Positions 1 through 64,000 of a stretch of DNA of 64,000 nucleotides are shown here, piece by piece (position 1 is the stretch's first letter; each line of letters begins with the position of its first letter). Below the pieces are notes generated by a model. That model ran no database searches, was not told where the DNA came from, and saw nothing but the letters and a program-made list of their open reading frames with translations. The DNA is from Azospirillaceae bacterium (GTDB lineage Bacteria > Pseudomonadota > Alphaproteobacteria > Azospirillales > Azospirillaceae): positions 1,325,501 to 1,389,500 of the forward strand of contig JAPWJW010000003.1 in assembly GCA_028283825.1 (NCBI GenBank), written 5' to 3'. The translations under genes and the position numbers were made by a program.

Positions 1-360
1 CCCAAGGGCTTTGGCCGCAACGCCCAGATCGAGGGCCAGTTCGCCGAGGGCGACCGGATCCTGCTGGTGGAAGACCTGACCACCGACGGCGGCAGCAAGG
101 TGGGCTTCGTCAACGCCCTGCGCCAGGCGGGTGCGGTGTGTGAGCACGCCTTCGTCGTCTTCCACTACGGCATCTTCCCCAAGAGCCTGGAGACGATGAA
201 GGAGATCGGCGTCACCCTGCACGCACTGACCACCTGGTGGGACGTGCTGAAGGTGGCCCGCGATTATAACTATTTCGACGTCGGAACGATGGCGGAAGTG
301 GAGAAGTTCCTGCACGCCCCGGCCGAATGGTCGGCCGCCAACGGCGGCAAGGAAGGCTGA
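1..360 (+). CDS. pyrE: Orotate phosphoribosyltransferase, C-terminal part (5' end outside window)
   Basis: Open from the first base to the stop at 358-360, so the start lies upstream of the window. The visible 119 residues contain the PRPP-binding signature [11 protein letters not shown], typical of orotate phosphoribosyltransferase, which joins orotate to PRPP to form OMP in cytoplasmic pyrimidine synthesis. The stretch GRNAQIEG before it and the C-terminal helices fit the family. The C-terminus (about 85 residues after the signature) is normal in length. A GC-rich dyad at 392-425 follows and probably ends transcription before the convergent toxin gene. Confidence 0.9.
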
Positions 361-391
361 GCAGACGGCCTCCGCAGGAGCAGGCAGACCA

Positions 392-425
392 CCGGCGGCG
401 GCATGGAGAAATCTACAGCCGCCGG
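392..425. terminator. Dyad between convergent pyrE and toxin gene
   Basis: Inverted repeat CCGGCGGC / GCCGCCGG with an 18-base loop sits between the pyrE stop and the 3' end of the minus-strand toxin gene, overlapping that stop region. There is no T-run, so termination activity is only suggested by position. Confidence 0.3.
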
Positions 426-709
426 GGAATGTCGGCGGATTCGTAGAACACGGCGGCGATGATCGGGCGGGGCTTCGCCTGATAGGCGATCCAATAGCTC
501 CCCGCTTTCACCCAAGCTTGCCCCGGTCGGGCAAGGTGGGGGTAAGGCCGTGGTGCCGGTAGGCCGGCGTCGGGATGCTGAATGATCTTGTCGGAAGCTT
601 CCGCCAATGCATCGGCTAGCCGCTGTACCGCCTCATATCGGTCAAGGCGCACATAATGCGCGACCAATCGACTGACCTGAAGGTCAGCCCGTGGCGCAAA
701 CGGGATCAA
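413..709 (-). CDS. RelE/ParE-type toxin (TA module 1)
   Basis: 98-residue basic protein of the ParE/RelE toxin fold. It shows the N-terminal helices and the C-terminal strand pattern YWIAYQAKP...VFYESADIP. Toxins of this superfamily either cleave mRNA at the ribosome or poison gyrase; which applies here cannot be told from sequence. Its ATG overlaps the antitoxin stop by 4 bases (ATGA), the usual translational coupling. It is clearly paralogous to the toxin at 21460-21768: both share the block GLPAPRPYP, the YWxAY strand and ADIPxR near the end. Third gene of a coupled run with a MmyB-type regulator. Confidence 0.75.
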   Translation of the reverse strand: MIPFAPRADLQVSRLVAHYVRLDRYEAVQRLADALAEASDKIIQHPDAGLPAPRPYPHLARPGQAWVKAGSYWIAYQAKPRPIIAAVFYESADIPRRL

Positions 710-900
710 CGGGATCGGACAGACCTGTGCGGCACGGTTGGCCGCGGTTCCGGTCGCATCCGCGCCAGGACGGCGCGAAGCTTGGCCTGCACTTCCTCAC
801 CCGGCACGGAGAGCCCGGCCTCAATTTCCGCGTCAGCGGCATCAAGGTCGGCAACCCAGTCCTGCACAGTCAGTTTGGTGGGGTCGCGGTCGGTCGTCAT
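706..900 (-). CDS. Antitoxin of TA module 1
   Basis: 64-residue acidic protein placed directly before the ParE-like toxin and overlapping it by 4 bases. The ATG at 900 was chosen because it overlaps the stop of the upstream regulator (ATGA); the longer reading has no such coupling. The C-terminal part (EAGLSVPGEEVQAKLRAVLARMR) resembles the antitoxin at 21765-21974, which has a V-P-x-E-x-V-x-A-x-L-R pattern. Expected to wrap around the toxin and neutralise it. No classical DNA-binding domain is obvious, so the upstream regulator may provide repression. Confidence 0.65.
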   Translation of the reverse strand: MTTDRDPTKLTVQDWVADLDAADAEIEAGLSVPGEEVQAKLRAVLARMRPEPRPTVPHRSVRSR

Positions 901-1793
901 GTAGATAAAATGGCACCAGCCGGCGCCGCTGTCGAGGGCCCGCACTGCACCGCCAGCCGGCGGCACCGCTCCGCCGTGGCTTCATCCGCCGGGAACATGC
1001 ACTCGATGCGCAATTCCTCCACCATCACATGGCGTGGCGTGCCGAAGGTGGTGAGGGTTGAGAAGAAGGACAGGGGCCGGCCGCCATCCTGCAACGCGCC
1101 GCCGCCGAACACGGTGGTGCACAACGGCAAGGGTGCCGCGTCCGGATCGCGGGAACGCCAGCGGACGGGGATGCCGGGATAGGACAGGATATCGTCCAAC
1201 AGTGCCCGCAAGCCCTCATCCCGGGGCGTGGCGGCCAACTCACCATGCAGGTGACGCATCAGGTTGCCGGCCAGCGCATCCCATTCCAGAAGGGCCGGCC
1301 GCAAATCGTCGGGGTCGAACACCTGGCGCAGGATGTTGTTGTGTTTCGGCAGGCGGCCCAGCGCCAGCTTGGTGACCCGCGCCGCGGCACCGTTAATGCG
1401 CAGCACGTCCCAGCAGCGGTTCATCACCAGGGCGGGATAGGGTTCCTGCTGCGCCAGGATGGCGTCGATAGCCTGGCGTACCGGCGCCATCTGCGGCGTG
1501 GTCAGCGGCGCCTCGCTGTAGCGGGGCGCGTAACCGGCGGCCACCAGCAGGGCGTTGCGTTCCCGCAGTGGCATATCCAACGTATCGGCCAGCCGGGCCA
1601 GCAGTTCGCGGCTGGGCTGGGCCTTGCCGGTTTCCACGCAGCTGAGATGCCGGGTGGATACCCCCGCCTCCAGCGCCAGATCCATCTGGCTCATACGCCG
1701 TGCCGCCCGCCACTCGCGCAGCAGCAGGCCCAGCGGCGTCAGCCGGCCAGGGGAAATGGGTGTGGAATCGGCAAGGGCGGTGGCGATGGACAT
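897..1793 (-). CDS. XRE-family regulator with MmyB-like C-terminal domain
   Basis: 298-residue DNA-binding protein. Residues about 20-75 form a Cro/C1 helix-turn-helix (LGLLLREWRAARRMSQMDLA, then VSTRHLSCVETGKAQPS). The rest matches the MmyB-type ligand-binding region common in alphaproteobacterial regulators (NRCWDVLRINGAAA; GNLMRHLHGE; FFSTLTTFGTPRHVMVEELRIE). Start taken at ATG 1793; a TTG at 1823 would add ten residues. Divergent from the hydrolase gene at 1934, with a perfect dyad between them, so it probably represses both. Its stop overlaps the antitoxin ATG, making an unusual three-gene coupled operon with a toxin-antitoxin pair. Confidence 0.85.
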   Translation of the reverse strand: MSIATALADSTPISPGRLTPLGLLLREWRAARRMSQMDLALEAGVSTRHLSCVETGKAQPSRELLARLADTLDMPLRERNALLVAAGYAPRYSEAPLTTPQMAPVRQAIDAILAQQEPYPALVMNRCWDVLRINGAAARVTKLALGRLPKHNNILRQVFDPDDLRPALLEWDALAGNLMRHLHGELAATPRDEGLRALLDDILSYPGIPVRWRSRDPDAAPLPLCTTVFGGGALQDGGRPLSFFSTLTTFGTPRHVMVEELRIECMFPADEATAERCRRLAVQCGPSTAAPAGAILST

Positions 1794-1829
1794 AAGGGGC
1801 GATGATACGGCGCCCGTCGGCAAAAGCCA

Positions 1830-1867
1830 TGACCTGCGAGGTCAAGATTTCATGACCTGCCGCGTTA
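1830..1867. promoter_or_regulatory. Candidate operator between regulator and hydrolase
   Basis: Perfect dyad TGACCTGCGAGGTCA at 1830-1844, then a second imperfect copy TGACCTGCCGCGTTA at 1853-1867. The ten bases CATGACCTGC recur exactly 23 bp apart (1828 and 1851). The location between divergent genes suits a site for the adjacent XRE/MmyB regulator; the assignment is inference. Confidence 0.55.
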
Positions 1868-1933
1868 TTGAGGCCGCGCGAGTGGCAGGCGTATCCGTTA
1901 TCGGGTCCGCAACCTTCCCTTGGATGGAAGACG

Positions 1934-2917
1934 ATGACGCAGCCCATCCCCCGCCGGCGCTTCCTGCAAGGCCTCACGGCCCTTGCCGCCGTCCCGCCCC
2001 TGGCGCGCAGCGCTCGTGCCGCGGCGTTGACCGGTACCGGCGCGCTGGACGCCGCCGCCTATCGGGCCTTGCGTCGATATGCCGGCACCCCCTTCGGCCA
2101 GATCGCCCACCTGGATCAAGGGAGCGGCCCGGCCGCCCTGTTCCTGCACGGCTTTCCCTTGAACGGTTTCCAATGGCGGGGCGCCATCGACCGGCTGGCC
2201 ACCCATCGCCGCTGCCTGGCGCCGGATTTCTTGGGCCTGGGCTACACCCGCGTGCGGGACGGCCAGGCCGTCACCCCGGCGGCGCAGGTGGCCATGTTGG
2301 CCGCCTTCCTGGACACGGTCGGCGCCGATACCGTGGACATCGTGGCGAACGACAGCGGTGGGGCCGTGGCGCAATTGTTCCTGGTCCGCCATCCCGAACG
2401 GGTGCGCAGCCTGCTGCTGACCAACTGCGATACCGAGCCCGACAGCCCGCCGGCCGCGATGGGGCCGGTGCTGGAGTGCGCACGGGCCGGCACCTATGCC
2501 GACCAATGGCTGGCGCCCTGGGTGCTGGACAAGGCCCTGGCCCGCAGCGCCCAAGGCCTGGGCGGCATGACCTTCAGCGACCCGGCCCAGCCGTCGGACG
2601 AGGCCATCGACTATTACCTGGGCCCCCTGGTCGCCGGTCCCCACCACAAGGACCTGGTCCACGCCTACACCCTGGGCCTGGCGCCCAATCCGTTGGCCGG
2701 CATCGAGAAGGATTTGAAGCGTGTCACCGTGCCCACCCGCATCGTCTGGGGCATGGCCGACACCATTTTCGATGCGGCCGGCGCCGATTATCTGGCGCGA
2801 ACCCTGCCCAATTGCCAGGGCGTGCGCCGCCTGCCCCGGGCCAAGCTGTTCTTCCCCGAGGAATATCCGGATGTCATCGCGGAGGAAGCCAAGCGGCTAT
2901 GGGGCGTCACCGCCTGA
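1934..2917 (+). CDS. Tat-exported alpha/beta-hydrolase of dehalogenase/epoxide-hydrolase type, catalytic His apparently lost
   Basis: 327 residues from ATG 1934, chosen because it begins a twin-arginine signal (PRRRFLQGLTALAAV) and follows GGAAG; in-frame starts upstream lack this. The fold is seen in LHGFP (residues 71-75, oxyanion hole) and the nucleophile elbow IVANDSGG with Asp140, the arrangement of haloalkane dehalogenases and epoxide hydrolases. The acid lies near WGMADTIFD. Where family members carry the catalytic His (pattern HFPxEExP) this protein reads FFPEEYPD. It may therefore be inactive or use altered chemistry. Divergent from the XRE regulator and probably controlled by it. 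Confidence 0.75.
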   Translation: MTQPIPRRRFLQGLTALAAVPPLARSARAAALTGTGALDAAAYRALRRYAGTPFGQIAHLDQGSGPAALFLHGFPLNGFQWRGAIDRLATHRRCLAPDFLGLGYTRVRDGQAVTPAAQVAMLAAFLDTVGADTVDIVANDSGGAVAQLFLVRHPERVRSLLLTNCDTEPDSPPAAMGPVLECARAGTYADQWLAPWVLDKALARSAQGLGGMTFSDPAQPSDEAIDYYLGPLVAGPHHKDLVHAYTLGLAPNPLAGIEKDLKRVTVPTRIVWGMADTIFDAAGADYLARTLPNCQGVRRLPRAKLFFPEEYPDVIAEEAKRLWGVTA

Positions 2918-2928
2918 CCGCACACAGC

Positions 2929-2964
2929 AAAAAGCCCCGCAGGATCGCTCCCGCGAGGCTTTCG
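2929..2964. terminator. Bidirectional terminator between convergent genes
   Basis: Arms AAAGCCCCGC (2931-2940) and GCGAGGCTTT (2953-2962) pair with one mismatch. The stem is flanked by A-rich and T-rich ends, so it can serve both the hydrolase gene and the chemoreceptor gene that ends at 2987. Confidence 0.7.
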
Positions 2965-2986
2965 CTTAAGAGTTCAGGTGTACCGC

Positions 2987-4675
2987 TTAGGCGGCACGGA
3001 CCTGCTGCAGGAAGCGGTCCACCTGACCGGCCAGGGTGTCGGACTGCTGGGCCAGGCCCGTGGCCGCACCCAGCACCTGGTTGGCGGACTTGCCCGTGTC
3101 CTCGGCCGCGTGCTGCAGCGAGCCGATGTTGCGCGACACTTCCATCGTGCCCATGGAGGCCTGCTGGACGTTGCGGGCGATTTCCTTCGTCGCGGCGTCC
3201 TGCTCTTCCACCGCACCGGCGACCATGTCGGAGATGTCGTTAATCTCGGCGATGGTCTTGGAGATGATGATGATGGCGTCGACCGCGTCGCGGGTGGCGT
3301 CCTGCATCGTGGAGATCTGGGCGGAGATTTCCTCCGTCGCCTTGGCCGTCTGGTTGGCCAGGCTCTTCACTTCCGACGCCACGACCGCGAAGCCCTTGCC
3401 GGCTTCACCGGCGCGCGCCGCCTCGATGGTGGCGTTCAGCGCCAGCAGGTTGGTCTGGCTGGCGATGTCGCTGATCAGCTTCACCACGTCGCCGATGCTC
3501 TGGGCCCGCGAGGCCAGCGACTGCACGGTCTCGTTGGTCTTCTCGGCGGTGGAGGCCGCCGCCTTGGCGATACGGGCCGAGGTGTTGACCTGGTTGGAAA
3601 TCTCGGCCAGAGAGCCGGCCAGTTCCTCGGTGGCGCTGGCGACCGACTGCACGTTGGCCGAGGCCTGCTGCGTAGCGGCGGCGACGGCGCCGGCCTGGCT
3701 GCGGCTTTCGTCGGCGGAACCGGACAGGGTCTGGGCGCTGGACTGCATGCGGGTGGCGGCTTCGGACACCTGGGCCACCACGCCCTGGACGGAGCTTTGG
3801 AACTCATCGGCCAGGCGGTTCATCATGCGCCGCTTCTCTTCCGCCGCCTCACGCTCGGCCGCTTCCTGCACCTTCTTCAGGCGCTCCACTTCCAAGGCGT
3901 TGTCCTTGAACACCTGGACGGAGCTGGCCATGGCGCCGATCTCGTCGCCGCGCTCGGTACCGGTGATGTCCACGGCCAAGTCGCCGCCGGCCAGACGGCC
4001 CATGGCGGTCTGCAGGGTGGTCAACGGGCGGCTGACCAGGAAGTGCAGCAACACGCCCAGGATGCCGACCAGCACCGCCAGCACGACGATGGCGGCCACG
4101 ACCGAGCTGGTCACCGTGGACGAGATGGCCTCGTTCAGGCCCTGGCGGCTCCATGCCACTTCCAGCGTGCCGACCTGGTCATGGTTGGCGCCGGCGCGCA
4201 CCGGGGCTATGACGATCAGATGGTCACCGCGGTCGAAGGCCTTGGTCTCGGTGGCCTTCTTGGGCAGTTCCTTGTCTTTTTCGAAGGCGTAGGACGGCAG
4301 GGTCTTGCTGTCGAAGCTGTCCAGCGACTCGCCATCCGTGTCGTTGACACGCACGCCCGCCAGGCTGCCGCCGGCGCGGGTGCTGAGTTCGGCGTAGGCG
4401 TCGGCGATGGATTCCTGCTGCTTGAAGCGGACGGCGGCGCTCATCTGCTGCGCCAGCATTTCCGTTTCCTGGCGTTCGGACGCCACGGACTGCGCCAGCA
4501 TGGCCTTATGCATCTGGTAGGAACTGATACCGATGACAACGCCCAAACCAATAATCGTCGGAATGGCGACAGCGGGGGCGATCTTGCGCCCAATGGTAAA
4601 CCAGCTCTTGGAATTCTCCGGCTTCCTCGCTAGGCCGCCGATACGCCCGAACAACCCATCCGCCTCATATGACAT
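2987..4675 (-). CDS. Methyl-accepting chemotaxis protein
   Basis: 562-residue inner-membrane chemoreceptor. A short cytoplasmic N-terminus is followed by TM1 at about 33-52, a periplasmic sensing region of about 135 residues, TM2 at about 188-214, a HAMP domain ([19 protein letters not shown]) and the long signalling coiled coil. The conserved tip is present ([20 protein letters not shown], then [17 protein letters not shown]), which contacts CheA and CheW. The periplasmic domain is small and of unknown ligand. No NWETF-type CheR/CheB docking pentapeptide is seen; the protein ends FLQQVRAA. It stands alone, so chemotaxis kinase genes lie elsewhere. ATG at 4675 is the first start. Confidence 0.92.
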
Positions 4676-5300
4676 TATTTACTACCCCTGCTCTTGTTCA
4701 TTGCCCCCGCGCCGACGCCGGCGGCAAAAACCACCCCTATCGACCCACGCGCGCATTCCCCGCGCCTGTAGTCTAACCCCATGCCCCAAGGTACCCACCC
4801 TTCTGCCATCTGGACAAAACGGCGCGCTTGGGCCTTGGGCTAATACCTAGACATGCTTTCGCAGACCTGTAAACTGACTTATAAACTTGACTACAGTTAA
4901 TGTCGCCAATGGGCAGAACGATTGGAATTTATCCTTCGCGAGGATGGAAAGATTTCTGTCAGAATCCATTGGGGGCGATTCTGAACAAATCACCGGAATC
5001 CCAAGGTGATAGGTCGCGGGGGCAGATAAGGTGGGGACAGGGGCTGCCAGCCCCGACGTTTTTCTTAGCATTTTAAGTAATAAAAATTCGGCGAGAACGA
5101 CATGGTCGTTTTCAATCCGTATGCCGTTGCGGTCGGCGGGCCAGCCCCCACGGGGGCTCAACCGAACGTCGCCTCTACGGCAAAACAGGGTGAGGCGTTC
5201 AGCGCACGCCTCTGGAATCCAGGGGAAAAAATCCCCTAACCATCTGGTGGGCAGTCATTTTTGACTTCGGGCATTCTGTGACTCTGGGAGGTCGATTCAG
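4676..5300. other. Intergenic region, lower GC, with four dyads
   Basis: No convincing gene is seen in these 625 bases, which are clearly less GC-rich around 4850-5110 than the rest of the window. Four inverted repeats cluster in the right half: GGGGCTGCCAGCCCC (5040-5054) followed closely by TTTTT, AGCCCCCACGGGGGCT (5143-5158), GAGGCGT/ACGCCTC (5192-5212) and AGGGGA/TCCCCT (5221-5237). The first looks like an intrinsic terminator on the + strand with no gene upstream, so a small RNA is possible. The region also holds the promoters of the chemoreceptor gene and of the gene at 5301. Confidence 0.5.
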
Positions 5301-5612
5301 ATGATGAAACGGGCTGCGGTCGCGGTGGTGGCGATCGGATTGGGGGCGACTGGGGTGGCGCGGGCCGAATGCACGCTGGGGGCGGCCCCCACCGTGCCGG
5401 ACGGCAGCAAGGCCGCGGAGGCGGAGATGCAGGCGACCAACGCCGCCGTGAAGAAGTTCATGGCCGAAACCCAGGACTACATGAGTTGCCTGGAATTTGA
5501 AGGCAAGAACGGGTCCACGAACTGGCAAAAGAAGTACAACGATGCCGTGGACCAGATGCAGAAGCTGGCCGGCGACTTCAACAAACAGTTGAAGGCCTTT
5601 AAGTCCAAATAA
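5301..5612 (+). CDS. Small exported helical protein, function unknown
   Basis: 103 residues. A strong GGGAGG lies 9 bases before the ATG at 5301. A cleavable signal peptide ends near VARA-EC, leaving a mature protein of about 80 residues that is mostly helical (AAEAEMQATNAAVKKFMAE) and contains two cysteines that could form a disulfide in the periplasm. It resembles short uncharacterised secreted proteins of alphaproteobacteria rather than any enzyme. It is monocistronic, with a strong hairpin terminator immediately downstream. Confidence 0.8.
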   Translation: MMKRAAVAVVAIGLGATGVARAECTLGAAPTVPDGSKAAEAEMQATNAAVKKFMAETQDYMSCLEFEGKNGSTNWQKKYNDAVDQMQKLAGDFNKQLKAFKSK

Positions 5613-5618
5613 TCAGGC

Positions 5619-5660
5619 ATTCCCTTACGGCCGCCCGCGTGGGACCGGCCGTAGGGGAAT
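5619..5660. terminator. Bidirectional terminator
   Basis: 15-bp stem, ATTCCCTTACGGCCG at 5619-5633 pairing with CGGCCGTAGGGGAAT at 5646-5660 (one G-U wobble), between convergent genes. No T-run follows. Confidence 0.65.
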
Positions 5661-5691
5661 CCGCTGCATGAGCAGGCGTCGCCGGGATGGG

Positions 5692-7146
5692 TCAGGGCTG
5701 GTGCGGCGATTGGTCGCCAGCGGGCTTGCTGGTCGTCGCCTTGCCCTTGGGTGCCGCCCCCGGCGGCCCTTCCAGCGGCACCGTCACCACCGTTGGTGGT
5801 TTGCGCGGCGTGGTGATGGGCGGCATGGTCAAGCCCTGTGGCTGGGGGGCAATACCGGAATAGGGCGAGTGCTTAGGCTCCGGCGGGCGCACCAGATGAC
5901 GGGCCACCAGATTGGCCAGGGCGGCATCGTCCCAGTTGTCCGTTGCCCGCCCCAGGCGCAGGATCACCAGGTCGGCACCCTTGGACACGTACAGGCGCTG
6001 ACCGCCCACCCCTGTCAGGAAAACGGTGTCGGCCTCGGTGAAGGGCTCTGACGCCCGCACCGGACCGCCCCGTTCCCGCGGCCAGGCCAGGCGGACGCGC
6101 ATGCCCTCATTCCGGGCGAACAGGGTCGGGCTTTGGGTCGCCTCGGCCCACGGCGTGGACAGGACGGGGTGGCCATCGACCTGGCCATTGTCCTTCAGCA
6201 ATAGGCCCAGGCGCAGCCAGTCGCGGGCCGTGGCCTTGACGCAGCAGGTCAGCACGGCGGCATGCCCCCGGTCGTCCAGCAGCATTTCCGCCGGCCGCGC
6301 GCCCAGCGGCGCCCATAAGGCGCTGGAAAGATAAGCCGCCAGCGGCTGTTTGGTCGCGCGTTCCAGCACCAGGCCCAGGAGCTGGATTTCAATGTCGGTC
6401 GGCTTGTAGCGGGTGCCAGCCTCCGCCTCCAGCGGCAGGGCCTTCGCCCATGCGCCGGCGTCCGCCTGCAAGGTCCCGGACGCGGCCGGCCCTGCCGGCA
6501 TCTGCCGTAGCAGGGCGCCCCCTTCGCCCAAACCGCTGGTTCCCACCAGCAGGTCGCGAATGGTGATGCGGCCCCGCGGATCGTCGGCCCATTCGGTCAG
6601 AACGCGACTCAGGGGTTCGTCGGCGGAACTGAGGAAACCGTCCTGGATGGCCTTGCCGGTCAGCAGGACCATCAGGCCCGCCTGCAGGCCGCCGCTGTCC
6701 ACCAGGTCGGACGGGCGGGCGCCGTTGGCGTAGTCCTCCACCTGCAAGGCGCCGCGGTACCAGACCAACAGGGCGCTGGTGCCGGTGGACGACTCGAAAG
6801 CATGCAGGGCCTTCACGCCCTCATCCGTGATCTGGCGGTCATCGGGTGAGGCCACGGCAAGGACGGGGCCGTCGCCGCCCGCCACCTCCACCGTCACCGG
6901 TCCCTGTGGCGGGGGCGGTGCCTGCACCACCGGCGCGACCGGTGGCGGAAAGGGCGCGGCGGGCCGCTTGCCCCAATGCGCCAGCAGCAACCCGCCGCCC
7001 ACCGCCAGCACGATGACGGGCAGCAGGAACAGGACGGTGCGCCCCACGCCGGGCGGCTTGGGGCCCTGCGGGCTTGGCCGGGAACCCGGCGGGCCGGGCT
7101 TGGGCGCCCTGGGCTTGGATGGCCCTGGTTTAGACGGCTGAGACAT
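5692..7146 (-). CDS. Membrane-anchored serine-hydrolase (beta-lactamase family) homologue lacking catalytic motifs
   Basis: 484 residues: a proline-rich cytoplasmic N-terminus (about 1-35), one TM helix (36-56), a proline linker, then a class C beta-lactamase/penicillin-binding-like domain in the periplasm. Family landmarks are visible (IRDLLVGTSGLGEGG; IEIQLLGLVLERATKQPL; FLTGVGGQRLYVS). At the expected SxxK site it reads S151-G-G-L, losing the lysine; at YxN it reads YKP. It probably binds peptidoglycan or a partner rather than hydrolysing a substrate. The C-terminus is again Pro/Lys rich. Transcribed alone, after the lipoprotein gene on the same strand. Confidence 0.7.
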   Translation of the reverse strand: MSQPSKPGPSKPRAPKPGPPGSRPSPQGPKPPGVGRTVLFLLPVIVLAVGGGLLLAHWGKRPAAPFPPPVAPVVQAPPPPQGPVTVEVAGGDGPVLAVASPDDRQITDEGVKALHAFESSTGTSALLVWYRGALQVEDYANGARPSDLVDSGGLQAGLMVLLTGKAIQDGFLSSADEPLSRVLTEWADDPRGRITIRDLLVGTSGLGEGGALLRQMPAGPAASGTLQADAGAWAKALPLEAEAGTRYKPTDIEIQLLGLVLERATKQPLAAYLSSALWAPLGARPAEMLLDDRGHAAVLTCCVKATARDWLRLGLLLKDNGQVDGHPVLSTPWAEATQSPTLFARNEGMRVRLAWPRERGGPVRASEPFTEADTVFLTGVGGQRLYVSKGADLVILRLGRATDNWDDAALANLVARHLVRPPEPKHSPYSGIAPQPQGLTMPPITTPRKPPTVVTVPLEGPPGAAPKGKATTSKPAGDQSPHQP

Positions 7147-7236
7147 TAACGGGCGACACTCCCAAAGGCGGATTCCGGCAACAGCCTTGGCCGCGACTAT
7201 GGCACGGCCAAGGCGGTGAGAATCGGCGTCGGGGTG

Positions 7237-7665
7237 TTACTGACGCGCGCGCACCGGATAATCCACACCGTCGACCACTTCCCAGCTGCCGTCGGTCTGG
7301 CGGCAGATGAAGCCGGTCTGGTGGCGGAACAACTGCCCCTGGAAGACCACGGAATGGAATTCGCGGCAGGGGCGGTTCTTGGCGTCGAAACCATCGCGCA
7401 GCATCTTGATGGTACCCTGGCGCCCGGTTTCCGGGTTGGTCCAGGTTACCGTCTCCTGCAACGGCTTGGTCGTCGCGTCCTTCAGGGCCGCCTGCAGGAC
7501 GGCAATGTCGCTGGGCTCCAGCACGATATCGGTGGGCGGCGGCTTGGGCGCCTCGACAACCGGCGCCGGCGGGGGGGCCGCAGGCTTCTCGTCAGGCTTG
7601 GCGGCGCAGCCCGCCAGCGCCAGCAGCATCAGTCCGGCAACCGGCAGCTTCATCTTCATCCCCAT
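7237..7665 (-). CDS. Outer-membrane lipoprotein of the surface-antigen (17 kDa-like) type
   Basis: 142 residues from ATG 7665 (GAGGG about 10 bases upstream); ATGs at 7659 and 7653 are alternatives. A type II signal peptide ends in the lipobox LALAGC, followed by a Pro/Ala/Lys-rich tether. The C-terminal half (TWTNPETGRQGTIKMLRDGF, then CREFHSVVFQG) matches the surface-antigen domain seen in rickettsial 17-kDa-type proteins, with two Cys (CREF, FICR) that may pair. Likely anchored in the outer membrane facing the periplasm. The molecular role is unknown. Confidence 0.75.
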   Translation of the reverse strand: MGMKMKLPVAGLMLLALAGCAAKPDEKPAAPPPAPVVEAPKPPPTDIVLEPSDIAVLQAALKDATTKPLQETVTWTNPETGRQGTIKMLRDGFDAKNRPCREFHSVVFQGQLFRHQTGFICRQTDGSWEVVDGVDYPVRARQ

Positions 7666-7823
7666 GATTCCTGATTCCCTCAACACGCCCCCGTCTTGGC
7701 CGGCGCCCCACTTGAGCGCCCCTTGTGCCAAAGGTGACGGGGCGCGCGCAATCCCCGCCGAAGCCAGACCCCCGAAAGAAAGTCGTGTCAGACCTTAAGG
7801 CCGAGGGGGCTGGGAGACGTGGT

Positions 7824-7861
7824 CCAGTTGTAAACCCCCTCCCCTTCAAATACACAACTGG
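7824..7861. promoter_or_regulatory. Spaced inverted repeat upstream of marR-type gene
   Basis: CCAGTTGT (7824-7831) and ACAACTGG (7854-7861) are perfect inverted copies whose centres lie 30 bp apart (about three helical turns). They lie 55 bp before the MarR-family gene and upstream of the divergent lipoprotein gene. A candidate operator for that regulator, by inference. Confidence 0.4.
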
Positions 7862-7916
7862 CATACTGCCTCATCATCCAGCGTCCTGAATTGCCAGTGC
7901 CAGGGGCCTGCCGCGC

Positions 7917-8429
7917 ATGAACGACATTAAGACCGGCGTAAACCCCCTCTTCCTGCGGGAGGAGGAGCTTCGGCAGGCGATGGAGATGCTGTTCTACGCC
8001 TACCGCGACTTCACGGCCGAACCCGACACCATGCTGGAGAAGATCGGCCTGGGCCGGGCGCACCATCGCGTCATCTATTTCGTGGGCCGCCACCCCCACA
8101 TCACCGTGACCGACCTGCTGGGCATCCTGCGCATCACCAAGCAAAGCCTGTCGCGGGTGCTGCAGGATCTGGTGCGTGAGGAATATGTGGTGCAGCGCCA
8201 GGGCACGCGCGATCGCCGCCAGCGCCTGCTGGACCTGACGGCCAAGGGCCAGGAACTGGAACGCCAGCTGTCCGAACCCCAGCGCCAACTGATCGCCCGC
8301 GCCTACCGCCGCGCTGGCGCGGAGGCGGTGGAGGGCTTCCGCAAGGTGATGGTCGGCATCATGGACGACGCCGACCGGGACAAGTTCGTGCAGACGCGCC
8401 CCACGCCGGCCCTTCCAGGCAAACGGTAA
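7917..8429 (+). CDS. MarR-family transcriptional regulator
   Basis: 170 residues with the MarR winged helix-turn-helix: GLGRAHHRVIYFVGRHPHITVTD enters the recognition region ITKQSLSRVLQDLVREEYV, and the wing is RQGTRDRRQRLLDLTAKG. Such proteins act as dimers and usually repress their own promoter until a small ligand binds. It is the first gene of a run with an OmpR-type response regulator and an EnvZ-type kinase (85-bp gap, then a few-base spacing), an arrangement common in Rhodospirillales that suggests shared control of envelope genes. Confidence 0.88.
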   Translation: MNDIKTGVNPLFLREEELRQAMEMLFYAYRDFTAEPDTMLEKIGLGRAHHRVIYFVGRHPHITVTDLLGILRITKQSLSRVLQDLVREEYVVQRQGTRDRRQRLLDLTAKGQELERQLSEPQRQLIARAYRRAGAEAVEGFRKVMVGIMDDADRDKFVQTRPTPALPGKR

Positions 8430-8513
8430 CGGGGTTCGGCCGGCGGCACTTTGGCGGACGGGCGGCTGTGGTATGCTGCCCACCCCAGCCCTTCCCCCCA
8501 AACGGTTCCGGCC

Positions 8514-9212
8514 ATGACGCTGACCCAAACCCTGCCCGAGGAGCAGCCCCACATCCTGGTGGTTGACGACGACGACCGCCTGCGGGAGGCCCTGCGCCGC
8601 TATCTATCGCAGAACGGCTTCATCGTCTCAGCGGCGGCGGACGCGGCGGCGGCACGGCGCATGCTGGCCTCGCTCAGTTTCGACCTCATGGTGCTGGACG
8701 TCCGCATGCCGGGCGAGTCGGGCCTGGAACTGACCCGGTCCCTGCGCACGGACGGGGGCCTGCCCATCCTGCTGCTGACCGCCAACGGCCAGCCGGACGA
8801 CCGCATCGCCGGGCTGGAGGCGGGGGCCGACGACTATCTGCCCAAGCCGTTCGAACCGCGCGAACTGGTGCTGCGCATCACCTCCATCCTGCGGCGCCTG
8901 CCCAAGCCCGCCGTGCCGACGGCGGAGGTGCGGATCGGCCGCTGGATATTCGACGCCGACCGGGAGGAGTTGCGTTCCAGCGATGAGACGGTGCGCCTGA
9001 CCAGCGGCGAAGCCGGCCTGTTGCGCACGCTGGCGGCCCAGCCGGGCACCGTTTTCACCCGCGAGGATCTGGGCCGCGCCGGCATCGACAGCAATGCCCG
9101 CGCCATCGACGTGCAGGTGACCCGCCTGCGCCGCAAGATCGAGACCGACCCGCGCCAGCCGCGCTACCTGCAGACCGTGCGGGGCGAAGGCTATGTGCTG
9201 CGGCCGGATTGA
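8514..9212 (+). CDS. OmpR-family response regulator
   Basis: 232 residues from ATG 8514; upstream in-frame starts would add a poorly conserved leader. The receiver domain is complete: acidic pocket VDDDD near residue 17, phospho-acceptor in LMVLDVRMPG, T in LLTANG and K in LPKPFEP. A winged-helix OmpR/PhoB DNA-binding domain follows (TSGEAGLLRTLAAQPGTVFT; IDVQVTRLRRKIE; VRGEGYVL). It is the partner of the kinase that begins three bases after its stop. Most similar in style to the OmpR/EnvZ-like pair of alphaproteobacteria; the regulon is unknown. Confidence 0.9.
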   Translation: MTLTQTLPEEQPHILVVDDDDRLREALRRYLSQNGFIVSAAADAAAARRMLASLSFDLMVLDVRMPGESGLELTRSLRTDGGLPILLLTANGQPDDRIAGLEAGADDYLPKPFEPRELVLRITSILRRLPKPAVPTAEVRIGRWIFDADREELRSSDETVRLTSGEAGLLRTLAAQPGTVFTREDLGRAGIDSNARAIDVQVTRLRRKIETDPRQPRYLQTVRGEGYVLRPD

Positions 9213-9214
9213 GG

Positions 9215-10618
9215 ATGAACAGGCCGATGACCCTGACGCGGGATGACATACGGACGCGGGCCCGCCGCCTGGGCCGCCCGCGCGGCTTCACCCTGAACCC
9301 CTTCAGCATCCTGAAACGGCTGTTGCCGCGCACGCTGTTCGGCCGGTCGCTGCTGATCATCACCACGCCGGTGATCCTGGCCCAGGCCATCGCCACCTTC
9401 TATTTCTACGACCAGCATTGGGAACGGGTGACCAACAACCAGGCCTTCGGCGTGGCGGGCGAGATCGCCATGACCATTGAGCAATTGGGCCGGGACCAGA
9501 GCGACGCCGACCGGGGCGCCACGCTGGAGATGGTGACCCGCACCACTGACCTGATGGTGACCTTCCGCCCCGGCGAACGGCTGGCCGGCCATCATCGCCA
9601 GCATCTGCACGGCATCCTGGAACACACGCTGGGCCGGGCGCTGGATGAAAAGGTGGGCCGCCCCTGGGCCATCGACACCCACGTCGCCCACGAATGGTAC
9701 GGCATCAACATCCAGCTACCGGACGGCGTGTTGCACGTGCTGTCGCCCGAACGCCGGCTGTTCAGCTTCACCAGCTGGGTCTTCATCCTGTGGATGGCCG
9801 GCAGCTCGCTGCTGCTGTTCACCATCGCCATCATGTTCATGCGCAACCAGATCCGCCCCATCCGCCGCCTGGCCATCGCGGCGGAGGCCTTCGGCAAGGG
9901 GCGCGACACGCCCCTGTTCAAGCCGGAGGGCGCGTCCGAGGTGCGGCAGGCGGCCACGGCCTTCCTGCAGATGCGCGAACGCATCCAGCGCCAGATCAGC
10001 CAGCGCACCGAGATGCTGGCCGGGGTCAGCCACGACCTGCGCACGCCCCTGACCCGCATGCGCCTGCAACTGGCCATGCTGCCCGAGGCGCAGGAGGTGG
10101 AGGAGCTGAAGACCGACGTGGCCGAGATGGAAACCATGATCGAGGCCTATCTGGCCTTCGCCCGCGGCGAGGGGGCGGAACCGCCCAGCCCCACCGACGT
10201 CTGCGCCCTGCTGGCCGACGTCGCGGCCAACGCCCGCCGTGAGGGTCGTTCGGTTGAACTGACCCTGCCCGACGCGCCCATCATCGTGCCCCTGCGCGCC
10301 AACGATTTCCGCCGTTGCGTCGCCAACCTGGTGGGCAACGCCCTGCGCTACGCCGGCAGCACCTGGATCACCCTGCAGCGCCAGGGGGGGCACCTGTACG
10401 TGCTGGTGGACGACGACGGCCCCGGCATCCCGCCCGATGCGCGGGAAGAGGTGTTTCGCCCCTTCCATCGTCTGGACGGGTCGCGCAACCAGGCCACCGG
10501 CGGCGTCGGCCTGGGCCTGGGCATCGCCCGCGACATCGCCAACCGCCACGGCGGCAACGTCCTGCTGGAAGACAGCCCCAAGGGTGGCCTGCGCGCGGTG
10601 ATCCGGTTGCCTGTATAG
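9215..10618 (+). CDS. EnvZ-like sensor histidine kinase
   Basis: 467 residues. ATG 9215 lies just after the response-regulator stop; TTG 9209 and ATG 9227 are alternatives. Domain order: TM1 (about 47-67, SLLIITTPVILAQAIATFYF), periplasmic sensor, TM2 (WVFILWMAGSSLLLFTIAIM), HAMP (NQIRPIRRLAIAAEAFGKG), HisKA with phospho-His in GVSHDLRTPLTRMRL, and HATPase with N box (VANLVGNALRYA), G1 (DDDGPGIP) and G2 (GVGLGLGIARDI). It phosphorylates the adjacent OmpR-type regulator. The co-operonic MarR protein may add a second input. Confidence 0.9.
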   Translation: MNRPMTLTRDDIRTRARRLGRPRGFTLNPFSILKRLLPRTLFGRSLLIITTPVILAQAIATFYFYDQHWERVTNNQAFGVAGEIAMTIEQLGRDQSDADRGATLEMVTRTTDLMVTFRPGERLAGHHRQHLHGILEHTLGRALDEKVGRPWAIDTHVAHEWYGINIQLPDGVLHVLSPERRLFSFTSWVFILWMAGSSLLLFTIAIMFMRNQIRPIRRLAIAAEAFGKGRDTPLFKPEGASEVRQAATAFLQMRERIQRQISQRTEMLAGVSHDLRTPLTRMRLQLAMLPEAQEVEELKTDVAEMETMIEAYLAFARGEGAEPPSPTDVCALLADVAANARREGRSVELTLPDAPIIVPLRANDFRRCVANLVGNALRYAGSTWITLQRQGGHLYVLVDDDGPGIPPDAREEVFRPFHRLDGSRNQATGGVGLGLGIARDIANRHGGNVLLEDSPKGGLRAVIRLPV

Positions 10619-10654
10619 TTTTGTTCAGGCCGCTTGGGGCGAACGAAAGCGAAG

Positions 10655-10694
10655 GGCAAAAAACAAAGGCGGCGCCCCGCGAGGGACGCCGCCT
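10655..10694 (-). terminator. Intrinsic terminator of the phasin gene
   Basis: On the minus strand a stem with outer arms AGGCGGCG/CGCCGCCT (10667-10694) is followed by TTTGTTTTTT. It sits just past the phasin stop and also faces the kinase gene. Confidence 0.75.
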
Positions 10695-10721
10695 GAACTT
10701 GCAGCCTGAAGCTTAAAAGTT

Positions 10722-11198
10722 TCAGTGCTTGGCCTTCGCGATGGCGGCCTTCACTTCCTCGATGCTTTCCTTCACGCGGTTGGACAGCACGTCGGCGGCC
10801 TCGCTGTTGGACTTGGCGATCAACTCGGCCAGTTCCTTGACGTTGGCCAGGGCCTTCTCAAAGGCGGTCTTCACCAGTTCGGCCTGCTTGGCGACCTTGT
10901 CTTCCGGGCTGCCGGCGGACAGGAAGTCGGAGACGACCGACGAGGTCTCTTCCAGGCTCTGGCGCAGGATCTCGGCCTGGCGGCGCAGGACGGCCTGGAT
11001 GCCTTCAACCGCCAGCTGGTTCGCGGCGGTCACGGCCTCAATGTTCTTGCGCTGGGCGGCGACGAAGGCGTCGACGTCGATGCCGGGCACCTTGTAGTCG
11101 GCCAGCGTCTTGGTGAAATCCACCTTGGTGAATTCCGCGAACTTGGTGGGGTCGAAGAACTTCGTCAGATCGAAATCCAGGAACGGATTGGTCGCCAT
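10722..11198 (-). CDS. Phasin family protein (PHB granule-associated)
   Basis: 158-residue all-helical amphipathic protein typical of Phasin_2 members: N-terminus with NPFLDFDLTKFFDPTKF, then helices rich in Ala, Glu and Lys (AQRKNIEAVTAANQLAVEG; LRQSLEETSSVVSDFLSAG; AAIAKAKH). Phasins coat polyhydroxybutyrate granules and often control granule size and PHB synthase activity. A dyad matching the PhaR-type motif lies about 90 bp upstream (11287-11301), and phaR and a phaC-like gene occur at 45-48 kb, so regulation by PhaR is likely. A strong terminator follows the gene. Confidence 0.9.
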   Translation of the reverse strand: MATNPFLDFDLTKFFDPTKFAEFTKVDFTKTLADYKVPGIDVDAFVAAQRKNIEAVTAANQLAVEGIQAVLRRQAEILRQSLEETSSVVSDFLSAGSPEDKVAKQAELVKTAFEKALANVKELAELIAKSNSEAADVLSNRVKESIEEVKAAIAKAKH

Positions 11199-11286
11199 AG
11201 TGTCAGATCCCTATACGGCTCACGCCGCTGCGGTGCGGCAATTCCGACGGAATAATGCGCGGGGTAGTCCAGCCGGTCAATGGTTT

Positions 11287-11301
11287 TTGTGCGGTGCACA
11301 A
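11287..11301. promoter_or_regulatory. Candidate PhaR operator upstream of the phasin gene
   Basis: Perfect dyad TTGTGCGGTGCACAA, containing TGC-N3-GCA, the arrangement reported for PhaR sites in alphaproteobacteria. The same half-site GTGC-N3-GCAC occurs before phaR at 46028-46038. Confidence 0.6.
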
Positions 11302-11361
11302 TAAACTCTTTTGGCTAATACGCCCCGGCCAGGGCACGCTATAGATCAAACCGGCTAGATC

Positions 11362-11386
11362 AAAACCCGGCGCAGTCCTTTGCGCC
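11362..11386 (-). terminator. Terminator after ybaK-like gene
   Basis: Arms GGCGCA (11369-11374) and TGCGCC (11381-11386); on the minus strand the hairpin is followed by GGGTTTTG, immediately past the stop codon. Confidence 0.5.
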
Positions 11387-11880
11387 TAGGCGACGTCCAC
11401 CACCCGCGCGCCGGCCAGTCGCGCCAGCACGTCGGGCGCGATCGCGAAGACCGCGTTGGGCGTGCCGGCGGCGGCCCAAACCGCGGGAAAACCCAGCAAA
11501 CGCTTGTCAAACAGGGTGATGGGGGTGACCGCATGCCCCAGCGGCGGCACGCCACCGATAGGGTAACCGGTGGTCAGCCGTACGAATTCCGGATCCGCCC
11601 GCAGCAGCCGGTCGCCGTTCAGGGTGTCGGCCAGGACACGCGCCACCAGCGCCTCGTTGATGCGGGTGGCGCCGGACGCCACCACCAGGACGGGTGCGTT
11701 CTTTTCGCGCATGCGAAAAACAATTGACTTGGCGATCTGTGCCGCATCGCAACCAATCACGGCCGCGGCCTCCGCCGCCGTGCGGGTGGTGGCCGCGAAT
11801 TCCACCACGTGGATGGGTTGGCCCAAATCATTCAAAAGGTTCTGGATCTTCTGGGCACTGGGGCTGAGCGGACCGGCCAT
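11386..11880 (-). CDS. YbaK/EbsC-family aminoacyl-tRNA deacylase
   Basis: 164 residues from ATG 11880, seven bases after the proC stop; a longer in-frame start would overlap proC. YbaK-type fold with the hallmark lysine region AQIAKSIVFR, then LVVASGATRIN and TGYPIGGVPPLGH (substrate loop). Members hydrolyse mischarged tRNA, mainly Cys-tRNA(Pro) or other tRNA(Pro) errors, in trans of ProRS. The exact substrate cannot be read from sequence. It is the last gene of a minus-strand run ubiK-ybjN-proC-ybaK. Confidence 0.85.
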   Translation of the reverse strand: MAGPLSPSAQKIQNLLNDLGQPIHVVEFAATTRTAAEAAAVIGCDAAQIAKSIVFRMREKNAPVLVVASGATRINEALVARVLADTLNGDRLLRADPEFVRLTTGYPIGGVPPLGHAVTPITLFDKRLLGFPAVWAAAGTPNAVFAIAPDVLARLAGARVVDVA

Positions 11881-11887
11881 GGCGTCG

Positions 11888-12697
11888 TCAACCGGCCAGT
11901 TCACGGGACCGCCGCGCGGCCTCATGCACCGCGCGGGTCATGAGGGCGGTCAGGCCACCCTCCTTCGCCATCAACACGTCCAGGGCCGCCTGGGTCGTGC
12001 CGTTGGGACTGGTGACGTTGACACGCAACTGGGTCGCCGTCGTCTCCGGCGTCCGGTACAGCAACTCGCCAGCCCCCGTCACCGTCGCCCGCGCCAGGCG
12101 CAGCGCTAGGTCGGCCGGCAGGCCCGCCGCCTGGCCGGCGCTCGCCAGCGCTTCCACCATATGGAAGACGTAGGCCGGGCCGCTGCCTGACACGGCGGTG
12201 ACAGCGTCGATCATACCCTCATCACCCACCCACACCACCTCGCCCAGGCCGGACAGCAGCCGGTGGCACAGGTCGCGTTGGCCGGGGGAGACGGCATCGG
12301 TGGCGTAGGCGCCGGAAATGCCACGGCCCACGGCCGCCGGGGTGTTGGGCATGGCGCGCACCAGGGCCGCGTCGCGGCCCAGCACCTGCTGGAAATAGCC
12401 GATGGTCTTGCCGGCGGCGATGGACAGGAAGACGGCATGGCGGGCGAACGGCGCATAGGCCGGCAACGCCTGGTCCATCACCTGGGGCTTCACCGCCATG
12501 ACGACGGCGGCGGGGCTGAAATCGGCCGGAACGCCGGACGCATCAGCCACCACCAGGGTATCGCCCTTCACGGGCATGGACACGGCCGCCGGATCGACGA
12601 CGACCACACGGCGGACGGTGCCCGCCACCTGCCAGCCGGCCAGCATGGCGCCGCCCATCTTGCCGAAGCCCACCAGCAACAAATCAACCGCCGTCAT
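11888..12697 (-). CDS. proC: Pyrroline-5-carboxylate reductase
   Basis: 269 residues, the normal length. N-terminal Rossmann fold for NAD(P)H (LLLVGFGKMGGAML); later AVKPQVM, RAMPNTPAAVGRG and the C-terminal dimerisation/catalytic signature AVSGSGPAYVF, ending with VTSPNGTTQAAL. It reduces pyrroline-5-carboxylate to proline, the last step of proline synthesis. proA lies at 26865 and an ornithine aminotransferase at 35258, so glutamate and ornithine can both feed it. It is followed after seven bases by the ybaK-like gene, plausibly linking proline supply and tRNA(Pro) quality control. Confidence 0.95.
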   Translation of the reverse strand: MTAVDLLLVGFGKMGGAMLAGWQVAGTVRRVVVVDPAAVSMPVKGDTLVVADASGVPADFSPAAVVMAVKPQVMDQALPAYAPFARHAVFLSIAAGKTIGYFQQVLGRDAALVRAMPNTPAAVGRGISGAYATDAVSPGQRDLCHRLLSGLGEVVWVGDEGMIDAVTAVSGSGPAYVFHMVEALASAGQAAGLPADLALRLARATVTGAGELLYRTPETTATQLRVNVTSPNGTTQAALDVLMAKEGGLTALMTRAVHEAARRSRELAG

Positions 12698-12747
12698 CCC
12701 CGCACCTTCTTATTTCCGTCAAACAGGGTCCCGGGGTGTGGGCTGTA

Positions 12748-13251
12748 TCAAGCTTCGCCGAGCGTGTCCAGGATGGCGGCGGAAACCGCGTCCGCCGCAT
12801 TCTTGCCGCCCCAGATCACGAACTGGAACGCGGGGTAGTAACGCTCACACTCAGCCACCGCGATTTCCACCAGATCCTCGATCTGCTCCACACTGGCGGC
12901 ACGGGTGCCGCGCAGCAGCAGGGTCTGGCGGAACATGGGCGTGTGTTCCTCGCTGCAGACGTCGAAGTGGCCCAGCCACATCTTGCTGTTCACCTCGGCC
13001 AGCAACTCGGTCACCGCCAGCTTGCGGGCCGGCGGCACCTTCATGTCGAACTGGCAGGAGAACTGCATGGCGCTGACTTCGTTTTGCCAAACGAAAAACA
13101 GCCGGTAGTCGCACCACCGGCCGTTGATCTCAACGATCATCTCATCGTCGCTGGCGCGCTCGAACGGCCATTCGTTGGCCGTGACGATCTCCTCCACAAT
13201 GTCGAGGGGATTGTGGGTGGTGCTGCTTGTCTCAACGGCGAGTGCCGACAT
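12748..13251 (-). CDS. YbjN domain-containing protein
   Basis: 167 residues from ATG 13251; a start at 13281 would add ten residues. It carries the YbjN fold (type III secretion chaperone-like): NPLDIVEEIVTANEWPFERA, then EINGRWCDYRLFFVW and later LLRGTRAASVEQIEDLVEIA. The role is unknown; in alphaproteobacteria it usually sits, as here, between ubiK and proC, pointing to a housekeeping function. It contains only two cysteines, of no obvious pattern. A 276-bp gap rich in hairpins separates it from ubiK. Confidence 0.8.
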   Translation of the reverse strand: MSALAVETSSTTHNPLDIVEEIVTANEWPFERASDDEMIVEINGRWCDYRLFFVWQNEVSAMQFSCQFDMKVPPARKLAVTELLAEVNSKMWLGHFDVCSEEHTPMFRQTLLLRGTRAASVEQIEDLVEIAVAECERYYPAFQFVIWGGKNAADAVSAAILDTLGEA

Positions 13252-13308
13252 GATACGCCCTCCTGTCGCGCGCGATGGCAAGGGACGACCCTTCCACCCC
13301 GGCGTCGC

Positions 13309-13327
13309 GACCGGAACCCTTCCGGTC
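13309..13327. other. Hairpin upstream of ybjN
   Basis: GACCGGAA / TTCCGGTC with a 3-base loop, 58 bp before the ybjN ATG on the minus strand. Could be part of the leader or an end point for read-through from ubiK. Confidence 0.35.
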
Positions 13328-13427
13328 GGTGACTCAAAATCTGGTACTGCCGGGCGAGGAAGCTACCAGGGGTACGGTGCCAGATGGGACATGCCCCCGC
13401 AACCGTCTTATGCCCTAACCAACCGCG

Positions 13428-13505
13428 CCGCAACCGGGCGCCAGAAGCCTGGCGCCCGCCCCCGCAAGGGGAAATCCCCCACCCCACAAGGGCTTGTGGT
13501 TGCGG
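13428..13505 (-). ncRNA. Cloverleaf-like structured region between ubiK and ybjN
   Basis: An outer stem CCGCAA (13428-13433) / TTGCGG (13500-13505) encloses three hairpins: CGGGCGCCAG/CTGGCGCCCG (13435-13458, loop AAGC), CCCC-GCAA-GGGG (13460-13471) and CCACAAG/CTTGTGG (13484-13499). It begins about 22 nt after the ubiK stop on the minus strand. This could be a structured 3' or 5' untranslated region; no known family is recognised. Strand is assigned from the flanking genes only. Confidence 0.45.
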
Positions 13506-13527
13506 CACAAAGGCCGGGACCGGAGGA

Positions 13528-13854
13528 TCAGTCCGCCTTGCCCGGGGCGGCATCGGCCGGGGCAGCGCCACCGGCAACCTTGGCCACCAGCGACTCAAGG
13601 TGGGCCACCCGGTCCAGCAACGCCGCCTGCACCGCCGTCAGGCGGGCGATCTCATCCTCCTGCGCACGGGCGCGGGATGCCATTTCCTTCACCGCCTCGA
13701 ACTCATCGCGGCGCACCATGTCCATGCCGCCCAGCACACGCTCCAGGCGCTGCCGGACGTGGGTTTCCACCTCGTTCTTCAGCCCAGCCACGGCGCCCAT
13801 GGCGCCCCCGGCCACGCGGGCCAAATCGTCCAACACCTTGTTGTCGACCTGCAT
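13528..13854 (-). CDS. ubiK: Ubiquinone biosynthesis accessory factor UbiK family (BMFP domain)
   Basis: 108 residues from ATG 13854. It begins MQVDNKVLDDLARVAGGAMG and continues into a coiled coil (RQRLERVLGGMDMVRRDEFE, then MASRARAQEDEIARLT), the standard BMFP/UbiK arrangement. UbiK trimers help late ubiquinone synthesis and have membrane-fusogenic activity in vitro. The Ala/Pro tail is low complexity. Divergent from lgt with a 380-bp gap, and first in the run ubiK-ybjN-proC-ybaK. Confidence 0.85.
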   Translation of the reverse strand: MQVDNKVLDDLARVAGGAMGAVAGLKNEVETHVRQRLERVLGGMDMVRRDEFEAVKEMASRARAQEDEIARLTAVQAALLDRVAHLESLVAKVAGGAAPADAAPGKAD

Positions 13855-14234
13855 TTTTCCATCCTCGACTGTCGCCGGCGCCACCCCGCATCATGCGGAA
13901 ACGGGGTGAAGGGAAGCGCCGCCGTAAGCCGCCATTATCGCCGCCGCCATTCGCAGGTGCAACAGCGCCTTGGCGGCAGGCCCGGGGCCCCGGCCACCAT
14001 CGCCGGGATTACCAAACCCGGCTGGGTATGCGGGGCATAATCGGCGCCGGTTGCGGGGGCGGGTGCCTGACCCTATAAAGCGCTGGGCGGACACTTGGCC
14101 CCGCAGGACCCTATCCGGCCATCTGGTGCGGACGGGACGGCGGGACAAGGGCCGCATCGGCACCGCTGGCGAGACCAGCGCCCGTCGCATGACTTTGCCC
14201 GCCACATATTTGACTTGGGGATATCCGGAACGCC
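13855..14234. other. Divergent intergenic region ubiK/lgt
   Basis: 380 bases with no credible gene: the open frames here have weak starts and unnatural composition. GC-rich dyads occur, such as CCGGG/CCCGG near 14003-14022, but nothing that can be named. It must contain the promoters of both divergent operons. Confidence 0.4.
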
Positions 14235-15041
14235 ATGGCCCTCGCCTTTCCCGACATCAGCCCCACCATCGTGGAGATCGGCCCCTTCGCCCTGCGCTGG
14301 TACGCGCTGGCCTATATCGTGGGCGTGGCGCTGGGTTATCGCCTGGCGCTGGGCATGACCCGCCGCCAGGGCGGACGCCCCACGACGACCGAGTTGGACG
14401 ACTTCCTGGTCTGGGCCGTCGTCGGCGTGCTGGCGGGCGGGCGCATCGGCTTCATCCTGTTCTATAACCTGGATTATTACCTGGCCCATCCGCTGGACAT
14501 GGTGAAGGTCTGGAACGGCGGCATGTCCTTCCACGGCGGCATGACAGGCGTGGCGGCGGCCATCCTGCTGTTCGCCTGGCGGCGGGGCTTCAACCCGCTG
14601 GCGCTGGGCGACCTGGCCGCCGTGGCCGCCCCCATCGGCCTGTTCCTGGGCCGTCTGGCCAACTTCGTGAATGGCGAGCTATGGGGCCGCCCCACCGACG
14701 TTCCCTGGGCCATCATCTTCCCCAACCCCGCCGCCGGCGGCCTGCCCCGCCACCCCAGCCAGCTGTATGAGGCGGGGTTGGAGGGCATCGTGCTGTTCAC
14801 CGTGCTGTATTGCCTGTCGCGGATACCGGCGGTGCGTGACCGCACCGGCACCCTGACGGGATGTTTCCTGATCGGCTACGCCTTGTGCCGCATCACGGCG
14901 GAGTTCTTCCGGGAGCCCGACATCCAGGTGGGCTTCCTGCTGGGCGGCGTGACCATGGGCCAGATCCTGTCCATTCCCATGGCGCTGATCGGCGTCGCCC
15001 TGGTGGCCATCGCCCGCCGCCGCGTGCCGGTCGCCGCCTGA
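14235..15041 (+). CDS. lgt: Prolipoprotein diacylglyceryl transferase
   Basis: 268 residues, the usual length, with about seven membrane helices. It transfers diacylglycerol from phosphatidylglycerol to the lipobox cysteine of prolipoproteins, the first step of lipoprotein maturation in the inner membrane. Key marks are HGGMTG (the conserved His region) and the Lgt signature GRLANFVNGELWGR at about residues 139-152, followed by RHPSQLYEA. Its TGA overlaps the ATG of the following methyltransferase gene (TGATG region), so the two are translationally coupled. Confidence 0.96.
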   Translation: MALAFPDISPTIVEIGPFALRWYALAYIVGVALGYRLALGMTRRQGGRPTTTELDDFLVWAVVGVLAGGRIGFILFYNLDYYLAHPLDMVKVWNGGMSFHGGMTGVAAAILLFAWRRGFNPLALGDLAAVAAPIGLFLGRLANFVNGELWGRPTDVPWAIIFPNPAAGGLPRHPSQLYEAGLEGIVLFTVLYCLSRIPAVRDRTGTLTGCFLIGYALCRITAEFFREPDIQVGFLLGGVTMGQILSIPMALIGVALVAIARRRVPVAA

Positions 15042-16171
15042 TGCCGGGCGAAACGCCCGGAACGCTGGCCGACCTGCTGCGCCGGCGCATCGGCCGGGAA
15101 GGCCCCCTGCGGCTGTCCACCTTCATGGGGGAGGCGCTGGGCCACCCCACGCTGGGTTATTACATCACCCGCGATCCCTTGGGCGTGGCCGGCGACTTCA
15201 CCACCGCGCCTGAGATCAGCCAGATGTTCGGCGAACTGCTGGGCCTGTGGTGCGCCCAGATGTGGCTGACCCTCGGATCGCCCGAGCGTGTGCATCTGGT
15301 GGAACTGGGGCCCGGGCGCGGCACCCTGATGGCCGACGCCCTGCGCGCCATGGCCCGCGTACCCGGCCTGATCCAGGCCGTGCGCGTGCACATGGTGGAG
15401 ATGAGCCCCCCCTTGCGGGCCCGCCAGCGGGCGACGCTGGCCGCATTGCCCGCCGCGGCCCAACCGCCGACGCCCGTCACCTGGGCCGACAGCCTGGCCG
15501 ATGTGCCTGAAGGCCCCCTGCTGCTGCTGGCCAACGAGTTCTTCGACGCCCTGCCCATCCGCCAGATGCAGAAGACGGAACGGGGATGGGCGGAACGGTG
15601 CATTACGTGGTTGCCGGAAGACAACCGCTTCGCCTGGGTGCTGGACGGCGGCGCCGGTGCCGACCTGCTGGTCCCGCCGGACCTGCGCGACAGTGCGACG
15701 GGCAGCGTGGTTGAAATCTGCCCCGCCGCCCTGACCGTGGCGGGGGAGATCGGGCGCCGTTTGGCGACGGCGCCGGGTGCCGCCTTGGTGGTGGATTACG
15801 GCTACGACGCGCCCGCCCTGGGCGACACGCTGCAGGCGGTGCGGGCCCATGCCTACGCGCCGGTGCTGGACGATCCCGGCCTGGCCGACCTGACGGCGCA
15901 TGTGGATTTCCGCACCCTGGCGGCCACCGCCGTTGCCGCCGGCGCCCTGGCCCACGGGACCGTGGACCAGGGCGACCTCTTGCTTCGCCTGGGCATCCGG
16001 CAGCGCGCGGCCACCCTGAAGCGCGCCGCCACCCCCCCCCAGGCCCATGCCATCGACCTGGCGCTGGACCGGCTGACGGCACCGGCGCACATGGGCCGCC
16101 TGTTCAAGGCCCTGGCCCTGACCACGCCCGGCTGCCCCGTGCCGCCCGGCTTTGACCCCACAGAAGGCTGA
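15041..16171 (+). CDS. NDUFAF7/MidA-like SAM-dependent protein arginine methyltransferase
   Basis: 376 residues from the ATG at 15041 that overlaps the lgt stop. It matches the family of mitochondrial NDUFAF7 (MidA), which dimethylates an arginine of a complex I subunit. The SAM-binding core is VHLVELGPGRGTLMADALRA, preceded by GYYITRDPLGVAGDFTTAPEISQMFGE and followed by LLLANEFFDALPI and LVVDYGY. All are typical of this family. The position between lgt and pgeF is conserved in alphaproteobacteria. Respiratory complex I is the likely target by homology. Confidence 0.9.
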   Translation: MPGETPGTLADLLRRRIGREGPLRLSTFMGEALGHPTLGYYITRDPLGVAGDFTTAPEISQMFGELLGLWCAQMWLTLGSPERVHLVELGPGRGTLMADALRAMARVPGLIQAVRVHMVEMSPPLRARQRATLAALPAAAQPPTPVTWADSLADVPEGPLLLLANEFFDALPIRQMQKTERGWAERCITWLPEDNRFAWVLDGGAGADLLVPPDLRDSATGSVVEICPAALTVAGEIGRRLATAPGAALVVDYGYDAPALGDTLQAVRAHAYAPVLDDPGLADLTAHVDFRTLAATAVAAGALAHGTVDQGDLLLRLGIRQRAATLKRAATPPQAHAIDLALDRLTAPAHMGRLFKALALTTPGCPVPPGFDPTEG

Positions 16172-16177
16172 GCCCCC

Positions 16178-16963
16178 ATGACCCCGCCCACCTTCCTCAC
16201 CCTGGACGCGCTGGCCCGGCCGGGCATCCGCCATGGCTATTTCGGCCGGCGTGACGGCGTGTCCACCGGCCTTTATGCCGGGCGCAACGTCGGCTATGGC
16301 TCCAACGACGAGGTGGAACTGGTGCGGGAGAACCGGGCGCGTGTCACCCGGGACCTGGACCTGCCGGCCAAGGCGCTGGTCACCGTCCACCAGATCCACA
16401 GCCCCACCGTGGCGGTGGTGGACCAGCCCTGGCCGCGAGAGCAGGCGCCCCAGGCCGATGCCCTGGTCACCCGCCGCCCGGGCGTCGCGCTGGGCATCCT
16501 GACCGCCGATTGCGTGCCCGTGCTGTTCGCCGACCCGGCGGCGGGCGTGGTGGGCGCGGCACACGCCGGCTGGAAAGGCGCCTTCACCGGCGTGCTGGAG
16601 GCAACGGTGAAGGCCATGGCCGACCTGGGCGCCGACCCTGCCCGCATCGTCGCCGGCGTCGGCCCCCACATCGGACGTGACTCATATGAAGTGGGGCCGG
16701 AGTTCAAGGCCCGCTTCGTCGAGGCCGACGCCGCCAACGACCGCTTCTTCTCCCCCGGCCGGCGTCCCGATCACCCCCTGTTCGATATCGGCGCCTATGT
16801 CGGCCATCGCCTGGCGGGCATCGGCCTGGCCCAGGTGGTGCACACCGGCCATGATACGGTTGAGGAAGAGGATGAGTTCTTCAGCTATCGGCGCGCCACA
16901 CTGCGCAAGGAACCGGATTATGGCCGTCATATCAGTGTGATAGCACTGTCGCCCATCCCATGA
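16178..16963 (+). CDS. pgeF: Peptidoglycan editing factor / multicopper polyphenol-oxidase-like protein
   Basis: 261 residues of the YfiH/PgeF (laccase domain) family. Metal/catalytic motifs are intact: HQIHSP, ADALVTRRPGVALGILTADCVPVL (His/Cys site) and AAHAGWKG, then GPHIG and a C-terminal RRATLRKEPDYGR. Family members act as cytoplasmic enzymes that remove muropeptides with non-canonical residues, or as purine nucleoside phosphorylases. It starts six bases after the methyltransferase stop, continuing the lgt operon. The palindrome GTGGCGCATGCGCCAC follows the gene. Confidence 0.92.
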   Translation: MTPPTFLTLDALARPGIRHGYFGRRDGVSTGLYAGRNVGYGSNDEVELVRENRARVTRDLDLPAKALVTVHQIHSPTVAVVDQPWPREQAPQADALVTRRPGVALGILTADCVPVLFADPAAGVVGAAHAGWKGAFTGVLEATVKAMADLGADPARIVAGVGPHIGRDSYEVGPEFKARFVEADAANDRFFSPGRRPDHPLFDIGAYVGHRLAGIGLAQVVHTGHDTVEEEDEFFSYRRATLRKEPDYGRHISVIALSPIP

Positions 16964-16971
16964 GGCCAGCC

Positions 16972-16987
16972 GTGGCGCATGCGCCAC
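16972..16987. terminator. Hairpin after pgeF
   Basis: Perfect 16-bp palindrome GTGGCGCATGCGCCAC eight bases after the pgeF stop. No T-run, so termination is only probable. Confidence 0.35.
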
Positions 16988-17133
16988 ACCCGCCGTGTCG
17001 CGCATGCCCCCTGTGCCCTGGCGGCGGGGGGCGGCGGTTTACAGCCCAGGGTCCGCTTGATATGGTCCGCGCGCCTTTATGAAGGTATGAAGACGCTCTG
17101 GCGTCGCCCACTTCCTACTTAAAAGAGCGCGCC

Positions 17134-18066
<933 letters not shown>

Positions 18067-18094
18067 CGCTGAATTCAGCACCCGAAGTCTTAGG

Positions 18095-18122
18095 AAGGCG
18101 GCCACATGGCCGCCTTCTTGAC
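18095..18122 (+). terminator. Hairpin between prs and rplY
   Basis: AAGGCGGCC (18095-18103) and GGCCGCCTT (18108-18116) form a perfect 9-bp stem with loop ACAT, followed by a short T-rich run (CTTG). Likely terminator or attenuator before rplY. Confidence 0.6.
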
Positions 18123-18219
18123 TCTCCGGCTTGACTCTGGAGCCACGCGCGCATACACCCGCGCATTCCGACCGCGTCAGCACCCCTGGAGGCTGGCGCA
18201 TTTTCTTAAGGAGAGTACC

Positions 18220-18825
18220 ATGACCCAGATTATCGCGCTCGCCGCCGAGGCGCGGAACGGGGCAGGCAAGGGGACCGCCCGTCAGACCCGCCGCGATGGC
18301 CGCATCCCTGCCGTGATCTACGGCAACAAGGAAAAGCCGGTGACGATCTCCCTGGAGGCCGTCTTCTTCACCCGCGTTCTGCACAAGCCGGGCTTCTTCA
18401 CGCACCTGTACGACGTGACCGTCGATGGTGTGACCACCCGCACCCTGCCGCGCGACGTCCAGTTCGACCCGGTGACGGATCGTCCCCTGCACGTCGACTT
18501 CCTGCGCGTCAGCGACACCACCGAAATCGTGGTGAAGGTGCCGGTTGAGTTCACCGGTCACGAAGCCAGCCCGGGCCTGAAGCGCGGCGCGGTGCTGAAC
18601 ATCGTCCGCCACGAAGTGGAACTGCACGTCCGCGCCAACAACATTCCGGAGCACCTGACGGTGTCCCTGGATGGTGTCGACGTCGGCGCGTCCATCCACA
18701 TCAGCAGCGTGAAGCTGCCGGAAGGCGCCCGTCCGGTCATCGACCGCGACTTCACCATCGCCACCGTCGCCGCTCCCTCGGGCCTGAAGTCCGAAGAGAA
18801 CGCGGCCGCGGCTGCCGAGGCCTGA
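18220..18825 (+). CDS. rplY: 50S ribosomal protein bL25 (Ctc/TL5 form)
   Basis: 201 residues from ATG 18220, which has AAGGAGAG just upstream; earlier in-frame starts lack a binding site. The long Ctc-type form has an N-terminal 5S-rRNA-binding domain (NGAGKGTARQTRRDGRIPAVIYG) and a C-terminal beta domain (KVPVEFTGHEASPGLKRGA; HVRANNIPEHLTVSLD), then an Ala-rich tail. It binds 5S rRNA in the large subunit and is linked to stress tolerance. The arrangement prs-rplY-pth is widely conserved in bacteria. Confidence 0.96.
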   Translation: MTQIIALAAEARNGAGKGTARQTRRDGRIPAVIYGNKEKPVTISLEAVFFTRVLHKPGFFTHLYDVTVDGVTTRTLPRDVQFDPVTDRPLHVDFLRVSDTTEIVVKVPVEFTGHEASPGLKRGAVLNIVRHEVELHVRANNIPEHLTVSLDGVDVGASIHISSVKLPEGARPVIDRDFTIATVAAPSGLKSEENAAAAAEA

Positions 18826-18831
18826 TAAACG

Positions 18832-19452
18832 ATGCGGTTGGTGGTCGGCCTGGGCAATCCCGGCCCGGAATATGCCGGCCACCGCCACAACGTCGGCTTC
18901 ATGGCGGCGGACGAGCTCGCCCGCCGCCATCGGTTCGGCCCCTGGAAGAAACGCTTCCAGGGGCTGATCACCGAGGGGCAGATCGGCCCCGAAAAGATCT
19001 ACCTTTTAAAACCGCAGACCTTCATGAACCTGTCCGGCCAATCGGTCGGGGAGGCGATGCGCTTTTACAAGATGACGCCCGAGCAGGTTATCGTCCTCTA
19101 CGACGAGCTGGACCTGCCGCCCGGCAAACTGCGCGTCAAGAAGGCCGGCGGTGCCGGCGGCCACAACGGCATCCGTTCCATCGACGACCATATCGGCAAG
19201 GATTACTGGCGCGTGCGCCTGGGAATCGGCCATCCGGGCGACAAGAACCTGGTGCACGGCTGGGTGCTGTCCAACTTCGCCAAGGCCGACCAGACCTGGC
19301 TGCCGCCCTTCCTGGACGCCATCGTCGACGACTTCGCGCTCATGGCCGAAGGTGAATCCGAAAAATTCCAGAGCCGCATCGCCCTGGTGACCCAGCCGCC
19401 CAAGCCCAAGGCGGAAAAGCCGGCCAACGATAAGCAGGCCGGCCCGCGCTGA
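18832..19452 (+). CDS. pth: Peptidyl-tRNA hydrolase
   Basis: 206 residues. It releases tRNA from prematurely dropped peptidyl-tRNA in the cytoplasm. The family signatures are present: [23 protein letters not shown] with the catalytic His (HNVGF), [29 protein letters not shown] and RVRLGIGHP. It begins six bases after the rplY stop, so the two are co-transcribed. The 3' untranslated region carries copy 1 of the structured repeat (19487-19600). Confidence 0.97.
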
Positions 19453-19486
19453 ACGGGCGGCCGCCGCCATCAACTCAAAGCATTTC

Positions 19487-19600
19487 AGCGGCAAAGCCGC
19501 TTAGCCCGCGACTGCGGGCGCCGGAGTTTTGCGGGGAGCGTCAGCGGACTGCAAAACGAGGACAGCCAAACGGCCGGAGGCCGCGCCCGGCGCCTGAGGG
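19487..19600 (+). repeat. Structured intergenic repeat, copy 1 (3' UTR of pth)
   Basis: Core at 19504-19600. Stem A GCCCGC-GACT-GCGGGC; closing stem GCCGG (19520) with CCGGC (19587); stem B GTTTTGC (19526) with GCAAAAC (19551); inner stem GC-GTCA-GC; stem C CGGCC-GGA-GGCCG (19571-19583); 3' end CTGAGGG. An accessory hairpin AGCGGC-AAA-GCCGCT lies just before it (19487-19501). It starts 34 nt after the pth stop, in the same orientation. Confidence 0.75.
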
Positions 19601-19607
19601 CCAAGCA

Positions 19608-19835
19608 TCAAGCCACGATATCCAGCAGGCGCTGGCTGTTCTCATCCACCGTCTTGGCCACCTTGGTCAGGGCCTTGAAGGTCAGGGCGTCGGTGCTGAG
19701 GCTGACCACGTCCGTCGGGTTCACGCCACCCTGTGACGACGCGATGGCCGTGGCGTCACGATCCACGCGGGCGCTGGCGTTCTGAAGCCCCTGGGTGATG
19801 GCGCTATAGGCGCTGGTGGCGGAAATGCTGCTCAT
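19608..19835 (-). CDS. Small flagellar rod/hook-like protein
   Basis: 75 residues. The N-terminus (SSISATSAYSAITQGLQNAS) and the C-terminus (LTKVAKTVDENSQRLLDIVA) resemble the paired terminal helices of flagellar rod and hook proteins, with almost nothing between them. Such short proteins are common and uncharacterised in alphaproteobacteria. No signal peptide. There are no flagellar genes nearby, so assignment to the flagellum rests only on the helix pattern. It converges on pth, and copy 1 of the structured repeat lies between them. Confidence 0.6.
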   Translation of the reverse strand: MSSISATSAYSAITQGLQNASARVDRDATAIASSQGGVNPTDVVSLSTDALTFKALTKVAKTVDENSQRLLDIVA

Positions 19836-19888
19836 GGCCTGGAATATAGCATCGACGCCGCGCCTGGACCAGGGGTGGACCCGCAGCC

Positions 19889-20443
19889 TCAGTTTTGCGG
19901 CGGCACCACCAGCAGAGTGACCGTGGCGGCCTGGCTGTTCGACACCTGTAACTGATAGGTGCCGGCGGCCAGGCCGAAATCCACCACCTTGTGGATGCCG
20001 GAACAGTTGGGGCCGTGACGGTGGCTGGTGGAGTCCAGCGACTTGGCCCCCGCTACCACATCGATCCAGGCCCCGCCGTCCAGCGCGATGCGATAGGGGC
20101 CGGCCACCGTCACCGTGAAGGCCACGATGCCGGCATAGGTCTTGTCCTCCGCCGGCTTGGGCGGGGCCACAGCCAGCGTCACATCTTCCTTGGGCGCCAG
20201 CGTCACCCGCGCCGGCGTGCCGGGCGTCACGGCAGGTACGGCGTCACCACCCTTGGCCGCAGTCACCGGCACGGCGGTCAGGCCCCAGGCCTTCAGATCC
20301 GCCGGCCATTCCACCGCGACGCCCTTGCAGGACGGATCGGTCGGCGCGGCCGCCTTTTCGGCCATGCCCTGGGGGACCGCCTGCGCCCACGCGGACGAGG
20401 CCGCCGTCAACCCGATCGCCAGAACCAACGCGCAGCGCTTCAT
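19889..20443 (-). CDS. Secreted beta-rich protein with HRHGPNCSGIHK motif, function unknown
   Basis: 184 residues from ATG 20443, where GGGAAGGGAAG provides a clear ribosome site. A signal peptide ends near SAWAQA. The mature protein looks beta-rich (AFTVTVAGPYRIALDGGAW; AGTYQLQVSN) and contains a conserved-looking stretch HRHGPNCSGIHK, with three His and one Cys that could bind metal. Similar proteins have sometimes been labelled homogentisate dioxygenase, but nothing here supports that enzyme. Periplasmic or extracellular. Divergent from the DUF2987-like gene. Confidence 0.65.
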   Translation of the reverse strand: MKRCALVLAIGLTAASSAWAQAVPQGMAEKAAAPTDPSCKGVAVEWPADLKAWGLTAVPVTAAKGGDAVPAVTPGTPARVTLAPKEDVTLAVAPPKPAEDKTYAGIVAFTVTVAGPYRIALDGGAWIDVVAGAKSLDSTSHRHGPNCSGIHKVVDFGLAAGTYQLQVSNSQAATVTLLVVPPQN

Positions 20444-20619
20444 CACCCGCTTCCCTTCCCCAATGCCAGCCACATCGCTGTATATCCGCTGATATAACGG
20501 CCCGACATGACACCCTGGCAAGGAAATCGGCGCGCCACCGATAATGGCAAGGGACAACCTTAGCGAAAAAACGCCGCCATCCGGCCCTATCCCCGCAGCA
20601 TCCCCACCCGGTACTATCC

Positions 20620-21435
20620 ATGCGGCCGATGGGGCTGTCTTTTGGGGAACTGGATATCTTGGCCAAGGATCCGCACGCGCGGCTGCGCGCCGCAACGCTC
20701 GCCACCGCTCTTTGCCTACTCGTGCCCCGCCTGGCCATGGCCCAGGCGGCGGAGCAGCCTGCCGCCGAGCCTGCCCAGGAAATGACGGTGACCGCCAAGC
20801 AGGAGTTCGGCCACACCTCCTACCGCGAATTGGCCGACACGCTGAAGGTGCTGGACCAGCTGGGGAACAACGGCCATCACCTGCGCCTGGCGCTGAAGGT
20901 GATGTTCCAGGAGGGAAAGACCGGCCCCCAGCCCATCGAAATCTGGGCGGTGCATGATGGCCGGGAAGAAGCGATCGAATCCACCCCCGACGGCTATTTC
21001 CACCTGCCCTACCGGCCCGATTGGGCGGCGGCGGATGCCAAGCTGGTCAGCAACCAGGCCAAGGACACGCTGAGGGCGCATCTGGCGCTGGAGGTGGAAA
21101 CCGAAGACGGCCAGCCGGTGCCCTATGTCGAACTGCGCCAGGGCGCCAAGCTGCTGGACCGGGCGATCGAAGAATTCGTCGGCCCGGTGATGGGCTTCAT
21201 CGTGCCGGGCATCGACCAGTTCACCTTCAGATGCGGACCGGAGGACCATTGCCACGTCACCGCCAGCCTGGACAGTGGCGACGCGCTGGAGGCCGACGAC
21301 AAGGGCCAACCCATCCTGGAATTCAGCCGCAAGCTGGAACGCCGCAACCCCGGCCTGCGCCTGGCCGTCGCGGCCGACGAGGGCACGACCGGTCCCACCC
21401 ATCTCTACGCCGTGCCGGTGGCGCATCTGTTCTGA
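20620..21435 (+). CDS. Exported DUF2987-like protein
   Basis: Up to 271 residues from ATG 20620. The true start is uncertain because no ribosome site is clear and the hydrophobic signal segment (LATALCLLVPRLAMAQA) begins only at about residue 26. The body resembles DUF2987 proteins: YRELADTLKVLDQLGNNGHH, FHLPYRPDW, then PVMGFIVPGIDQFTF. These are periplasmic proteins of unknown role. Divergent from the secreted beta-rich protein; followed closely by the convergent toxin gene of TA module 2. Confidence 0.6.
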   Translation: MRPMGLSFGELDILAKDPHARLRAATLATALCLLVPRLAMAQAAEQPAAEPAQEMTVTAKQEFGHTSYRELADTLKVLDQLGNNGHHLRLALKVMFQEGKTGPQPIEIWAVHDGREEAIESTPDGYFHLPYRPDWAAADAKLVSNQAKDTLRAHLALEVETEDGQPVPYVELRQGAKLLDRAIEEFVGPVMGFIVPGIDQFTFRCGPEDHCHVTASLDSGDALEADDKGQPILEFSRKLERRNPGLRLAVAADEGTTGPTHLYAVPVAHLF

Positions 21436-21459
21436 GACCTGGCACCCGACGCGGACATG

Positions 21460-21768
21460 TCAATCCGGCGTGCGTGGATATCTGCCCGGGATGTCGGCCG
21501 TCTCATCAAAAAGGGCGAGAACCAGCGGCGGCTGGGCGCGATAGGCAAACCAGTAGCGGTGCACCTTGATCCAAGCCACATCGGCCTGAGTCAGCCATGG
21601 GTAAGGCCGTGGTGCCGGCAGGCCCTTGGCCGGCTCGTTCAGGATGAAACGCTCAGCCTCATCCACAGCGTCCGCCAGTTTCTCCAGGGCCTGCAGCCAC
21701 AACCGCTCTTCAAAATAGTCCTGAAGGGACGCGAGTTGGGCCTCGGCCTCAGCGGAGAAGTGGATCAA
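21460..21768 (-). CDS. RelE/ParE-type toxin (TA module 2)
   Basis: 102 residues, clearly related to the toxin at 413-709: both contain GLPAPRPYP, an aromatic strand YWxAYxAxP and ADIPxR at the end. ParE/RelE fold with N-terminal helices (FSAEAEAQLASLQDYFEERL). The ATG overlaps the antitoxin stop by four bases. The target (gyrase or mRNA) is not predictable. The shared features with module 1 suggest that one arose from the other or that both belong to one local family. Confidence 0.78.
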   Translation of the reverse strand: MIHFSAEAEAQLASLQDYFEERLWLQALEKLADAVDEAERFILNEPAKGLPAPRPYPWLTQADVAWIKVHRYWFAYRAQPPLVLALFDETADIPGRYPRTPD

Positions 21769-21974
21769 CGCCGGACGGGGCCGCGCTCGGCGGCATAAGC
21801 GTCCGCCTCTTCCGACCGCGCTTTCAACCGGGCAATGCCCTCGCGCAGACGGGCCCGCACGGTCTCAGCCGGAACGACCCTGCCGGCAGCGACATCAGCC
21901 TCGGCGCGCGCCAAGGATTCGCCCCACGCGCGGGCGATATGGTTCATGCGGTCCTGATCGGAGCGTTCGGTCAT
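21765..21974 (-). CDS. Antitoxin of TA module 2
   Basis: 69 residues if started at ATG 21974, or 60 from ATG 21947, which has AGGA five bases upstream and may be the real start. It is a charged helical protein (AEADVAAGRVVPAETVRARL, then REGIARLKARSEEADAY) with the same spacing of V-P-x-E-x-V-x-A-x-L-R as the antitoxin at 706-900. It overlaps the toxin by four bases. Expected to bind and neutralise the toxin. No DNA-binding domain is evident. Confidence 0.65.
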   Translation of the reverse strand: MTERSDQDRMNHIARAWGESLARAEADVAAGRVVPAETVRARLREGIARLKARSEEADAYAAERGPVRR

Positions 21975-22067
21975 AAAGGAATGATAGAGGGATTGGCTCC
22001 CGGAATCCATCAACCTTGAGTTAGGGGCGGGACCTTGCGATCCCACCCCCATCCTCAATCAAGGCCC

Positions 22068-23519
22068 TCAAACGAAGCCGTTGTCCTTGGCGACCTTGGC
22101 GTACCAGTGGCCGCTGTCCTTGATGGTGCGCTTCTGGTTGTTGGCATAATCGACGTAGACCAGGCCGAAACGCTGGGTGTAGCCCTGCGCCCATTCGAAA
22201 TTGTCCATCATGCTCCACGCGTGGTAGGCGCGGACGGGGGCGCCGTCCTTGATGGCACGGGACAAGGCGGCGAAGTAGGCCTTCATGTAGGTGATGCGCG
22301 CCTCGTCCTTCACGTGGCCGTTCACCAGCGGCGTGTTGTAGGAGGCGCCGCTTTCCGTGATCTCGATCGGGCGGTTGCCCACCACCTTGGCCATGCGCAC
22401 CAGGGTGTCGTGGAAACCGTCGGGATCGATGTCCCAGCCGATGTCGGTCTTGGCGTGCGGCCCCTCGCCCCACTGGTGGTCGGTGTTCAGACCGGGGACG
22501 CCATTGCCCTCGGGCTTATCCGCCACCACCCAGCGGGTGTAGTAGTTGAGGCCGACGAAATCGTAGTCGCCGCGCATGGTCTTCTCGTCGCCCGATTGGA
22601 AGCCCAGCAGGGCGTCGCGCTGGTCGGCCGGCAGCACGTCGGGGTAGGTGCCGTCCAGCACCGGCTGCAGGAACCACAGGTTCAGGAAGCGGTGATACCG
22701 CTCGGCCGCGGCCTTGTCGGCTTCGCTGTCGGTGCGTGGCACCATGTTGGCGACGTCGCAGACGCTGCCGACCTCCAGCTTCGGGTCCACCGCCTTCAGG
22801 GCGCGGAAGGCCTTGCCCTGGCTGAGATTCACCACGTGAGTGGCCTTCAGCATCTGCAGCGGGTCCTTGTGACCCGGCGCGAAGATGCCTTCCCAATAGC
22901 CCAGGTGGGTGAAGGTCTTGGGCTCGTTCAGGATGGCCCAATGCTTGATGCGGTCGCCCAGGGCGCGGCCCATGATGTCGGCATATTCGGCCAGGCGGTC
23001 GGCGGTGTCACGGTTGGTCCAGCCGCCGGCGTCATCCAGGGGCTGGGGCAGGTCCCAGTGGTAGAGCGTGACCAGCGGGCGGGCGCCCGCCTCCAGCGTC
23101 GCGTCGGTCAGGCGCTTGTAATAGTCCAGGCCGGCCTGGTTGACCGCCCCCTTGCCGTCCGGCTGCACCCGCGACCAGGCGATGGAGTAACGATAGCTCT
23201 TCAGGTTCAGCTGGCGGATGAGGGCCGCGTCTTCCCGGTACTTGTGATAGCTGTCGCAGGCGACGTCGCCCGTGTCGTTGTTCTTGATACGGCCGGGCTG
23301 GCGCACAAAGGTGTCCCAGATGGACGGGCCCTTGCCATCGGCGTTCCAGCCGCCTTCCACCTGGTACGCGGCGGTGGCCGCCCCCCACAGGAAGTCCTTG
23401 GGAAAGTCCACCTTGGCGGCCTTGGCGGCGGCGAAGGCCATGCGCCCGGTCATCCCCCCGGCAGCGCCCAGGGCGGCCATGGCGGCCGTGCCCTGTAGCA
23501 GGGCGCGACGATTGATCAT
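22068..23519 (-). CDS. Tat-exported GH1 beta-glucosidase
   Basis: 483 residues. It begins with a twin-arginine signal (NRRALLQGTAAMAALGAAGG), unusual because most GH1 enzymes are cytoplasmic. The GH1 barrel is intact: FLWGAATAAYQVEG, the acid/base Glu199 in LNEP, NYYTRW, and the nucleophile Glu389 in ITESG (canonical ITENG, with Ser for Asn). It should cleave beta-linked glucosides or cellobiose in the periplasm. No transporter or regulator gene is adjacent. The upstream 478 bp are non-coding. Confidence 0.93.
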   Translation of the reverse strand: MINRRALLQGTAAMAALGAAGGMTGRMAFAAAKAAKVDFPKDFLWGAATAAYQVEGGWNADGKGPSIWDTFVRQPGRIKNNDTGDVACDSYHKYREDAALIRQLNLKSYRYSIAWSRVQPDGKGAVNQAGLDYYKRLTDATLEAGARPLVTLYHWDLPQPLDDAGGWTNRDTADRLAEYADIMGRALGDRIKHWAILNEPKTFTHLGYWEGIFAPGHKDPLQMLKATHVVNLSQGKAFRALKAVDPKLEVGSVCDVANMVPRTDSEADKAAAERYHRFLNLWFLQPVLDGTYPDVLPADQRDALLGFQSGDEKTMRGDYDFVGLNYYTRWVVADKPEGNGVPGLNTDHQWGEGPHAKTDIGWDIDPDGFHDTLVRMAKVVGNRPIEITESGASYNTPLVNGHVKDEARITYMKAYFAALSRAIKDGAPVRAYHAWSMMDNFEWAQGYTQRFGLVYVDYANNQKRTIKDSGHWYAKVAKDNGFV

Positions 23520-23997
23520 GCTGTCTACACTCCGTTCCTAGTGGCGCCTCATCCCCCCGGTTCCCCGCCTATGGGCGCTCATCCCACCACGGATCCGGTA
23601 TCGGCTGTCAGGCAAGGCCAGGGCGTGCGCCGGTGTATGCGGTTCCACACGAGTGGGAACGGTACCCAGCTTTGGTTTTTGTCATGCCCTTCCTCCCGGA
23701 ACGACTTGTAACCCATCACGGACAACGCTGTCACACGCGATGTGACCGCTAGCACGCCGGAAGATGCCCTTGTCCGATGGGCTTATATTTAACAATCCCG
23801 TCTTGGAAATTTAATTGCCTGCGCATGGCACCTTTGTGAAAGAGGTGTCTGCATCACGTGGCGTGAAGGTTGTACACGCTTCCGGCCTTATGCATTAATC
23901 TCGCGACTGAATTTGGGGAAAGACCGCACATGACCCTGCCGGGTTCGCCTCGCATCGTCTTCTTGGGGAATCTACCCCTTTGGTGTGGAGGGGACCG
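23520..23997. other. Divergent intergenic region between GH1 gene and cysT
   Basis: 478 bases without a credible gene. GC falls sharply at about 23780-23900. An imperfect dyad with arms GTTCCAC and GTGGGAAC lies near 23642-23660 on the GH1 side. The AT-rich part probably contains the promoter of the cys operon. The sequence TGTGACCGCTAGCA (23741-23754) only weakly resembles a LacI-type site. No terminator or RNA gene was recognised. Confidence 0.4.
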
Positions 23998-24873
23998 GTG
24001 ACGGCCGCGGCGGCGGCCACCGGGGCCAAGGGCGCTCGCCGGGGTCAGGGTTTCCTCGCCCCCACCATCCTGCCGGGTTTCGGCACGGCCTTCGGTTTCA
24101 CCCTTTTCTACCTGTGCCTGATCGTCCTGATCCCGCTGGGCCACATGGCATTGGTGGCGGCCGGTGTGGGCTGGACCAAGTTCTGGTCCATCACCCTGGC
24201 GCCGCGCGTACTGCACGCCTTCTACATCAGTTTCGGCTGCGCGTTCGTGGCGGCCCTGGTCAACGCCGTGTTCGGCCTGATCGTGGCCTGGGTACTGGTG
24301 CGTTATCGCTTCCCCGGCCGGCGCATCATCGACGCCATGGTCGACCTGCCCTTCGCCCTGCCCACGTCGGTCGCCGGCATCGCCCTGACGGCGATCTACG
24401 CCCCCAACGGCTGGATCGGTTCCTTCGCCAAGGCGGCGGGGTTCAAGATCGCCTTCACGCCGCTGGGCATCGTCATCGCCCTGGTGTTCGTCGGCCTGCC
24501 CTTCATCGTGCGCACGGTGGAACCGGTGCTGCAGGATCTGGATGCCGAGGTTGAGGAGGCGGCGGCCTCATTGGGCGCCACCCGCTGGCAGACCTTCACC
24601 AAGGTGCTGCTGCCCGCCATCCTGCCGGCGCTGCTGACCGGCATCGCCCTGGCTTTCGCCCGCGGCGTGGGCGAATACGGTTCCGTCATCTTCATCGCCG
24701 GCAACATCCCGGCGGTGTCGGAGATCGTGCCCCTGCTGATCGTGGCGCGGCTGGAACAGTTCGACTACGCCGGCGCCACGGTCATCGCCACGGCCATGCT
24801 GGCCGTCTCCTTCCTCATGCTGCTGGGCATCAATTTCCTGCAGCGCTGGACCCGGTCGCGCCATGCCCGCTGA
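23998..24873 (+). CDS. cysT: Sulfate/thiosulfate ABC transporter permease CysT
   Basis: 291 residues from GTG 23998, which follows GGAGGGGACCG; a TTG at 23980 would overlap that site. Six membrane helices and the permease EAA loop [21 protein letters not shown], which docks on CysA. It forms the channel with CysW for uptake of sulfate and thiosulfate across the inner membrane. It overlaps cysW by 11 bases, and cysA follows. The operon contains no periplasmic binding protein gene (sbp or cysP), which must be encoded elsewhere. Confidence 0.93.
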
Positions 24874-25720
24874 TCCCCATACCCGCCGCCCCGCCGTGGG
24901 CGAGGGCCCGCTGCTGCGGGCGGGCCTGATCGTCGTGGCCATCCTGTTCCTGGCGGCCTTCCTGGCCCTGCCGCTGGCGTCCGTCTTCACCCAGGCCCTG
25001 GCCAAGGGTGTGGGCGCCTATTTCAAGGGACTGACCGATCCCGACGCCTTTTCCGCCGTCAAGCTGACCCTGCTGGTGGCCGTCATCGCCGTGCCGCTGA
25101 ACCTGGTGTTCGGCGTGGCTGCCAGCTGGGCCATCGCCAAGTTCCAGTTCCGGGGCAAAAGCTTCCTGCTGGCCCTGATCGACCTGCCCTTCTCCGTCTC
25201 GCCCGTCATCTCGGGCCTGGTCTATGTGCTGCTGTTCGGGCTGCACGGATCGCTGGGTCCCTGGCTGCGCGACCATGATGTCCAGATCATCTTCGCCGTG
25301 CCCGGCGTGGTGCTGGCCACCGTGTTCGTCACCTTCCCCTTCGTGGCGCGCGAACTGATCCCCCTGATGCAGGAACAGGGCGTGGAGGATGAGGAGGCCG
25401 CGATCGTGCTGGGCGCCAGCGGCTGGCAGACCTTCCGCATGGTGACCCTGCCCAACATCCGCTGGGGCCTGCTGTACGGCGTGCTGTTGTGCAACGCCCG
25501 CGCCATGGGCGAATTCGGCGCCGTGTCGGTGGTGTCCGGCCACATTCGGGGCAAGACCAACACCATGCCCCTGCATGTCGAGATTCTGTACAACGAATAC
25601 AATTTCGTGGCCGCCTTCGCGGTGGCCTCGCTGCTGGCGCTGCTGGCGCTGGTCACCCTGGCGGCCAAGGCGGCCCTGGAATGGCGCTTCGCCGACCAGA
25701 TCGCCGCCGCGAAGCGCTGA
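24863..25720 (+). CDS. cysW: Sulfate/thiosulfate ABC transporter permease CysW
   Basis: 285 residues, starting inside the end of cysT (11-base overlap). Six predicted TM helices, and the EAA motif [20 protein letters not shown] contacts the ATPase. The family feature [20 protein letters not shown], typical of CysW, separates it from CysT. Partner of CysT in the membrane. Tightly spaced with cysA (38 bases), so one transcription unit. Confidence 0.94.
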
Positions 25721-25758
25721 GGCGGCGACAATGAAGAACCAAAGAACGGGCGGCGCGC

Positions 25759-26826
<1,068 letters not shown>

Positions 26827-26864
26827 GGACCAGGGGCTGACGGCACTTTTTGAGGCGTTCGATC

Positions 26865-28136
26865 ATGGATGGGCAGACGGTGGACCTCACGGCGTTGATG
26901 CAGGATCTGGGGACGCGCGCGCGCGCCGCCTCGGCCCAGCTGGCCCTGACCACGCCGGAGCAGCGCGTCGCCGGACTGCGCGCCGCCGCATCCGCCCTGC
27001 ACGCCGACGCCGCCCTGGTGCTGGACGCCAACGCCCGCGACATGGCCGCTGCCGAGGCCAAGGGCCTGACGCCCGCCCTGCTGGATCGCCTGCGCCTGGA
27101 TGCCGGCCGGCTGGAAGGCATCGCCAAGGGGCTGGAAGATGTCGCCGACCTGCCCGACCCCTTGGGCGCCGTTCTGGCCGACTGGACACGCCCCAACGGC
27201 CTGCGCATCCAGCGGGTGCGCGTCCCCCTGGGCGTCATCGGCATCATCTATGAAAGCCGGCCCAACGTGACGGCGGATGCCGGCGGCCTATGCGTGAAGT
27301 CCGGCAACGCCGCCATCCTGCGCGGCGGGTCGGAGAGCCTGCATTCCTCGACAGCCATCGTGGCCGCCATACGGCGTGGCCTGGTGGCGGTCGGCCTGCC
27401 GGCCGATGCCGTGCAACTGGTGCCCACGCCCGACCGCGCGGCGGTGGGCATCCTGCTGACCATGACGGATCATGTCGACGTCATCATCCCGCGCGGCGGC
27501 AAGTCGCTGACGGCGCGGGTGGCGGCGGAATCGCGCGTGCCGGTGATCAAGCACCTGGACGGCATCTGCCACATCTATATCGACAAGGCGGCCGATGCGG
27601 CCATGACCAGGGCCGTGGCCCTGAACGCCAAGATGCGGCGCACCGGCGTCTGCGGCGCCATGGAAACCCTGCTGGTTCACCGCGACGTGGCCGCCAGCCA
27701 CCTGCCCGGCCTGATCGACGACCTGATCGCCGCTGGCTGCGAGGTGCGGGGAGATGAGACGGTGCAGGCCCTCGATGCCCGCGTTCTGCCCGCCGACGAT
27801 GCCGACTGGGACACCGAATATCTGGACGCCATCCTGTCGGTGAAGACCGTGGACGGCGTGGATGAGGCCATATCCCATATCGAGCGCCACGGCAGCCACC
27901 ACACCGACAGCATCCTGACGGAGGATGCGGCGGCGGCGGAGCGTTTCCTGAGCCGGGTGGACAGCGGCATCGTGCTGTGGAACGCCTCCACCCAGTTCGC
28001 CGACGGTGGCGAATTCGGCTTCGGGGCGGAGATCGGCATTTCCACCGGCAAGCTGCACGCGCGCGGCCCCGTGGGTGCCGAACAGCTGACCAGCTACAAA
28101 TACGTCGTGCGCGGCGCCGGCCAGACCCGGCCCTGA
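26865..28136 (+). CDS. proA: Glutamate-5-semialdehyde dehydrogenase (gamma-glutamyl phosphate reductase)
   Basis: 423 residues from ATG 26865; TTG 26850 is an alternative five residues earlier. Aldehyde-dehydrogenase fold: [29 protein letters not shown], and the catalytic Cys in [13 protein letters not shown]. It reduces gamma-glutamyl phosphate to glutamate semialdehyde for proline synthesis (proC at 11888). In many relatives obg-proB precede proA; here the preceding genes are cysTWA and no proB is in the window. It is followed closely by nadD, the usual neighbour. Confidence 0.95.
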
Positions 28137-28153
28137 CGCCCAAGACCCGCCCC

Positions 28154-28786
28154 ATGTCCCATCGTTATTGGATCAGGCCGCGACCGTTGACCGGTGCCAG
28201 TTGGGCCGGACGCCGCGTCGGCATCCTGGGCGGATCGTTCAACCCCGCCCATGACGGCCACCGCCATGTCAGCCAATGGATCCTGCGTCGCCTGAACCTG
28301 GACCAGGTGTGGTGGCTGGTCAGCCCGCAGAACCCGCTGAAGCAGGCCCGTGGCATGGCGACGCTGGACGCCCGCCTGGACGCCGCCCGCGCCGTGGCCC
28401 GCGACCCCCGCATCCTGGTCACCGACCTTGAGACGCAGTTGGGCACGCGCTACACCGTCGATACACTGGCGGCCTTGCGCCGCCGCTATCCCCGCACCCA
28501 GTTCGTCTGGATCATGGGGGCGGACAATCTGCTGCAGATTCCGCGCTGGCGGGGATGGACCCAAATCATGGGTCGCGTCCCGGTTGTCGTGTTTCCGCGC
28601 CGCCCCTATTCCTTAAAGGCGCTTGTCGGCCAGGCGGCACGGCGGTATTCCCGGTGCCGGGTTCCTCCCCGGGATGCGGGCGGGCTGCCGGCACGGCCGG
28701 CGCCGGCCTGGACCTTCCTGGATGGGCCGCTTCATCCCGCCTCCGCCACCGAGATACGGCGCCGGGGGTGGTGGGGCGGCCGCTAG
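28154..28786 (+). CDS. nadD: Nicotinate-nucleotide adenylyltransferase
   Basis: 210 residues from ATG 28154. The nucleotidyltransferase signature GGSFNPAHDGH lies at about residues 26-36, with VWWLVSPQNPLK, VWIMGADNL and a C-terminal SATEIR in place of the usual ISSTEIR. It adenylates nicotinate mononucleotide to deamido-NAD in NAD synthesis. It starts 17 bases after proA. A strong hairpin with a T6 run separates it from rsfS. Confidence 0.93.
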   Translation: MSHRYWIRPRPLTGASWAGRRVGILGGSFNPAHDGHRHVSQWILRRLNLDQVWWLVSPQNPLKQARGMATLDARLDAARAVARDPRILVTDLETQLGTRYTVDTLAALRRRYPRTQFVWIMGADNLLQIPRWRGWTQIMGRVPVVVFPRRPYSLKALVGQAARRYSRCRVPPRDAGGLPARPAPAWTFLDGPLHPASATEIRRRGWWGGR

Positions 28787-28877
28787 GGTGGGCTTGGCCG
28801 GTTTGGCCTATCCTTCCGGGGCGGACAAACCGTCGGACCAGCCCTGTCGGCAGGACGCCCTCGCGCGCCTTGCCCAG

Positions 28878-28937
28878 GGGCGCCATCGGACTATCATCAG
28901 GGTGCGGGCCGGACTTCCGGCCCGGGCGCCCTTTTTT
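28878..28937 (+). terminator. Nested hairpin with T6 between nadD and rsfS
   Basis: Outer arms GGGCGCC (28878-28884) and GGCGCCC (28925-28931) enclose GGGCCGG-ACTT-CCGGCCC (28906-28923). TTTTTT follows at 28932-28937. It looks like a real intrinsic terminator inside what is usually one operon, perhaps acting as an attenuator. Confidence 0.65.
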
Positions 28938-29020
28938 GCTTAGAGGTAACGATCATTTCCACCATCGCCCATTTCCCGACGCCGGCCGCAGGGCGGACGG
29001 CGCCCCAGCCGCTTCCGGAC

Positions 29021-29410
29021 ATGGCCTCCGCCGATTTCCCCGAGCAACTGCGTGACCTGATCGTCGCCAGTGTCGAGGACGACAAGGCCGAAGGCACCGT
29101 GGTGCTCGACCTCAAGGGCAAGTCCAGCCTGGCCGATTACATCGTCATCACCTCCGGCCGCTCCGCCCGCCAGGTCGACGCCATGGCCGGGCACCTGCTG
29201 TCCAAGCTGAAGGAAGTGGGCCTGATCGGCCTGGACGCCGAAGGCACGCCACAGTGCGACTGGGTGCTGATCGACGCCGGTGACGTGCTGATCCACCTGT
29301 TCCGGCCCGAGGTCCGCGCCTTCTACAATCTGGAAAAGATGTGGGGCGTGGAACTGCCGCCGGACTTCGCCGGCTTCGGCGCGCCGGCCAGCGACTTCCT
29401 GGCTGTCTGA
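29021..29410 (+). CDS. rsfS: Ribosome silencing factor RsfS
   Basis: 129 residues from ATG 29021. Conserved marks: ADYIVITSGRSARQVDAMA, GLDAEGTPQCDWVLIDAGDV and HLFRPEVRAFYNLEKMWG. RsfS binds uL14 and blocks subunit joining when nutrients are scarce. The ATG has no visible ribosome site. Seventy bases upstream AGAGGT precedes the in-frame codons ATC/ATT (28952/28955), so a rare non-ATG start adding about 22 residues is possible. Followed by rlmH, the usual partner. Confidence 0.92.
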   Translation: MASADFPEQLRDLIVASVEDDKAEGTVVLDLKGKSSLADYIVITSGRSARQVDAMAGHLLSKLKEVGLIGLDAEGTPQCDWVLIDAGDVLIHLFRPEVRAFYNLEKMWGVELPPDFAGFGAPASDFLAV

Positions 29411-29443
29411 TCCCGATCCCGGAACGGCGGCGGGACCGGCCCC

Positions 29444-29902
29444 ATGCGCGTTAGCCTCGTGGCCGTGGGCCGCAGCCGGCCGGGCCCCGCCCGCGATCTG
29501 TTCGAGGAATACAAGGGCCGCATCACCTGGCCCTTCACCCTGCGTGAGGTCGAGTGCCGCAAGCGGGTGGAGGGGGATGAGCTGAAGCGGCTGGAAGCCC
29601 AACTGCTGCTGGAGGCCATTCCCGCCGGCGCCACCCTGGTGGCGCTGGACGAACGCGGCAAGGCCCTGCCCAGCGAGGCTTTCGCCCGCCAGGTCGGCAC
29701 CTGGCGTGACGGCGGTGTCGCGGATCTGGCCTTCATCATCGGCGGCGCCGACGGCCTGGCGGAAGAGGTGCGCCGCCGGGCCAACCTGTTGATCGCCTTT
29801 GGCCCCATGACTTGGCCCCATATGATGGTGCGCGGCATGCTGGCCGAACAGCTGTACCGCGCCCAGCAAATCCTGGCGGGGCATCCGTATCACCGGGTGT
29901 AG
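29444..29902 (+). CDS. rlmH: 23S rRNA pseudouridine-1915 N3-methyltransferase RlmH
   Basis: 152 residues, the standard size for this SPOUT methyltransferase. It methylates pseudouridine 1915 in helix 69 of 23S rRNA on assembled ribosomes. Signatures: VALDERGKALPSEAFA, LAFIIGGADGL (SAM-binding knot) and a C-terminal MLAEQLYRAQQILAGHPYH. The start MRVSLVAVG is at ATG 29444, 33 bases after rsfS. The order rsfS-rlmH is very widely conserved. Confidence 0.96.
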   Translation: MRVSLVAVGRSRPGPARDLFEEYKGRITWPFTLREVECRKRVEGDELKRLEAQLLLEAIPAGATLVALDERGKALPSEAFARQVGTWRDGGVADLAFIIGGADGLAEEVRRRANLLIAFGPMTWPHMMVRGMLAEQLYRAQQILAGHPYHRV

Positions 29903-29995
29903 GGCCCGACGCGCGGCACTTGCGCTGCATCAATGCGGTCGGCGAACGATTGCGCTCGATTGGGGCCCGGTTCCCCGATCAAAGCGCCGCGCCCC

Positions 29996-31262
29996 ATGGA
30001 CACCGTCCCCCTGCTGAGCCGTCTCGCCGTTTCCCTTGCCATCGGCCTGCTGGTGGGCCTGGAACGCGGCTGGCACAGCCGCAACGGCCAGGAATACCAA
30101 CGGGCGGTTGGCCTGCGCACCTTCGCCCTGTCCGGCCTTCTGGGGGGCGTCGCCGGCGCGCTGACCGGGCCACAGCAGCCTTACATCCTGGGCTTGGTGT
30201 TTCTGGGCTATGCCGCCGCCTTCACCCTGTTCCACTGGGGAGAGCCCAGGGCCGATGCGGATCCCAATCCAGAGCGCGACCTCGGCGTCACCTCAGTGGT
30301 GGCGGGCCTGGTCACCTTCCTGCTGGGGGGCCTGGCCGTCCTGGGCGATATGCGCGCCGCCATCGCCGCCGCCGTGGCCATGACCGGGCTGTTGGCGCTG
30401 CGCGATCCCCTGCATCGGTGGGTCGCGGCGTTAAGCTGGCCGGAGGTGCGGGCCATGCTGACCCTGCTGGCCATGTCCTTCCTGCTGCTGCCCTTGCTGC
30501 CCGACCGGCCGGTGGATCCTTGGGGGGCGCTGAACCCCCATGCCATCTGGTTGCTGGCGGTGATGATTGCCGCCATTTCCTTCGGCGGCTATGTCGCCGT
30601 GCGCGCGCTGGGCGACCGCCTGGGGGTGCTGATGGCGGCACTGGCGGGGGGCGTCGCCTCATCCACCGCCACCACCTTGACCCTGGCGCGGCTGGGGCGT
30701 GCCCATCCGGAATCCTCCCGCCTACTGGGCGCCGGCATCCTGCTGGCCGGTGCCGTGATGATGGCACGGGTGGGCGTATTGGCCCTGGTGCTGAACCCGG
30801 CGTTGCTGCGCCCGCTGGCCCCGGCACTGGCCTGCGCCGCCTTGGGCCAGGTGCTGGGGGCCGGCGTGCTGTTGGTGGGCAACCGCCGGCACCACGCCCC
30901 GCGCCTGGACATCACCAACCCGCTGGAAGTGGGCATGGCGCTGAAGCTGGCGGCCTTCATCGCCGCCGTGGCGCTGGCCAGCCAACTGCTGAGCCAGACG
31001 GTAGGCGCGGCCGGCGTGCTGGTCATGGCGGCACTTTCCGGCGTGGCCGACGTGGACGCCGTCACCCTGTCCATGGCCCATCTGGGCGGCCATGGCCCTG
31101 GCGCTGGAAGTCGCCGCCGAGGGCGTGCTGATCGTGACGTCGGTCAACACCATGACCAAGGCCATCCTGGCCGGCTGGGTAGGTGGCGCCCGCCTGGGCC
31201 TGTTGACCGGCGGCTTCAGCCTCCTGGCCCTAGGGGCGGGCGCCTTGGCGATGCCATGGTGA
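29996..31262 (+). pseudogene. MgtC/SapB-family DUF4010 membrane protein with 3' frameshift
   Basis: From ATG 29996 the frame encodes a multi-pass membrane protein of the MgtC/DUF4010 type (VSLAIGLLVGLERGWHSR; GLRTFALSGLLGG; RVGVLALVLNPALL; NPLEVGMALKLAAFIAAVAL). After LSMAHLGGHG the frame turns into Arg/Pro-rich sequence running to 31351, into the aldo/keto reductase gene. Dropping one base from the CCC at 31096-31098 restores LALEVAAEGVLIVTSVNTMT and a final helix ending at TGA 31260-31262, just before a strong hairpin. So either a real +1 frameshift or a sequencing error. The function (possibly transport) is unknown. Confidence 0.7.
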
Positions 31263-31263
31263 C

Positions 31264-31290
31264 GGCGCCCCCCTTTCGCCGGGGGGCGCC
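31264..31290. terminator. Bidirectional hairpin between convergent genes
   Basis: GGCGCCCCCC (31264-31273) and GGGGGGCGCC (31281-31290) with loop TTTCGCC. It starts two bases after the restored DUF4010 stop and ends six bases before the aldo/keto reductase stop. Confidence 0.65.
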
Positions 31291-31296
31291 ATTCCC

Positions 31297-32328
31297 TCAC
31301 CAGGTGGTGGGCTTGGGATTGCGGCTGTCGAAGCCGGTCTGGTGCCAGTAGGGATAGGCCGGCGGCTTGCGGCTGGCCTGGTCCAGGCGGGCGACCTGCT
31401 CCGCCGTCAGCGTCCAGCCCAGGGCCCCCAGGTTCTGCTTCAACTGTTCCTCATTGCGGGCACCGACGACGATGTTGGACACCGTCGGCCGGGTCAGCAG
31501 CCAGTTCAGCGCCACCTGCGGCACGGTCTTGCCCACCTCCGCCGCCACGGCGTCCAGGGCGTCGACCACGGTGTAGAGGTATTCCTCCTCCACCGCCGGG
31601 CCGCCGACATCGCCGCCGGATGCGATACGGCCGCTCTGGGCCGGCTGGCCGCGCCGGATCTTGCCGGTCAGGCGCCCCCAGCCGAGCGGGCTCCACACCA
31701 TCAGGCCCACGCCCTGGTCGATGCCCAGCGGCATCAGCTCCCACTCATAATCGCGACCGACCAGGGAATAATAACCCTGATAGGCGACATAGCGGGCCAG
31801 GCCGTATTTCTCCGATGTCGCCAGCGCCTTCATCAGGTGCCAGCCGGAGAAGTTGGAGGCGCCGATGTAGCCGATCTTGCCAGCGGTGATCAAATCGTCC
31901 AGCGCCCGCAGCGTCTCGTCCACCGGCGTCAGGGCGTCGAAGCCGTGCATGAAGTAGAGGTCGATGTGGTCGGTGCCCAGGCGCTTCAGGCTGGCCTCGC
32001 AGGCGCGCACCAGGTGATAGCGGGACGACCCCACCTCATTCGGCCCCTCGCCCATGGGGAAGGTGGCCTTGGTGGAAATCAGGGCCTTGTCCCGGCGGCC
32101 CTTCAGCGCCTGGCCCAGGATCTCCTCCGACACGCCCTGGGAATAGACGTCGGCGGTATCGAAGAAATTGACGCCCGACTCCAGGCACAGATCGACCAGG
32201 CGCGAGGCCTCGGCCACGTCGGTGGCGCCCCAGCGCTGGAAGAATTCATTGCTGCCACCGAAGGTGCCGGTGCCGAAGCTGAGAACGGGAACCTTCAGGC
32301 CCGACCGTCCAAGTTGCCGATATTCCAT
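31297..32328 (-). CDS. Aldo/keto reductase
   Basis: 343 residues, AKR (TIM-barrel) family, of the YajO/voltage-gated potassium channel beta-like subgroup. The catalytic tetrad is visible: Asp and Tyr in FFDTADVYSQG, Lys in LISTKATF, His in DLYFMHGFD. The cofactor-binding C-terminal part is PTVSNIVVGARNEEQL. It reduces aldehydes or ketones with NADPH; the natural substrate is unknown. It stands alone, converging on the DUF4010 gene. Confidence 0.9.
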   Translation of the reverse strand: MEYRQLGRSGLKVPVLSFGTGTFGGSNEFFQRWGATDVAEASRLVDLCLESGVNFFDTADVYSQGVSEEILGQALKGRRDKALISTKATFPMGEGPNEVGSSRYHLVRACEASLKRLGTDHIDLYFMHGFDALTPVDETLRALDDLITAGKIGYIGASNFSGWHLMKALATSEKYGLARYVAYQGYYSLVGRDYEWELMPLGIDQGVGLMVWSPLGWGRLTGKIRRGQPAQSGRIASGGDVGGPAVEEEYLYTVVDALDAVAAEVGKTVPQVALNWLLTRPTVSNIVVGARNEEQLKQNLGALGWTLTAEQVARLDQASRKPPAYPYWHQTGFDSRNPKPTTW

Positions 32329-32451
32329 GGTTTTTCCTCACGGTTCATATGGCTGGGCATCGGCGGCCCCCTGCCTGGGACCACCCGCCGCGCCCGCAGT
32401 TGACCCCAGACGGGGTTGCGGGGGAAAGCCTTTTCATGTCGCGGGATGGTG

Positions 32452-32742
32452 CTATTCGGTGAAATCGGCCGGCCATTCACGGGCGGCGTGGCGTATCGTC
32501 AGGACATCGACCGACGCCGATGTCACGCGGTAAACGATGATGAAATTCAAATTGGCGACGACCAATTCCCGTGTGCTCTCCACCAAGCCGACACGGCCTT
32601 TGTGCGGATGGATCGCCAACCCCTGTGCCTGGACACGCAATATCGAAACGACCTTAGCGGCGGCCTGCGGATTGAACTGTTTGAGATAGGCGTGGATATC
32701 CGCGGTATTCCGCCGGGCCCGCCGCGTCCAACGCACCTTCAT
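32452..32742 (-). CDS. ParE-family toxin (TA module 3)
   Basis: 96 residues, basic N-terminus MKVRWTRRARRNTADIHAYL, then the ParE core (AQGLAIHPHKGRVGLVEST) and strands FIIVYRV and VDVLTIRHAARE, all typical of ParE/RelE plasmid-stabilisation toxins. The start overlaps the antitoxin stop by four bases. It pairs with a ribbon-helix-helix antitoxin, the combination found in ParDE systems, where the toxin usually targets DNA gyrase. Confidence 0.85.
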   Translation of the reverse strand: MKVRWTRRARRNTADIHAYLKQFNPQAAAKVVSILRVQAQGLAIHPHKGRVGLVESTRELVVANLNFIIVYRVTSASVDVLTIRHAAREWPADFTE

Positions 32743-32987
32743 TCGCCGACGCCCGCCTCCAGCGACTGGAAGAAGGCATCCATTTCATCATCGGGAACAA
32801 AATCGCCGGCGTCCGCCTCCGCCAACGCGGCCTGCACCTGGGCGACCCACTGACGCTCCTCCGCCAGATAGCGCTCAAGCGCCTCGTTCACGACGAAATT
32901 GCGGGACCGGTTCTGCGCTGCGGCCAGCTTGTCCAGTTCCGCCAGGAGAGCGGGTTCGGTCCGGACGGAGAAGTTCTGACTGGCCAT
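32739..32987 (-). CDS. CopG/ParD-type ribbon-helix-helix antitoxin (TA module 3)
   Basis: 82 residues. The N-terminal ribbon-helix-helix (NFSVRTEPALLAELDKLAAA, then QNRSRNFVVNEALERYL) binds DNA as a dimer, and the acidic C-terminus (DAGDFVPDDEMDAFFQSLEA) should mask the toxin. A perfect dyad, TGATTACGTTGTAATCA at 33022-33038, lies 35 bases before the start and is a natural operator for autoregulation. Divergent from TA module 4. Confidence 0.87.
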   Translation of the reverse strand: MASQNFSVRTEPALLAELDKLAAAQNRSRNFVVNEALERYLAEERQWVAQVQAALAEADAGDFVPDDEMDAFFQSLEAGVGE

Positions 32988-33021
32988 CTGCGTCGCCCCT
33001 CTGAGGTGATGCGGTTATAAG

Positions 33022-33038
33022 TGATTACGTTGTAATCA
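33022..33038. promoter_or_regulatory. Operator-like dyad before TA module 3
   Basis: TGATTAC-GTT-GTAATCA, a perfect 7-3-7 inverted repeat, AT-rich against a GC-rich background and just upstream of the ribbon-helix-helix antitoxin gene. Confidence 0.6.
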
Positions 33039-33247
33039 TGGGTAGGGTATGCCCATCGGTCAAGGGACGCTTCCGGTCTGGCCAGCCGTCGCGATCATGA
33101 AACACCGGGCGCGATGCAGCCACTTCGCATCCCATTGCGCCCCATCCCGATCCCCCCACGGCATTCCCCCCTGTCCCAGACAAGGATAAGGGCTGGTGCC
33201 ATCTTTGGGACAGGACGTAATCGCCCTTTCCCCAAGGGACCCAAGCG

Positions 33248-33457
33248 ATGCCGATATTGCCCTTCGAACACCTGACCGCCGAGGAACGCCTGACCTTGAT
33301 CGACGAGTTGTGGGAAAGCCTGGACCATCAGGACATCTCCCTGACGGAGACGCAAGAGGCGGAGATCGACCGGCGGCAGGCCACGGCTGACGAAGACGTC
33401 AAGCACGGCATTCCAGCGGAAGAGTTGATCGCCAAGCTGCGCCAGCGCTACGGCTGA
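33248..33457 (+). CDS. Addiction-module antitoxin of TIGR02574 type (TA module 4)
   Basis: 69 residues, acidic, matching small addiction-module proteins: LTAEERLTLIDELWESL followed by LTETQEAEIDRRQ and a Pro-Ala-Glu-Glu end. AAGGGA lies eight bases before the ATG. Its TGA overlaps the toxin ATG by one base. It binds the toxin and keeps it inactive. The module reads away from module 3, so the two share one control region of about 260 bp. Confidence 0.82.
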   Translation: MPILPFEHLTAEERLTLIDELWESLDHQDISLTETQEAEIDRRQATADEDVKHGIPAEELIAKLRQRYG

Positions 33458-33750
33458 TGTTCACGGTCATCATCACACCGCAGGCGCAAGACGATATCGC
33501 CAGTGTGCTGGAATGGTACGAGCTTGAGGCGCCTGGGATCGCGGCCCAATTCGCCGGTGAACTGACAACTCTGCCGGGACGCGTTGCGGCCGCCCCGCGC
33601 CAGTTCCCGGTTATTCGCAAAAGCGCCCGTCGGGCACTGCTGGACCGGTTTCCCTATTTCGTGGTTCTCCGCATCGTGGATATGGAGGTTCACATCCTCG
33701 CCTGCCTGCATAACCGCCGCGATCCCCGGCATTGGCAACGGCGCGGCTGA
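33457..33750 (+). CDS. RelE/ParE-family toxin (TA module 4)
   Basis: 97 residues: FTVIITPQAQDDIASVLEWYE, LPGRVAAAPRQFPVIRKSAR and RRALLDRFPYFVVLRIVDME, ending with the strand LACLHNRRDPRHW, all typical of RelE/ParE toxins partnered with TIGR02574 antitoxins. It starts on the last base of the antitoxin stop, so expression is coupled. It is not closely related to the toxins of modules 1 and 2. Convergent with the Lrp-type gene. Confidence 0.86.
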   Translation: MFTVIITPQAQDDIASVLEWYELEAPGIAAQFAGELTTLPGRVAAAPRQFPVIRKSARRALLDRFPYFVVLRIVDMEVHILACLHNRRDPRHWQRRG

Positions 33751-33756
33751 AACGCG

Positions 33757-34242
33757 TCACTCCTCCTCTTCAAACACCGGATAGGTGCCGAAGTCGCGGA
33801 TGGGGCGCAGGACGACGTTGCTGACCACGCGGGCCACGCCCATCTCGGGATCGTCGATCCAGCTGTCGGTCAGGGCCTGATAGCCCTCAAGGTCACGGCA
33901 GACCAGCTTAGCGATGTAATCGTAGGGGCCGCTGACCTCAAAGCACTCGATCACCTCCGGCACCTCGCGCAAGCGGCGTTCGAAGGCGCTGGTCCGCTGG
34001 CGGCCCTGCTTTTCCAGGGAGATTTGCGCCAGGACGAAGACGCAGGACTGCACCCGCCGCACGTCCACCTGCGCCTGGTAGCGGACGATGACGCCCTCAC
34101 GTTCCAACCGGCGCACCCGTTCCAGGCAGGGGCGCGCCGACAGGCCCACCCGCTCAGACAGGGCCTGGTTGGTGATGCGACCATCCGCCTGAAGCTCCGT
34201 CAGGATCTTGATGTCGATGGCGTCGAGCTTGCGGGGCTTCAA
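33757..34242 (-). CDS. Lrp/AsnC-family transcriptional regulator
   Basis: 161 residues with an AsnC-type helix-turn-helix (LDAIDIKILTELQADGRITN, then LSERVGLSARPCLERVRRLE) and a RAM ligand-binding domain (VIECFEVSGPYDYIAKLVCRD). Such regulators sense amino acids. It lies directly downstream, on the same strand, of an arginine-hydrolase-like gene and rocD, so it very likely controls arginine or ornithine use. Confidence 0.92.
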   Translation of the reverse strand: MKPRKLDAIDIKILTELQADGRITNQALSERVGLSARPCLERVRRLEREGVIVRYQAQVDVRRVQSCVFVLAQISLEKQGRQRTSAFERRLREVPEVIECFEVSGPYDYIAKLVCRDLEGYQALTDSWIDDPEMGVARVVSNVVLRPIRDFGTYPVFEEEE

Positions 34243-34312
34243 GGCGGGATCCGGAAAGGCGGAAGGGCGATCAGCTTAGCGTGCCGCCCCTCCCGTCCCC
34301 AACCGGTTTGCG

Positions 34313-35221
34313 TCAGGTGACCGAACCGGACCTGCGGTCCAGCTTCAGGATCAGGCAGAAGGCGGAGCCGCCGGACAGGCCGAAATCGCTGACCGGCGTT
34401 TCATGCACGCGATAACCGCGGTCCGTCAGCATGCCACGCAGTGCAGGGCTGGCGGTGGCCAGCACGATGTCGCGCCCCACATTCACCGCGTTGACCGCCA
34501 GGGTGCAGGCGTCCGGCTCGGGCGCGACGATCAGGTTCTCCGCCCCGAACACGTCGCGGATGCGGGCGTTGCCCTCGGCCGAGAACGCGGCCGGGAAATA
34601 CAGCACCTCGCCCCCCGTCAGGGGGCAGAGGCAGGTGTCCATGTGGTAGAAGCGCGGGTCCACCAGTTGCAATGCCTCCACCGGCCGGCCGAACAGGTCG
34701 CGCACCACCTGGGCCGCCGCTTGGTCCGACCGTTGGCCATAGCCCAGCCAGAAGGTGTGGCGCACGGGGTCCCAGACGCAGTCGCCCGCCCCCTCCAGCA
34801 CCACGCCGGCCGGCATGTCGTGCACCTCGGCCAGCAAGCCGCGGTCCTTCAGCGCGTCGAAGGTGGCGCGGAACACCGGCGTTTCCCCCTGGCGCTGGGG
34901 GTGACGGAAGGTGGCGACCAGCGCCTTGCCGTCCAGCACCACGGCGGCATTGGCGGTGAACACCATGTCCGGCAAACCGGGCTGGGGCGCGGTGAATTCC
35001 AGTTCCACGTCCAAGCCCCTTAGGGTATCGACCAGCCGTTGCCAGCCGCTGGATGACCGGGCGCCCAGCACCGCCCCCTCATCCTTCCAGCGGTCGGGCC
35101 GCATCCAGGGATTGATGGCGTAGCTGACCTCGAAATGATCAGGCGCACACATCAGGATGCGGCCGCCGGTGGGCGTGTCGGCTGCGACAGCGGTGCCGGC
35201 GGTCAGGCTGGTATCGGGCAT
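34313..35221 (-). CDS. Amidinotransferase-family hydrolase (dimethylargininase / arginine hydrolase-like)
   Basis: 302 residues of the guanidine-modifying (ADI/DDAH) superfamily. The substrate pocket is in PGLPDMVFTANAAVV, the catalytic His in FYHMDTCLCPL and the nucleophilic Cys near the C-terminus in GGSAFCLIL. Relatives hydrolyse dimethylarginine or convert arginine to ornithine plus ammonia and CO2. The neighbouring ornithine aminotransferase and Lrp regulator favour a role in arginine breakdown to ornithine. The precise substrate is inference. TGGGGAA lies about eight bases before the ATG. Confidence 0.82.
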   Translation of the reverse strand: MPDTSLTAGTAVAADTPTGGRILMCAPDHFEVSYAINPWMRPDRWKDEGAVLGARSSSGWQRLVDTLRGLDVELEFTAPQPGLPDMVFTANAAVVLDGKALVATFRHPQRQGETPVFRATFDALKDRGLLAEVHDMPAGVVLEGAGDCVWDPVRHTFWLGYGQRSDQAAAQVVRDLFGRPVEALQLVDPRFYHMDTCLCPLTGGEVLYFPAAFSAEGNARIRDVFGAENLIVAPEPDACTLAVNAVNVGRDIVLATASPALRGMLTDRGYRVHETPVSDFGLSGGSAFCLILKLDRRSGSVT

Positions 35222-35257
35222 GGATGGATTCCCCAGAGTGTTATTGTGAGGTTCGGT

Positions 35258-36484
35258 TCAGGACAGCGCCGCCAAGGTCTCGGCCAGGCGATCCACCGCC
35301 CAGTCCAGATCCTCCAGCGCGATCATCAAAGGCGGCGCCAGGCGCACCACCGTGTCGTGGGTCTCTTTCGACAGCACGCCCCGGCGCATCCAGTCCTCCA
35401 CCACCTGGCGGGCGGTGGCGCGTTCGGGATCGATCTCCAGCCCCACCCACAGGCCCCGGCCCCGGATGTCCTGGATCAGGGGGCTGCGCAGGGCGGCCAG
35501 CCGGTCCATCAGGTGCGCGCCCAGTTCGGCGCTGCGCTGGACCAGGCCTTCATCCTCGATCACCGCCAGCGCTTCCAACCCGACGGCGGCGGCCAGCGGG
35601 TTGCCGCCGAAGGTGCTGCCATGGCTGCCGGGATCGAACACATCGATGACGTCCCGCCGGGCGACAAAGGCGGACACGGGCAGCACGCCGCCGCCCAGCG
35701 CCTTGCCCAGGCACAGGCCGTCGGGCCGGATGCCCTCATGCTGGTGGGCGAACCAGCGGCCGGTGCGGCCCAGGCCGGACTGGATTTCATCCAGGATCAG
35801 CAGGATGCCGGCGCGGTCGCACGCCGCCCGCACGCCCTGGAGATAGCCATCGGGCGGCAGGACGATGCCGGCCTCGCCCTGGATGGGTTCCAGCAGCACG
35901 GCGGCCGTGTTGGGGCCGATGGCCGCCGTCAGCGCATCCAGGTCACCGAAAGGCACGATGCGGAAGCCGGGGGTGTAGGGACCGAAGCCATCGCGGTAGG
36001 CGGCTTCGGAGGAGAAGCTGATGATGGTGGTGGTGCGGCCGTGGAAGTTGCCGGCGGCCACGATGATCTCCGCCTGGTTCGCCGGGATGCCCCGGTGGCG
36101 ATAGCCCCAGCGGCGCGCGGCCTTCACCGCCGTCTCCACCGCCTCCGCCCCGCTGTTCATGGGGCAGGCGCCGTCCAGGCCGGTCAGCGCACACAGGCGC
36201 TCCAGGAAGGGCCCCAGCTTGTCGGTATGGAAGGCGCGGGAGACGACGGCCACCTTGGCCGCCTGCTCGGTCAGCGCCTTTAGGATGCGGGGATGGCCGT
36301 GCCCGACATTCATGGCGGAATAGGCGCTCATCATGTCGAGGTAGCGGCGGCCGGCATCGTCTTCGACCCAGGCGCCCTGGGCGCGGGTGATCACCACCGG
36401 CAGCGGCTTGTAGGTGTGGGCGCACCAGCGGTCTTCCAACGCGATGGCCGTGTTGTCGCCACTGCCGCTTATCCGTTGATCCAT
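35258..36484 (-). CDS. rocD: Ornithine--oxo-acid aminotransferase
   Basis: 408 residues from ATG 36484, which has GGAGG six bases upstream; longer readings lack a site. Class III PLP aminotransferase: YLDMMSAYSAMNVGHGHPRI, NSGAEAVETAVKAARRWGY, LLEPIQGEAGIVLPP, LILDEIQSGLGRTG and the PLP lysine in LCLGKALGGG, all matching ornithine aminotransferase. It converts ornithine and an oxo acid to glutamate semialdehyde, which cyclises to pyrroline-5-carboxylate, the substrate of proC. First gene of a minus-strand unit with the arginine-hydrolase-like gene and the Lrp regulator. Confidence 0.93.
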   Translation of the reverse strand: MDQRISGSGDNTAIALEDRWCAHTYKPLPVVITRAQGAWVEDDAGRRYLDMMSAYSAMNVGHGHPRILKALTEQAAKVAVVSRAFHTDKLGPFLERLCALTGLDGACPMNSGAEAVETAVKAARRWGYRHRGIPANQAEIIVAAGNFHGRTTTIISFSSEAAYRDGFGPYTPGFRIVPFGDLDALTAAIGPNTAAVLLEPIQGEAGIVLPPDGYLQGVRAACDRAGILLILDEIQSGLGRTGRWFAHQHEGIRPDGLCLGKALGGGVLPVSAFVARRDVIDVFDPGSHGSTFGGNPLAAAVGLEALAVIEDEGLVQRSAELGAHLMDRLAALRSPLIQDIRGRGLWVGLEIDPERATARQVVEDWMRRGVLSKETHDTVVRLAPPLMIALEDLDWAVDRLAETLAALS

Positions 36485-36781
36485 GACCCGCCTCCGCCAC
36501 CCTGTCCCGTTGCCTTGATGGTGGCACGGGGACCACAGCCGAAACGGCCGAAGATGAAAGGTGCGGCGACAGAACCGGGGGCGCCAGGCGGTCACGGCAT
36601 ACCGTTTCTGTCCCCATGCGTTGCAGGCAGGACATGAAGAACGGTCGGGACGACTGAACCATTGCCGCCCTATAACGCTTGGGCAGACGGGAAATTCGGA
36701 TGCGACGCTTGCCATCGGCCGCGTAAGCCCCGATTTTCAAGTGGTTCGCACCGCCTAACCCAGGATCAGGGAACGAAAGCC

Positions 36782-38356
36782 ATGGCCGCCACCGACAAGA
36801 CCAATCCCCCCCGCCCCGTGGTGCTGTGCATCCTGGACGGCTGGGGCTATCGGGAAGAAGTGGCGGACAACGCGGTGGCGCAGGGCAATACCCCCAACTT
36901 CGACCGCCTGTGGCAGGACAGCCCGCGCGGCCTGCTGTCGGCCAGCGAAGAGGACGTGGGCCTGCCCGCCGGCCAGATGGGCAATTCCGAGGTCGGGCAC
37001 ATGAACCTGGGCGCCGGCCGCGTCGTGTTCCAGGACCTGCCCATGATCGACCGCGCCATCACCCAGGGCGAGTTCGAAACCAATGAAGCGCTGACCGCGT
37101 TCAAGGCCGCCCTGAAGAAGTCGGGCGGCACCGCCCACATCCTGGGCCTGGCCTCCCCCGGCGGCGTGCACAGCCATCAGGACCACATGGTGGCGCTGGC
37201 CGTGACCCTGGCCAAGGCCGGCATCCCGGTGGCCTTCCACGCCTTCACCGACGGCCGCGACGTGCCGCCGCAAAGTGCGTTGGAACAGCTGGCCCATATC
37301 GAGGCCGGGCTGAAGGACGCCCCCGGCGCCCGGATCGCCACGGTGGACGGCCGCTATTACGCCATGGACCGCGACAAGCGCTGGGACCGGGTGGAGAAGG
37401 CCTACCGCGCGCTGGTGTCGGCAACGGGCGAGAAGGCCGCCAGCGCCGAAGCCGCCGTCAAGGCCAGCTATGAGACCGGCAAGCATGACGAATTCGTGCT
37501 GCCCACCGTCATCGGCGACTATGCCGGCATGAAGGACGGCGACGGCATCCTGATGGCCAACTTCCGCGCCGACCGCGCGCGGGAAATCCTGGCGGCCCTG
37601 GTCGACCCGGCGTTCGACGGTTTTGATCGTGGCGCACCGGTGAAATTCGCCGCCCAGTTGGGCATGGTGGAATATTCATCGGCCCTGGCGAAGTTCCTGC
37701 CGGCCATCTTCCCGCCCAAGGAAATCCGCCACACCCTGGGCGAGATCGTGTCGCAGCAAGGCCTGAAGCAGCTGCGCATCGCGGAGACGGAGAAGTACCC
37801 GCACGTCACCTTCTTCTTCAACGGCGGCGAGGAGAAGGTCTACGAGGGGGAGGAGCGCATCCTGGTGCCCTCACCCAAGGTGGCGACCTACGACCTGCAG
37901 CCGGAGATGTCGGCCGATGAGCTGACGGACAAGCTGACGGCCGCCATCGACACGGGCAAATTCGACCTGGTGGTGGTGAACTTCGCCAACCCCGACATGG
38001 TGGGTCATTCCGGCATCCTGGCCGCCGCCATCAAGGCGGTGGAGGCGGTGGACCGCAGCATCGGCCGGCTGGAAGCGGCGGTGAAGCGCCAGGGCGGCAC
38101 CCTGCTGATCACCGCCGACCACGGCAATTGCGAGCTGATGAAGGATCCGGAGACGGGCGGCCCCCACACCGCCCATACCCTGGACCTGGTGCCCGCCATT
38201 CTGGTGAACGCCCCGGCCGATGTCGTGCGGCTGGAGAAGGGCAAGCTGGCGGACGTGGCCCCCACCCTGCTGGAACTGATGGGCCTGGCGCAGCCGGAAG
38301 AGATGACCGGCCATTCCCTGCTGGTCCGTGACGCGGCGCGCGCGGCGGCCGAGTGA
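36782..38356 (+). CDS. gpmI: 2,3-bisphosphoglycerate-independent phosphoglycerate mutase
   Basis: 524 residues from ATG 36782. The alkaline-phosphatase-fold enzyme interconverts 3- and 2-phosphoglycerate using manganese. Landmarks: VLCILDGWGYREE, the phospho-Ser69 region GQMGNSEVGHMNLGAGR, HAFTDGRDVPP, NFRADRAREI, and late metal ligands in NPDMVGHSG and ITADHGNCELM. Length is normal. It overlaps the next gene by four bases (GTGA). The order gpmI-envC-ctpA-deacetylase is standard in alphaproteobacteria. Confidence 0.97.
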   Translation: MAATDKTNPPRPVVLCILDGWGYREEVADNAVAQGNTPNFDRLWQDSPRGLLSASEEDVGLPAGQMGNSEVGHMNLGAGRVVFQDLPMIDRAITQGEFETNEALTAFKAALKKSGGTAHILGLASPGGVHSHQDHMVALAVTLAKAGIPVAFHAFTDGRDVPPQSALEQLAHIEAGLKDAPGARIATVDGRYYAMDRDKRWDRVEKAYRALVSATGEKAASAEAAVKASYETGKHDEFVLPTVIGDYAGMKDGDGILMANFRADRAREILAALVDPAFDGFDRGAPVKFAAQLGMVEYSSALAKFLPAIFPPKEIRHTLGEIVSQQGLKQLRIAETEKYPHVTFFFNGGEEKVYEGEERILVPSPKVATYDLQPEMSADELTDKLTAAIDTGKFDLVVVNFANPDMVGHSGILAAAIKAVEAVDRSIGRLEAAVKRQGGTLLITADHGNCELMKDPETGGPHTAHTLDLVPAILVNAPADVVRLEKGKLADVAPTLLELMGLAQPEEMTGHSLLVRDAARAAAE

Positions 38357-39633
38357 ACCCACGCGTCACCCCGTCGCTGTTGTTGCTTCTGGTCCCGGCC
38401 CTGCTGGTGCCGGGCATGGCGCTGGCCGACCATGCCCCGCCCACGGTATCGGCACCCACCTCCGGTCCGGACCCGCAGCGCCAGCTGGACAAGGTGCAGC
38501 GCGACCTGAAGGCCGACCAGGCGCACAAGGCCGAGTTGGACGCCAAGGACCAGGCGCTGGACCGCGAACTGGCCGACCTGCGCGCCAAGTCGGTGACGGT
38601 GGCGGAGGATCAGCGCCGGCAGGACGACGCCCTGCGGACCATCGAGCAGTCGCTGGCAGGCCTGGCGGTGGACGAGAAGGACCAGTTGGCCCGCATCGAC
38701 GCCGACCGCAACGCCCTGGCCGACCTGCTGGGCGCGTTGCAGCGCCTGTCCCGCCTGCCGCCAGAGGCCATGGTGGCCCGGCCGGAAGCGCCGGACGAGA
38801 TGGTGAAAAGCGCCCTGTTGCTGCGCAGCGCCATCCCCCAGTTGAAGCAACGGGCCGACGCGCTGGCGGCCCAGTTGCGCGACTTGGCCAGCCTGCGTCA
38901 GAAGCTGGCCGACAAGCGCGCCCAGGCGCTGACCGCCAAGAAGGACCTGGAAAAGCGCGAAGGCGAGCTCCGCGACCTGGTGTCGCGCCGCCAGACCCTG
39001 TCTGACGCCAACGACGCCGAGCGCCAGGACGTGGAAGGCCACATGCAGGTGCTGACCGCCCAGGCCGGCGACCTGCGCGACCTGCTGGACCGGCTGGAGG
39101 CCGAACGCAAGGCCGCCGCCGAAAAGGCGCGCGCGGCCGCCGAGCAGAAGCGCGTGGCGGCCGAGGACGCGCGGCAGAAACAGGCCCGCGACCGGCTGGC
39201 CGCCATGGGCCGCGCGCCCAAGGAACAGGGAAGTGCGGTCGCCATGGGCGGCATGACCCTGCCGGTGGCGGGGCCCGTGGCGCAGCGTTATGGCGAGCAG
39301 GACGCCGTGGGCGCCACCAGCCGGGGGGTGCGCATCAGCGCCCGCGCCGGGTCACCGGTGGTGGCGCCGTACGAGGGATCGGTGGTTTTCGCCGGTCCCT
39401 TCAAGGGTTATGGGCTAATCTTGATCGTCGAGCACCCCAACGGGTATCATAGCCTGATCGCGGGATTGGGTCGGATCGATACGCGGGTGGGACAACGTGT
39501 GTTGACCGGCGAGCCCATGGGTGCCATGGCCAGCGACGGAACCCCCACATTGTATTTCGAATTGCGCCGGGGCGGTCAGCCGATCAATCCCCTGCGCGGC
39601 TTCGCGGGATCAGAGGGTAAAGGACAAGGGTGA
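38353..39633 (+). CDS. envC: EnvC-like murein hydrolase activator
   Basis: 426 residues from GTG 38353, overlapping the gpmI stop. A signal peptide (PSLLLLLVPALLVPGMALA) is followed by a long coiled coil (about 40-260), then a degenerate LytM/M23 domain (GVRISARAGSPVVAPYEGSV; ending TLYFELRRGGQPINPLRG). The metal-binding His residues of active M23 peptidases are replaced, as in E. coli EnvC, which activates amidases at the division site rather than cutting itself. ctpA follows after one base. Confidence 0.88.
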   Translation: MNPRVTPSLLLLLVPALLVPGMALADHAPPTVSAPTSGPDPQRQLDKVQRDLKADQAHKAELDAKDQALDRELADLRAKSVTVAEDQRRQDDALRTIEQSLAGLAVDEKDQLARIDADRNALADLLGALQRLSRLPPEAMVARPEAPDEMVKSALLLRSAIPQLKQRADALAAQLRDLASLRQKLADKRAQALTAKKDLEKREGELRDLVSRRQTLSDANDAERQDVEGHMQVLTAQAGDLRDLLDRLEAERKAAAEKARAAAEQKRVAAEDARQKQARDRLAAMGRAPKEQGSAVAMGGMTLPVAGPVAQRYGEQDAVGATSRGVRISARAGSPVVAPYEGSVVFAGPFKGYGLILIVEHPNGYHSLIAGLGRIDTRVGQRVLTGEPMGAMASDGTPTLYFELRRGGQPINPLRGFAGSEGKGQG

Positions 39634-39634
39634 G

Positions 39635-41125
39635 ATGAAAAAACTGCTGACCTCCGTGGCCGTCGTGGCCCTGGTCTACCTGGCAAGCCCCCTGTCCCGG
39701 CCGCTAGACGCCAAGCCGCCCATCAAGGCCGAGACCTACAAGCAGCTGGAGCTGTTCACCGAAGCCTTTGAGCGGGTGAAGTCCGACTATGTCGAGGAAG
39801 TGCCCGACGACCAGCTGATCGAAGCCGCCATCAACGGCATGCTGACCTCGCTGGACCCGCACTCGAACTTCCTCAACAAGAAGAATTTCGAGGACATGCA
39901 GGTCCAGACCAAGGGCGAATTCGGCGGCCTGGGCCTGGAGGTCACGGAAGAGAACGGCGTGGTCAAGGTGATCTCGCCCATCGACGACACGCCGGCCTCC
40001 CGCGCCGGCGTGCAGCCCGGCGACTACATCACCCACCTGAACGACGAGGCCATCGTCGGCCTGGGCCTGAACGAGGCGGTGGACAAGATGCGCGGCGCGC
40101 CGGGCACCGATATCAAGGTGACCATCCACCGCAACAACGTGCCACAGCCCATCACCCTGACCCTGACCCGCGCCGTCATCAAGGTGCAGTCGGTACGGTG
40201 GCGCGTCGAGGGCAACGTCGGCTACATCCGCCTGTCCGGCTTCACCGAGCAGACGCAGGCCGGCCTGGACAAGGCGCTGGCCAGCATCCAGAAGGAACTG
40301 GGCGACAAGGTCGTGGGCTATGTCCTGGATCTGCGCAACAACCCGGGCGGCCTGCTGGACCAGGCCATCTCGGTCAGCGACACTTTCCTGGAGAAGGGGG
40401 AGATCGTGTCCACCCGCGGCCGCCGGCCGGACCAGGGGGAACGCTACAACGCCAAGCCGGGCGACGCCATCCACGGCCTGCCGCTGGTGGTGCTGATCAA
40501 CAACGGTTCGGCGTCCGCCTCTGAAATCGTGGCCGGTGCCCTGCAGGACCACAAGCGCGCCATCCTCATGGGCACGCAGAGCTTCGGCAAGGGTTCGGTC
40601 CAGACCATCATGCCCATGCCCGGCGGCAACGCCATGAAGCTGACCACGGCGCGCTACTACACGCCGTCCGGCCGGTCCATCCAGCAGCTGGGCATCACCC
40701 CGGACATCGAGGTGCAGCAGGCGAAGGTGGAGGAGGTGAACGCCCCCGCCGGCCTGATCCGCCGCCGCGAGGCCGACCTGCCGCACGCCCTGCGCAACAC
40801 CGACCCGGGCGCCAAGCAGCCGGCCAAGCCGGACGACAAGGCCGCCCCCGACGCCAAGGACAAGACCTCCGACAACAAGGCGCCGGACGGCTCCAAGGAC
40901 CAGGGTAAGGACAAGGCCGCCGATCCCAAGGCGGCGGACAAGGCCAAGACCGACGCCAAGACGCAGGACCTGAAGTCCAACGCCAAGGGCACGGACACCA
41001 ACGGCGGCACGCCCGTGCCGCCGGCGGCCAGCAGCGATGCCACGCCGCAGGACTACCAGCTGACGCGGGCCCTGGACCTGCTGCGTGGCCTGTCCTTGCT
41101 GCAGCAATCCAAGGCCACCAACTGA
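39635..41125 (+). CDS. ctpA: C-terminal processing protease CtpA (S41)
   Basis: 496 residues from ATG 39635. N-terminal signal/anchor (LTSVAVVALVYLASPLS), a PDZ domain (GGLGLEVTEENGVVKVISPI), and the S41 catalytic core with the Ser in INNGSASASEIVAGAL and the Lys in GTQSFGKGSVQT. A Lys/Asp/Ala-rich disordered tail (about residues 390-460) precedes the final helix, longer than in many relatives. It degrades or trims periplasmic proteins such as peptidoglycan hydrolases, consistent with the envC neighbour. Confidence 0.95.
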   Translation: MKKLLTSVAVVALVYLASPLSRPLDAKPPIKAETYKQLELFTEAFERVKSDYVEEVPDDQLIEAAINGMLTSLDPHSNFLNKKNFEDMQVQTKGEFGGLGLEVTEENGVVKVISPIDDTPASRAGVQPGDYITHLNDEAIVGLGLNEAVDKMRGAPGTDIKVTIHRNNVPQPITLTLTRAVIKVQSVRWRVEGNVGYIRLSGFTEQTQAGLDKALASIQKELGDKVVGYVLDLRNNPGGLLDQAISVSDTFLEKGEIVSTRGRRPDQGERYNAKPGDAIHGLPLVVLINNGSASASEIVAGALQDHKRAILMGTQSFGKGSVQTIMPMPGGNAMKLTTARYYTPSGRSIQQLGITPDIEVQQAKVEEVNAPAGLIRRREADLPHALRNTDPGAKQPAKPDDKAAPDAKDKTSDNKAPDGSKDQGKDKAADPKAADKAKTDAKTQDLKSNAKGTDTNGGTPVPPAASSDATPQDYQLTRALDLLRGLSLLQQSKATN

Positions 41126-41135
41126 CGGGGACTCC

Positions 41136-42464
41136 GTGGCTGCCTTTTTCAGCCGCCTGCGCACACTTGTCCCGCGATGGGGCAAGTCCAAGGCGGCCAC
41201 AACAACGGTCCCGAACAAGAAGGCCGGCGGCAACGACTTCCAGTCGCTGCTGGCCGGTGCGGACGACGACAGCTCGGCCAACGTGCTGGCGGCGCGGCTG
41301 GGGGTGCCCAAGCGCCCTGGCCGGCCGCCAGCGTCCGCCCGCAACGACGATGACGCACGGCCGCGCCGCCGCTTGAACCTGTTCGCTCTGGCGGTGGCCC
41401 TGGTGGTGCTGGCCGTGGCCGGCACCGTCGCCTGGCTGGCCGCCAGCGCCAATGCGACGGCGGCGGCGCGTCGCCGGGCCACGACCCTGGCGGACATAAC
41501 CGTGACCCTGCCCCAGGGCGGGCCGCGTGTGGCGACGGGTGCCCCGGCGGCGGACGGGCAAACCGACGCGCCAGCCGGCGGCCCCTTGGCCAACCCCGCC
41601 CCGGCGGCCGAGGCGGCGGCGGCGCATGAAGGCGCCGACCCCATGGACATCCAGGTCAAGCTGGCGCCCAGCCGCAATGACGGCCTGCTGGAAAAGACCC
41701 CGGCGGGCTTCCTGCCCCGCATCCCGGCCAAGGGCCCCGCCCCGTGGCAGGCCTATAGCCGCCCCTTCCCCCAGGACGACAAGCGGCCGCGCATCGCCCT
41801 GGTGATGGCGGATCTGGGCTGGTCGCCCAGCGTGCTGGAAAAGGTGCTGGCCCGCATGCCGGCAGCCGTCACCCTGGCGTTCGCCGCCGGCGCGCCCAAC
41901 CTGCAGAAATCCATCGATCAGTCGCGGGAGGACGGGCACGAGGTGCTGTTGCAGGTGCCCATGGAACCGCAGGGCTTTCCCCAGAACGATCCCGGCCCCG
42001 GCACCCTGCTGACCAGCCTCAGCGACGACCAGAACGTGGCGCGACTGGAAACCGCCATGGCGTCGGCCACGGGTTATGTCGGCCTGACCAGCCTGACCGG
42101 CACCAAGTTCCTGACCGCGCACGACAACCTGCAGGCCGTGCTGCGCCAGGTGCAGCGCCGTGGCCTGATCTATGTCGACAGCTGGCAGGTGCAGACCAGC
42201 CAGGCCACCCGCCTCGCCACCCAGCTGAACCTGCCGCGCGCCCTGTCCGACGTACAGGTGGACCGGGCGGAGACGGAGGCCGGCGTGGCGGCCCAGTTGG
42301 CGGAACTGGAACGCCTGGCCAAGGCCAACGGCGTGGCGGTCGGCTTCGCCCAGCCCTATCCCGTGACCCTGGAGGGCATCGCCCACTGGGCCGTGGGCCT
42401 GCGCGACCGCGGCATCGTCCTGGCACCGGTCACGGCGGTGGTGAACCGGCAGGCGGATCGCTGA
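41136..42464 (+). CDS. Divergent polysaccharide deacetylase family protein (YibQ-like)
   Basis: 442 residues from GTG 41136, just after ctpA, with GGGG upstream. A disordered N-terminus is followed by one TM helix (LFALAVALVVLAVAGTVAWL), a Pro/Ala linker, then the DUF610 divergent deacetylase domain (RIALVMADLGWSPSVLEKVL; AVTLAFAAGAPNL; EVLLQVPMEPQGFP; VGFAQPYPVTLEGI). The carbohydrate substrate is unknown. The family is almost always linked to envC and ctpA, hinting at envelope remodelling. Confidence 0.9.
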   Translation: MAAFFSRLRTLVPRWGKSKAATTTVPNKKAGGNDFQSLLAGADDDSSANVLAARLGVPKRPGRPPASARNDDDARPRRRLNLFALAVALVVLAVAGTVAWLAASANATAAARRRATTLADITVTLPQGGPRVATGAPAADGQTDAPAGGPLANPAPAAEAAAAHEGADPMDIQVKLAPSRNDGLLEKTPAGFLPRIPAKGPAPWQAYSRPFPQDDKRPRIALVMADLGWSPSVLEKVLARMPAAVTLAFAAGAPNLQKSIDQSREDGHEVLLQVPMEPQGFPQNDPGPGTLLTSLSDDQNVARLETAMASATGYVGLTSLTGTKFLTAHDNLQAVLRQVQRRGLIYVDSWQVQTSQATRLATQLNLPRALSDVQVDRAETEAGVAAQLAELERLAKANGVAVGFAQPYPVTLEGIAHWAVGLRDRGIVLAPVTAVVNRQADR

Positions 42465-42467
42465 ACC

Positions 42468-43172
42468 ATGGCGGCGGATGGGTCCACGGGCGCCGCGCCA
42501 TCCACCGCCGGCAGTTGGGCCAGGACAGTGGAAGGCTTGGCCTACCTGTTCCTCATCACCGTCCTGTTCATCCTGTTGCACGCCTTTGGCCGGTGGCTGC
42601 AGCCCCGTATCGCCGATGGCCACGCCCTATTCTGCGGCAGCGCCACCAAGAACGCGGGCGGCGGCTTGGTAGCGATTGAACTGGGTCTGGCCATGGCCAG
42701 CGCCCTCCTGATCGAGGGCCCCGTGGCAGCCCGCTGGCGCGGAAGCGAGCCGTTCTTTAATCCCAATGCGGTGCGGAGCGTGCTGGCCCTCATGACCGCC
42801 GCCGCCATCGGACACCTGTATCTGCTGAGCGTCTACACCTGCCTGACCGGCCAGGGTTTGACGGTCCGGAATGGCTTTTTCACCGTCCCCAAGACCTACC
42901 GCCTGTCGGACGTGACCCAGATCGTTCCTTATTGCGTCCGTCGCAAGTATGGAGCGCGAGTGGAGTCCGTCACCCTGCGGATGACGGACGGTCAATCCCT
43001 TTTCTTGGACGACCTGTGGCTGCGTGCTCGGTCAGGAGAGATATCCGCGCTGGCCGGCGCTTGGCCGGAAACACCGGTGGATTGGAGCAGGTCGCCACTT
43101 GATTGCTCGACCACGGGCCTGCCCTCCCCCCTCACGGCGGTCCGCATTATGGAAGACGGCAAGGTCCATTGA
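42468..43172 (+). CDS. Membrane protein with C-terminal soluble domain, function unknown
   Basis: 234 residues, starting three bases after the deacetylase stop. Three hydrophobic segments are seen: GLAYLFLITVLFILLHAF, GLVAIELGLAMASALLIEG and VLALMTAAAIGHLYLLSVY. A beta-rich domain follows (LTVRNGFFTVPKTYRLSDVT, then VESVTLRMTDGQSLFLDDLW) that resembles a bacterial PH-like module. I do not recognise the protein. It occupies the position where relatives often carry rppH. Confidence 0.6.
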   Translation: MAADGSTGAAPSTAGSWARTVEGLAYLFLITVLFILLHAFGRWLQPRIADGHALFCGSATKNAGGGLVAIELGLAMASALLIEGPVAARWRGSEPFFNPNAVRSVLALMTAAAIGHLYLLSVYTCLTGQGLTVRNGFFTVPKTYRLSDVTQIVPYCVRRKYGARVESVTLRMTDGQSLFLDDLWLRARSGEISALAGAWPETPVDWSRSPLDCSTTGLPSPLTAVRIMEDGKVH

Positions 43173-43279
43173 TCTTTCGGGCGGCGCAGGGGGCCCTTCC
43201 TTCCCCTTAAGGCCCATAGGCGCGGTCGTCCGCCATGGGCATCCTGGCCAAGCCCCAACCGATCACGATGGAGGAAAGA

Positions 43280-43861
43280 ATGGCCCCCAAGCGCATCCTG
43301 ATGATCGTCGGCGATTTCGCCGAGGACTACGAGACCATGGTGCCGTTCCAGGCCCTGGCCATGGTGGGTTACCAGGTGGACGCCGTGTCGCCCGGCAAGA
43401 AGGCCGGCGACAAGATCGCCACCGCCATCCATGATTTCGAAGGCCACCAGACCTATACCGAGAAGCGCGGCCACGACTTCGCCGTCACCGCTGATTTCGA
43501 CACGGTGCGGGCGGAGGATTACGTGGCCCTGGTCATCCCCGGCGGCCGCGCGCCGGAGCATCTGCGCCTGAACGCCCGCGTGCTGGACCTGGTGCGGGCC
43601 TTCGACAGCCTGGACCGGCCCATCGCCGCCGTCTGCCACGGCCCGCAACTGCTGGCCGCCGCCGGCGTGCTCAAGGGCCGCAAGGTCTCCGCCTACCCGG
43701 CCTGCCGGCCGGAGGTGGAACTGGCGGGCGCTGAATACGCCGACATCGCCATCGACGGCGCCATCACCGACGGCAAGCTGGTGACCGCCCCTGCCTGGCC
43801 CGCCCACCCCGCCTGGCTGGCGCATCTGCTTAAGGTGCTGGGCGCCGAAATCCGTATCTGA
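43280..43861 (+). CDS. DJ-1/PfpI family protein
   Basis: 193 residues from ATG 43280, with GGAGGAAAG seven bases upstream; an upstream ATG at 43235 lacks a site. Class I glutamine-amidotransferase-like fold. The nucleophile elbow Cys lies in IAAVCHGPQLLAAAG, with Glu in MIVGDFAEDYE and PGGRAPEHLR. Members act as glyoxalases, deglycases or stress proteins; some were labelled PfpI protease. The specific role is not known. A strong terminator and copy 2 of the structured repeat follow. Confidence 0.88.
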   Translation: MAPKRILMIVGDFAEDYETMVPFQALAMVGYQVDAVSPGKKAGDKIATAIHDFEGHQTYTEKRGHDFAVTADFDTVRAEDYVALVIPGGRAPEHLRLNARVLDLVRAFDSLDRPIAAVCHGPQLLAAAGVLKGRKVSAYPACRPEVELAGAEYADIAIDGAITDGKLVTAPAWPAHPAWLAHLLKVLGAEIRI

Positions 43862-43868
43862 AAGACAA

Positions 43869-43910
43869 AACGCCCTGTCCCGGATTGCCGGAACGGGGCG
43901 TTTCGTTCTT
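43869..43910 (+). terminator. Intrinsic terminator of the PfpI-family gene
   Basis: 15-bp stem, AACGCCCTGTCCCGG pairing with CCGGAACGGGGCGTT (two wobbles), followed by TTTCGTTCTT, eight bases after the stop. Confidence 0.75.
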
Positions 43911-43922
43911 CGCACTCCAGAC

Positions 43923-44052
43923 CAACGGCATGAGCCGACACTCATGCCGTTGTAGGACGCGACCGCGTCCGCCGGAGCTTTCCGGGGAGCGAAGCGGACT
44001 GGAAAGCGAGGACAAGCCCAGCGGGCGGATGCCCGCGCCCGGCGCCTGAGGG
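43923..44052 (+). repeat. Structured intergenic repeat, copy 2, with accessory hairpin
   Basis: Accessory hairpin CAACGGCATGAG / CTCATGCCGTTG (43923-43952), then the core at 43955-44052. Stem A GGACGC-GACC-GCGTCC; closing stem GCCGG (43971) with CCGGC (44039); stem B GCTTTCC with GGAAAGC; inner GC-GAA-GC; stem C GCGGGC-GGAT-GCCCGC (44021-44036); 3' end CTGAGGG. It lies in the 3' untranslated region of the PfpI-family gene, after its terminator. Confidence 0.78.
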
Positions 44053-44057
44053 ACGCC

Positions 44058-45071
44058 TTAAATCTTCACCAGCGCCTTGCCCAGGTTCTTGCCCTGCAGC
44101 ATGCCCAGGAAGGCGGAGACCGCGTTCTCCAGCCCCTCGGTCACGTCCTCGCGATAGCGCAGCGTGCCGTCCTTCACCAGGGCGCCAACCTCTTCCAGGA
44201 AGGCGTCGTTGCGGTGCCAGTGGTCGGAGACGATGAAGCCCTGGACGTGCAGGCGGCGGGTCAGCATGGCCGTCAGCAGCGCCGGCGCCCGGTCGGGACC
44301 GGCCGGCGGCGTGGCGTCATTGATGCTGCCGATACGGCCGCACAGGGGCACGCGGGCGAAGGTGTTCAGCAGGTCGAACACGGCGTCGGTCACCCGGCCG
44401 CCGACATTGTCGAAATAGACATCGACGCCGTTGGGGCAGGCGGCGGCCAGCGCGTCCTTGAAGTCGGCGGCCTTGTAGTCGACACAGGCGTCGAAGCCCA
44501 GTTCATCCACCACATAGGCGCACTTCTCCGCCCCGCCGGCGATGCCGACGGCGCGGGCACCCTTGCGCTTGGCCAGTTGGCCGACGACGGAACCGACGGC
44601 ACCGGCCGCGGCCGACACCACCACCGTCTCACCCGCCTTGGGCTGGCCTATGTCGTAGAGGCCGACATAGGCGGTCAGGCCCGGCATGCCCAGCACGCCC
44701 AGGGCCGCGGTCACGGGCAGGCCGTCCTCGACCTCCAGCTTGTGCACGGACTTGGCGCCGGCGACGGCGTATTCCTGCCAGCCGGAGTTGGACAGCACCA
44801 ATTCGCCCCGCTGGAAACCGGGGACGTTGGACTCGATCACCTCGGCGATGGTGCCGCCGACCATCAGGCCGCCGACCTCGATGGGCGGGGTGTAGGACTT
44901 GGCGGCACTCATGCGGGCGCGCATGTAGGGGTCAAGCGACAGCCACCGTGTCTTCAGCAGCATCTGGCCGGGACCCGCGACGGGGATGGAGGCTTGCTCC
45001 ACCCCGAAGTTCTGTTCTGTCGGGAGCCCCTCGGGGCGCGAGGCCAGAACAATCCTGCGGTTCAGCGGCAT
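44058..45071 (-). CDS. NADP-dependent oxidoreductase (MDR, CurA/prostaglandin-reductase type)
   Basis: 337 residues from ATG 45071, with AGGAA five bases upstream. Zinc-free medium-chain dehydrogenase/reductase: N-terminal LNRRIVLASRPEGLPTEQNF, SLDPYMRARMS, the GMPGLTAYVGL segment and the nucleotide-binding AAAGAVGSVVGQLAKRKGA, all typical of the CurA/leukotriene B4 dehydrogenase group. It reduces the double bond of alpha,beta-unsaturated ketones with NADPH. Converges on the PfpI-family gene. Confidence 0.92.
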   Translation of the reverse strand: MPLNRRIVLASRPEGLPTEQNFGVEQASIPVAGPGQMLLKTRWLSLDPYMRARMSAAKSYTPPIEVGGLMVGGTIAEVIESNVPGFQRGELVLSNSGWQEYAVAGAKSVHKLEVEDGLPVTAALGVLGMPGLTAYVGLYDIGQPKAGETVVVSAAAGAVGSVVGQLAKRKGARAVGIAGGAEKCAYVVDELGFDACVDYKAADFKDALAAACPNGVDVYFDNVGGRVTDAVFDLLNTFARVPLCGRIGSINDATPPAGPDRAPALLTAMLTRRLHVQGFIVSDHWHRNDAFLEEVGALVKDGTLRYREDVTEGLENAVSAFLGMLQGKNLGKALVKI

Positions 45072-45282
45072 GTCTTTCCTCATTCCTTCAGGGAAGGGCG
45101 CGCCCCCTACCGGGCGGCCCATTATCGGTCTGTTGCCCGGCCTTGTTGTCCGGGGCGCAAACCTTAGCCCAGGGTCAAGGCGCCCGTGAAATGCCGTTGG
45201 CGCAACCCCCTGTCGCGGCCGGCCTCAATTCTGGGCTGTCTTTCCATCACCGGCCACCGCATGGGAGGGCGCCACGCGCGCG

Positions 45283-45324
45283 CAAAAAAACCCGGCCGCG
45301 ACAGGACGTGGCCGGGTCTTTTTC
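45283..45324. terminator. Bidirectional terminator next to phaR
   Basis: ACCCGGCC (45290-45297) and GGCCGGGT (45310-45317), flanked by A7 on one side and a CTTTTT run on the other. It serves phaR on the minus strand. Confidence 0.75.
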
Positions 45325-45360
45325 GATACTGGCAAAATGGATCAGCCCGTCAGGGCCGGA

Positions 45361-45987
45361 TCATTCCGGCTTGCGGGTCGTCAGCGTGGTCAGCGACACC
45401 AGCTGCTGCTGCAGTTCGTCCAGCCGCTTCTGCAGCTCGTCGAACTTGCCCTCGCCGCCGCCGGACGCCGTCTTGGGCCGGGGCGTCTCGGACGTGCCTT
45501 CAGACTTGCCCCCCTCGGCACCGGCCAGGGGGGAGAACATGCGCATGGCCCGTTCGAACATGGCCACGTTCTGCTTGCCCACTTCCTCGAACGAGCCGAA
45601 GGGGAACATGCCGCCCAGGGTGTTCTGGAAATAGTCCCGCATCTTCTCGTGATTACGGGTGAACGACTGCATGCTGTATTCCAGGTACTTCGGCACCATC
45701 CACTGCATGTTGTCGCCGTACAGGCTGATCAACTGGCGCAGGAAACCGATGGGCAGCAGGTTCTGCCCGCCCTTGGATTCCTCTTCGACGATGATCTGCG
45801 TCAGCACCGACCGCGTGATGTCGTCACCCGACTTCGCGTCGTAGACGACGAAATCGACCCCGTCCTTCACCATCTGGCACAGATGGTCCAGGGTCACGTA
45901 CGAACTGGTGGCGGTGTTGTAGAGACGCCGATTGGCGTACTTCTTGATCGTGATCGGCGCGGGCTTGGTGTCTTCTTTGTCGACCAT
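45361..45987 (-). CDS. phaR: Polyhydroxyalkanoate synthesis repressor PhaR
   Basis: 208 residues from ATG 45987. It has the PHB/PHA accumulation regulator DNA-binding domain (ITIKKYANRRLYNTATSSYV; GVDFVVYDAKSGDDITRSVL) and the PHB-binding domain (LPIGFLRQLISLYGDNMQWM; PKYLEYSMQSF), ending in a coiled coil. It represses phasin and its own gene until PHB granules titrate it. Matching GTGC-N3-GCAC dyads lie upstream of this gene and of the phasin gene at 11287. Divergent from the phaC-like locus. Confidence 0.95.
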   Translation of the reverse strand: MVDKEDTKPAPITIKKYANRRLYNTATSSYVTLDHLCQMVKDGVDFVVYDAKSGDDITRSVLTQIIVEEESKGGQNLLPIGFLRQLISLYGDNMQWMVPKYLEYSMQSFTRNHEKMRDYFQNTLGGMFPFGSFEEVGKQNVAMFERAMRMFSPLAGAEGGKSEGTSETPRPKTASGGGEGKFDELQKRLDELQQQLVSLTTLTTRKPE

Positions 45988-46027
45988 AGGCGGCGTTTCC
46001 CGGCGATGTTTAACACCCGCATGACGG

Positions 46028-46068
46028 GTGCACTGCACATAGCTAATCCATGCGGTGCGGCACGTGCA
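46028..46068. promoter_or_regulatory. Candidate PhaR operators between phaR and phaC-like genes
   Basis: GTGCACTGCAC (46028-46038) has the same half-sites as the phasin-gene dyad. A second cluster, TGCGGTGCGGCACGTGCA (46051-46068), contains GTGC-G-GCAC. Placement suits autoregulation of phaR and control of the divergent operon. Confidence 0.55.
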
Positions 46069-46160
46069 AGCATCCTGCCAGGAACCAATGCGCGTATGAC
46101 CTTCCGCCAGCGCGGCCGGCCCGCTTTGCGGCGGCGGCCGACCCCGTGTAAAGTCGCCCC

Positions 46161-46730
46161 ATGCCGCGCAAGCCATCCCCGCCCCCGCCCCCTTCAGACC
46201 ACCCGGCCGACGGCGCCGCGGGTGAGCCGCCCAGCCTGGACGCGCTGGCCCGGCGCTACATGGATCTGTGGCAGGACCAGTGGGCCGCGGTGGCCGCCGA
46301 CCCGGACATGACCAGCACCTTCGCACGCCTGGTGCGCACCCTGGGCCAGGCCGCCTGGCCGCCCGGAAACCCCTTCACCACCGCCCAGAACGGCGCCCCG
46401 GGCGGGGCCGGCGCCTGGATGGCGGGGGCGCCCTTCCTCTCCCCCTCCTCTTTCCCATGGGGGTCCCATGCCGGCACACACACCACCACCGCCGCCACCG
46501 CGGCCACGACAGGGGCCACGCCCGCTGGCGACGCATCTGACGGCGGCGATGGCCGTCTTGCTGAATTCGCGGAACGGATTGCCCTTCTTGAACGGCAAGC
46601 TCGCCGATCTGGCGCAAAGAGCTGGAACCAAGGCGGAGCCAACTGCAGGCCGACCTCGCCGGCGCCGACCCTGATGCCCTGGCCCAGGCGATTGACCGGG
46701 AAACCCGGCGCCGACTCGACACCTTCCTGA
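46161..46730 (+). CDS. N-terminal part of phaC-like locus (PHA synthase-associated), frame probably disrupted
   Basis: 189 residues as read. The first 145 look genuine: SLDALARRYMDLWQDQWAAV, a Pro/Gly/Ala linker, then a coiled coil RLAEFAERIALLERQ. After this the frame becomes unnatural (SWNQGGANCRPTSP). Frame +2 continues the heptads as KLADLAQRAGTKAEP, and a third frame reads QLQADLAGADPDALAQAIDR into the hydrolase part. So the region 46585-46620 appears to contain one or two indels. It may be an independent small PHA-associated protein or the N-terminus of one synthase gene. Confidence 0.5.
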   Translation: MPRKPSPPPPPSDHPADGAAGEPPSLDALARRYMDLWQDQWAAVAADPDMTSTFARLVRTLGQAAWPPGNPFTTAQNGAPGGAGAWMAGAPFLSPSSFPWGSHAGTHTTTAATAATTGATPAGDASDGGDGRLAEFAERIALLERQARRSGAKSWNQGGANCRPTSPAPTLMPWPRRLTGKPGADSTPS

Positions 46731-46759
46731 CCGGGCTGGAACGATACCGCCACAGCCCC

Positions 46760-47737
46760 GTGCGCCGCGACGTGGATGACCCATCGGCCGTGTGGACGGA
46801 GGGCGGGTCCCGCCTGCTGGCGTATGGCCACCCGGACGCCACCGGCCCCGTGCTGCTGTTCGTGCCCTCGCTGGTCAACCGGGGTTATGTGCTGGACCTG
46901 TCGGCGCGCAAAAGCCTGGTGCGCTGGCTGGCGGGCCAGGGCCAATCCGTCGGCGGTTTCCGCCCCTATCTGCTGGATTGGGGATCGCCAGGGGCGGAGG
47001 AGCGCGGGTTCGACCTGACCGACTATGTCGATGGCCGCCTGTCACGCGCCATCGACGCCGTGCGCGCCCTGGCGCCCGACCGGCGGCCGTCCCTGATCGG
47101 CTATTGCATGGGCGGCACCCTGGCGGCGGCGGCGGCCGTCCTGCGGCCTGACCAGGTCTCATCCCTGGTGCTGCTGGCGGCACCCTGGGATTTCCACGCC
47201 GACGACCAGGCGGCGGCCTTGCGTGCGGCATCCCTGCTGCCGCTGATGGAACCGGCGCTGACCTGGCTGGGGGAAATGCCGGTGGACATGATCCAGTTCC
47301 TGTTCGCCGGCCTGGATCCCCTGCTGGCCCTGCGCAAGTTCAGCCGCTATGCCGGCCTGGTTCCGGAAGGCCAGGAGGCGCAGGACTTCGTGGCACTGGA
47401 GGACTGGCTGAACGACGGCGTGCCACTGGCGGCCGGCGTGGCGCGCGAATGCCTGGGCGGCTGGTACGGCCGCAACGACCCGGCGGCAGGGTCCTGGCGC
47501 ATCGGCGACCAGGTCATCGACCCGGCCACGCTGACCCTGCCCACCCTGGCCATCATCCCGGCCCGCGACCGCATCGTGCCGCCGGGTGCCGCCCGCGCCC
47601 TGGCCCAGGCCATCCCCGGCGCCGACATGCTGGAACCCCGCCTGGGCCACATCGGCATGGTGGTCAGCGCCGGCGCCCCCACCGAGGTGTGGGCGCCGCT
47701 GGCCGACTGGCTGGTGAGTAACGCGCACGGCGTTTGA
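46760..47737 (+). CDS. PhaC-like polyhydroxyalkanoate synthase / alpha-beta hydrolase
   Basis: 325 residues from GTG 46760, but homologous-looking sequence in the same frame extends upstream to about 46592 (ALAQAIDRETRRRLDTFLTG), so the real start is earlier or lost by frameshift. PHA synthase features: FVPSLVNRGYVLDL, the Cys box GYCMGG (a lipase-like GxCxG), the acid in IIPARDRIVPP and the His in GHIGMVV. It polymerises hydroxyacyl-CoA to PHB on granules. It lies beside phaR, as in relatives. Much shorter than class I PhaC (about 590 residues). Confidence 0.78.
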   Translation: MRRDVDDPSAVWTEGGSRLLAYGHPDATGPVLLFVPSLVNRGYVLDLSARKSLVRWLAGQGQSVGGFRPYLLDWGSPGAEERGFDLTDYVDGRLSRAIDAVRALAPDRRPSLIGYCMGGTLAAAAAVLRPDQVSSLVLLAAPWDFHADDQAAALRAASLLPLMEPALTWLGEMPVDMIQFLFAGLDPLLALRKFSRYAGLVPEGQEAQDFVALEDWLNDGVPLAAGVARECLGGWYGRNDPAAGSWRIGDQVIDPATLTLPTLAIIPARDRIVPPGAARALAQAIPGADMLEPRLGHIGMVVSAGAPTEVWAPLADWLVSNAHGV

Positions 47738-47751
47738 ACGGCCCCGTTCAA
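47734..47751. terminator. Hairpin at the end of the phaC-like gene
   Basis: TTGAACGG / CCGTTCAA with a 2-base loop; the stem includes the stop codon. No T-run. Confidence 0.4.
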
Positions 47752-47758
47752 GCGCCGT

Positions 47759-47868
47759 CCCTCAATCGCCGGGCGCCGGCATTCGCCGGCTTGGCTCACG
47801 GGCCTGACCGGCCCGGGCCGGCCGTCGCCGACCTGCCTACGGCATGAGCATCATCTCATGCCGTAGGC
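47759..47868 (-). repeat. Structured intergenic repeat, copy 5 (diverged, minus strand)
   Basis: Read on the minus strand: an accessory hairpin of 14 bp (GCCTACGGCATGAG / CTCATGCCGTAGGC, 47835-47868), a GGGCC-GGTCA-GGCCC hairpin in place of stem B, then stem C GCCGGC-GAAT-GCCGGC, GCCCGGCG and TTGAGGG. The last ~35 bases are nearly identical to copy 3. It starts seven bases after the GST stop, in the same orientation as that gene. Confidence 0.6.
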
Positions 47869-47875
47869 TCAGGAC

Positions 47876-48514
47876 TTAACTTCCCTGGTCGTAGCGATAG
47901 GGCCCGCCCTTTTCCACCGCCGCGCGGTAGGCCGGACGGGCCTGGATGCGGGACAGGAAGTCGGCCAGGTGGGGGAAAGCGGCGCGGGCCTCGGATGCCG
48001 ACAGGGCGGCTTCCACCGGAAAACTCATCTGGATGTCGGCAGCACTGAAGGCATCGCCCAGGAACCAGGGGGCCTTGGCCAGTTCGCCGTCCATGTAGCC
48101 CAGATGATTGGCCATCTCACTGCCGATGCGGGGCAGCAGGGGGCCCGCCGCGTCACCCAGGCGGCTGGTGTACAGCTTCAGCAGCAGGGGCAGCATGGCC
48201 GAGCCTTCGGCATAATGCATCCAGTGCAGGTAGCGCGCCTGCGCGGCGCGGTCGTCCGCCGCCGGGGCCAGCCGGCCCGCCCCATGGAAGCGCACCAGGT
48301 AATCGATGATGGCGCCCGATTCCGCCAGCACCAGGCCGTCCACCTCCACCACCGGCGACTTGCCCAGCGGGTGGATGCCCTTCAGCGCCGGGGGCGCCAG
48401 CTGGGTGGCGGGATCGCGTTCATACCGCACCACGTCGTAGGGCAGTTCCAGTTCCTCCAGCGCCCACAGCACGCGCTGGGACCGGGAATGGTTCAGGTGA
48501 TGCACAATGATCAT
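47876..48514 (-). CDS. Glutathione S-transferase family protein
   Basis: 212 residues. Thioredoxin-like N-domain with the N-terminal Ser region (HHLNHSRSQRVLWALEELEL), cis-Pro in GKSPVVEVDG and the ES motif in LAESGAIIDYL, followed by an all-helical C-domain (YLHWMHYAEGSAMLPLLLKL; FSAADIQMSFPVEAA). Conjugates glutathione to electrophiles or reduces peroxides; the substrate is unknown. Lies 45 bases downstream of the HIT gene on the same strand. Confidence 0.92.
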   Translation of the reverse strand: MIIVHHLNHSRSQRVLWALEELELPYDVVRYERDPATQLAPPALKGIHPLGKSPVVEVDGLVLAESGAIIDYLVRFHGAGRLAPAADDRAAQARYLHWMHYAEGSAMLPLLLKLYTSRLGDAAGPLLPRIGSEMANHLGYMDGELAKAPWFLGDAFSAADIQMSFPVEAALSASEARAAFPHLADFLSRIQARPAYRAAVEKGGPYRYDQGS

Positions 48515-48559
48515 GGGGGCGCCCTCCGCTTGTTGTTAATTCGCGTCGATACGAACGGC

Positions 48560-48979
48560 TCACAGATCCAGATCAGCCGCCAGTCTCAAAGCCAGTGCCT
48601 CCGCCTCACCGGCGGCATAGGCACGGTCGTGGCCTGAGCCCCAGATGGGGCCGGGCCAGGCGGCGTCGCCCCGGGTGCGGGCAACGATATGGACATGCAA
48701 CTGCGGCACCATGTTGCCGATGGCCGCCACGTTCAGCTTGTCCGGGCTGAACGCCGCTTCCGCCACGACGGAAACCTGGGTGATCTCCGCCATCAGCCGG
48801 GCCTGGTCGCCAGGGGTCAGGCGATGGATCTCCACGGCACCGGCGCGGCGCGGCACCAGGATCAGCCAGGGCCAGCAGGCGTTCCGGGACAGCAGCACGC
48901 GGCAGAGGGACAGATCACCCACCGCCACCGTGTCCGCGGCCAGCCGTTCATGCAGCAGGAATTCAGGATCGCTTGTCAT
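48560..48979 (-). CDS. HIT family protein
   Basis: 139 residues from ATG 48979 (a GTG lies three bases earlier). HIT domain with the nucleotide-binding histidine triad QLHVHIVAR and the substrate region SRNACWPWLILVPRR. Members hydrolyse or transfer nucleotides (AMP-lysine, Ap4A). Here HVHIV has only two of the usual three spaced His (HxHxH), with Val replacing the third; that is common in this DUF/HIT subgroup. Probably co-transcribed with the GST gene. Confidence 0.85.
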   Translation of the reverse strand: MTSDPEFLLHERLAADTVAVGDLSLCRVLLSRNACWPWLILVPRRAGAVEIHRLTPGDQARLMAEITQVSVVAEAAFSPDKLNVAAIGNMVPQLHVHIVARTRGDAAWPGPIWGSGHDRAYAAGEAEALALRLAADLDL

Positions 48980-49327
48980 CACCGGAAAATCCGTCCTATG
49001 GCATTGCCTCAGGCAACGCCGGGCCTTGAGCGAAGCGGGCGCCAGCCGGGCGGTCTGACCGCTTTAGCCCTGGACGCCGCCGATGGGATGGCTATGTACT
49101 ACTGCCCGGCGGGGGCGGAAATGGACTTTGCTGGCCTTGGGGCCAGCGGTTCCATAAAATTGCCCCATAGTCGTGTCATCAGGTCGGGTGGATGTCTCCG
49201 GGGGCCGGGAACATCCGCCTGAAACACCCACTGGGAACATCCAGGTTTATCCGCAGTTTATCGTTTCGCCTTTCCGGCATTTCCTTCCATCTCTGGTCGC
49301 GCCGTTCAGGGGCAGGGGTCGTTCACA
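48980..49327. promoter_or_regulatory. Intergenic region with tandem GGGAACATCC repeats upstream of ndvB-like gene
   Basis: 348 bases with no credible gene. GGGAACATCC occurs twice, at 49207-49216 and 49233-49242 (26 bp apart), and the inverted core GGATGT lies just before. The repeats are about 90-120 bp before the glucan synthase start, so a regulator site is likely. Nothing else was recognised. Confidence 0.45.
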
Positions 49328-50599
49328 ATGCGTAAGATTTTGAGGATGCAGAAATCCGCCTGGGCGGTCCTGCTTCTTCTGGTGCTGGGCAACATCGGCG
49401 CGTGGGCGGTGGTGAACCGCCCGGTCAGCGAACGCCCGTGGGCCGGCACCATCGCCGGCGTGGCCTTCGTGCCCTTCCAGGCCGACCAGAGCCCGCAGAA
49501 CGGCGATTCCCCGACCGCCGACGACATCCGCCGCGACCTGGACGTGGTGGCGCCGCACGTGCAGTCCATCCGCACCTACCAGGTGGGGAACGGCATCGAC
49601 CAGGTGGCGCCCATCGCCCTGGAACGTTATCCCAACCTGACCGTCACCCAGGGCGCCTGGCTGGCCAAGGACCCGGCCGCCAATGAGGTGGAGTTGGCGG
49701 GCCTGGTGCGGGTCGCCCGCGCCAACGCCAACGTGAAGCGCGTCATGGTCGGCAATGAGGTGCTGTTCCGCGACGACTTCAGCGTCACCCAGCTGATCGA
49801 CTACATCCAGCGGGTGAAGCGCCAGGTGAACGTGCCGGTGTCGACGGCCGAGCCGTCCTATGTCTGGATCGACCACCCGGAACTGGCCGAGGCCTGCGAC
49901 TTCATCACCATCCACCTGCTGCCCTACTGGAACAAGGTGTCGGTGGACCGCGCGGTGGACGATGCCATGGCGGCCTACCGCCAGGTGCAGGAACGCTATC
50001 CCAACAAGCACATCCTGATCGGCGAGACCGGCTGGCCGTCCGACGGCGCCTATCGCGGTGCCGCCGAGGCCGGCCTGATCAACGAAGCCAAGTACATCCG
50101 CAGCTTCCTGAACATCGCGGGCCAGCAGCGCCTGGATTTCTACATCATGGAAGCGTTCGACCAGCCGTGGAAGCGGTCGCTGGGCGGCACGGCAGAGACC
50201 AGCTGGGGCATCTGGGACGCCCATCGCCACCAGAAATTCCCCATGGTCGGCGGCATCCTGGAGGTGCCGTCGTGGCGGGTGCTGTGCGCCATCGCCACCG
50301 CGCTGGCCTTCTGCCCCATGTTCTTCTTCGTGCTGAGCCGCAACGACCTGAAGCCGCGCGGCCAGCTGTTCTACGGCTTCCTGATCCAGACGGTGGCGTC
50401 CGTGCTGGTGTGGACCGGCACCCAGGCCCTGACCGTGGGCATGGGCACCCTGTCCTTCACCGCCTTCATGGTGCTGATCTTCGCGCAGCTGATCCTGTTC
50501 GCCGTCATGCTGATCGACGGCCTGGAACTGACGGAGGTGGTGTGGACCCAGCGCTGGAAGCGGCGCTACACCCCGGTGCGCGAGCCGCTGGGCGACTAA
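49328..50599 (+). CDS. GH17-domain N-terminal half of NdvB-like beta-glucan synthase
   Basis: 423 residues: a membrane anchor (AWAVLLLLVLGNIGAWAVV), then a GH17 barrel with acid/base Glu144 in MVGNEVLFR and nucleophile Glu233 in IGETGWPSDG, then about four TM helices. In Pseudomonas NdvB the same GH17 domain is fused to a GT2 synthase and acts as a beta-glucanosyltransferase in cyclic/periplasmic glucan synthesis. Here the frame ends at TAA 50597-50599, and a GT2 domain starts 11 bases later in another frame. The two halves are probably one gene broken by a single-base insertion. Confidence 0.82.
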   Translation: MRKILRMQKSAWAVLLLLVLGNIGAWAVVNRPVSERPWAGTIAGVAFVPFQADQSPQNGDSPTADDIRRDLDVVAPHVQSIRTYQVGNGIDQVAPIALERYPNLTVTQGAWLAKDPAANEVELAGLVRVARANANVKRVMVGNEVLFRDDFSVTQLIDYIQRVKRQVNVPVSTAEPSYVWIDHPELAEACDFITIHLLPYWNKVSVDRAVDDAMAAYRQVQERYPNKHILIGETGWPSDGAYRGAAEAGLINEAKYIRSFLNIAGQQRLDFYIMEAFDQPWKRSLGGTAETSWGIWDAHRHQKFPMVGGILEVPSWRVLCAIATALAFCPMFFFVLSRNDLKPRGQLFYGFLIQTVASVLVWTGTQALTVGMGTLSFTAFMVLIFAQLILFAVMLIDGLELTEVVWTQRWKRRYTPVREPLGD

Positions 50600-50609
50600 T
50601 GCGCCCAAG

Positions 50610-51938
50610 GTGTCCATCCATGTGCCCTGCTATAACGAGCCGCCGCACATGGTGATCGAGACCTTGAACGCGCTGGCGGCCATGGACTACCCCAACTTCG
50701 AAGTCCTGGTGATCGACAACAACACCAAGGACGAGGCCGTCTGGCGCCCGCTGGAGGAATACTGCGTCAAGCTGGGGCCGCGTTTCCGCTTCTTCCACCT
50801 GCCGCGCTGGCCGGGCTTCAAGGGCGGGGCGCTGAACTTCGGCCTGTCGGTCACGGCACCGGACGTGGAGGTGGTGGGCGTCATCGACAGTGACTATCAG
50901 GTCACGCCCGATTGGTTGTCGGCCACCATTCCCTATTTCAAGCGGCCGGAAGTGGGCTTCGTGCAGTCGCCGCAGGACTACCGCGACTGGTCGGACGACA
51001 CCTTCAAGTCGATGATCAACTGGGAATACCAGGGCTTTTTCCATATCGGCATGATCCAGCGGAACGAGCGCAACGCCATCATCCAGCACGGCACCATGAC
51101 CCTGGTGCGCAAGAGCGCCCTGGACGGCGTGGGCCGCTGGGCCGAGTGGTGCATCTGTGAGGATTCCGAACTGGGCCTGCGCCTGTTCGAGGAGAAGCTG
51201 GAGGCGGTCTACATGCCCGACAGCTTCGGCCAGGGCCTGGTTCCCGACAGCTTCGCCGGCTACAAGACCCAGCGCTTCCGCTGGGCCTATGGCGCGGTGC
51301 AGATCCTGAAGCGCCATTGGCGCGAGATGACGCCGGGCGCCACCAAGCTGACCTTCGGGCAGAAGTACCACTTCATCACCGGCTGGCTGCCCTGGTTCGC
51401 AGACGCCGCCCACATGGGCTTCGTCGTCGGCGGCATCGTCTGGTCGCTGGGCCTGCTGCTGCTGCCGCAGTGGATCGAGTTCCCGCCCACCGTCTTCATC
51501 CTGCCCACGCTCAGCGTCTTCTTCTTCAAGGTGCTGTGCGGCCTGTGGCTGTATGGCGAGCGGGTGAAGTGCCGCTTCATCGACAAGCTGGGCGCCGCCG
51601 TGGCCGGCATGGCCCTGACCCACACCGTGGGCCGCGCCGTGTGGGTGGGCCTGTTCACCAAGGGCCGCCCCTTCGTGCGCACGCCCAAGTGCGAGGACCA
51701 GCCCGCCCTGGTGCAGGGCATCCTGCACGCCCGGGAAGAGGTGGGGCTGATGCTGGGCCTGTGGCTGGCCGCCGCCGCCATCGCCCTACTGAAGGGCAGC
51801 GACAACCGCGACGCCTATGTCTGGTCCACCATGCTGGTGGTCCAGTCCTTCCCCTATATCGCGGCCCTGTTCCTCAGCATCCTGAACGCCCTGCCCAAGC
51901 CCCGCGGCACGGAGGCCGCCCCCGCCGCAGCGGAGTGA
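50610..51938 (+). CDS. GT2-domain C-terminal half of NdvB-like beta-glucan synthase
   Basis: 442 residues from GTG 50610. Family 2 glycosyltransferase: VSIHVPCYNEPPHMVIETLN, the DxD site in VIDSDYQV, ICEDSELGLR and the QRFRW motif, followed by five or six TM helices. It should polymerise glucose from UDP-glucose across the inner membrane. The start lies inside the first beta-strand of the domain; reading upstream in this frame gives ATNAPKVSIHVPCYNEPP, so the natural N-terminus is in the GH17 half. Its 3' untranslated region carries copy 3 of the structured repeat and a terminator. Confidence 0.87.
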   Translation: MSIHVPCYNEPPHMVIETLNALAAMDYPNFEVLVIDNNTKDEAVWRPLEEYCVKLGPRFRFFHLPRWPGFKGGALNFGLSVTAPDVEVVGVIDSDYQVTPDWLSATIPYFKRPEVGFVQSPQDYRDWSDDTFKSMINWEYQGFFHIGMIQRNERNAIIQHGTMTLVRKSALDGVGRWAEWCICEDSELGLRLFEEKLEAVYMPDSFGQGLVPDSFAGYKTQRFRWAYGAVQILKRHWREMTPGATKLTFGQKYHFITGWLPWFADAAHMGFVVGGIVWSLGLLLLPQWIEFPPTVFILPTLSVFFFKVLCGLWLYGERVKCRFIDKLGAAVAGMALTHTVGRAVWVGLFTKGRPFVRTPKCEDQPALVQGILHAREEVGLMLGLWLAAAAIALLKGSDNRDAYVWSTMLVVQSFPYIAALFLSILNALPKPRGTEAAPAAAE

Positions 51939-51974
51939 AACCAGCGGCCTAAGATTCCCTCTTGGGTCGCCATA

Positions 51975-52073
51975 GGCCCCGACTGGGGCCGCCGGACCTT
52001 TTCGGGGAAGCCGTAGGCGGACTGAAAAGGGAGGAAGCCCAGCCGGCGAATGCCGGCGCCCGGCGACTGAGGG
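51975..52073 (+). repeat. Structured intergenic repeat, copy 3 (3' UTR of glucan synthase)
   Basis: Stem A GGCCCC-GACT-GGGGCC; closing stem GCCGG (51991) with CCGGC; stem B CCTTTTC with GAAAAGG; inner GCC-GTA-GGC; stem C GCCGGC-GAAT-GCCGGC; 3' end CTGAGGG. It starts 36 nt after the stop codon and is followed directly by an intrinsic terminator, so it is part of the transcript. No accessory hairpin is seen. Confidence 0.78.
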
Positions 52074-52080
52074 ACGAAAT

Positions 52081-52120
52081 AAAGGGCGGCGGCGCCAAAA
52101 CCGCCGCCCTTTTCCTTTTG
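52081..52120 (+). terminator. Intrinsic terminator after glucan synthase
   Basis: GGGCGGCGG (52084-52092) and CCGCCGCCC (52101-52109), followed by TTTTCCTTTT; flanking A-runs make it bidirectional. Confidence 0.85.
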
Positions 52121-52252
52121 GGGCTCCCGTGACCAAGCCGTGCCCCGGTTGTACGACTCGAGACTCAGGCTCGCGATTCGCGGTATGGTTGGGTGATAAG
52201 AGCAAGAACGCCCCAAAACCGCCGACAGGCAAGAACCGCCGACAGGGATGAC

Positions 52253-52720
52253 ATGGTCAAGACACACGCGCTGGCCCCCCAGCCGCCCAATGCCGAAGCC
52301 GACATCCAGGGCGTGCTGGCCGCCAACCGCCGCTTCTATCGCGCGTTCGCCGAGCGGGACGTGGCCGACATGGAAAAGCTGTGGGCCAAGGAGTGCGAGG
52401 TGCGATGCGTCCATCCCGGCTGGCCGGCCCTGTCGGGGCGGGAGCAGGTGATGCGCAGCTGGCGGGAACTGCTGAGCAACCCTGGGGCGCCGGGCGTGCG
52501 CCACCAGGGCGAACAGGTCAGCGTCTTCGGTGACCTGGGCTGGGTGGTGTGTGAGGAATTCGTGGCCGAAACCGCCCTGGTGGTGACCAACATGTTCATG
52601 CGTGGCGGCGATGGCTGGCGCATGGTCCACCATCAGGCCACGCCCATCTCCTCCATCAACGCGTTCGAGGACGTCAGCGGGTTCGAAGGTGCCGGCGGCC
52701 TGCCCCCCACCCTGCACTGA
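52253..52720 (+). CDS. SnoaL-like / nuclear transport factor 2 family protein
   Basis: 155 residues from ATG 52253 (AGGGA five bases upstream). NTF2-like alpha+beta barrel of the SnoaL_3 type: IQGVLAANRRFYRAFAERDV, CEVRCVHPGWPALSGREQVM, SWRELLSNPGAP, then ending MVHHQATPISS. Such small proteins act as isomerases or ligand-binding proteins; no catalytic assignment is possible. It is alone between the glucan synthase and an alpha-galactosidase gene. Confidence 0.85.
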   Translation: MVKTHALAPQPPNAEADIQGVLAANRRFYRAFAERDVADMEKLWAKECEVRCVHPGWPALSGREQVMRSWRELLSNPGAPGVRHQGEQVSVFGDLGWVVCEEFVAETALVVTNMFMRGGDGWRMVHHQATPISSINAFEDVSGFEGAGGLPPTLH

Positions 52721-52789
52721 CCGCTTCCGGGGATTTTCCCCAGGCGCCCGCCGGCCGTTAAGCATTGCGGCCCCGATTCTTTTCCGTAC

Positions 52790-52803
52790 TGTTATCGCTA
52801 ACA
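52790..52803. promoter_or_regulatory. LacI-type operator before the alpha-galactosidase gene
   Basis: TGTTATCGCTAACA, a near-perfect dyad with central CG, typical of LacI/GalR family sites, 19 bases before the start codon. No LacI gene is in the window. Confidence 0.55.
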
Positions 52804-52821
52804 ATACGGAGGAAATCCCCA

Positions 52822-54219
52822 ATGCCACCCACGCCGTCCCGCTGGATATCGTCCGCGTTCCTGGCCGTCCTCTTGGCGACCGCCCTGCCCGCAGCGGCCC
52901 GGACGCCGCCCGCAAGCGCAGCGGCGCCCCTGGCACCCACGCCCCCCATGGGCTGGAACAGCTGGGACGCCTATGGCCTGACCATCGATGAGACGGATTT
53001 CAAGGCCAACGCCACGGTCCTCGCGGGCCTGCGCCCCTATGGCTGGACCTACGCCGTGGTGGATGAGGGCTGGTACATGGCCGACCCGTTCGCCGACAAG
53101 GTGCCGGCGCGGAAGTACCAGTTGGACGGGAACGGCCTGCTGATCCCGGCGCCGGGACGCTTCCCCTCCGCCGCCGATGGCAAAGGCTTCAAGCCGCTGG
53201 CCGATTGGGTGCATGCGCAGGGGCTGAAGTTCGGCCTGCACATCGTGCGCGGCATTCCCAAGCAGGCGGTGGACCAGAACCTGCCCATCGCCGGCACATC
53301 CTTCCGCGCGGCCGACGCCGCCGACACGTCCGACACCTGTCCCTGGGATGATGGCGACTACGGCATCAAGGACACACCGGCCGGCCAGGCCTATTACGAT
53401 TCCATGATGGCGCTGTACGCCGGCTGGGGCCTGGATTTCCTGAAGGTCGACTGCATCGCCGACCATCCCTACAAGGTCAGTGAGATCCGGCAGATATCCG
53501 CCGCCATCGCCAAGACCGGCCGGCCCATCGCGCTCAGCCTGTCGCCCGGGCCCACCAGCCTGGCCCACGCCGATGAGGTGGGACAGCTGAGCCAGATGTG
53601 GCGCATCTCCAACGATGTCTGGGATGGCTGGACCTTCCCCCACCCCAAGCCCAACGACGATTTCCCCCGGGGGGTCGGCGACGCCTTCGACATCGTGGCC
53701 GGCTGGGCCCCTCACGCCGGCGATGGTCACTGGCCGGACGCCGACATGCTGCCCTTCGGCACCCTGGCACCCCATCCAGGCTGGGGCGACCCGCGCCAGT
53801 CGCGCCTGACGGCGGAGGAGCAGCGCACCCAGTTCACCCTGTGGGCCATCGCCCGCTCGCCCCTGATCCTGGGCGCCAACCTGACAAAGCTGGACAATGC
53901 CACCCGGGCGCTGATCACCAATCGTGAGGTCATCAAGGTCAACCAGACAACCCGGGAAAGCCACCCGGTGACGGACCTGCCGGCCGGGTTCGACAAGGCG
54001 CGCGCCTGGGCGGCCACGGGCGCCGACGGCACCCGTTACCTGGCGGTGTTCAACCTGGGGGCCAAGACGGCGACGCTGACCGCCGCCTGGGACCGCCTGG
54101 GCCAGCCCCAGGGCCGGCACGTCGCCCGCGACCTGTGGACAGGCCGCCACTTGCCGGGTTCGGAGAAGCTGACCGTCACCCTGCCGGCGCACGGCAGCGC
54201 GCTGTACGCGGTGGAGTGA
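52822..54219 (+). CDS. Exported GH27 alpha-galactosidase
   Basis: 465 residues from ATG 52822, with CGGAGGAAA upstream. A signal peptide (SAFLAVLLATALPAAARTPP) is followed by the GH27 barrel: PPMGWNSWDAYG, YAVVDEGWY, the nucleophile Asp210 in LDFLKVDC and the acid/base region MWRISNDVWDGW, then PDADMLPFG and a beta C-domain. It cleaves terminal alpha-galactosyl residues, for example from plant galactosides or galactomannan, in the periplasm or outside. A LacI-type operator overlaps its promoter region, so sugar-dependent regulation is likely. Confidence 0.92.
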   Translation: MPPTPSRWISSAFLAVLLATALPAAARTPPASAAAPLAPTPPMGWNSWDAYGLTIDETDFKANATVLAGLRPYGWTYAVVDEGWYMADPFADKVPARKYQLDGNGLLIPAPGRFPSAADGKGFKPLADWVHAQGLKFGLHIVRGIPKQAVDQNLPIAGTSFRAADAADTSDTCPWDDGDYGIKDTPAGQAYYDSMMALYAGWGLDFLKVDCIADHPYKVSEIRQISAAIAKTGRPIALSLSPGPTSLAHADEVGQLSQMWRISNDVWDGWTFPHPKPNDDFPRGVGDAFDIVAGWAPHAGDGHWPDADMLPFGTLAPHPGWGDPRQSRLTAEEQRTQFTLWAIARSPLILGANLTKLDNATRALITNREVIKVNQTTRESHPVTDLPAGFDKARAWAATGADGTRYLAVFNLGAKTATLTAAWDRLGQPQGRHVARDLWTGRHLPGSEKLTVTLPAHGSALYAVE

Positions 54220-54236
54220 ACAACCACGGACGAGCC

Positions 54237-54264
54237 GCTACGCCGGGTTCATTCCCGGCGTAGC
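54237..54264. terminator. Bidirectional hairpin between convergent genes
   Basis: GCTACGCCGGG (54237-54247) and CCCGGCGTAGC (54254-54264) with loop TTCATT; it covers the stop codon of the phosphatase gene. Confidence 0.55.
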
Positions 54265-55016
54265 AGCTTATCGGCCAGCACGCTGGCCCACCAGCGGGTC
54301 ATGAAGGTCTTCTTGAAGGCCGGCGGATCGTAGACCTCATCCACCCAGCGATAGAAGGCATCGACACTGGGATCGATGCCCTGTCCCTGGGCGTAGGCCA
54401 CGAAGGTCTCGAAGAAATGATCCAGGATGCCGGTCTTGGCATGGCGCAGGTGGCCGTACTTGGGGCTGAGCTGACGCAACGCCGTTTCCAGCGGCACCCC
54501 CTCATGCACGAACAGGTACAGCACGCTCATGAAGCCGACGCGGTCGGACCCGGCCTTGCAATGCATCAGGACGGGATATTCCGCCTGGCGCCAGACTTCC
54601 CGAGCCTGGTGCAGGATGTGCTTCTTCGGCGCATCGCGGGAATTGACGGCGAAGTCCACCAAGGTGACGCCGTGGCGGGCGCAAGCCTCCGCCTCCAGCA
54701 CCCAGGACCCGCAATTGTCGCGCCGGCCGCGCAGGTTGATGATGGTGCGCACGCCCTGGCGCGCCGCCAGGCGCACATGGCCCGGCGTCGGCTGGCTGGA
54801 ACGGTACAGGCGGGGGGAAATCTTGAACTTGTTCTTATAGATCATGCGGATGAAGGCATGATCCTTGAAGAAGCTGTTCAGGTAGCGCTTGACGCCCCGG
54901 ATCTGGTTTGGGGGCCTCGGGTTGGGGGGGGCCGGTGTGGGTTCGGTGGGCGGCGCCCCGCGGCCGACCGCCGGCATGTCATCCACCGTCACGGCCTCCA
55001 GCCGATAGTCCGTCAT
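54249..55016 (-). CDS. Dual-specificity/tyrosine phosphatase-like protein
   Basis: 255 residues from ATG 55016 (ORF could extend 11 residues). After a Pro-rich N-terminus, the fold reads PRLYRSSQPTPGHVRLAARQ, GVRTIINLRGRRDN, then the P-loop HCKAGSDRVG with Cys153 and Arg159, the CX5R signature. It removes phosphate from proteins or lipids. It resembles cytoplasmic/cell-envelope bacterial enzymes of the DSP type (alphaproteobacterial set); the substrate is unknown. Convergent with the galactosidase gene. Confidence 0.85.
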   Translation of the reverse strand: MTDYRLEAVTVDDMPAVGRGAPPTEPTPAPPNPRPPNQIRGVKRYLNSFFKDHAFIRMIYKNKFKISPRLYRSSQPTPGHVRLAARQGVRTIINLRGRRDNCGSWVLEAEACARHGVTLVDFAVNSRDAPKKHILHQAREVWRQAEYPVLMHCKAGSDRVGFMSVLYLFVHEGVPLETALRQLSPKYGHLRHAKTGILDHFFETFVAYAQGQGIDPSVDAFYRWVDEVYDPPAFKKTFMTRWWASVLADKLLRRE

Positions 55017-55075
55017 CGCACAAGCTTGTCCCAAGCAGAAATAAGGCAAAGGGCCGGCATATCGACCCGCACAGG

Positions 55076-55091
55076 CCCCCTATATAGGGGG
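55076..55091. promoter_or_regulatory. Palindrome upstream of phosphatase gene
   Basis: CCCCCTATATAGGGGG, a perfect 16-bp palindrome 60 bases before the phosphatase start. The central TATATA could overlap a -10 element. Confidence 0.45.
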
Positions 55092-55202
55092 TTTGGCGTG
55101 CCGCGGCGAGGGGTCGTGCGCGCATGGGCGGAAAGACCGCAGCCTTGCAAAAGCACAATCAGGGGCTGAGGGGGGAGGGAATCGCCCAGCGAGCGGCAAG
55201 GC

Positions 55203-55691
55203 CTATCGCGCGAAAGACCGGCCACGGCTGGCGTCCAACCGGTCCAGGCGGTCGAAGAAGGGGGCGATCACCGCCCGGTCTTCCTTGGTTTCCCGATCCA
55301 GGGCGGCGCGATCATGCTCCGTCCAATGGACCAGGGTGGCCATTTCCTGGCGGTCAAAAGCGCTGAGCCCCGAACCGGCCGCCAGTTTCTGCGCCGACGC
55401 GCCCTTTTCCGCCGGCTCCTCCGCCGCACGGGCGGCCTGGCGGGCGGCCAGGACCCGTTGGGTCATCTGGCGCCATTGCCGTTCATCGAAGCCGTACTTG
55501 GCAAGCAGCAGCGCCGCCTGCGGCCCGGGATGGGCCAGCAGGACGAAGGCCGACTGTCCGTCGCCCGGCGAGGATGCGACCAAGGCCTCGGCCGCCGAGA
55601 CGTACCGGCCGACCTCACCCGCATCCAGGTGCTCATGCGCCAACATGGGCGCGGATATCATCAGAACCACTAACGCGGCTGCGAAACGCAT
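55203..55691 (-). CDS. Small exported protein, function unknown
   Basis: 162 residues from ATG 55691; GGGGG lies six bases before it, inside a small hairpin (CGTTTG-CCCC-CAAACG) that could hide the ribosome site. A signal peptide (AAALVVLMISAPMLAHEHL) is followed by a charged helical domain (LLAKYGFDERQWRQMTQRVL; TEHDRAALDRETKEDRAVIA). No family is recognised. Stands alone upstream of the phosphatase gene. Confidence 0.7.
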   Translation of the reverse strand: MRFAAALVVLMISAPMLAHEHLDAGEVGRYVSAAEALVASSPGDGQSAFVLLAHPGPQAALLLAKYGFDERQWRQMTQRVLAARQAARAAEEPAEKGASAQKLAAGSGLSAFDRQEMATLVHWTEHDRAALDRETKEDRAVIAPFFDRLDRLDASRGRSFAR

Positions 55692-55929
55692 CGTTTGCCC
55701 CCAAACGTTCGCGCGCCAAATGTGATCGTTTCTTATAACGGGCACGCACTGGCATTTCCAGCGGAAAGCCGTTTAAGCCCGCATTAAAATTGAAGAAATG
55801 TGGCGCCGTTATGGCCGCCGGCCGCATGTCCGCGAACTCTTCCGCAGGGCGCGAAAGGCCAGGCGTGCGGCGGGATGGCGCATGCCTCTTGCAGGATGCC
55901 ATGGCGTGCCCTAGGGTCCCGTCGCACCC

Positions 55930-57285
55930 ATGGGTTTCATTCAGGATAGACGCAGCCCCGTGTCCCGCTTCACCGCCCGTCTTCTCGCCGCCGGCACCGC
56001 TTTGGTCCTGGCTGGCACCGCCGTTGCCCAGACCGCCCCGCAGTCGGCCCCCGAGGGCCAGACGCCTTCGGGCAATGCCGATGGCGGCGGGCTGATCCTG
56101 CCGGGCACCGTCAGTTCCGGTTCCAGCGTCGCAGCGCCCCAGCAGGCGCCGGTCGCCGCCCCGCAGGCGCCCATCGCCGGCCCGGCCACCGCCCCCGCCA
56201 TGGGCCCGGCCGCCGGTCCGCGCGCGACCGGCCCCGCCCCTGCCCCGGCACAGGGCGCCGCCGGCCCGGCCAAGGTGGGCACCACCGTGGGCAACTGGGA
56301 GGTGCATCCCCAGGTCTATACCGACGGCAGCTTCAAGCTGTGCGAGGCGCAGGCCAATTTCGACAACAACCTGGCGCTGGTCTTCCTGGCCCTGCCGGTC
56401 CCGGCGTCTGAGCAGCAGGCGCACAAGCTGCCGCCCAAGATCATCAACCTGGTGATCGGCGTCCCCGGCGCCAACATGCAGCCCGGCCAGGGCCCGGCCA
56501 TCAAGCTGAAGCTGGACGGCAAGCTGGAACAGACCCGCGGGTCGGAAGTCATCCAGCCCAACGCCATCATGACCGGTTTCGACCCGGCCGACGCCAACTT
56601 CACCAAGGCGCTGGCCACCGCCAACCGGCTGGAGGTTTCCACCCCGGGCGATACCGCCACCTTCGTGCTGAAGGGTGGCACCAAGGCGTTCAAGGATCTG
56701 AACACCTGTATCGACCAGGCCGCCGCCGGCAAGCTGCAACTGCCGGCCCCGCCGCCGGCCATTCCGCCGGCTTTCGCCAAGCTGCTGATGGATGCCGGCC
56801 TGCAGGACGCGCACCCTCTGCCGGTGGACAAGATGGCGCCGAAGGACCGCCCCGGCGACTTCGCCTGGACCGTGCAGAAGGACGTCGTCGGCGCCCTGCG
56901 CTCAGTCGGCCTGAAGCCCGAGGCCGGCGACCTGGAAAAGGTCAGCCAGAACTATATGGACAGCCTGTCCAAGGCCTGCCAGGGCACCTACACCCCCACG
57001 CTGGGCAAGGTGGAGAAGCTGCTGCAGATCGACCTGCGGACGGCGACCGCCAGTTGCAAGAGCGACAAGGGCGACTATTACGCCAACCTGATCATGTACC
57101 TGACCAAGGACCGTCAGCTGTTCATCATCAGCCACGAAGCGCCGGCCGCCAGCAAGGCCGTGGCCGACAATGCCGGCAACGGCATCGCCAAGGTGCTGCG
57201 CGTCAAGGCGAACGAGCCGCCGCCGGCCCAGCCCGCCCAGGGCCAGGCCCCGGCACCCGCCGCCGGCCCCCGCAAGCAGCAGTAA
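55930..57285 (+). CDS. Secreted Pro/Ala-rich protein with two Cys, function unknown
   Basis: 451 residues from ATG 55930, or about ten fewer from GTG 55960; neither start has a clear ribosome site. A signal peptide (ARLLAAGTALVLAGTAVAQT) is followed by a low-complexity Ala/Pro/Gly linker (to about residue 110), then an invasion-associated-locus-B-like beta domain (GNWEVHPQVYTDGSFKLCEA; CGxxC-type spacing is absent) and a helical C-terminal half ending in a Pro/Ala tail. Likely periplasmic; the role is unknown. A strong terminator and then copy 4 of the structured repeat follow. Confidence 0.7.
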   Translation: MGFIQDRRSPVSRFTARLLAAGTALVLAGTAVAQTAPQSAPEGQTPSGNADGGGLILPGTVSSGSSVAAPQQAPVAAPQAPIAGPATAPAMGPAAGPRATGPAPAPAQGAAGPAKVGTTVGNWEVHPQVYTDGSFKLCEAQANFDNNLALVFLALPVPASEQQAHKLPPKIINLVIGVPGANMQPGQGPAIKLKLDGKLEQTRGSEVIQPNAIMTGFDPADANFTKALATANRLEVSTPGDTATFVLKGGTKAFKDLNTCIDQAAAGKLQLPAPPPAIPPAFAKLLMDAGLQDAHPLPVDKMAPKDRPGDFAWTVQKDVVGALRSVGLKPEAGDLEKVSQNYMDSLSKACQGTYTPTLGKVEKLLQIDLRTATASCKSDKGDYYANLIMYLTKDRQLFIISHEAPAASKAVADNAGNGIAKVLRVKANEPPPAQPAQGQAPAPAAGPRKQQ

Positions 57286-57310
57286 ACATACCGCCTCGGC
57301 GGACGGACGA

Positions 57311-57343
57311 CGGGAGGGGCCAAAACCCCTCCCGTTTTCTTTT
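57311..57343 (+). terminator. Intrinsic terminator of the secreted protein gene
   Basis: CGGGAGGGG (57311-57319) and CCCCTCCCG (57326-57334), loop CCAAAA, followed by TTTTCTTTTG. Confidence 0.85.
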
Positions 57344-57380
57344 GTTCGCCTCAAGCGCCACTCGGCACCAACTATTCCTA

Positions 57381-57478
57381 GCCCGCGACCGCGGGTGCCG
57401 GACCTTTCCGGGGAACGAAGTGAACTGGAAAGGGAGGATAAGCCAAAGCCACGGAGTGGCCGCCCGGCGCCTGAGGGC
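57381..57478 (+). repeat. Structured intergenic repeat, copy 4
   Basis: Stem A GCCCGC-GACC-GCGGGT; closing stem GCCGG (57397) with CCGGC; stem B CCTTTCC with GGAAAGG; inner AC-GAA-GT; stem C GCCAC-GGA-GTGGC (57448-57460); 3' end CTGAGGG. It lies 95 nt after the stop of the upstream gene and after its terminator, before a convergent gene. Confidence 0.78.
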
Positions 57479-57484
57479 CTGAAA

Positions 57485-58213
57485 TCAGGCCACTTCGCGC
57501 ACCAACTTGGACAGGAAGGCGTCGGCGAAAGCATGGCGGTCGGCCGCGGCAATGACGAAGGCGTCGTCGCCCGCCACCACGTTCTCGCGGTAGTAGGCCT
57601 CCAGCCAGTCGTACTCATCCAGGATGACCAGGCCGTTGACACCCACCCCCGCCGCTTGGGCATGGGCACGGGCGGACCGGGGGTCGATGCCGCCGTTGTT
57701 GAAGCCGTTGCTGACGATGTCCAGCGTCCGCCGGTCAGGCGCGTAAGGACAGGCGTCCAGTTCGTGCACAGCCTGGACGATGCAGTCGCCCAGCGCCGTG
57801 TTGCCGCCCATGGCGACGCCGGGGGCGGCGTCGATGCGATCAGCCAAGGCCAGCGCATCGTCGGTGGAGGCCAGCAAGGTCCAGGGCACCAGGATCGTCA
57901 GGGTACCGGGCCCGGAAAACTGGGCTAGTTGCACCGCGACCTTGCCCCGGGGCCCGCCGGTCAGCGCCTGGTGCACCGCCTTGTCACGGAAGGCGGCGGC
58001 ATGGCCGCGCAGCTGGAAATCCAGCATGACCTTGGAAATGCTGGCCGATGTGTCCACCGCCATCACCAGGGCCAGGTCCACCGGCGCACCACCCAGGCGT
58101 GCCCCCCTTTGGGCCCAAGCCCGTCCCGGCAACGCGGGTGCGGCCAGCGCACCGGCCAAGCCCGCCAGCACCGCGCGCCGCGACCGGCCCGCCCGCAATT
58201 CCACTTTTCCCAT
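57485..58213 (-). CDS. Exported VWA-domain protein (DUF1194)
   Basis: 242 residues. A twin-arginine-type signal (GRSRRAVLAGLAGALAAPAL) is followed by a DUF1194 von Willebrand A domain with the MIDAS residues in VMAVDTSASISK, MGGNTALGDC and the acidic site in RTLDIVSNGFNNGG. It binds metal and a protein partner in the periplasm; the function is unknown. Converges on the structured repeat copy 4; 35 bases downstream of mutY on the same strand. Confidence 0.85.
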   Translation of the reverse strand: MGKVELRAGRSRRAVLAGLAGALAAPALPGRAWAQRGARLGGAPVDLALVMAVDTSASISKVMLDFQLRGHAAAFRDKAVHQALTGGPRGKVAVQLAQFSGPGTLTILVPWTLLASTDDALALADRIDAAPGVAMGGNTALGDCIVQAVHELDACPYAPDRRTLDIVSNGFNNGGIDPRSARAHAQAAGVGVNGLVILDEYDWLEAYYRENVVAGDDAFVIAAADRHAFADAFLSKLVREVA

Positions 58214-58248
58214 CTGATCCGTCGTCCTGAAGAAGAGGGCGCGGGGTC

Positions 58249-59337
58249 TCAGCCTTTCCCCGCCGCCCGTGCCAAGGCCACGACCTTGAGCATCACGGTG
58301 GGCAGGGCCTGGTCACGCAAGTCGGCGGGGGCGCACCACACACCCGCCACCGCCGCCCCGTCGTCCGCCAGCTGGCCGCGCACAACGTCAAGTTCCAGGT
58401 GAAAATGGGTGAATGTGTGGCGGACCGATCCCGCCACCGGCCGCCAGTCCACCACCGCCGGGGCAACGGCCAGCGCACGGGCCAGGGGGGGCATTTCCCC
58501 CGCCTCCCACGCCGTCGACGGCACCTCCATCATCCCGCCCAGCAGACCCGACTCGGGCCGGCGGCGCAGCAGGATCTGCCCCCGGCTGTTGGTGAGCCAA
58601 AAGGCGATGCCGCGTCGCGTCGGCTTGGCCGCCTTTTCCGCCTTGCGCGGCAGCGTCTCGGCGATGCCGGCGCGCCGGGCCTGGCAGGGCGCCATCCAGG
58701 GGCACAGGACGCAACGCGGCGCCCGGGGTGTGCACAGGGTGGCGCCCAGATCGAACAGCGCCTGGGTGTAGTCGCCCGGCCGCCGGTCAGGCACCAAGGC
58801 GGCGGCCAGCGCCTTCAGCCGGGGCTTGGAACCCGGCAGGGGGTCGGTGACGGCATGGATGCGCGCCATCACCCGTTCCACGTTGCCGTCCATGGCGGTG
58901 GCGGGCCGGTCGAAGGCGATGGCGGCAATGGCGGCGGCGGTATAGGCGCCGATGCCGGGCAGGTCCAGCAGGGCCGCCTCATCCGATGGAAAGCGCCCGC
59001 CATGGCGGGCCACCACCGCCCAGGCGCAGGCGTGCAGGTTGCGGGCGCGGGCGTAGTAGCCCAGGCCGGCCCATTCCTTCAGCACCTGGTCCAGATCCGC
59101 CGCCGCCAGATCGGCCACCGTGGGCCAACGGTCCAGGAAGCGTTGGAAATAGGGGCCGACGGTGGCGACCGTGGTCTGCTGCAGCATGATTTCCGACAGC
59201 CAGACGCGGTAGGGATCAGCCCGGGTGCCGGGCGGCGCCCGCCAGGGCAGATGGCGGCGATGGCCGTCGTACCAGGCCAGCAGGTCACGCGGATCCGGCG
59301 TGGGAACGGGCGCGGAAGTTGCGGCTGCGACGATCAT
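58249..59337 (-). CDS. mutY: A/G-specific adenine glycosylase MutY
   Basis: 362 residues from ATG 59337. HhH-GPD DNA glycosylase: LSEIMLQQTTVATVGPYFQR with catalytic residues, LPGIGAYTAAAIAAIAFDRP (helix-hairpin-helix), the catalytic Asp region ATAMDGNVERV, and the four Cys of the Fe-S cluster (CTPRAPRCVLCPWMAPC). A Nudix-like C-domain recognises 8-oxoG. It removes adenine paired with 8-oxoguanine. Divergent from the DUF721 gene, as is usual in alphaproteobacteria. Confidence 0.96.
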   Translation of the reverse strand: MIVAAATSAPVPTPDPRDLLAWYDGHRRHLPWRAPPGTRADPYRVWLSEIMLQQTTVATVGPYFQRFLDRWPTVADLAAADLDQVLKEWAGLGYYARARNLHACAWAVVARHGGRFPSDEAALLDLPGIGAYTAAAIAAIAFDRPATAMDGNVERVMARIHAVTDPLPGSKPRLKALAAALVPDRRPGDYTQALFDLGATLCTPRAPRCVLCPWMAPCQARRAGIAETLPRKAEKAAKPTRRGIAFWLTNSRGQILLRRRPESGLLGGMMEVPSTAWEAGEMPPLARALAVAPAVVDWRPVAGSVRHTFTHFHLELDVVRGQLADDGAAVAGVWCAPADLRDQALPTVMLKVVALARAAGKG

Positions 59338-59470
59338 TGTCTGGTCAAGGCCCCCTGCGGCATGATTGAACTGGTTTCCGATTGACGTCGTGTGGATCGG
59401 CCCAGCCCAGCGGATACGCCCGGCCGGGCCGGCCTTCAACCCTTAACCGTTTAAAGGCCGAACCGTCCCC

Positions 59471-59965
59471 ATGCCCGGGCCCCGTCCCATAGGCCGCCAC
59501 CTGAACGCCATCGCCGGCAAGGCGCTTGGCCCCAACGGTCCCGCCTTCGCCACACTGCTGGCGGAATGGGAGGCCATCGTGGGCCCGCGCCTGGCCCAGG
59601 TGGCCCTGCCGCTGAAGCTGCAGTTCCCCAAGGGTCGGCAGGACGACGCCGTGCTGCACCTGGGCGTCCAGGGCCCGGCGGCACTGTTCATCCAGCATGA
59701 GGAACCGCAAATCCTGCAACGCCTCAACGGCTTCTTCGGCTTTCGCGCCGTGGTGCGGCTGAAGCTGGTGCAGGCGCCGCCGGCCACCAACCGCCGTCGC
59801 GACCGGCCGGCGCCGGTGCCGCGCCGCCTGTCGCCTGCCGAGGCCGCCGGCCTGGAGGCGCAGACGGGCGCGGTGGAGAACACCGACCTGCGCGACGCCT
59901 TGGCCAGCCTGGGCCGCGCCATCCTGGCGACCGAGAAACCGGCGCCGGCAAACCCGAAACGATAG
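59471..59965 (+). CDS. DUF721/DciA-like protein
   Basis: 164 residues. N-terminal DciA-like domain: NAIAGKALGPNGPAFATLLA, EWEAIVGPRLAQVALPLKLQ, then DAVLHLGVQGPAALFIQHEE, typical of DUF721. DciA-type proteins help load the replicative helicase; the alphaproteobacterial DUF721 group is less studied. The C-terminus is Pro/Arg-rich and likely disordered. Precedes the first dsbA gene, the usual order mutY/DUF721/dsbA/smc. Confidence 0.85.
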   Translation: MPGPRPIGRHLNAIAGKALGPNGPAFATLLAEWEAIVGPRLAQVALPLKLQFPKGRQDDAVLHLGVQGPAALFIQHEEPQILQRLNGFFGFRAVVRLKLVQAPPATNRRRDRPAPVPRRLSPAEAAGLEAQTGAVENTDLRDALASLGRAILATEKPAPANPKR

Positions 59966-60038
59966 TCCCCGCAAGGCGGCTTGCGGCTGTCATCGGCCGC
60001 CCCCTATAGTCACTACAGTTGGTATCGGAGGAACTAAG

Positions 60039-60725
60039 GTGAACCTACATCTGCGTAATTCGCTGGCGGCCGTCGTGATGGCGGCCGGGGCTTTCGCCGG
60101 CACGCTGCTGGCCGGCGGCGCATCCGCCCAAACCGCCGCGGCCCCCGCCGGCGGCGTGACCATCGACGTCGCCGCCGCCACCAGCCCGCGCATCATGGGC
60201 GACCCCAAGGCGCCCATCGTCCTCGAAGAGTACGCCTCCTTCACCTGTCCGCACTGCGCCCACTTCGAAGAAGCCTTCCTGCCGGACCTGAAGAAGGACT
60301 TCATCGACAACGGCCAGGTACAGCTGGTGTTCCACGACTTCCCGCTGGACCAGCTGGCTTTCGCCGCCGAAATGGCCGCCCGCTGCCTGCCGGCCGACCG
60401 CTACACCGCCGCCAAGGGCCTGATCTTCAAGACCCAGGCGCAGTGGGAACACGCCGATGATCCGCTGAAGGCGCTGCAGCAGACGCTGCGCCTGGGCGGC
60501 ATGAATGACGCCACCTTCACCGCCTGCATGAACAACCGCCCGCTGCAGGATTTCATCACCAAGAGCCGCCTGGACGCTTCGGAGAAGCTGGGCGTGGACG
60601 GCACCCCGACCTTCTTCGTGAAGAAGGGCGACACCACTGTGGAAAAGATCGACACCCTGCGTGAGTACAGCCAGCTGGTGGACGCGCTGGTGAAGGCCGG
60701 CGCCAAGCGCCCGGCCGGCAAGTAA
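60039..60725 (+). CDS. DsbA-family thiol:disulfide interchange protein, copy 1
   Basis: 228 residues from GTG 60039, with GGAGG upstream. A signal peptide (LAAVVMAAGAFAGTLLAGGA) is followed by a DsbA-fold domain with active-site CPHC at 70-73, the cis-Pro in VDGTPTFF, and the helical insertion. It catalyses disulfide formation in periplasmic proteins. It is followed by a second DsbA gene of similar length, so the two are probably recent paralogues with different partners. Confidence 0.93.
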   Translation: MNLHLRNSLAAVVMAAGAFAGTLLAGGASAQTAAAPAGGVTIDVAAATSPRIMGDPKAPIVLEEYASFTCPHCAHFEEAFLPDLKKDFIDNGQVQLVFHDFPLDQLAFAAEMAARCLPADRYTAAKGLIFKTQAQWEHADDPLKALQQTLRLGGMNDATFTACMNNRPLQDFITKSRLDASEKLGVDGTPTFFVKKGDTTVEKIDTLREYSQLVDALVKAGAKRPAGK

Positions 60726-60731
60726 GGGATC

Positions 60732-60765
60732 AAGGCCCGGCCGGCTGGGGGCCGGCGGGGCCTTT
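60732..60765 (+). terminator. Hairpin between the two dsbA genes
   Basis: AAGGCCCGGCCGGC pairs with GCCGGCGGGGCCTT (one mismatch), with a weak T-run (TTTG). It could reduce read-through into the second dsbA gene. Confidence 0.55.
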
Positions 60766-60802
60766 GCCCGTTCTGATAGAGACGTTCGGATGGAGGGTTG
60801 AG

Positions 60803-61495
60803 ATGGGGCGCCTGTCGTATCGCGGAATGGTGATGCTGGGTGCGGCCCTGCTATCCCCGGCCCTCGCGTTGGCCCCGGCCAGCGCCTTTGCGCAAGCGGC
60901 GACGCTGGCCGCCCCGGCAACGGCCATCCCCGGCGTCGACATGGCCGTGGCCACCGCCCCCCGTACCTTGGGGCGTGCCGGCGCCCCGGTGGTGATCGAG
61001 GAGTTCGCGTCCCTCATCTGCCCGCACTGCGCCCATTTCGAGGAAGCGTTCCTGCCCCGGCTGAAGGCCGACTTCATCAACACCGGCCAGGTGCAGATCA
61101 TCTTCCACGACACGCCCTCCAACCAGGTCGCCTTCAAGGCGCACATCGCCCTGCGCTGCCTGCCGCTGAACAGCTACATGGATGCGCGCAGCCTGGTGTT
61201 CAGCACGCAGGCGCAGTGGTTGGGCGCGAAAGACCCGGCCAAGGCCTTGCAGGACGTGCTGGGCATGGTCGGCCTGTCCAGCGCCACCTTCGACGCCTGC
61301 ATCAACAGCCGGCCCTTGCAGGACTATGTCGCCGGCGCCAGCCAGCAGGCCCAGGAGTTGAACATCGAGTCCACGCCCACCCTGATCATCCGCAAGGGCG
61401 GGGCCGAGGTGGCGCGCGTGGCCGGTCCCCACGATTACGACGCCTTGGCCGCCATGCTGGTGAAGGCCGGCGCCAAGCCCCCGGCAAAGAAGTAA
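60803..61495 (+). CDS. DsbA-family thiol:disulfide interchange protein, copy 2
   Basis: 230 residues from ATG 60803 (GGAGGG six bases upstream). A signal peptide (MVMLGAALLSPALALAPASA) precedes a DsbA domain with CPHC at 73-76, cis-Pro in IESTPTLI and the same helical insert as copy 1 (AQWLGAKDPAKALQ compared with AQWEHADDPLKALQ). It probably oxidises other substrates. It ends six bases before the smc GTG, so the two are co-transcribed. Confidence 0.93.
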   Translation: MGRLSYRGMVMLGAALLSPALALAPASAFAQAATLAAPATAIPGVDMAVATAPRTLGRAGAPVVIEEFASLICPHCAHFEEAFLPRLKADFINTGQVQIIFHDTPSNQVAFKAHIALRCLPLNSYMDARSLVFSTQAQWLGAKDPAKALQDVLGMVGLSSATFDACINSRPLQDYVAGASQQAQELNIESTPTLIIRKGGAEVARVAGPHDYDALAAMLVKAGAKPPAKK

Positions 61496-61501
61496 GCCCC
61501 C

Positions 61502-64000
61502 GTGCAATTCACCAAGCTACGCATCTCCGGCTTCAAGTCCTTCGTCGATCCCACCGAACTGGTCATCGAGCCGGGGATGACGGGCATCGTCGGCCCCAAC
61601 GGCTGCGGCAAGTCCAATCTGGTGGAGGCGCTGCGCTGGGCCATGGGCGAGACCTCGGCCAAGAAGATGCGCGGCGAGGATATGGACGACGTCATCTTCG
61701 GCGGCACGGCCACCCGGCCGGCCCGCAATCTGTGCGAAGTCGTCCTGCATCTGGACAGCCCCAACCTAACCGCCGGCACGCCGGGTGTGAAGCCGGACGC
61801 CACGCAGGCGGAGATGGAGATCAGCCGCAAGCTGGAACGCGGCAATGGCTCCGACTATCGCATCAACGGCCGGCCCGCCCGCGCCCGCGATGTGCAACTG
61901 CTGCTGGCCGACAACGCCTCGGGCGCGCATTCCCCGGCGCTGGTTAGCCAGGGCCGGGTCGGCGCCCTGATCAACGCCAAGCCGGGCGACCGCAGGCAGT
62001 TGCTGGAAGAGGCGGCGGGCATCACCGGCCTGCATTCCCGCCGGCATGAGGCGGAACTGAAGCTGAAGGCGGCGGAAACCAACCTGACGCGCCTGGACGA
62101 TGTGGTCGTCACCATGGACGCGCAGTTGCAGAACCTGCGCAAGCAGGCCCGCCAAGCCGCCCGCTACCGCAGCATATCCGACCATATCCGCCGGGCGGAA
62201 GCCCTGCTGCTGCACCTGCGCTGGACCACCGCCACCGCCCAGGTGATGCAGGCCCGCGCCGGCTTCGACCGCGCGGAGGAGGCGGTGCGCGGCCTGATGC
62301 TGGCCGTGACGCAAGCCACCACCAAACGCACCGACCTGGCGGCATGCCTGCCGCCCAAGCGCCAGGCGGAGGCGGAGACCGCCGCCGCCCTGCAGCGCCT
62401 GCTGGTGGCGCGCGAGCAGCTGGACGCGGAGGAGCGCCGCGCCACCGAGGCGTTGGCCACCCTGCAACGCCGCCTGGCCCAGATCGAAGGCGATCTTGCC
62501 CGCGAAAAGGACCTGGCCGCCGACGCCGACCGGGCGTTGGAACGCTTGGGCGAAGAGCGCCTGGGCATCACCGACGCCCAGGCGGATGAAGATTTGCGCC
62601 AGGCGGCCGCGGCCGAGGCGCTGGAAGAGGCGCGGGAACGCGTGGCAGCGCTGGATGCCGAATTGGCCGCCGCCACCGAACGCCTGGCGGCCGACGAGGC
62701 CAAGCGCGCCCAGATCCAGCGTCAGGCGCAGGACCTGGAACAGCGCGTCGCCACCCTGCGCCGCCGCATCGAGGAACATCAGGCGCAGAAGGCCGACCTG
62801 GAACGCCAGCAGGCCGGCCGTGATGATTTGAGCGAGGCCGAGGAAGCCATCGGCCTGGCTGAGGAACGGCTGGAACTGGCCAAGGGTGCGGCGGAAGAGG
62901 CGGAGGGCGCCAAGACGGTGGCCGAGCATGCCGCCAACAACGCCCGCGCCCAGGGCACGCAGGAACAAGCTGCGGCCCGCGACGCCCTGCAACGGGCGGA
63001 GGGCGACCGCGCCCGCCTGACGGCGGAGGCCGACGCCATCACCCGCCTGCTGAAGGCCGGCGCCGGCGACCTGTTCCCGCCGCTGGTGGACGCGCTGACC
63101 GTGGCCAAGGGGTATGAGCAGGCCCTGGCCGCCGCCCTGGGCGACGCCCTGACCGCCCCGCTGGACGAGGCCGCCCCCGTTCATTGGCGCGCCTTCCCGG
63201 CGCTTGCCGCCGCCGCCCTGCCGGGGGGGGCCGAACCACTGGCCACCAAGGTGAAGGCACCGGCGGCCCTGGATCGCTGCCTGGCCCACATCGGCGTGGT
63301 GGCCGATGCCGCCACTGGCGCCAGGCTGGCCCCGGCCCTGTCGCCCGGGCAGATCCTGGTAACCCGCGACGGTGCTGCCTGGCGCTGGGACGGCCATTGC
63401 ATCGCCGCCGGCGCGCCCACCGCCGCGGCGGAGCGCCTGCGCCAGCGCAACCGCCTGTCCGAACTGACGCAGGAGATCGCCGAAGCCGATGCCGTGGTGA
63501 CCGAGGTGCGGGAGCGTCACGAGGCGGTGAAGGACGCGGCGGAGGAGCGCGTGACCCTGGCGTTGCGCGCCGTGGACCAGGCGGCCAGCCGCGACCGCGC
63601 CGCCCGCGACGCCGTCAACGCCGCCTTCCGCGCCGTGGCCGATACCCGCGCCGCCCATGCCCGCGTGGCCCAGGCCGCCGCCGCATTGGCCAGCCGCCTG
63701 GCCGGCCTGGCGGAAACGCTGGACCACATGGCGTCCGACCAGGAAGACCAGCAGGAGCGCTGGGCCGAGGCGCGCACCCAGCTGGAGGAACTGCCGCCGC
63801 CGGGCGAAGGCCGCGAACAGATCGCCGAGGCCCGGCTGCGCCTGACTGAGGCGCGCGGCGTGCAGGCGGAAAACCAGAACGCCCGGGACCGGCTGGTCCG
63901 CGAGGCCGAGGACCATCGCCGCCGCCTGGACGCCATCGCGGTGGAGGAAGCCTCATGGCGGCAGCGGCGCGACGGCACCGGCGGCCGTCTGGCCGAATTG
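61502..64000 (+). CDS. smc: Chromosome segregation protein SMC (3' end outside window)
   Basis: 833 codons visible, starting at GTG 61502 (a weak site AAGAAG lies upstream), truncated by the window end. Walker A is GPNGCGKSNLVEALRWAMGE at residues 31-50, followed by the family region MRGEDMDDVIFGGTATR. The ATPase head leads to a long coiled coil (Glu/Ala/Arg rich), a hinge near residues 520-640 (LFPPLVDALTVAKGYEQALA to ILVTRDGAAWRWDG), and the returning coil. SMC organises and separates chromosomes with ScpA/ScpB. The C-terminal ABC signature and Walker B are outside the window. Confidence 0.95.
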   Translation, partial: MQFTKLRISGFKSFVDPTELVIEPGMTGIVGPNGCGKSNLVEALRWAMGETSAKKMRGEDMDDVIFGGTATRPARNLCEVVLHLDSPNLTAGTPGVKPDATQAEMEISRKLERGNGSDYRINGRPARARDVQLLLADNASGAHSPALVSQGRVGALINAKPGDRRQLLEEAAGITGLHSRRHEAELKLKAAETNLTRLDDVVVTMDAQLQNLRKQARQAARYRSISDHIRRAEALLLHLRWTTATAQVMQARAGFDRAEEAVRGLMLAVTQATTKRTDLAACLPPKRQAEAETAAALQRLLVAREQLDAEERRATEALATLQRRLAQIEGDLAREKDLAADADRALERLGEERLGITDAQADEDLRQAAAAEALEEARERVAALDAELAAATERLAADEAKRAQIQRQAQDLEQRVATLRRRIEEHQAQKADLERQQAGRDDLSEAEEAIGLAEERLELAKGAAEEAEGAKTVAEHAANNARAQGTQEQAAARDALQRAEGDRARLTAEADAITRLLKAGAGDLFPPLVDALTVAKGYEQALAAALGDALTAPLDEAAPVHWRAFPALAAAALPGGAEPLATKVKAPAALDRCLAHIGVVADAATGARLAPALSPGQILVTRDGAAWRWDGHCIAAGAPTAAAERLRQRNRLSELTQEIAEADAVVTEVRERHEAVKDAAEERVTLALRAVDQAASRDRAARDAVNAAFRAVADTRAAHARVAQAAAALASRLAGLAETLDHMASDQEDQQERWAEARTQLEELPPPGEGREQIAEARLRLTEARGVQAENQNARDRLVREAEDHRRRLDAIAVEEASWRQRRDGTGGRLAEL

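What the first reader, a model, noticed from the sequence alone, without database searches (positions are those of the whole stretch)
19487..57478. Family of covarying structured elements in 3' untranslated regions (five copies)
Seen in sequence: four ~98-nt copies (19504, 43955, 51975, 57381) share the order stem A, GCCGGA, stem B around GGGGA..GCGGACT, GAGGA-AGCC, stem C, GCCCGGCG and CTGAGGG. All three side stems change sequence while staying paired: stem A GCCCGC/GCGGGC, GGACGC/GCGTCC, GGCCCC/GGGGCC; stem B GTTTTGC/GCAAAAC, GCTTTCC/GGAAAGC, CCTTTTC/GAAAAGG; stem C CGGCC/GGCCG, GCGGGC/GCCCGC, GCCAC/GTGGC. Loops such as GAC(T/C) and the single-stranded GAGGA are conserved. The small inner stem also covaries (GC/GC, GCC/GGC, AC/GT). 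All copies, plus the diverged one at 47759, lie 7-95 nt after a stop codon and in the orientation of that gene. Inference: a conserved 3'-UTR RNA or RNA-like element, perhaps an sRNA source, a transcript stabiliser or a mobile RNA-coding repeat.
Basis: partly seen in the sequence, partly recalled or inferred. Interest (0 to 1): 0.9.

Follow-up and report, generated by a model that had tools for sequence, protein, structure and literature searches.

The report
Hairpin-rich mobile repeats after genes
A short piece of DNA that codes for no protein and folds into several hairpins, probably with a small knot, has copied itself many hundreds of times into the gaps after genes in this bacterium, and relatives occur in many alphaproteobacteria; it is a jumping repeat with an unusually well-kept fold, not a gene-specific tail.

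Summary
The copies are real, and so is the covariation. 'In the orientation of the gene' fails: in tandem gaps 37 copies are sense and 42 antisense. Copies shun divergent gaps and abut stop codons. Sites are filled in one species and empty, inverted or differently filled in others. Full-length relatives have ~24-bp inverted repeats (ATACC...) and a 3-bp TNA duplication (15 of 21 pairs; 13 of 20), so this is a MITE. Its core, three hairpins plus a likely pseudoknot AGCCAAG-C-CGCCCGGCGNNTGAGGG, recurs in Rhodospirillales, Acetobacteraceae, Sphingomonadaceae and viral-collection contigs, with stems that change in pairs and constant unpaired bases. No Rfam match, no IS200/RAYT transposase, no parent IS found. 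Best reading: a non-autonomous DNA transposon carrying a conserved RNA-like fold; what the fold does is open.

The parts
19487..19501 (+). upstream hairpin 0 of copy 1 (AGCGGC-AAA-GCCGCT)
   Evidence: sequence
19502..19600 (+). copy 1, core TAG...TGAGGG (hairpins A, B, C and pseudoknot strands)
   Evidence: R1 hit 102.1 bits; motif scan; G059 holds another variant on the same strand at this site (L093:14928-15022)
43923..43952 (+). upstream hairpin 0 of copy 2 (CAACGGCATGAG...CTCATGCCGTTG)
   Evidence: sequence
43953..44052 (+). copy 2, core; the best-scoring window copy
   Evidence: R1 hit 129.8 bits; site empty in 5 of 6 relatives, a short derivative on the other strand in G063
47759..47868 (-). 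copy 5, diverged, minus strand: hairpin 0, A, short-type B, C and TGAGGG
   Evidence: R1 hit 36.8 bits at 47753-47839 -; fold z -6.3; site empty in 5 of 6 relatives, opposite-strand copy in G064
47718..47758 (-). probable downstream hairpin of copy 5 with end GCGCGTTAC; the stop codon of the + gene 46760-47737 lies inside it
   Evidence: reverse complement and translation; assignment is inference
51942..51972 (+). imperfect hairpin 0 of copy 3, starting 3 nt after the stop codon of the + gene ending at 51938
   Evidence: sequence
51973..52073 (+). copy 3, core; the only tandem, sense copy of the window
   Evidence: R1 hit 104.1 bits; context
52081..52112 (+). terminator-like hairpin directly downstream of copy 3, so copy 3 would be inside the transcript
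   Evidence: consensus match only
57309..57336 (+). terminator-like hairpin between the + gene and copy 4, so copy 4 would be outside that transcript
   Evidence: consensus match only
57379..57477 (+). copy 4, core; ends 8 nt before the stop of the minus-strand gene 57485-58081
   Evidence: R1 hit 107.2 bits; G060 holds an opposite-strand copy (L094:4768-4877 -), G061 a short derivative on the same strand, 4 relatives none

Best explanation
A family of non-autonomous DNA transposons (MITEs). The full unit is 5'-TACC inverted repeat (itself a hairpin), hairpin A (loop often with GAC), hairpin B, AGCCAAG, hairpin C (loop GGAT), CGCCCGGCG NN TGAGGG (its GGC and GGG pairing back with AGCC and CCC as a small pseudoknot), then a hairpin in the other inverted repeat ending GGTA-3', flanked by a 3-bp TNA duplication. 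A transposase acting in trans (unidentified; by analogy a DDE enzyme) inserts it at TNA. TGA and TAA are themselves TNA, so an insertion at a stop codon regenerates the stop; together with selection against insertions in promoters and genes this would explain why copies sit just after stop codons in either orientation (inferred). The core fold is kept by selection on a single strand, most likely as RNA in read-through 3' ends, where it may act as a harmless, degradation-resistant or insulating tail (inferred, not shown). Shown: copy number, covariation, lack of an orientation rule, differences between species, inverted repeats, TNA duplication, wide distribution. Inferred: enzyme, transcription, role of the fold.
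For: 165 hits at E<0.01 in 1,249,600 bases. 2 of 165 in predicted genes; 79 convergent, 81 tandem, 3 divergent, against 25.8% divergent expected, p 3e-17 (the 25.8% was worked out by hand after taking ~130 nt off per copy). 3' end within 20 nt of a facing stop in 82 of 161, null mean 24.4, maximum 37 of 1000 draws. Sites of the five window copies are empty, inverted or differently filled in relatives (details in the full report). Inverted repeats: pattern 365+364 matches in G049, 30+45 in G058, backward control 0 in 5 genomes. Duplication: 13 of 20 pairs in G049 share TNA exactly, 5.3 expected from base use (two of 22 pairs left out because they enclose ordinary genes); 15 of 21 in loci of the genome-contig scan, 7.3 expected (hand calculation). 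3' domain: 98.5% of cells paired, 103 double changes vs 39 shuffled, slid controls at most 52.6% paired; P1 flips from GCC/GGC to GGC/GCC in 16 copies, 3 broken, of 127 parsed. Sense strand folds better than its complement in 4 of 4 window cores.
Against: No parent IS found: 30 of 50 listed DDE_Tnp_1 matches in 4 genomes show no ATACC ends; the two long TIR pairs in G049 enclose ordinary genes. The TIR pattern has only 3+4 matches in own genome, and of 133 strong own copies 75 keep the upstream hairpin, 14 the downstream one and 11 both, so most own copies are not complete MITEs. Filled and empty sites are not clean: up to about 14 nt are replaced. A 104-105-nt form without hairpins B and C also occurs between inverted repeats, 2 of 3 with exact TNA pairs, so those hairpins are not needed in cis for moving. 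The minimum-energy folds of copies 1 and 4 do not contain hairpin A. The excess of sense-strand wobble is modest (56 vs 31) without two common wobble positions. No transcript data.
Confidence: 0.68

Rival explanations
1. A passive palindromic repeat of the REP/BIME kind with no RNA role: stems stay paired because DNA hairpins correct each other by template switching or because copies exchange hairpin modules.
For: Linkage between hairpins is very weak (mean r2 0.0138 between, 0.0678 within, permuted mean 0.0068, maximum 0.0126), so stems assort almost independently. At two sites three sister species carry different variants although the surrounding 1.5 kb are 91.7-92.6% identical. 113 of 150 copies have no mismatch in A, B, C. 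Distribution after genes is the usual one of REPs (PMC3733652, abstract and passages seen).
Against: Unpaired motifs (AGCCAAG, GGAT, TGAGGG) are constant over many genera (these rows were found by a pattern that fixes most of them); the P1 strands of the pseudoknot, ~20 nt apart around hairpin C, also covary in own copies; one wobble position has T-G 34 vs C-A 1, which two-strand DNA hairpins would not favour, though one inherited change could give this.
Confidence: 0.25
2. REP elements moved by a REP-associated tyrosine transposase (RAYT), given the GTAG next to a hairpin at the 5' end of the core.
For: TAG before hairpin A in the four + window copies and most of 24 aligned copies; dense, intergenic, near stop codons.
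Against: Y1_Tnp (PF01797) has no match in own genome (0 of 1) nor in the genus (0 of 7), while the control rings in 5 of 14 genomes. Units are 100-170 nt with a TNA duplication; IS200/IS605-type movement makes none (recalled). TAG is not a rule in the rows from other genera.
Confidence: 0.03
3. A gene-linked 3'-UTR regulatory RNA or sRNA source.
For: Covariation; sense copies in tandem gaps show 23 G-U to 5 A-C departures, antisense copies 12 to 11, as if transcribed copies were kept; copy 3 sits before a terminator-like hairpin.
Against: No orientation bias (37:42), sites of window copies mostly empty, inverted or differently filled in relatives, tandem arrays. Small counts in the wobble test.
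Confidence: 0.04

Closest known systems
Correia/NEMIS elements of Neisseria and ERIC/IRU of enterobacteria (PMC2229807, passages and Table 1 seen)
   Same: Under 200 bp, terminal inverted repeats, TA near the ends, target duplication, many copies, structured if transcribed.
   Different: The review describes repeat transcripts as long stem-loops formed by pairing of the two ends; here a chain of separate hairpins plus a likely pseudoknot with constant unpaired motifs, G+C-rich, and a range over many families of a class.
CIR repeats of Caulobacter and Brucella (PMC2229807, passages seen)
   Same: Intergenic repeats of alphaproteobacteria with separate stem-loops joined by a linker rather than one end-to-end stem.
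   Different: CIR is marked by a conserved GANTC in a terminal loop; the four + window cores have none (copy 3 has GATTC in its upstream hairpin).
GTAG and CGTC REPs (PMC3733652, abstract, passages and the CGTC section seen)
   Same: Palindromic, located after genes, often between tandem or convergent genes.
   Different: REPs are 20-40 bp palindromes, GTAG ones thought to be moved by RAYT; here 100-170 nt and no Y1 transposase in the genus.
IS5/IS1031-type MITEs (recalled, from no call)
   Same: 3-bp TNA target duplication and inverted repeats.
   Different: No IS with matching ends was found; inverted repeats start TACC.

Membership tests
MITE | short, no coding capacity, high copy number | tested here: met
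   149-168 nt full units, 104-105-nt short form; 165 hits in 1.25 Mb of own genome
MITE | terminal inverted repeats | tested here: met
   G049 729 pattern matches, backward control 0; 22 pairs in 20 fetched stretches; but own genome 7 matches only and 11 of 133 strong copies keep both end hairpins
MITE | target site duplication | tested here: met
   TNA identical in 13 of 20 pairs, 5.3 expected, and 15 of 21 pairs, 7.3 expected (hand calculation)
MITE | autonomous parent with the same ends | tested here: inconclusive
   30 loci of 50 listed DDE_Tnp_1 matches looked at, none with ATACC ends; other transposase families not searched, except Y1
REP with RAYT | Y1 tyrosine transposase in the genome | tested here: not met
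   PF01797 0 of 1 and 0 of 7 genomes
REP with RAYT | 20-40 bp palindrome | tested here: not met
   core about 98-101 nt with three hairpins
CIR | conserved GANTC in a terminal loop | tested here: not met
   read by eye in the window copies
Rfam family | score above the gathering threshold | tested here: not met
   window 0 matches; copy 2 only chance-level matches; 8 other loci no match on the element
intrinsic terminator | hairpin followed by a T run | tested here: not met
   cores end GAGGG without T run; separate terminator-like hairpins lie beside copies 3 and 4
ERIC/Correia | family consensus sequence | not tested
   no consensus of these families was aligned here
structured RNA element | made as RNA | not testable with these tools
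   no expression data

The most novel reading that the evidence does not exclude
A class-wide mobile non-coding RNA: a transposon-borne RNA with three hairpins and a covarying H-type pseudoknot, whose unpaired motifs (AGCCAAG, GGAT, TGAGGG) bind a so far unknown protein or RNA of alphaproteobacteria, and which spread because that RNA either helps its own movement or makes insertions behind genes harmless. Its hairpins behave as almost freely reassorting modules, which would imply an unknown way of rewriting both arms of a stem at once.
Probability: 0.3. Interest if true: 0.85.

Novelty: new variant of a known kind. Interest (0 to 1): 0.62.

Why it matters
If right, a repeat for which I found no description occurs once per 7.6 kb in the sampled 1.25 Mb of this genome (about once per 24 kb in 561 kb of three relatives) and recurs, patchily, through the alphaproteobacteria, so it touches the 3' ends of many genes. 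It offers a natural experiment: many copies per genome with the same unpaired motifs and varied stems, in both orientations, with filled and empty sites in sister species, to ask whether bacterial MITEs are maintained by what their RNA does. A covariance model would let genome annotation mark it.

Tried and rejected
Rfam at gathering and E-value thresholds: nothing on the element. RAYT/IS200 search: absent. Search for a parent IS: in 20 stretches of G049 the TIR pairs 0.7-3 kb apart were two, both enclosing ordinary genes; in own genome one TIR-like site away from the cores by the full pattern and 9 by a loose 12-mer with one mismatch, not examined further; 30 DDE_Tnp_1 loci: none with ATACC ends. 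One of these (L198, G028) seems to be an IS inserted INTO a copy. A CsrA-sponge idea (many GGA motifs in the Nitrospirillum type) was dropped by eye because short-type copies lack most of them. Haplotype mutual information (A-B, B-C, A-C reached or exceeded by 398, 230 and 64 of 1000 shuffles) had little power with 35, 73 and 54 haplotypes; replaced by per-pair r2. A first alignment mixed strands, because whole-genome loci are not turned; redone. Literature searches (open-access PMC library only) found no description of this family; listings only, except PMC3733652 (abstract, passages, one section), PMC10969869 (passages) and PMC2229807 (passages). The 'phylum' draw listed only same-class genomes, so occurrence outside the class is untested. 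Models R1 and R2 were built from copies picked by similarity to a window copy or by motif, so very diverged copies are undercounted.
Full report
What was checked. A covariance model (R1) from 24 copies finds them at 102 to 130 bits. The fifth, 'diverged' copy is real but on the minus strand (36.8 bits). It includes a perfect upstream hairpin (GCCTACGGCATGAG...CTCATGCCGTAGGC) and folds with z -6.3. Rfam 15 has no match.

How many. In 1,249,600 bases of own chromosome (61 stretches, window included, 25 kb of them masked) R1 gives 183 rows up to E 10 and 165 at E<0.01, one per 7.6 kb; by extrapolation about 950 in 7.16 Mb. In 561 kb of three relatives (29 loci of G059, G061, G064) R1 gives 23 rows at E<0.01, one per 24 kb, so density differs between species or regions. 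The genus is Nitrospirillum: contig C1 of G064 has the length, 2,945,703, of N. viridazoti CBAmc chromosome 1, NZ_CP022110.1.

Where. With genes called by my own script (stops are exact, starts rough, some genes missed), 2 of 165 copies overlap a gene, 79 lie in convergent, 81 in tandem and 3 in divergent gaps. In tandem gaps 37 are sense and 42 antisense after two copies with a neighbour more than 5 kb away (a masked stretch between) were dropped (38 and 43 before). The 3' end (TGAGGG) faces a stop codon in 121 of 161 copies and is within 20 nt of it in 82; uniform placement in the same gaps gives 24.4 on average and at most 37. The 5' side of the core faces a stop in 116, 57 of them at 21-60 nt, which is the length of the upstream hairpin plus a few nt (the listing was cut). 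So both ends of the unit tend to touch stop codons, without an orientation rule.

Mobility. Syntenic stretches of six relatives were compared with the window. Copy 1: G059 holds another variant on the same strand; the stretches of G060, G061, G062 and G064 beside the same minus-strand gene show no copy; G063 was not covered. Copy 2: empty in five, a short derivative on the other strand in G063. Copy 3: no copy in the five relatives looked at (G059, G060, G061, G063, G064); in G062 about 2.4 kb of other sequence lies there, without AGCCAAG. Copy 4: none in G059, G062, G063, G064; a full copy on the other strand in G060; a short derivative on the same strand in G061. Copy 5: empty in five, a copy on the other strand in N. 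viridazoti (G064), where the element's own TAG ends the + gene. G059, G061 and G064 are about 94% identical to each other. Of 34 rows, 22 were followed: seven are filled in one species and empty in the other two; six rows are two sites that carry different variants in all three; four rows are two sites with internal deletions that remove hairpins B and C; five could not be placed (no or distant flanking match). Filled and empty sites differ by a few to about 14 replaced nt, so own-genus junctions are not clean.

Ends. In other genera the unit has clear inverted repeats of about 24 bp beginning ATACC. The common pattern has 365 + 364 matches in G049, an uncultured Rhodospirillales bin, 30 + 45 in G058, but only 2 + 1 in G028, 3 + 4 in G000 and 3 + 4 in G064, whose repeats differ from it; the backward control has none in any of the 5 genomes. 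The flanks read TN|A...T|NA, that is, a TNA duplication around TACC...GGTA. In G049, 13 of 20 pairs have identical TNA, 5.3 expected from base use (two of the 22 pairs enclose ordinary genes, and were left out). In the loci of the genome-contig scan, 21 of 133 motif matches have both ends by a simple pattern and 15 of these 21 have the same N, against 7.3 expected from the base use of those 21 (hand calculation). TGA and TAA stop codons fit TNA, which would let an insertion at a stop codon rebuild it; that is inference.

Structure. In 150 own-genome copies the stems hold 3815 Watson-Crick cells, 203 G-T, 32 A-C and 28 other. On 56 copies (A4) 98.5% of cells of hairpin C plus pseudoknot are paired, with 103 double changes against 39 when shuffled, and at most 52.6% paired when slid; nearly all of that variation is in hairpin C. 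The pseudoknot rests on fewer data: P1 is GCC/GGC in 108 and GGC/GCC in 16 of 127 parsed own copies, with 3 broken (19 further rows had no parsed 5' strand and 4 of the 150 rows were not parsed); P2 is mostly CCC/GGG, with GCC/GGC in 6. P1 and P2 are only 3 bp each, so the pseudoknot is likely, not proven. The core folds better on its sense strand than on its complement in 4 of 4 window cores, by about 5-9 kcal/mol, z -1.42 to -2.88 versus 0.05 to -1.95; in copies 1 and 4 the minimum-energy fold pairs the 3' arm of hairpin A elsewhere.

One strand or two. Leaving out two positions with a common wobble, sense-strand G-U departures outnumber A-C 56 to 31 (p 0.0097); in sense tandem copies 23 to 5, in antisense 12 to 11, in convergent 21 to 15. 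This is what RNA-level selection on transcribed copies would give, but copies are related and numbers small. Hairpins A, B and C are nearly in linkage equilibrium: between-hairpin r2 0.0138 exceeds all 300 permutations (mean 0.0068, maximum 0.0126) but is far below the within-hairpin 0.0678. Such weak linkage is unexpected for copies of one master and points to exchange between copies or fast rewriting of stems.

Distribution. This patchiness fits a mobile element. A draw named 'phylum' gave 15 of 398, all listed rows in the same class, so it says nothing about other classes. Sixteen stretches of viral contigs hold the motif, among them three of one 47.9-kb contig with 14 matches together, some in arrays of 108-nt period, and a phage-like contig where a copy lies between two genes (L331). 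In plasmids one weak match.

Mechanism. It is best described as a MITE with a conserved RNA-like core. The enzyme is unknown: no Y1 transposase match in 7 genomes of the genus and no matching ends among 30 DDE_Tnp_1 loci. Since a 104-105-nt form without hairpins B and C occurs between inverted repeats, 2 of 3 with exact TNA pairs, those hairpins seem not needed for movement in cis, which leaves an RNA-level or host-level reason for their conservation. That step is inference.

Relation to the known. It works like Correia/NEMIS and ERIC elements (PMC2229807, passages): small, inverted repeats, target duplication, structured if transcribed. It differs by its chain of hairpins, likely pseudoknot, conserved unpaired motifs and breadth. 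It fails the tests for RAYT-moved REPs and for CIR. Five literature searches in an open-access library found no description of it; most subscription papers are not in that library.

Noticed in passing
window 47718-47737, and L105 near 10404: The repeat supplies stop codons: the + gene of the window ends WLVSNAHGV* at a TGA inside the presumed end of copy 5, and in G064 the same gene ends at the TAG of its copy; four relatives without a copy read on into the convergent gene's end (...RS*) and G062 ends ...LA*.
   Followed up: partly
window 56694-56767: A tRNA-Cys gene (GCA) on the minus strand, found by ARAGORN, inside the ORF 55930-57285 called on the + strand.
   Followed up: no
G049 contigs (L145, L149, L153 and others): Near-identical copies sit at the very ends of many contigs, so the repeat seems to break short-read assemblies and to have expanded recently in that population.
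   Followed up: partly
L338 2791-6466, L339 8044-8342, L328 4294-4536: One 47.9-kb IMG/VR contig holds 14 motif matches, some in head-to-tail arrays of 108-nt period; own genome has a threefold array of about 126-128 nt period.
   Followed up: partly
L331 6195-6296: A copy in sense orientation fills the gap between two genes of a phage-like contig; the repeat region of L337 is nearly the same, so phages may carry the element.
   Followed up: partly
L210 6942-7454: In Falsiroseomonas bella two tandem copies lie just beyond the 3' end of a tmRNA gene (Rfam RF01849).
   Followed up: no
L198 around 1100-2100: In G028 an IS with ends like AGAGTGCGTAACAAAACC seems to have inserted into the upstream hairpin of a copy.
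   Followed up: no
L091:10885-10964, L115:8684-8766, L103:6774-6879: Short derivatives lacking hairpins B and C, apparently by deletion between short repeats flanking them; at the first two of these sites a sister species has the full unit.
   Followed up: partly
own-genome copies, alignment A3 columns 56-83 and 57-82: Two neighbouring pairs in stem B are often wobbles (G-T in 113 and T-G in 34 of 150 rows) with hardly any A-C, a possible protein or tertiary contact.
   Followed up: no
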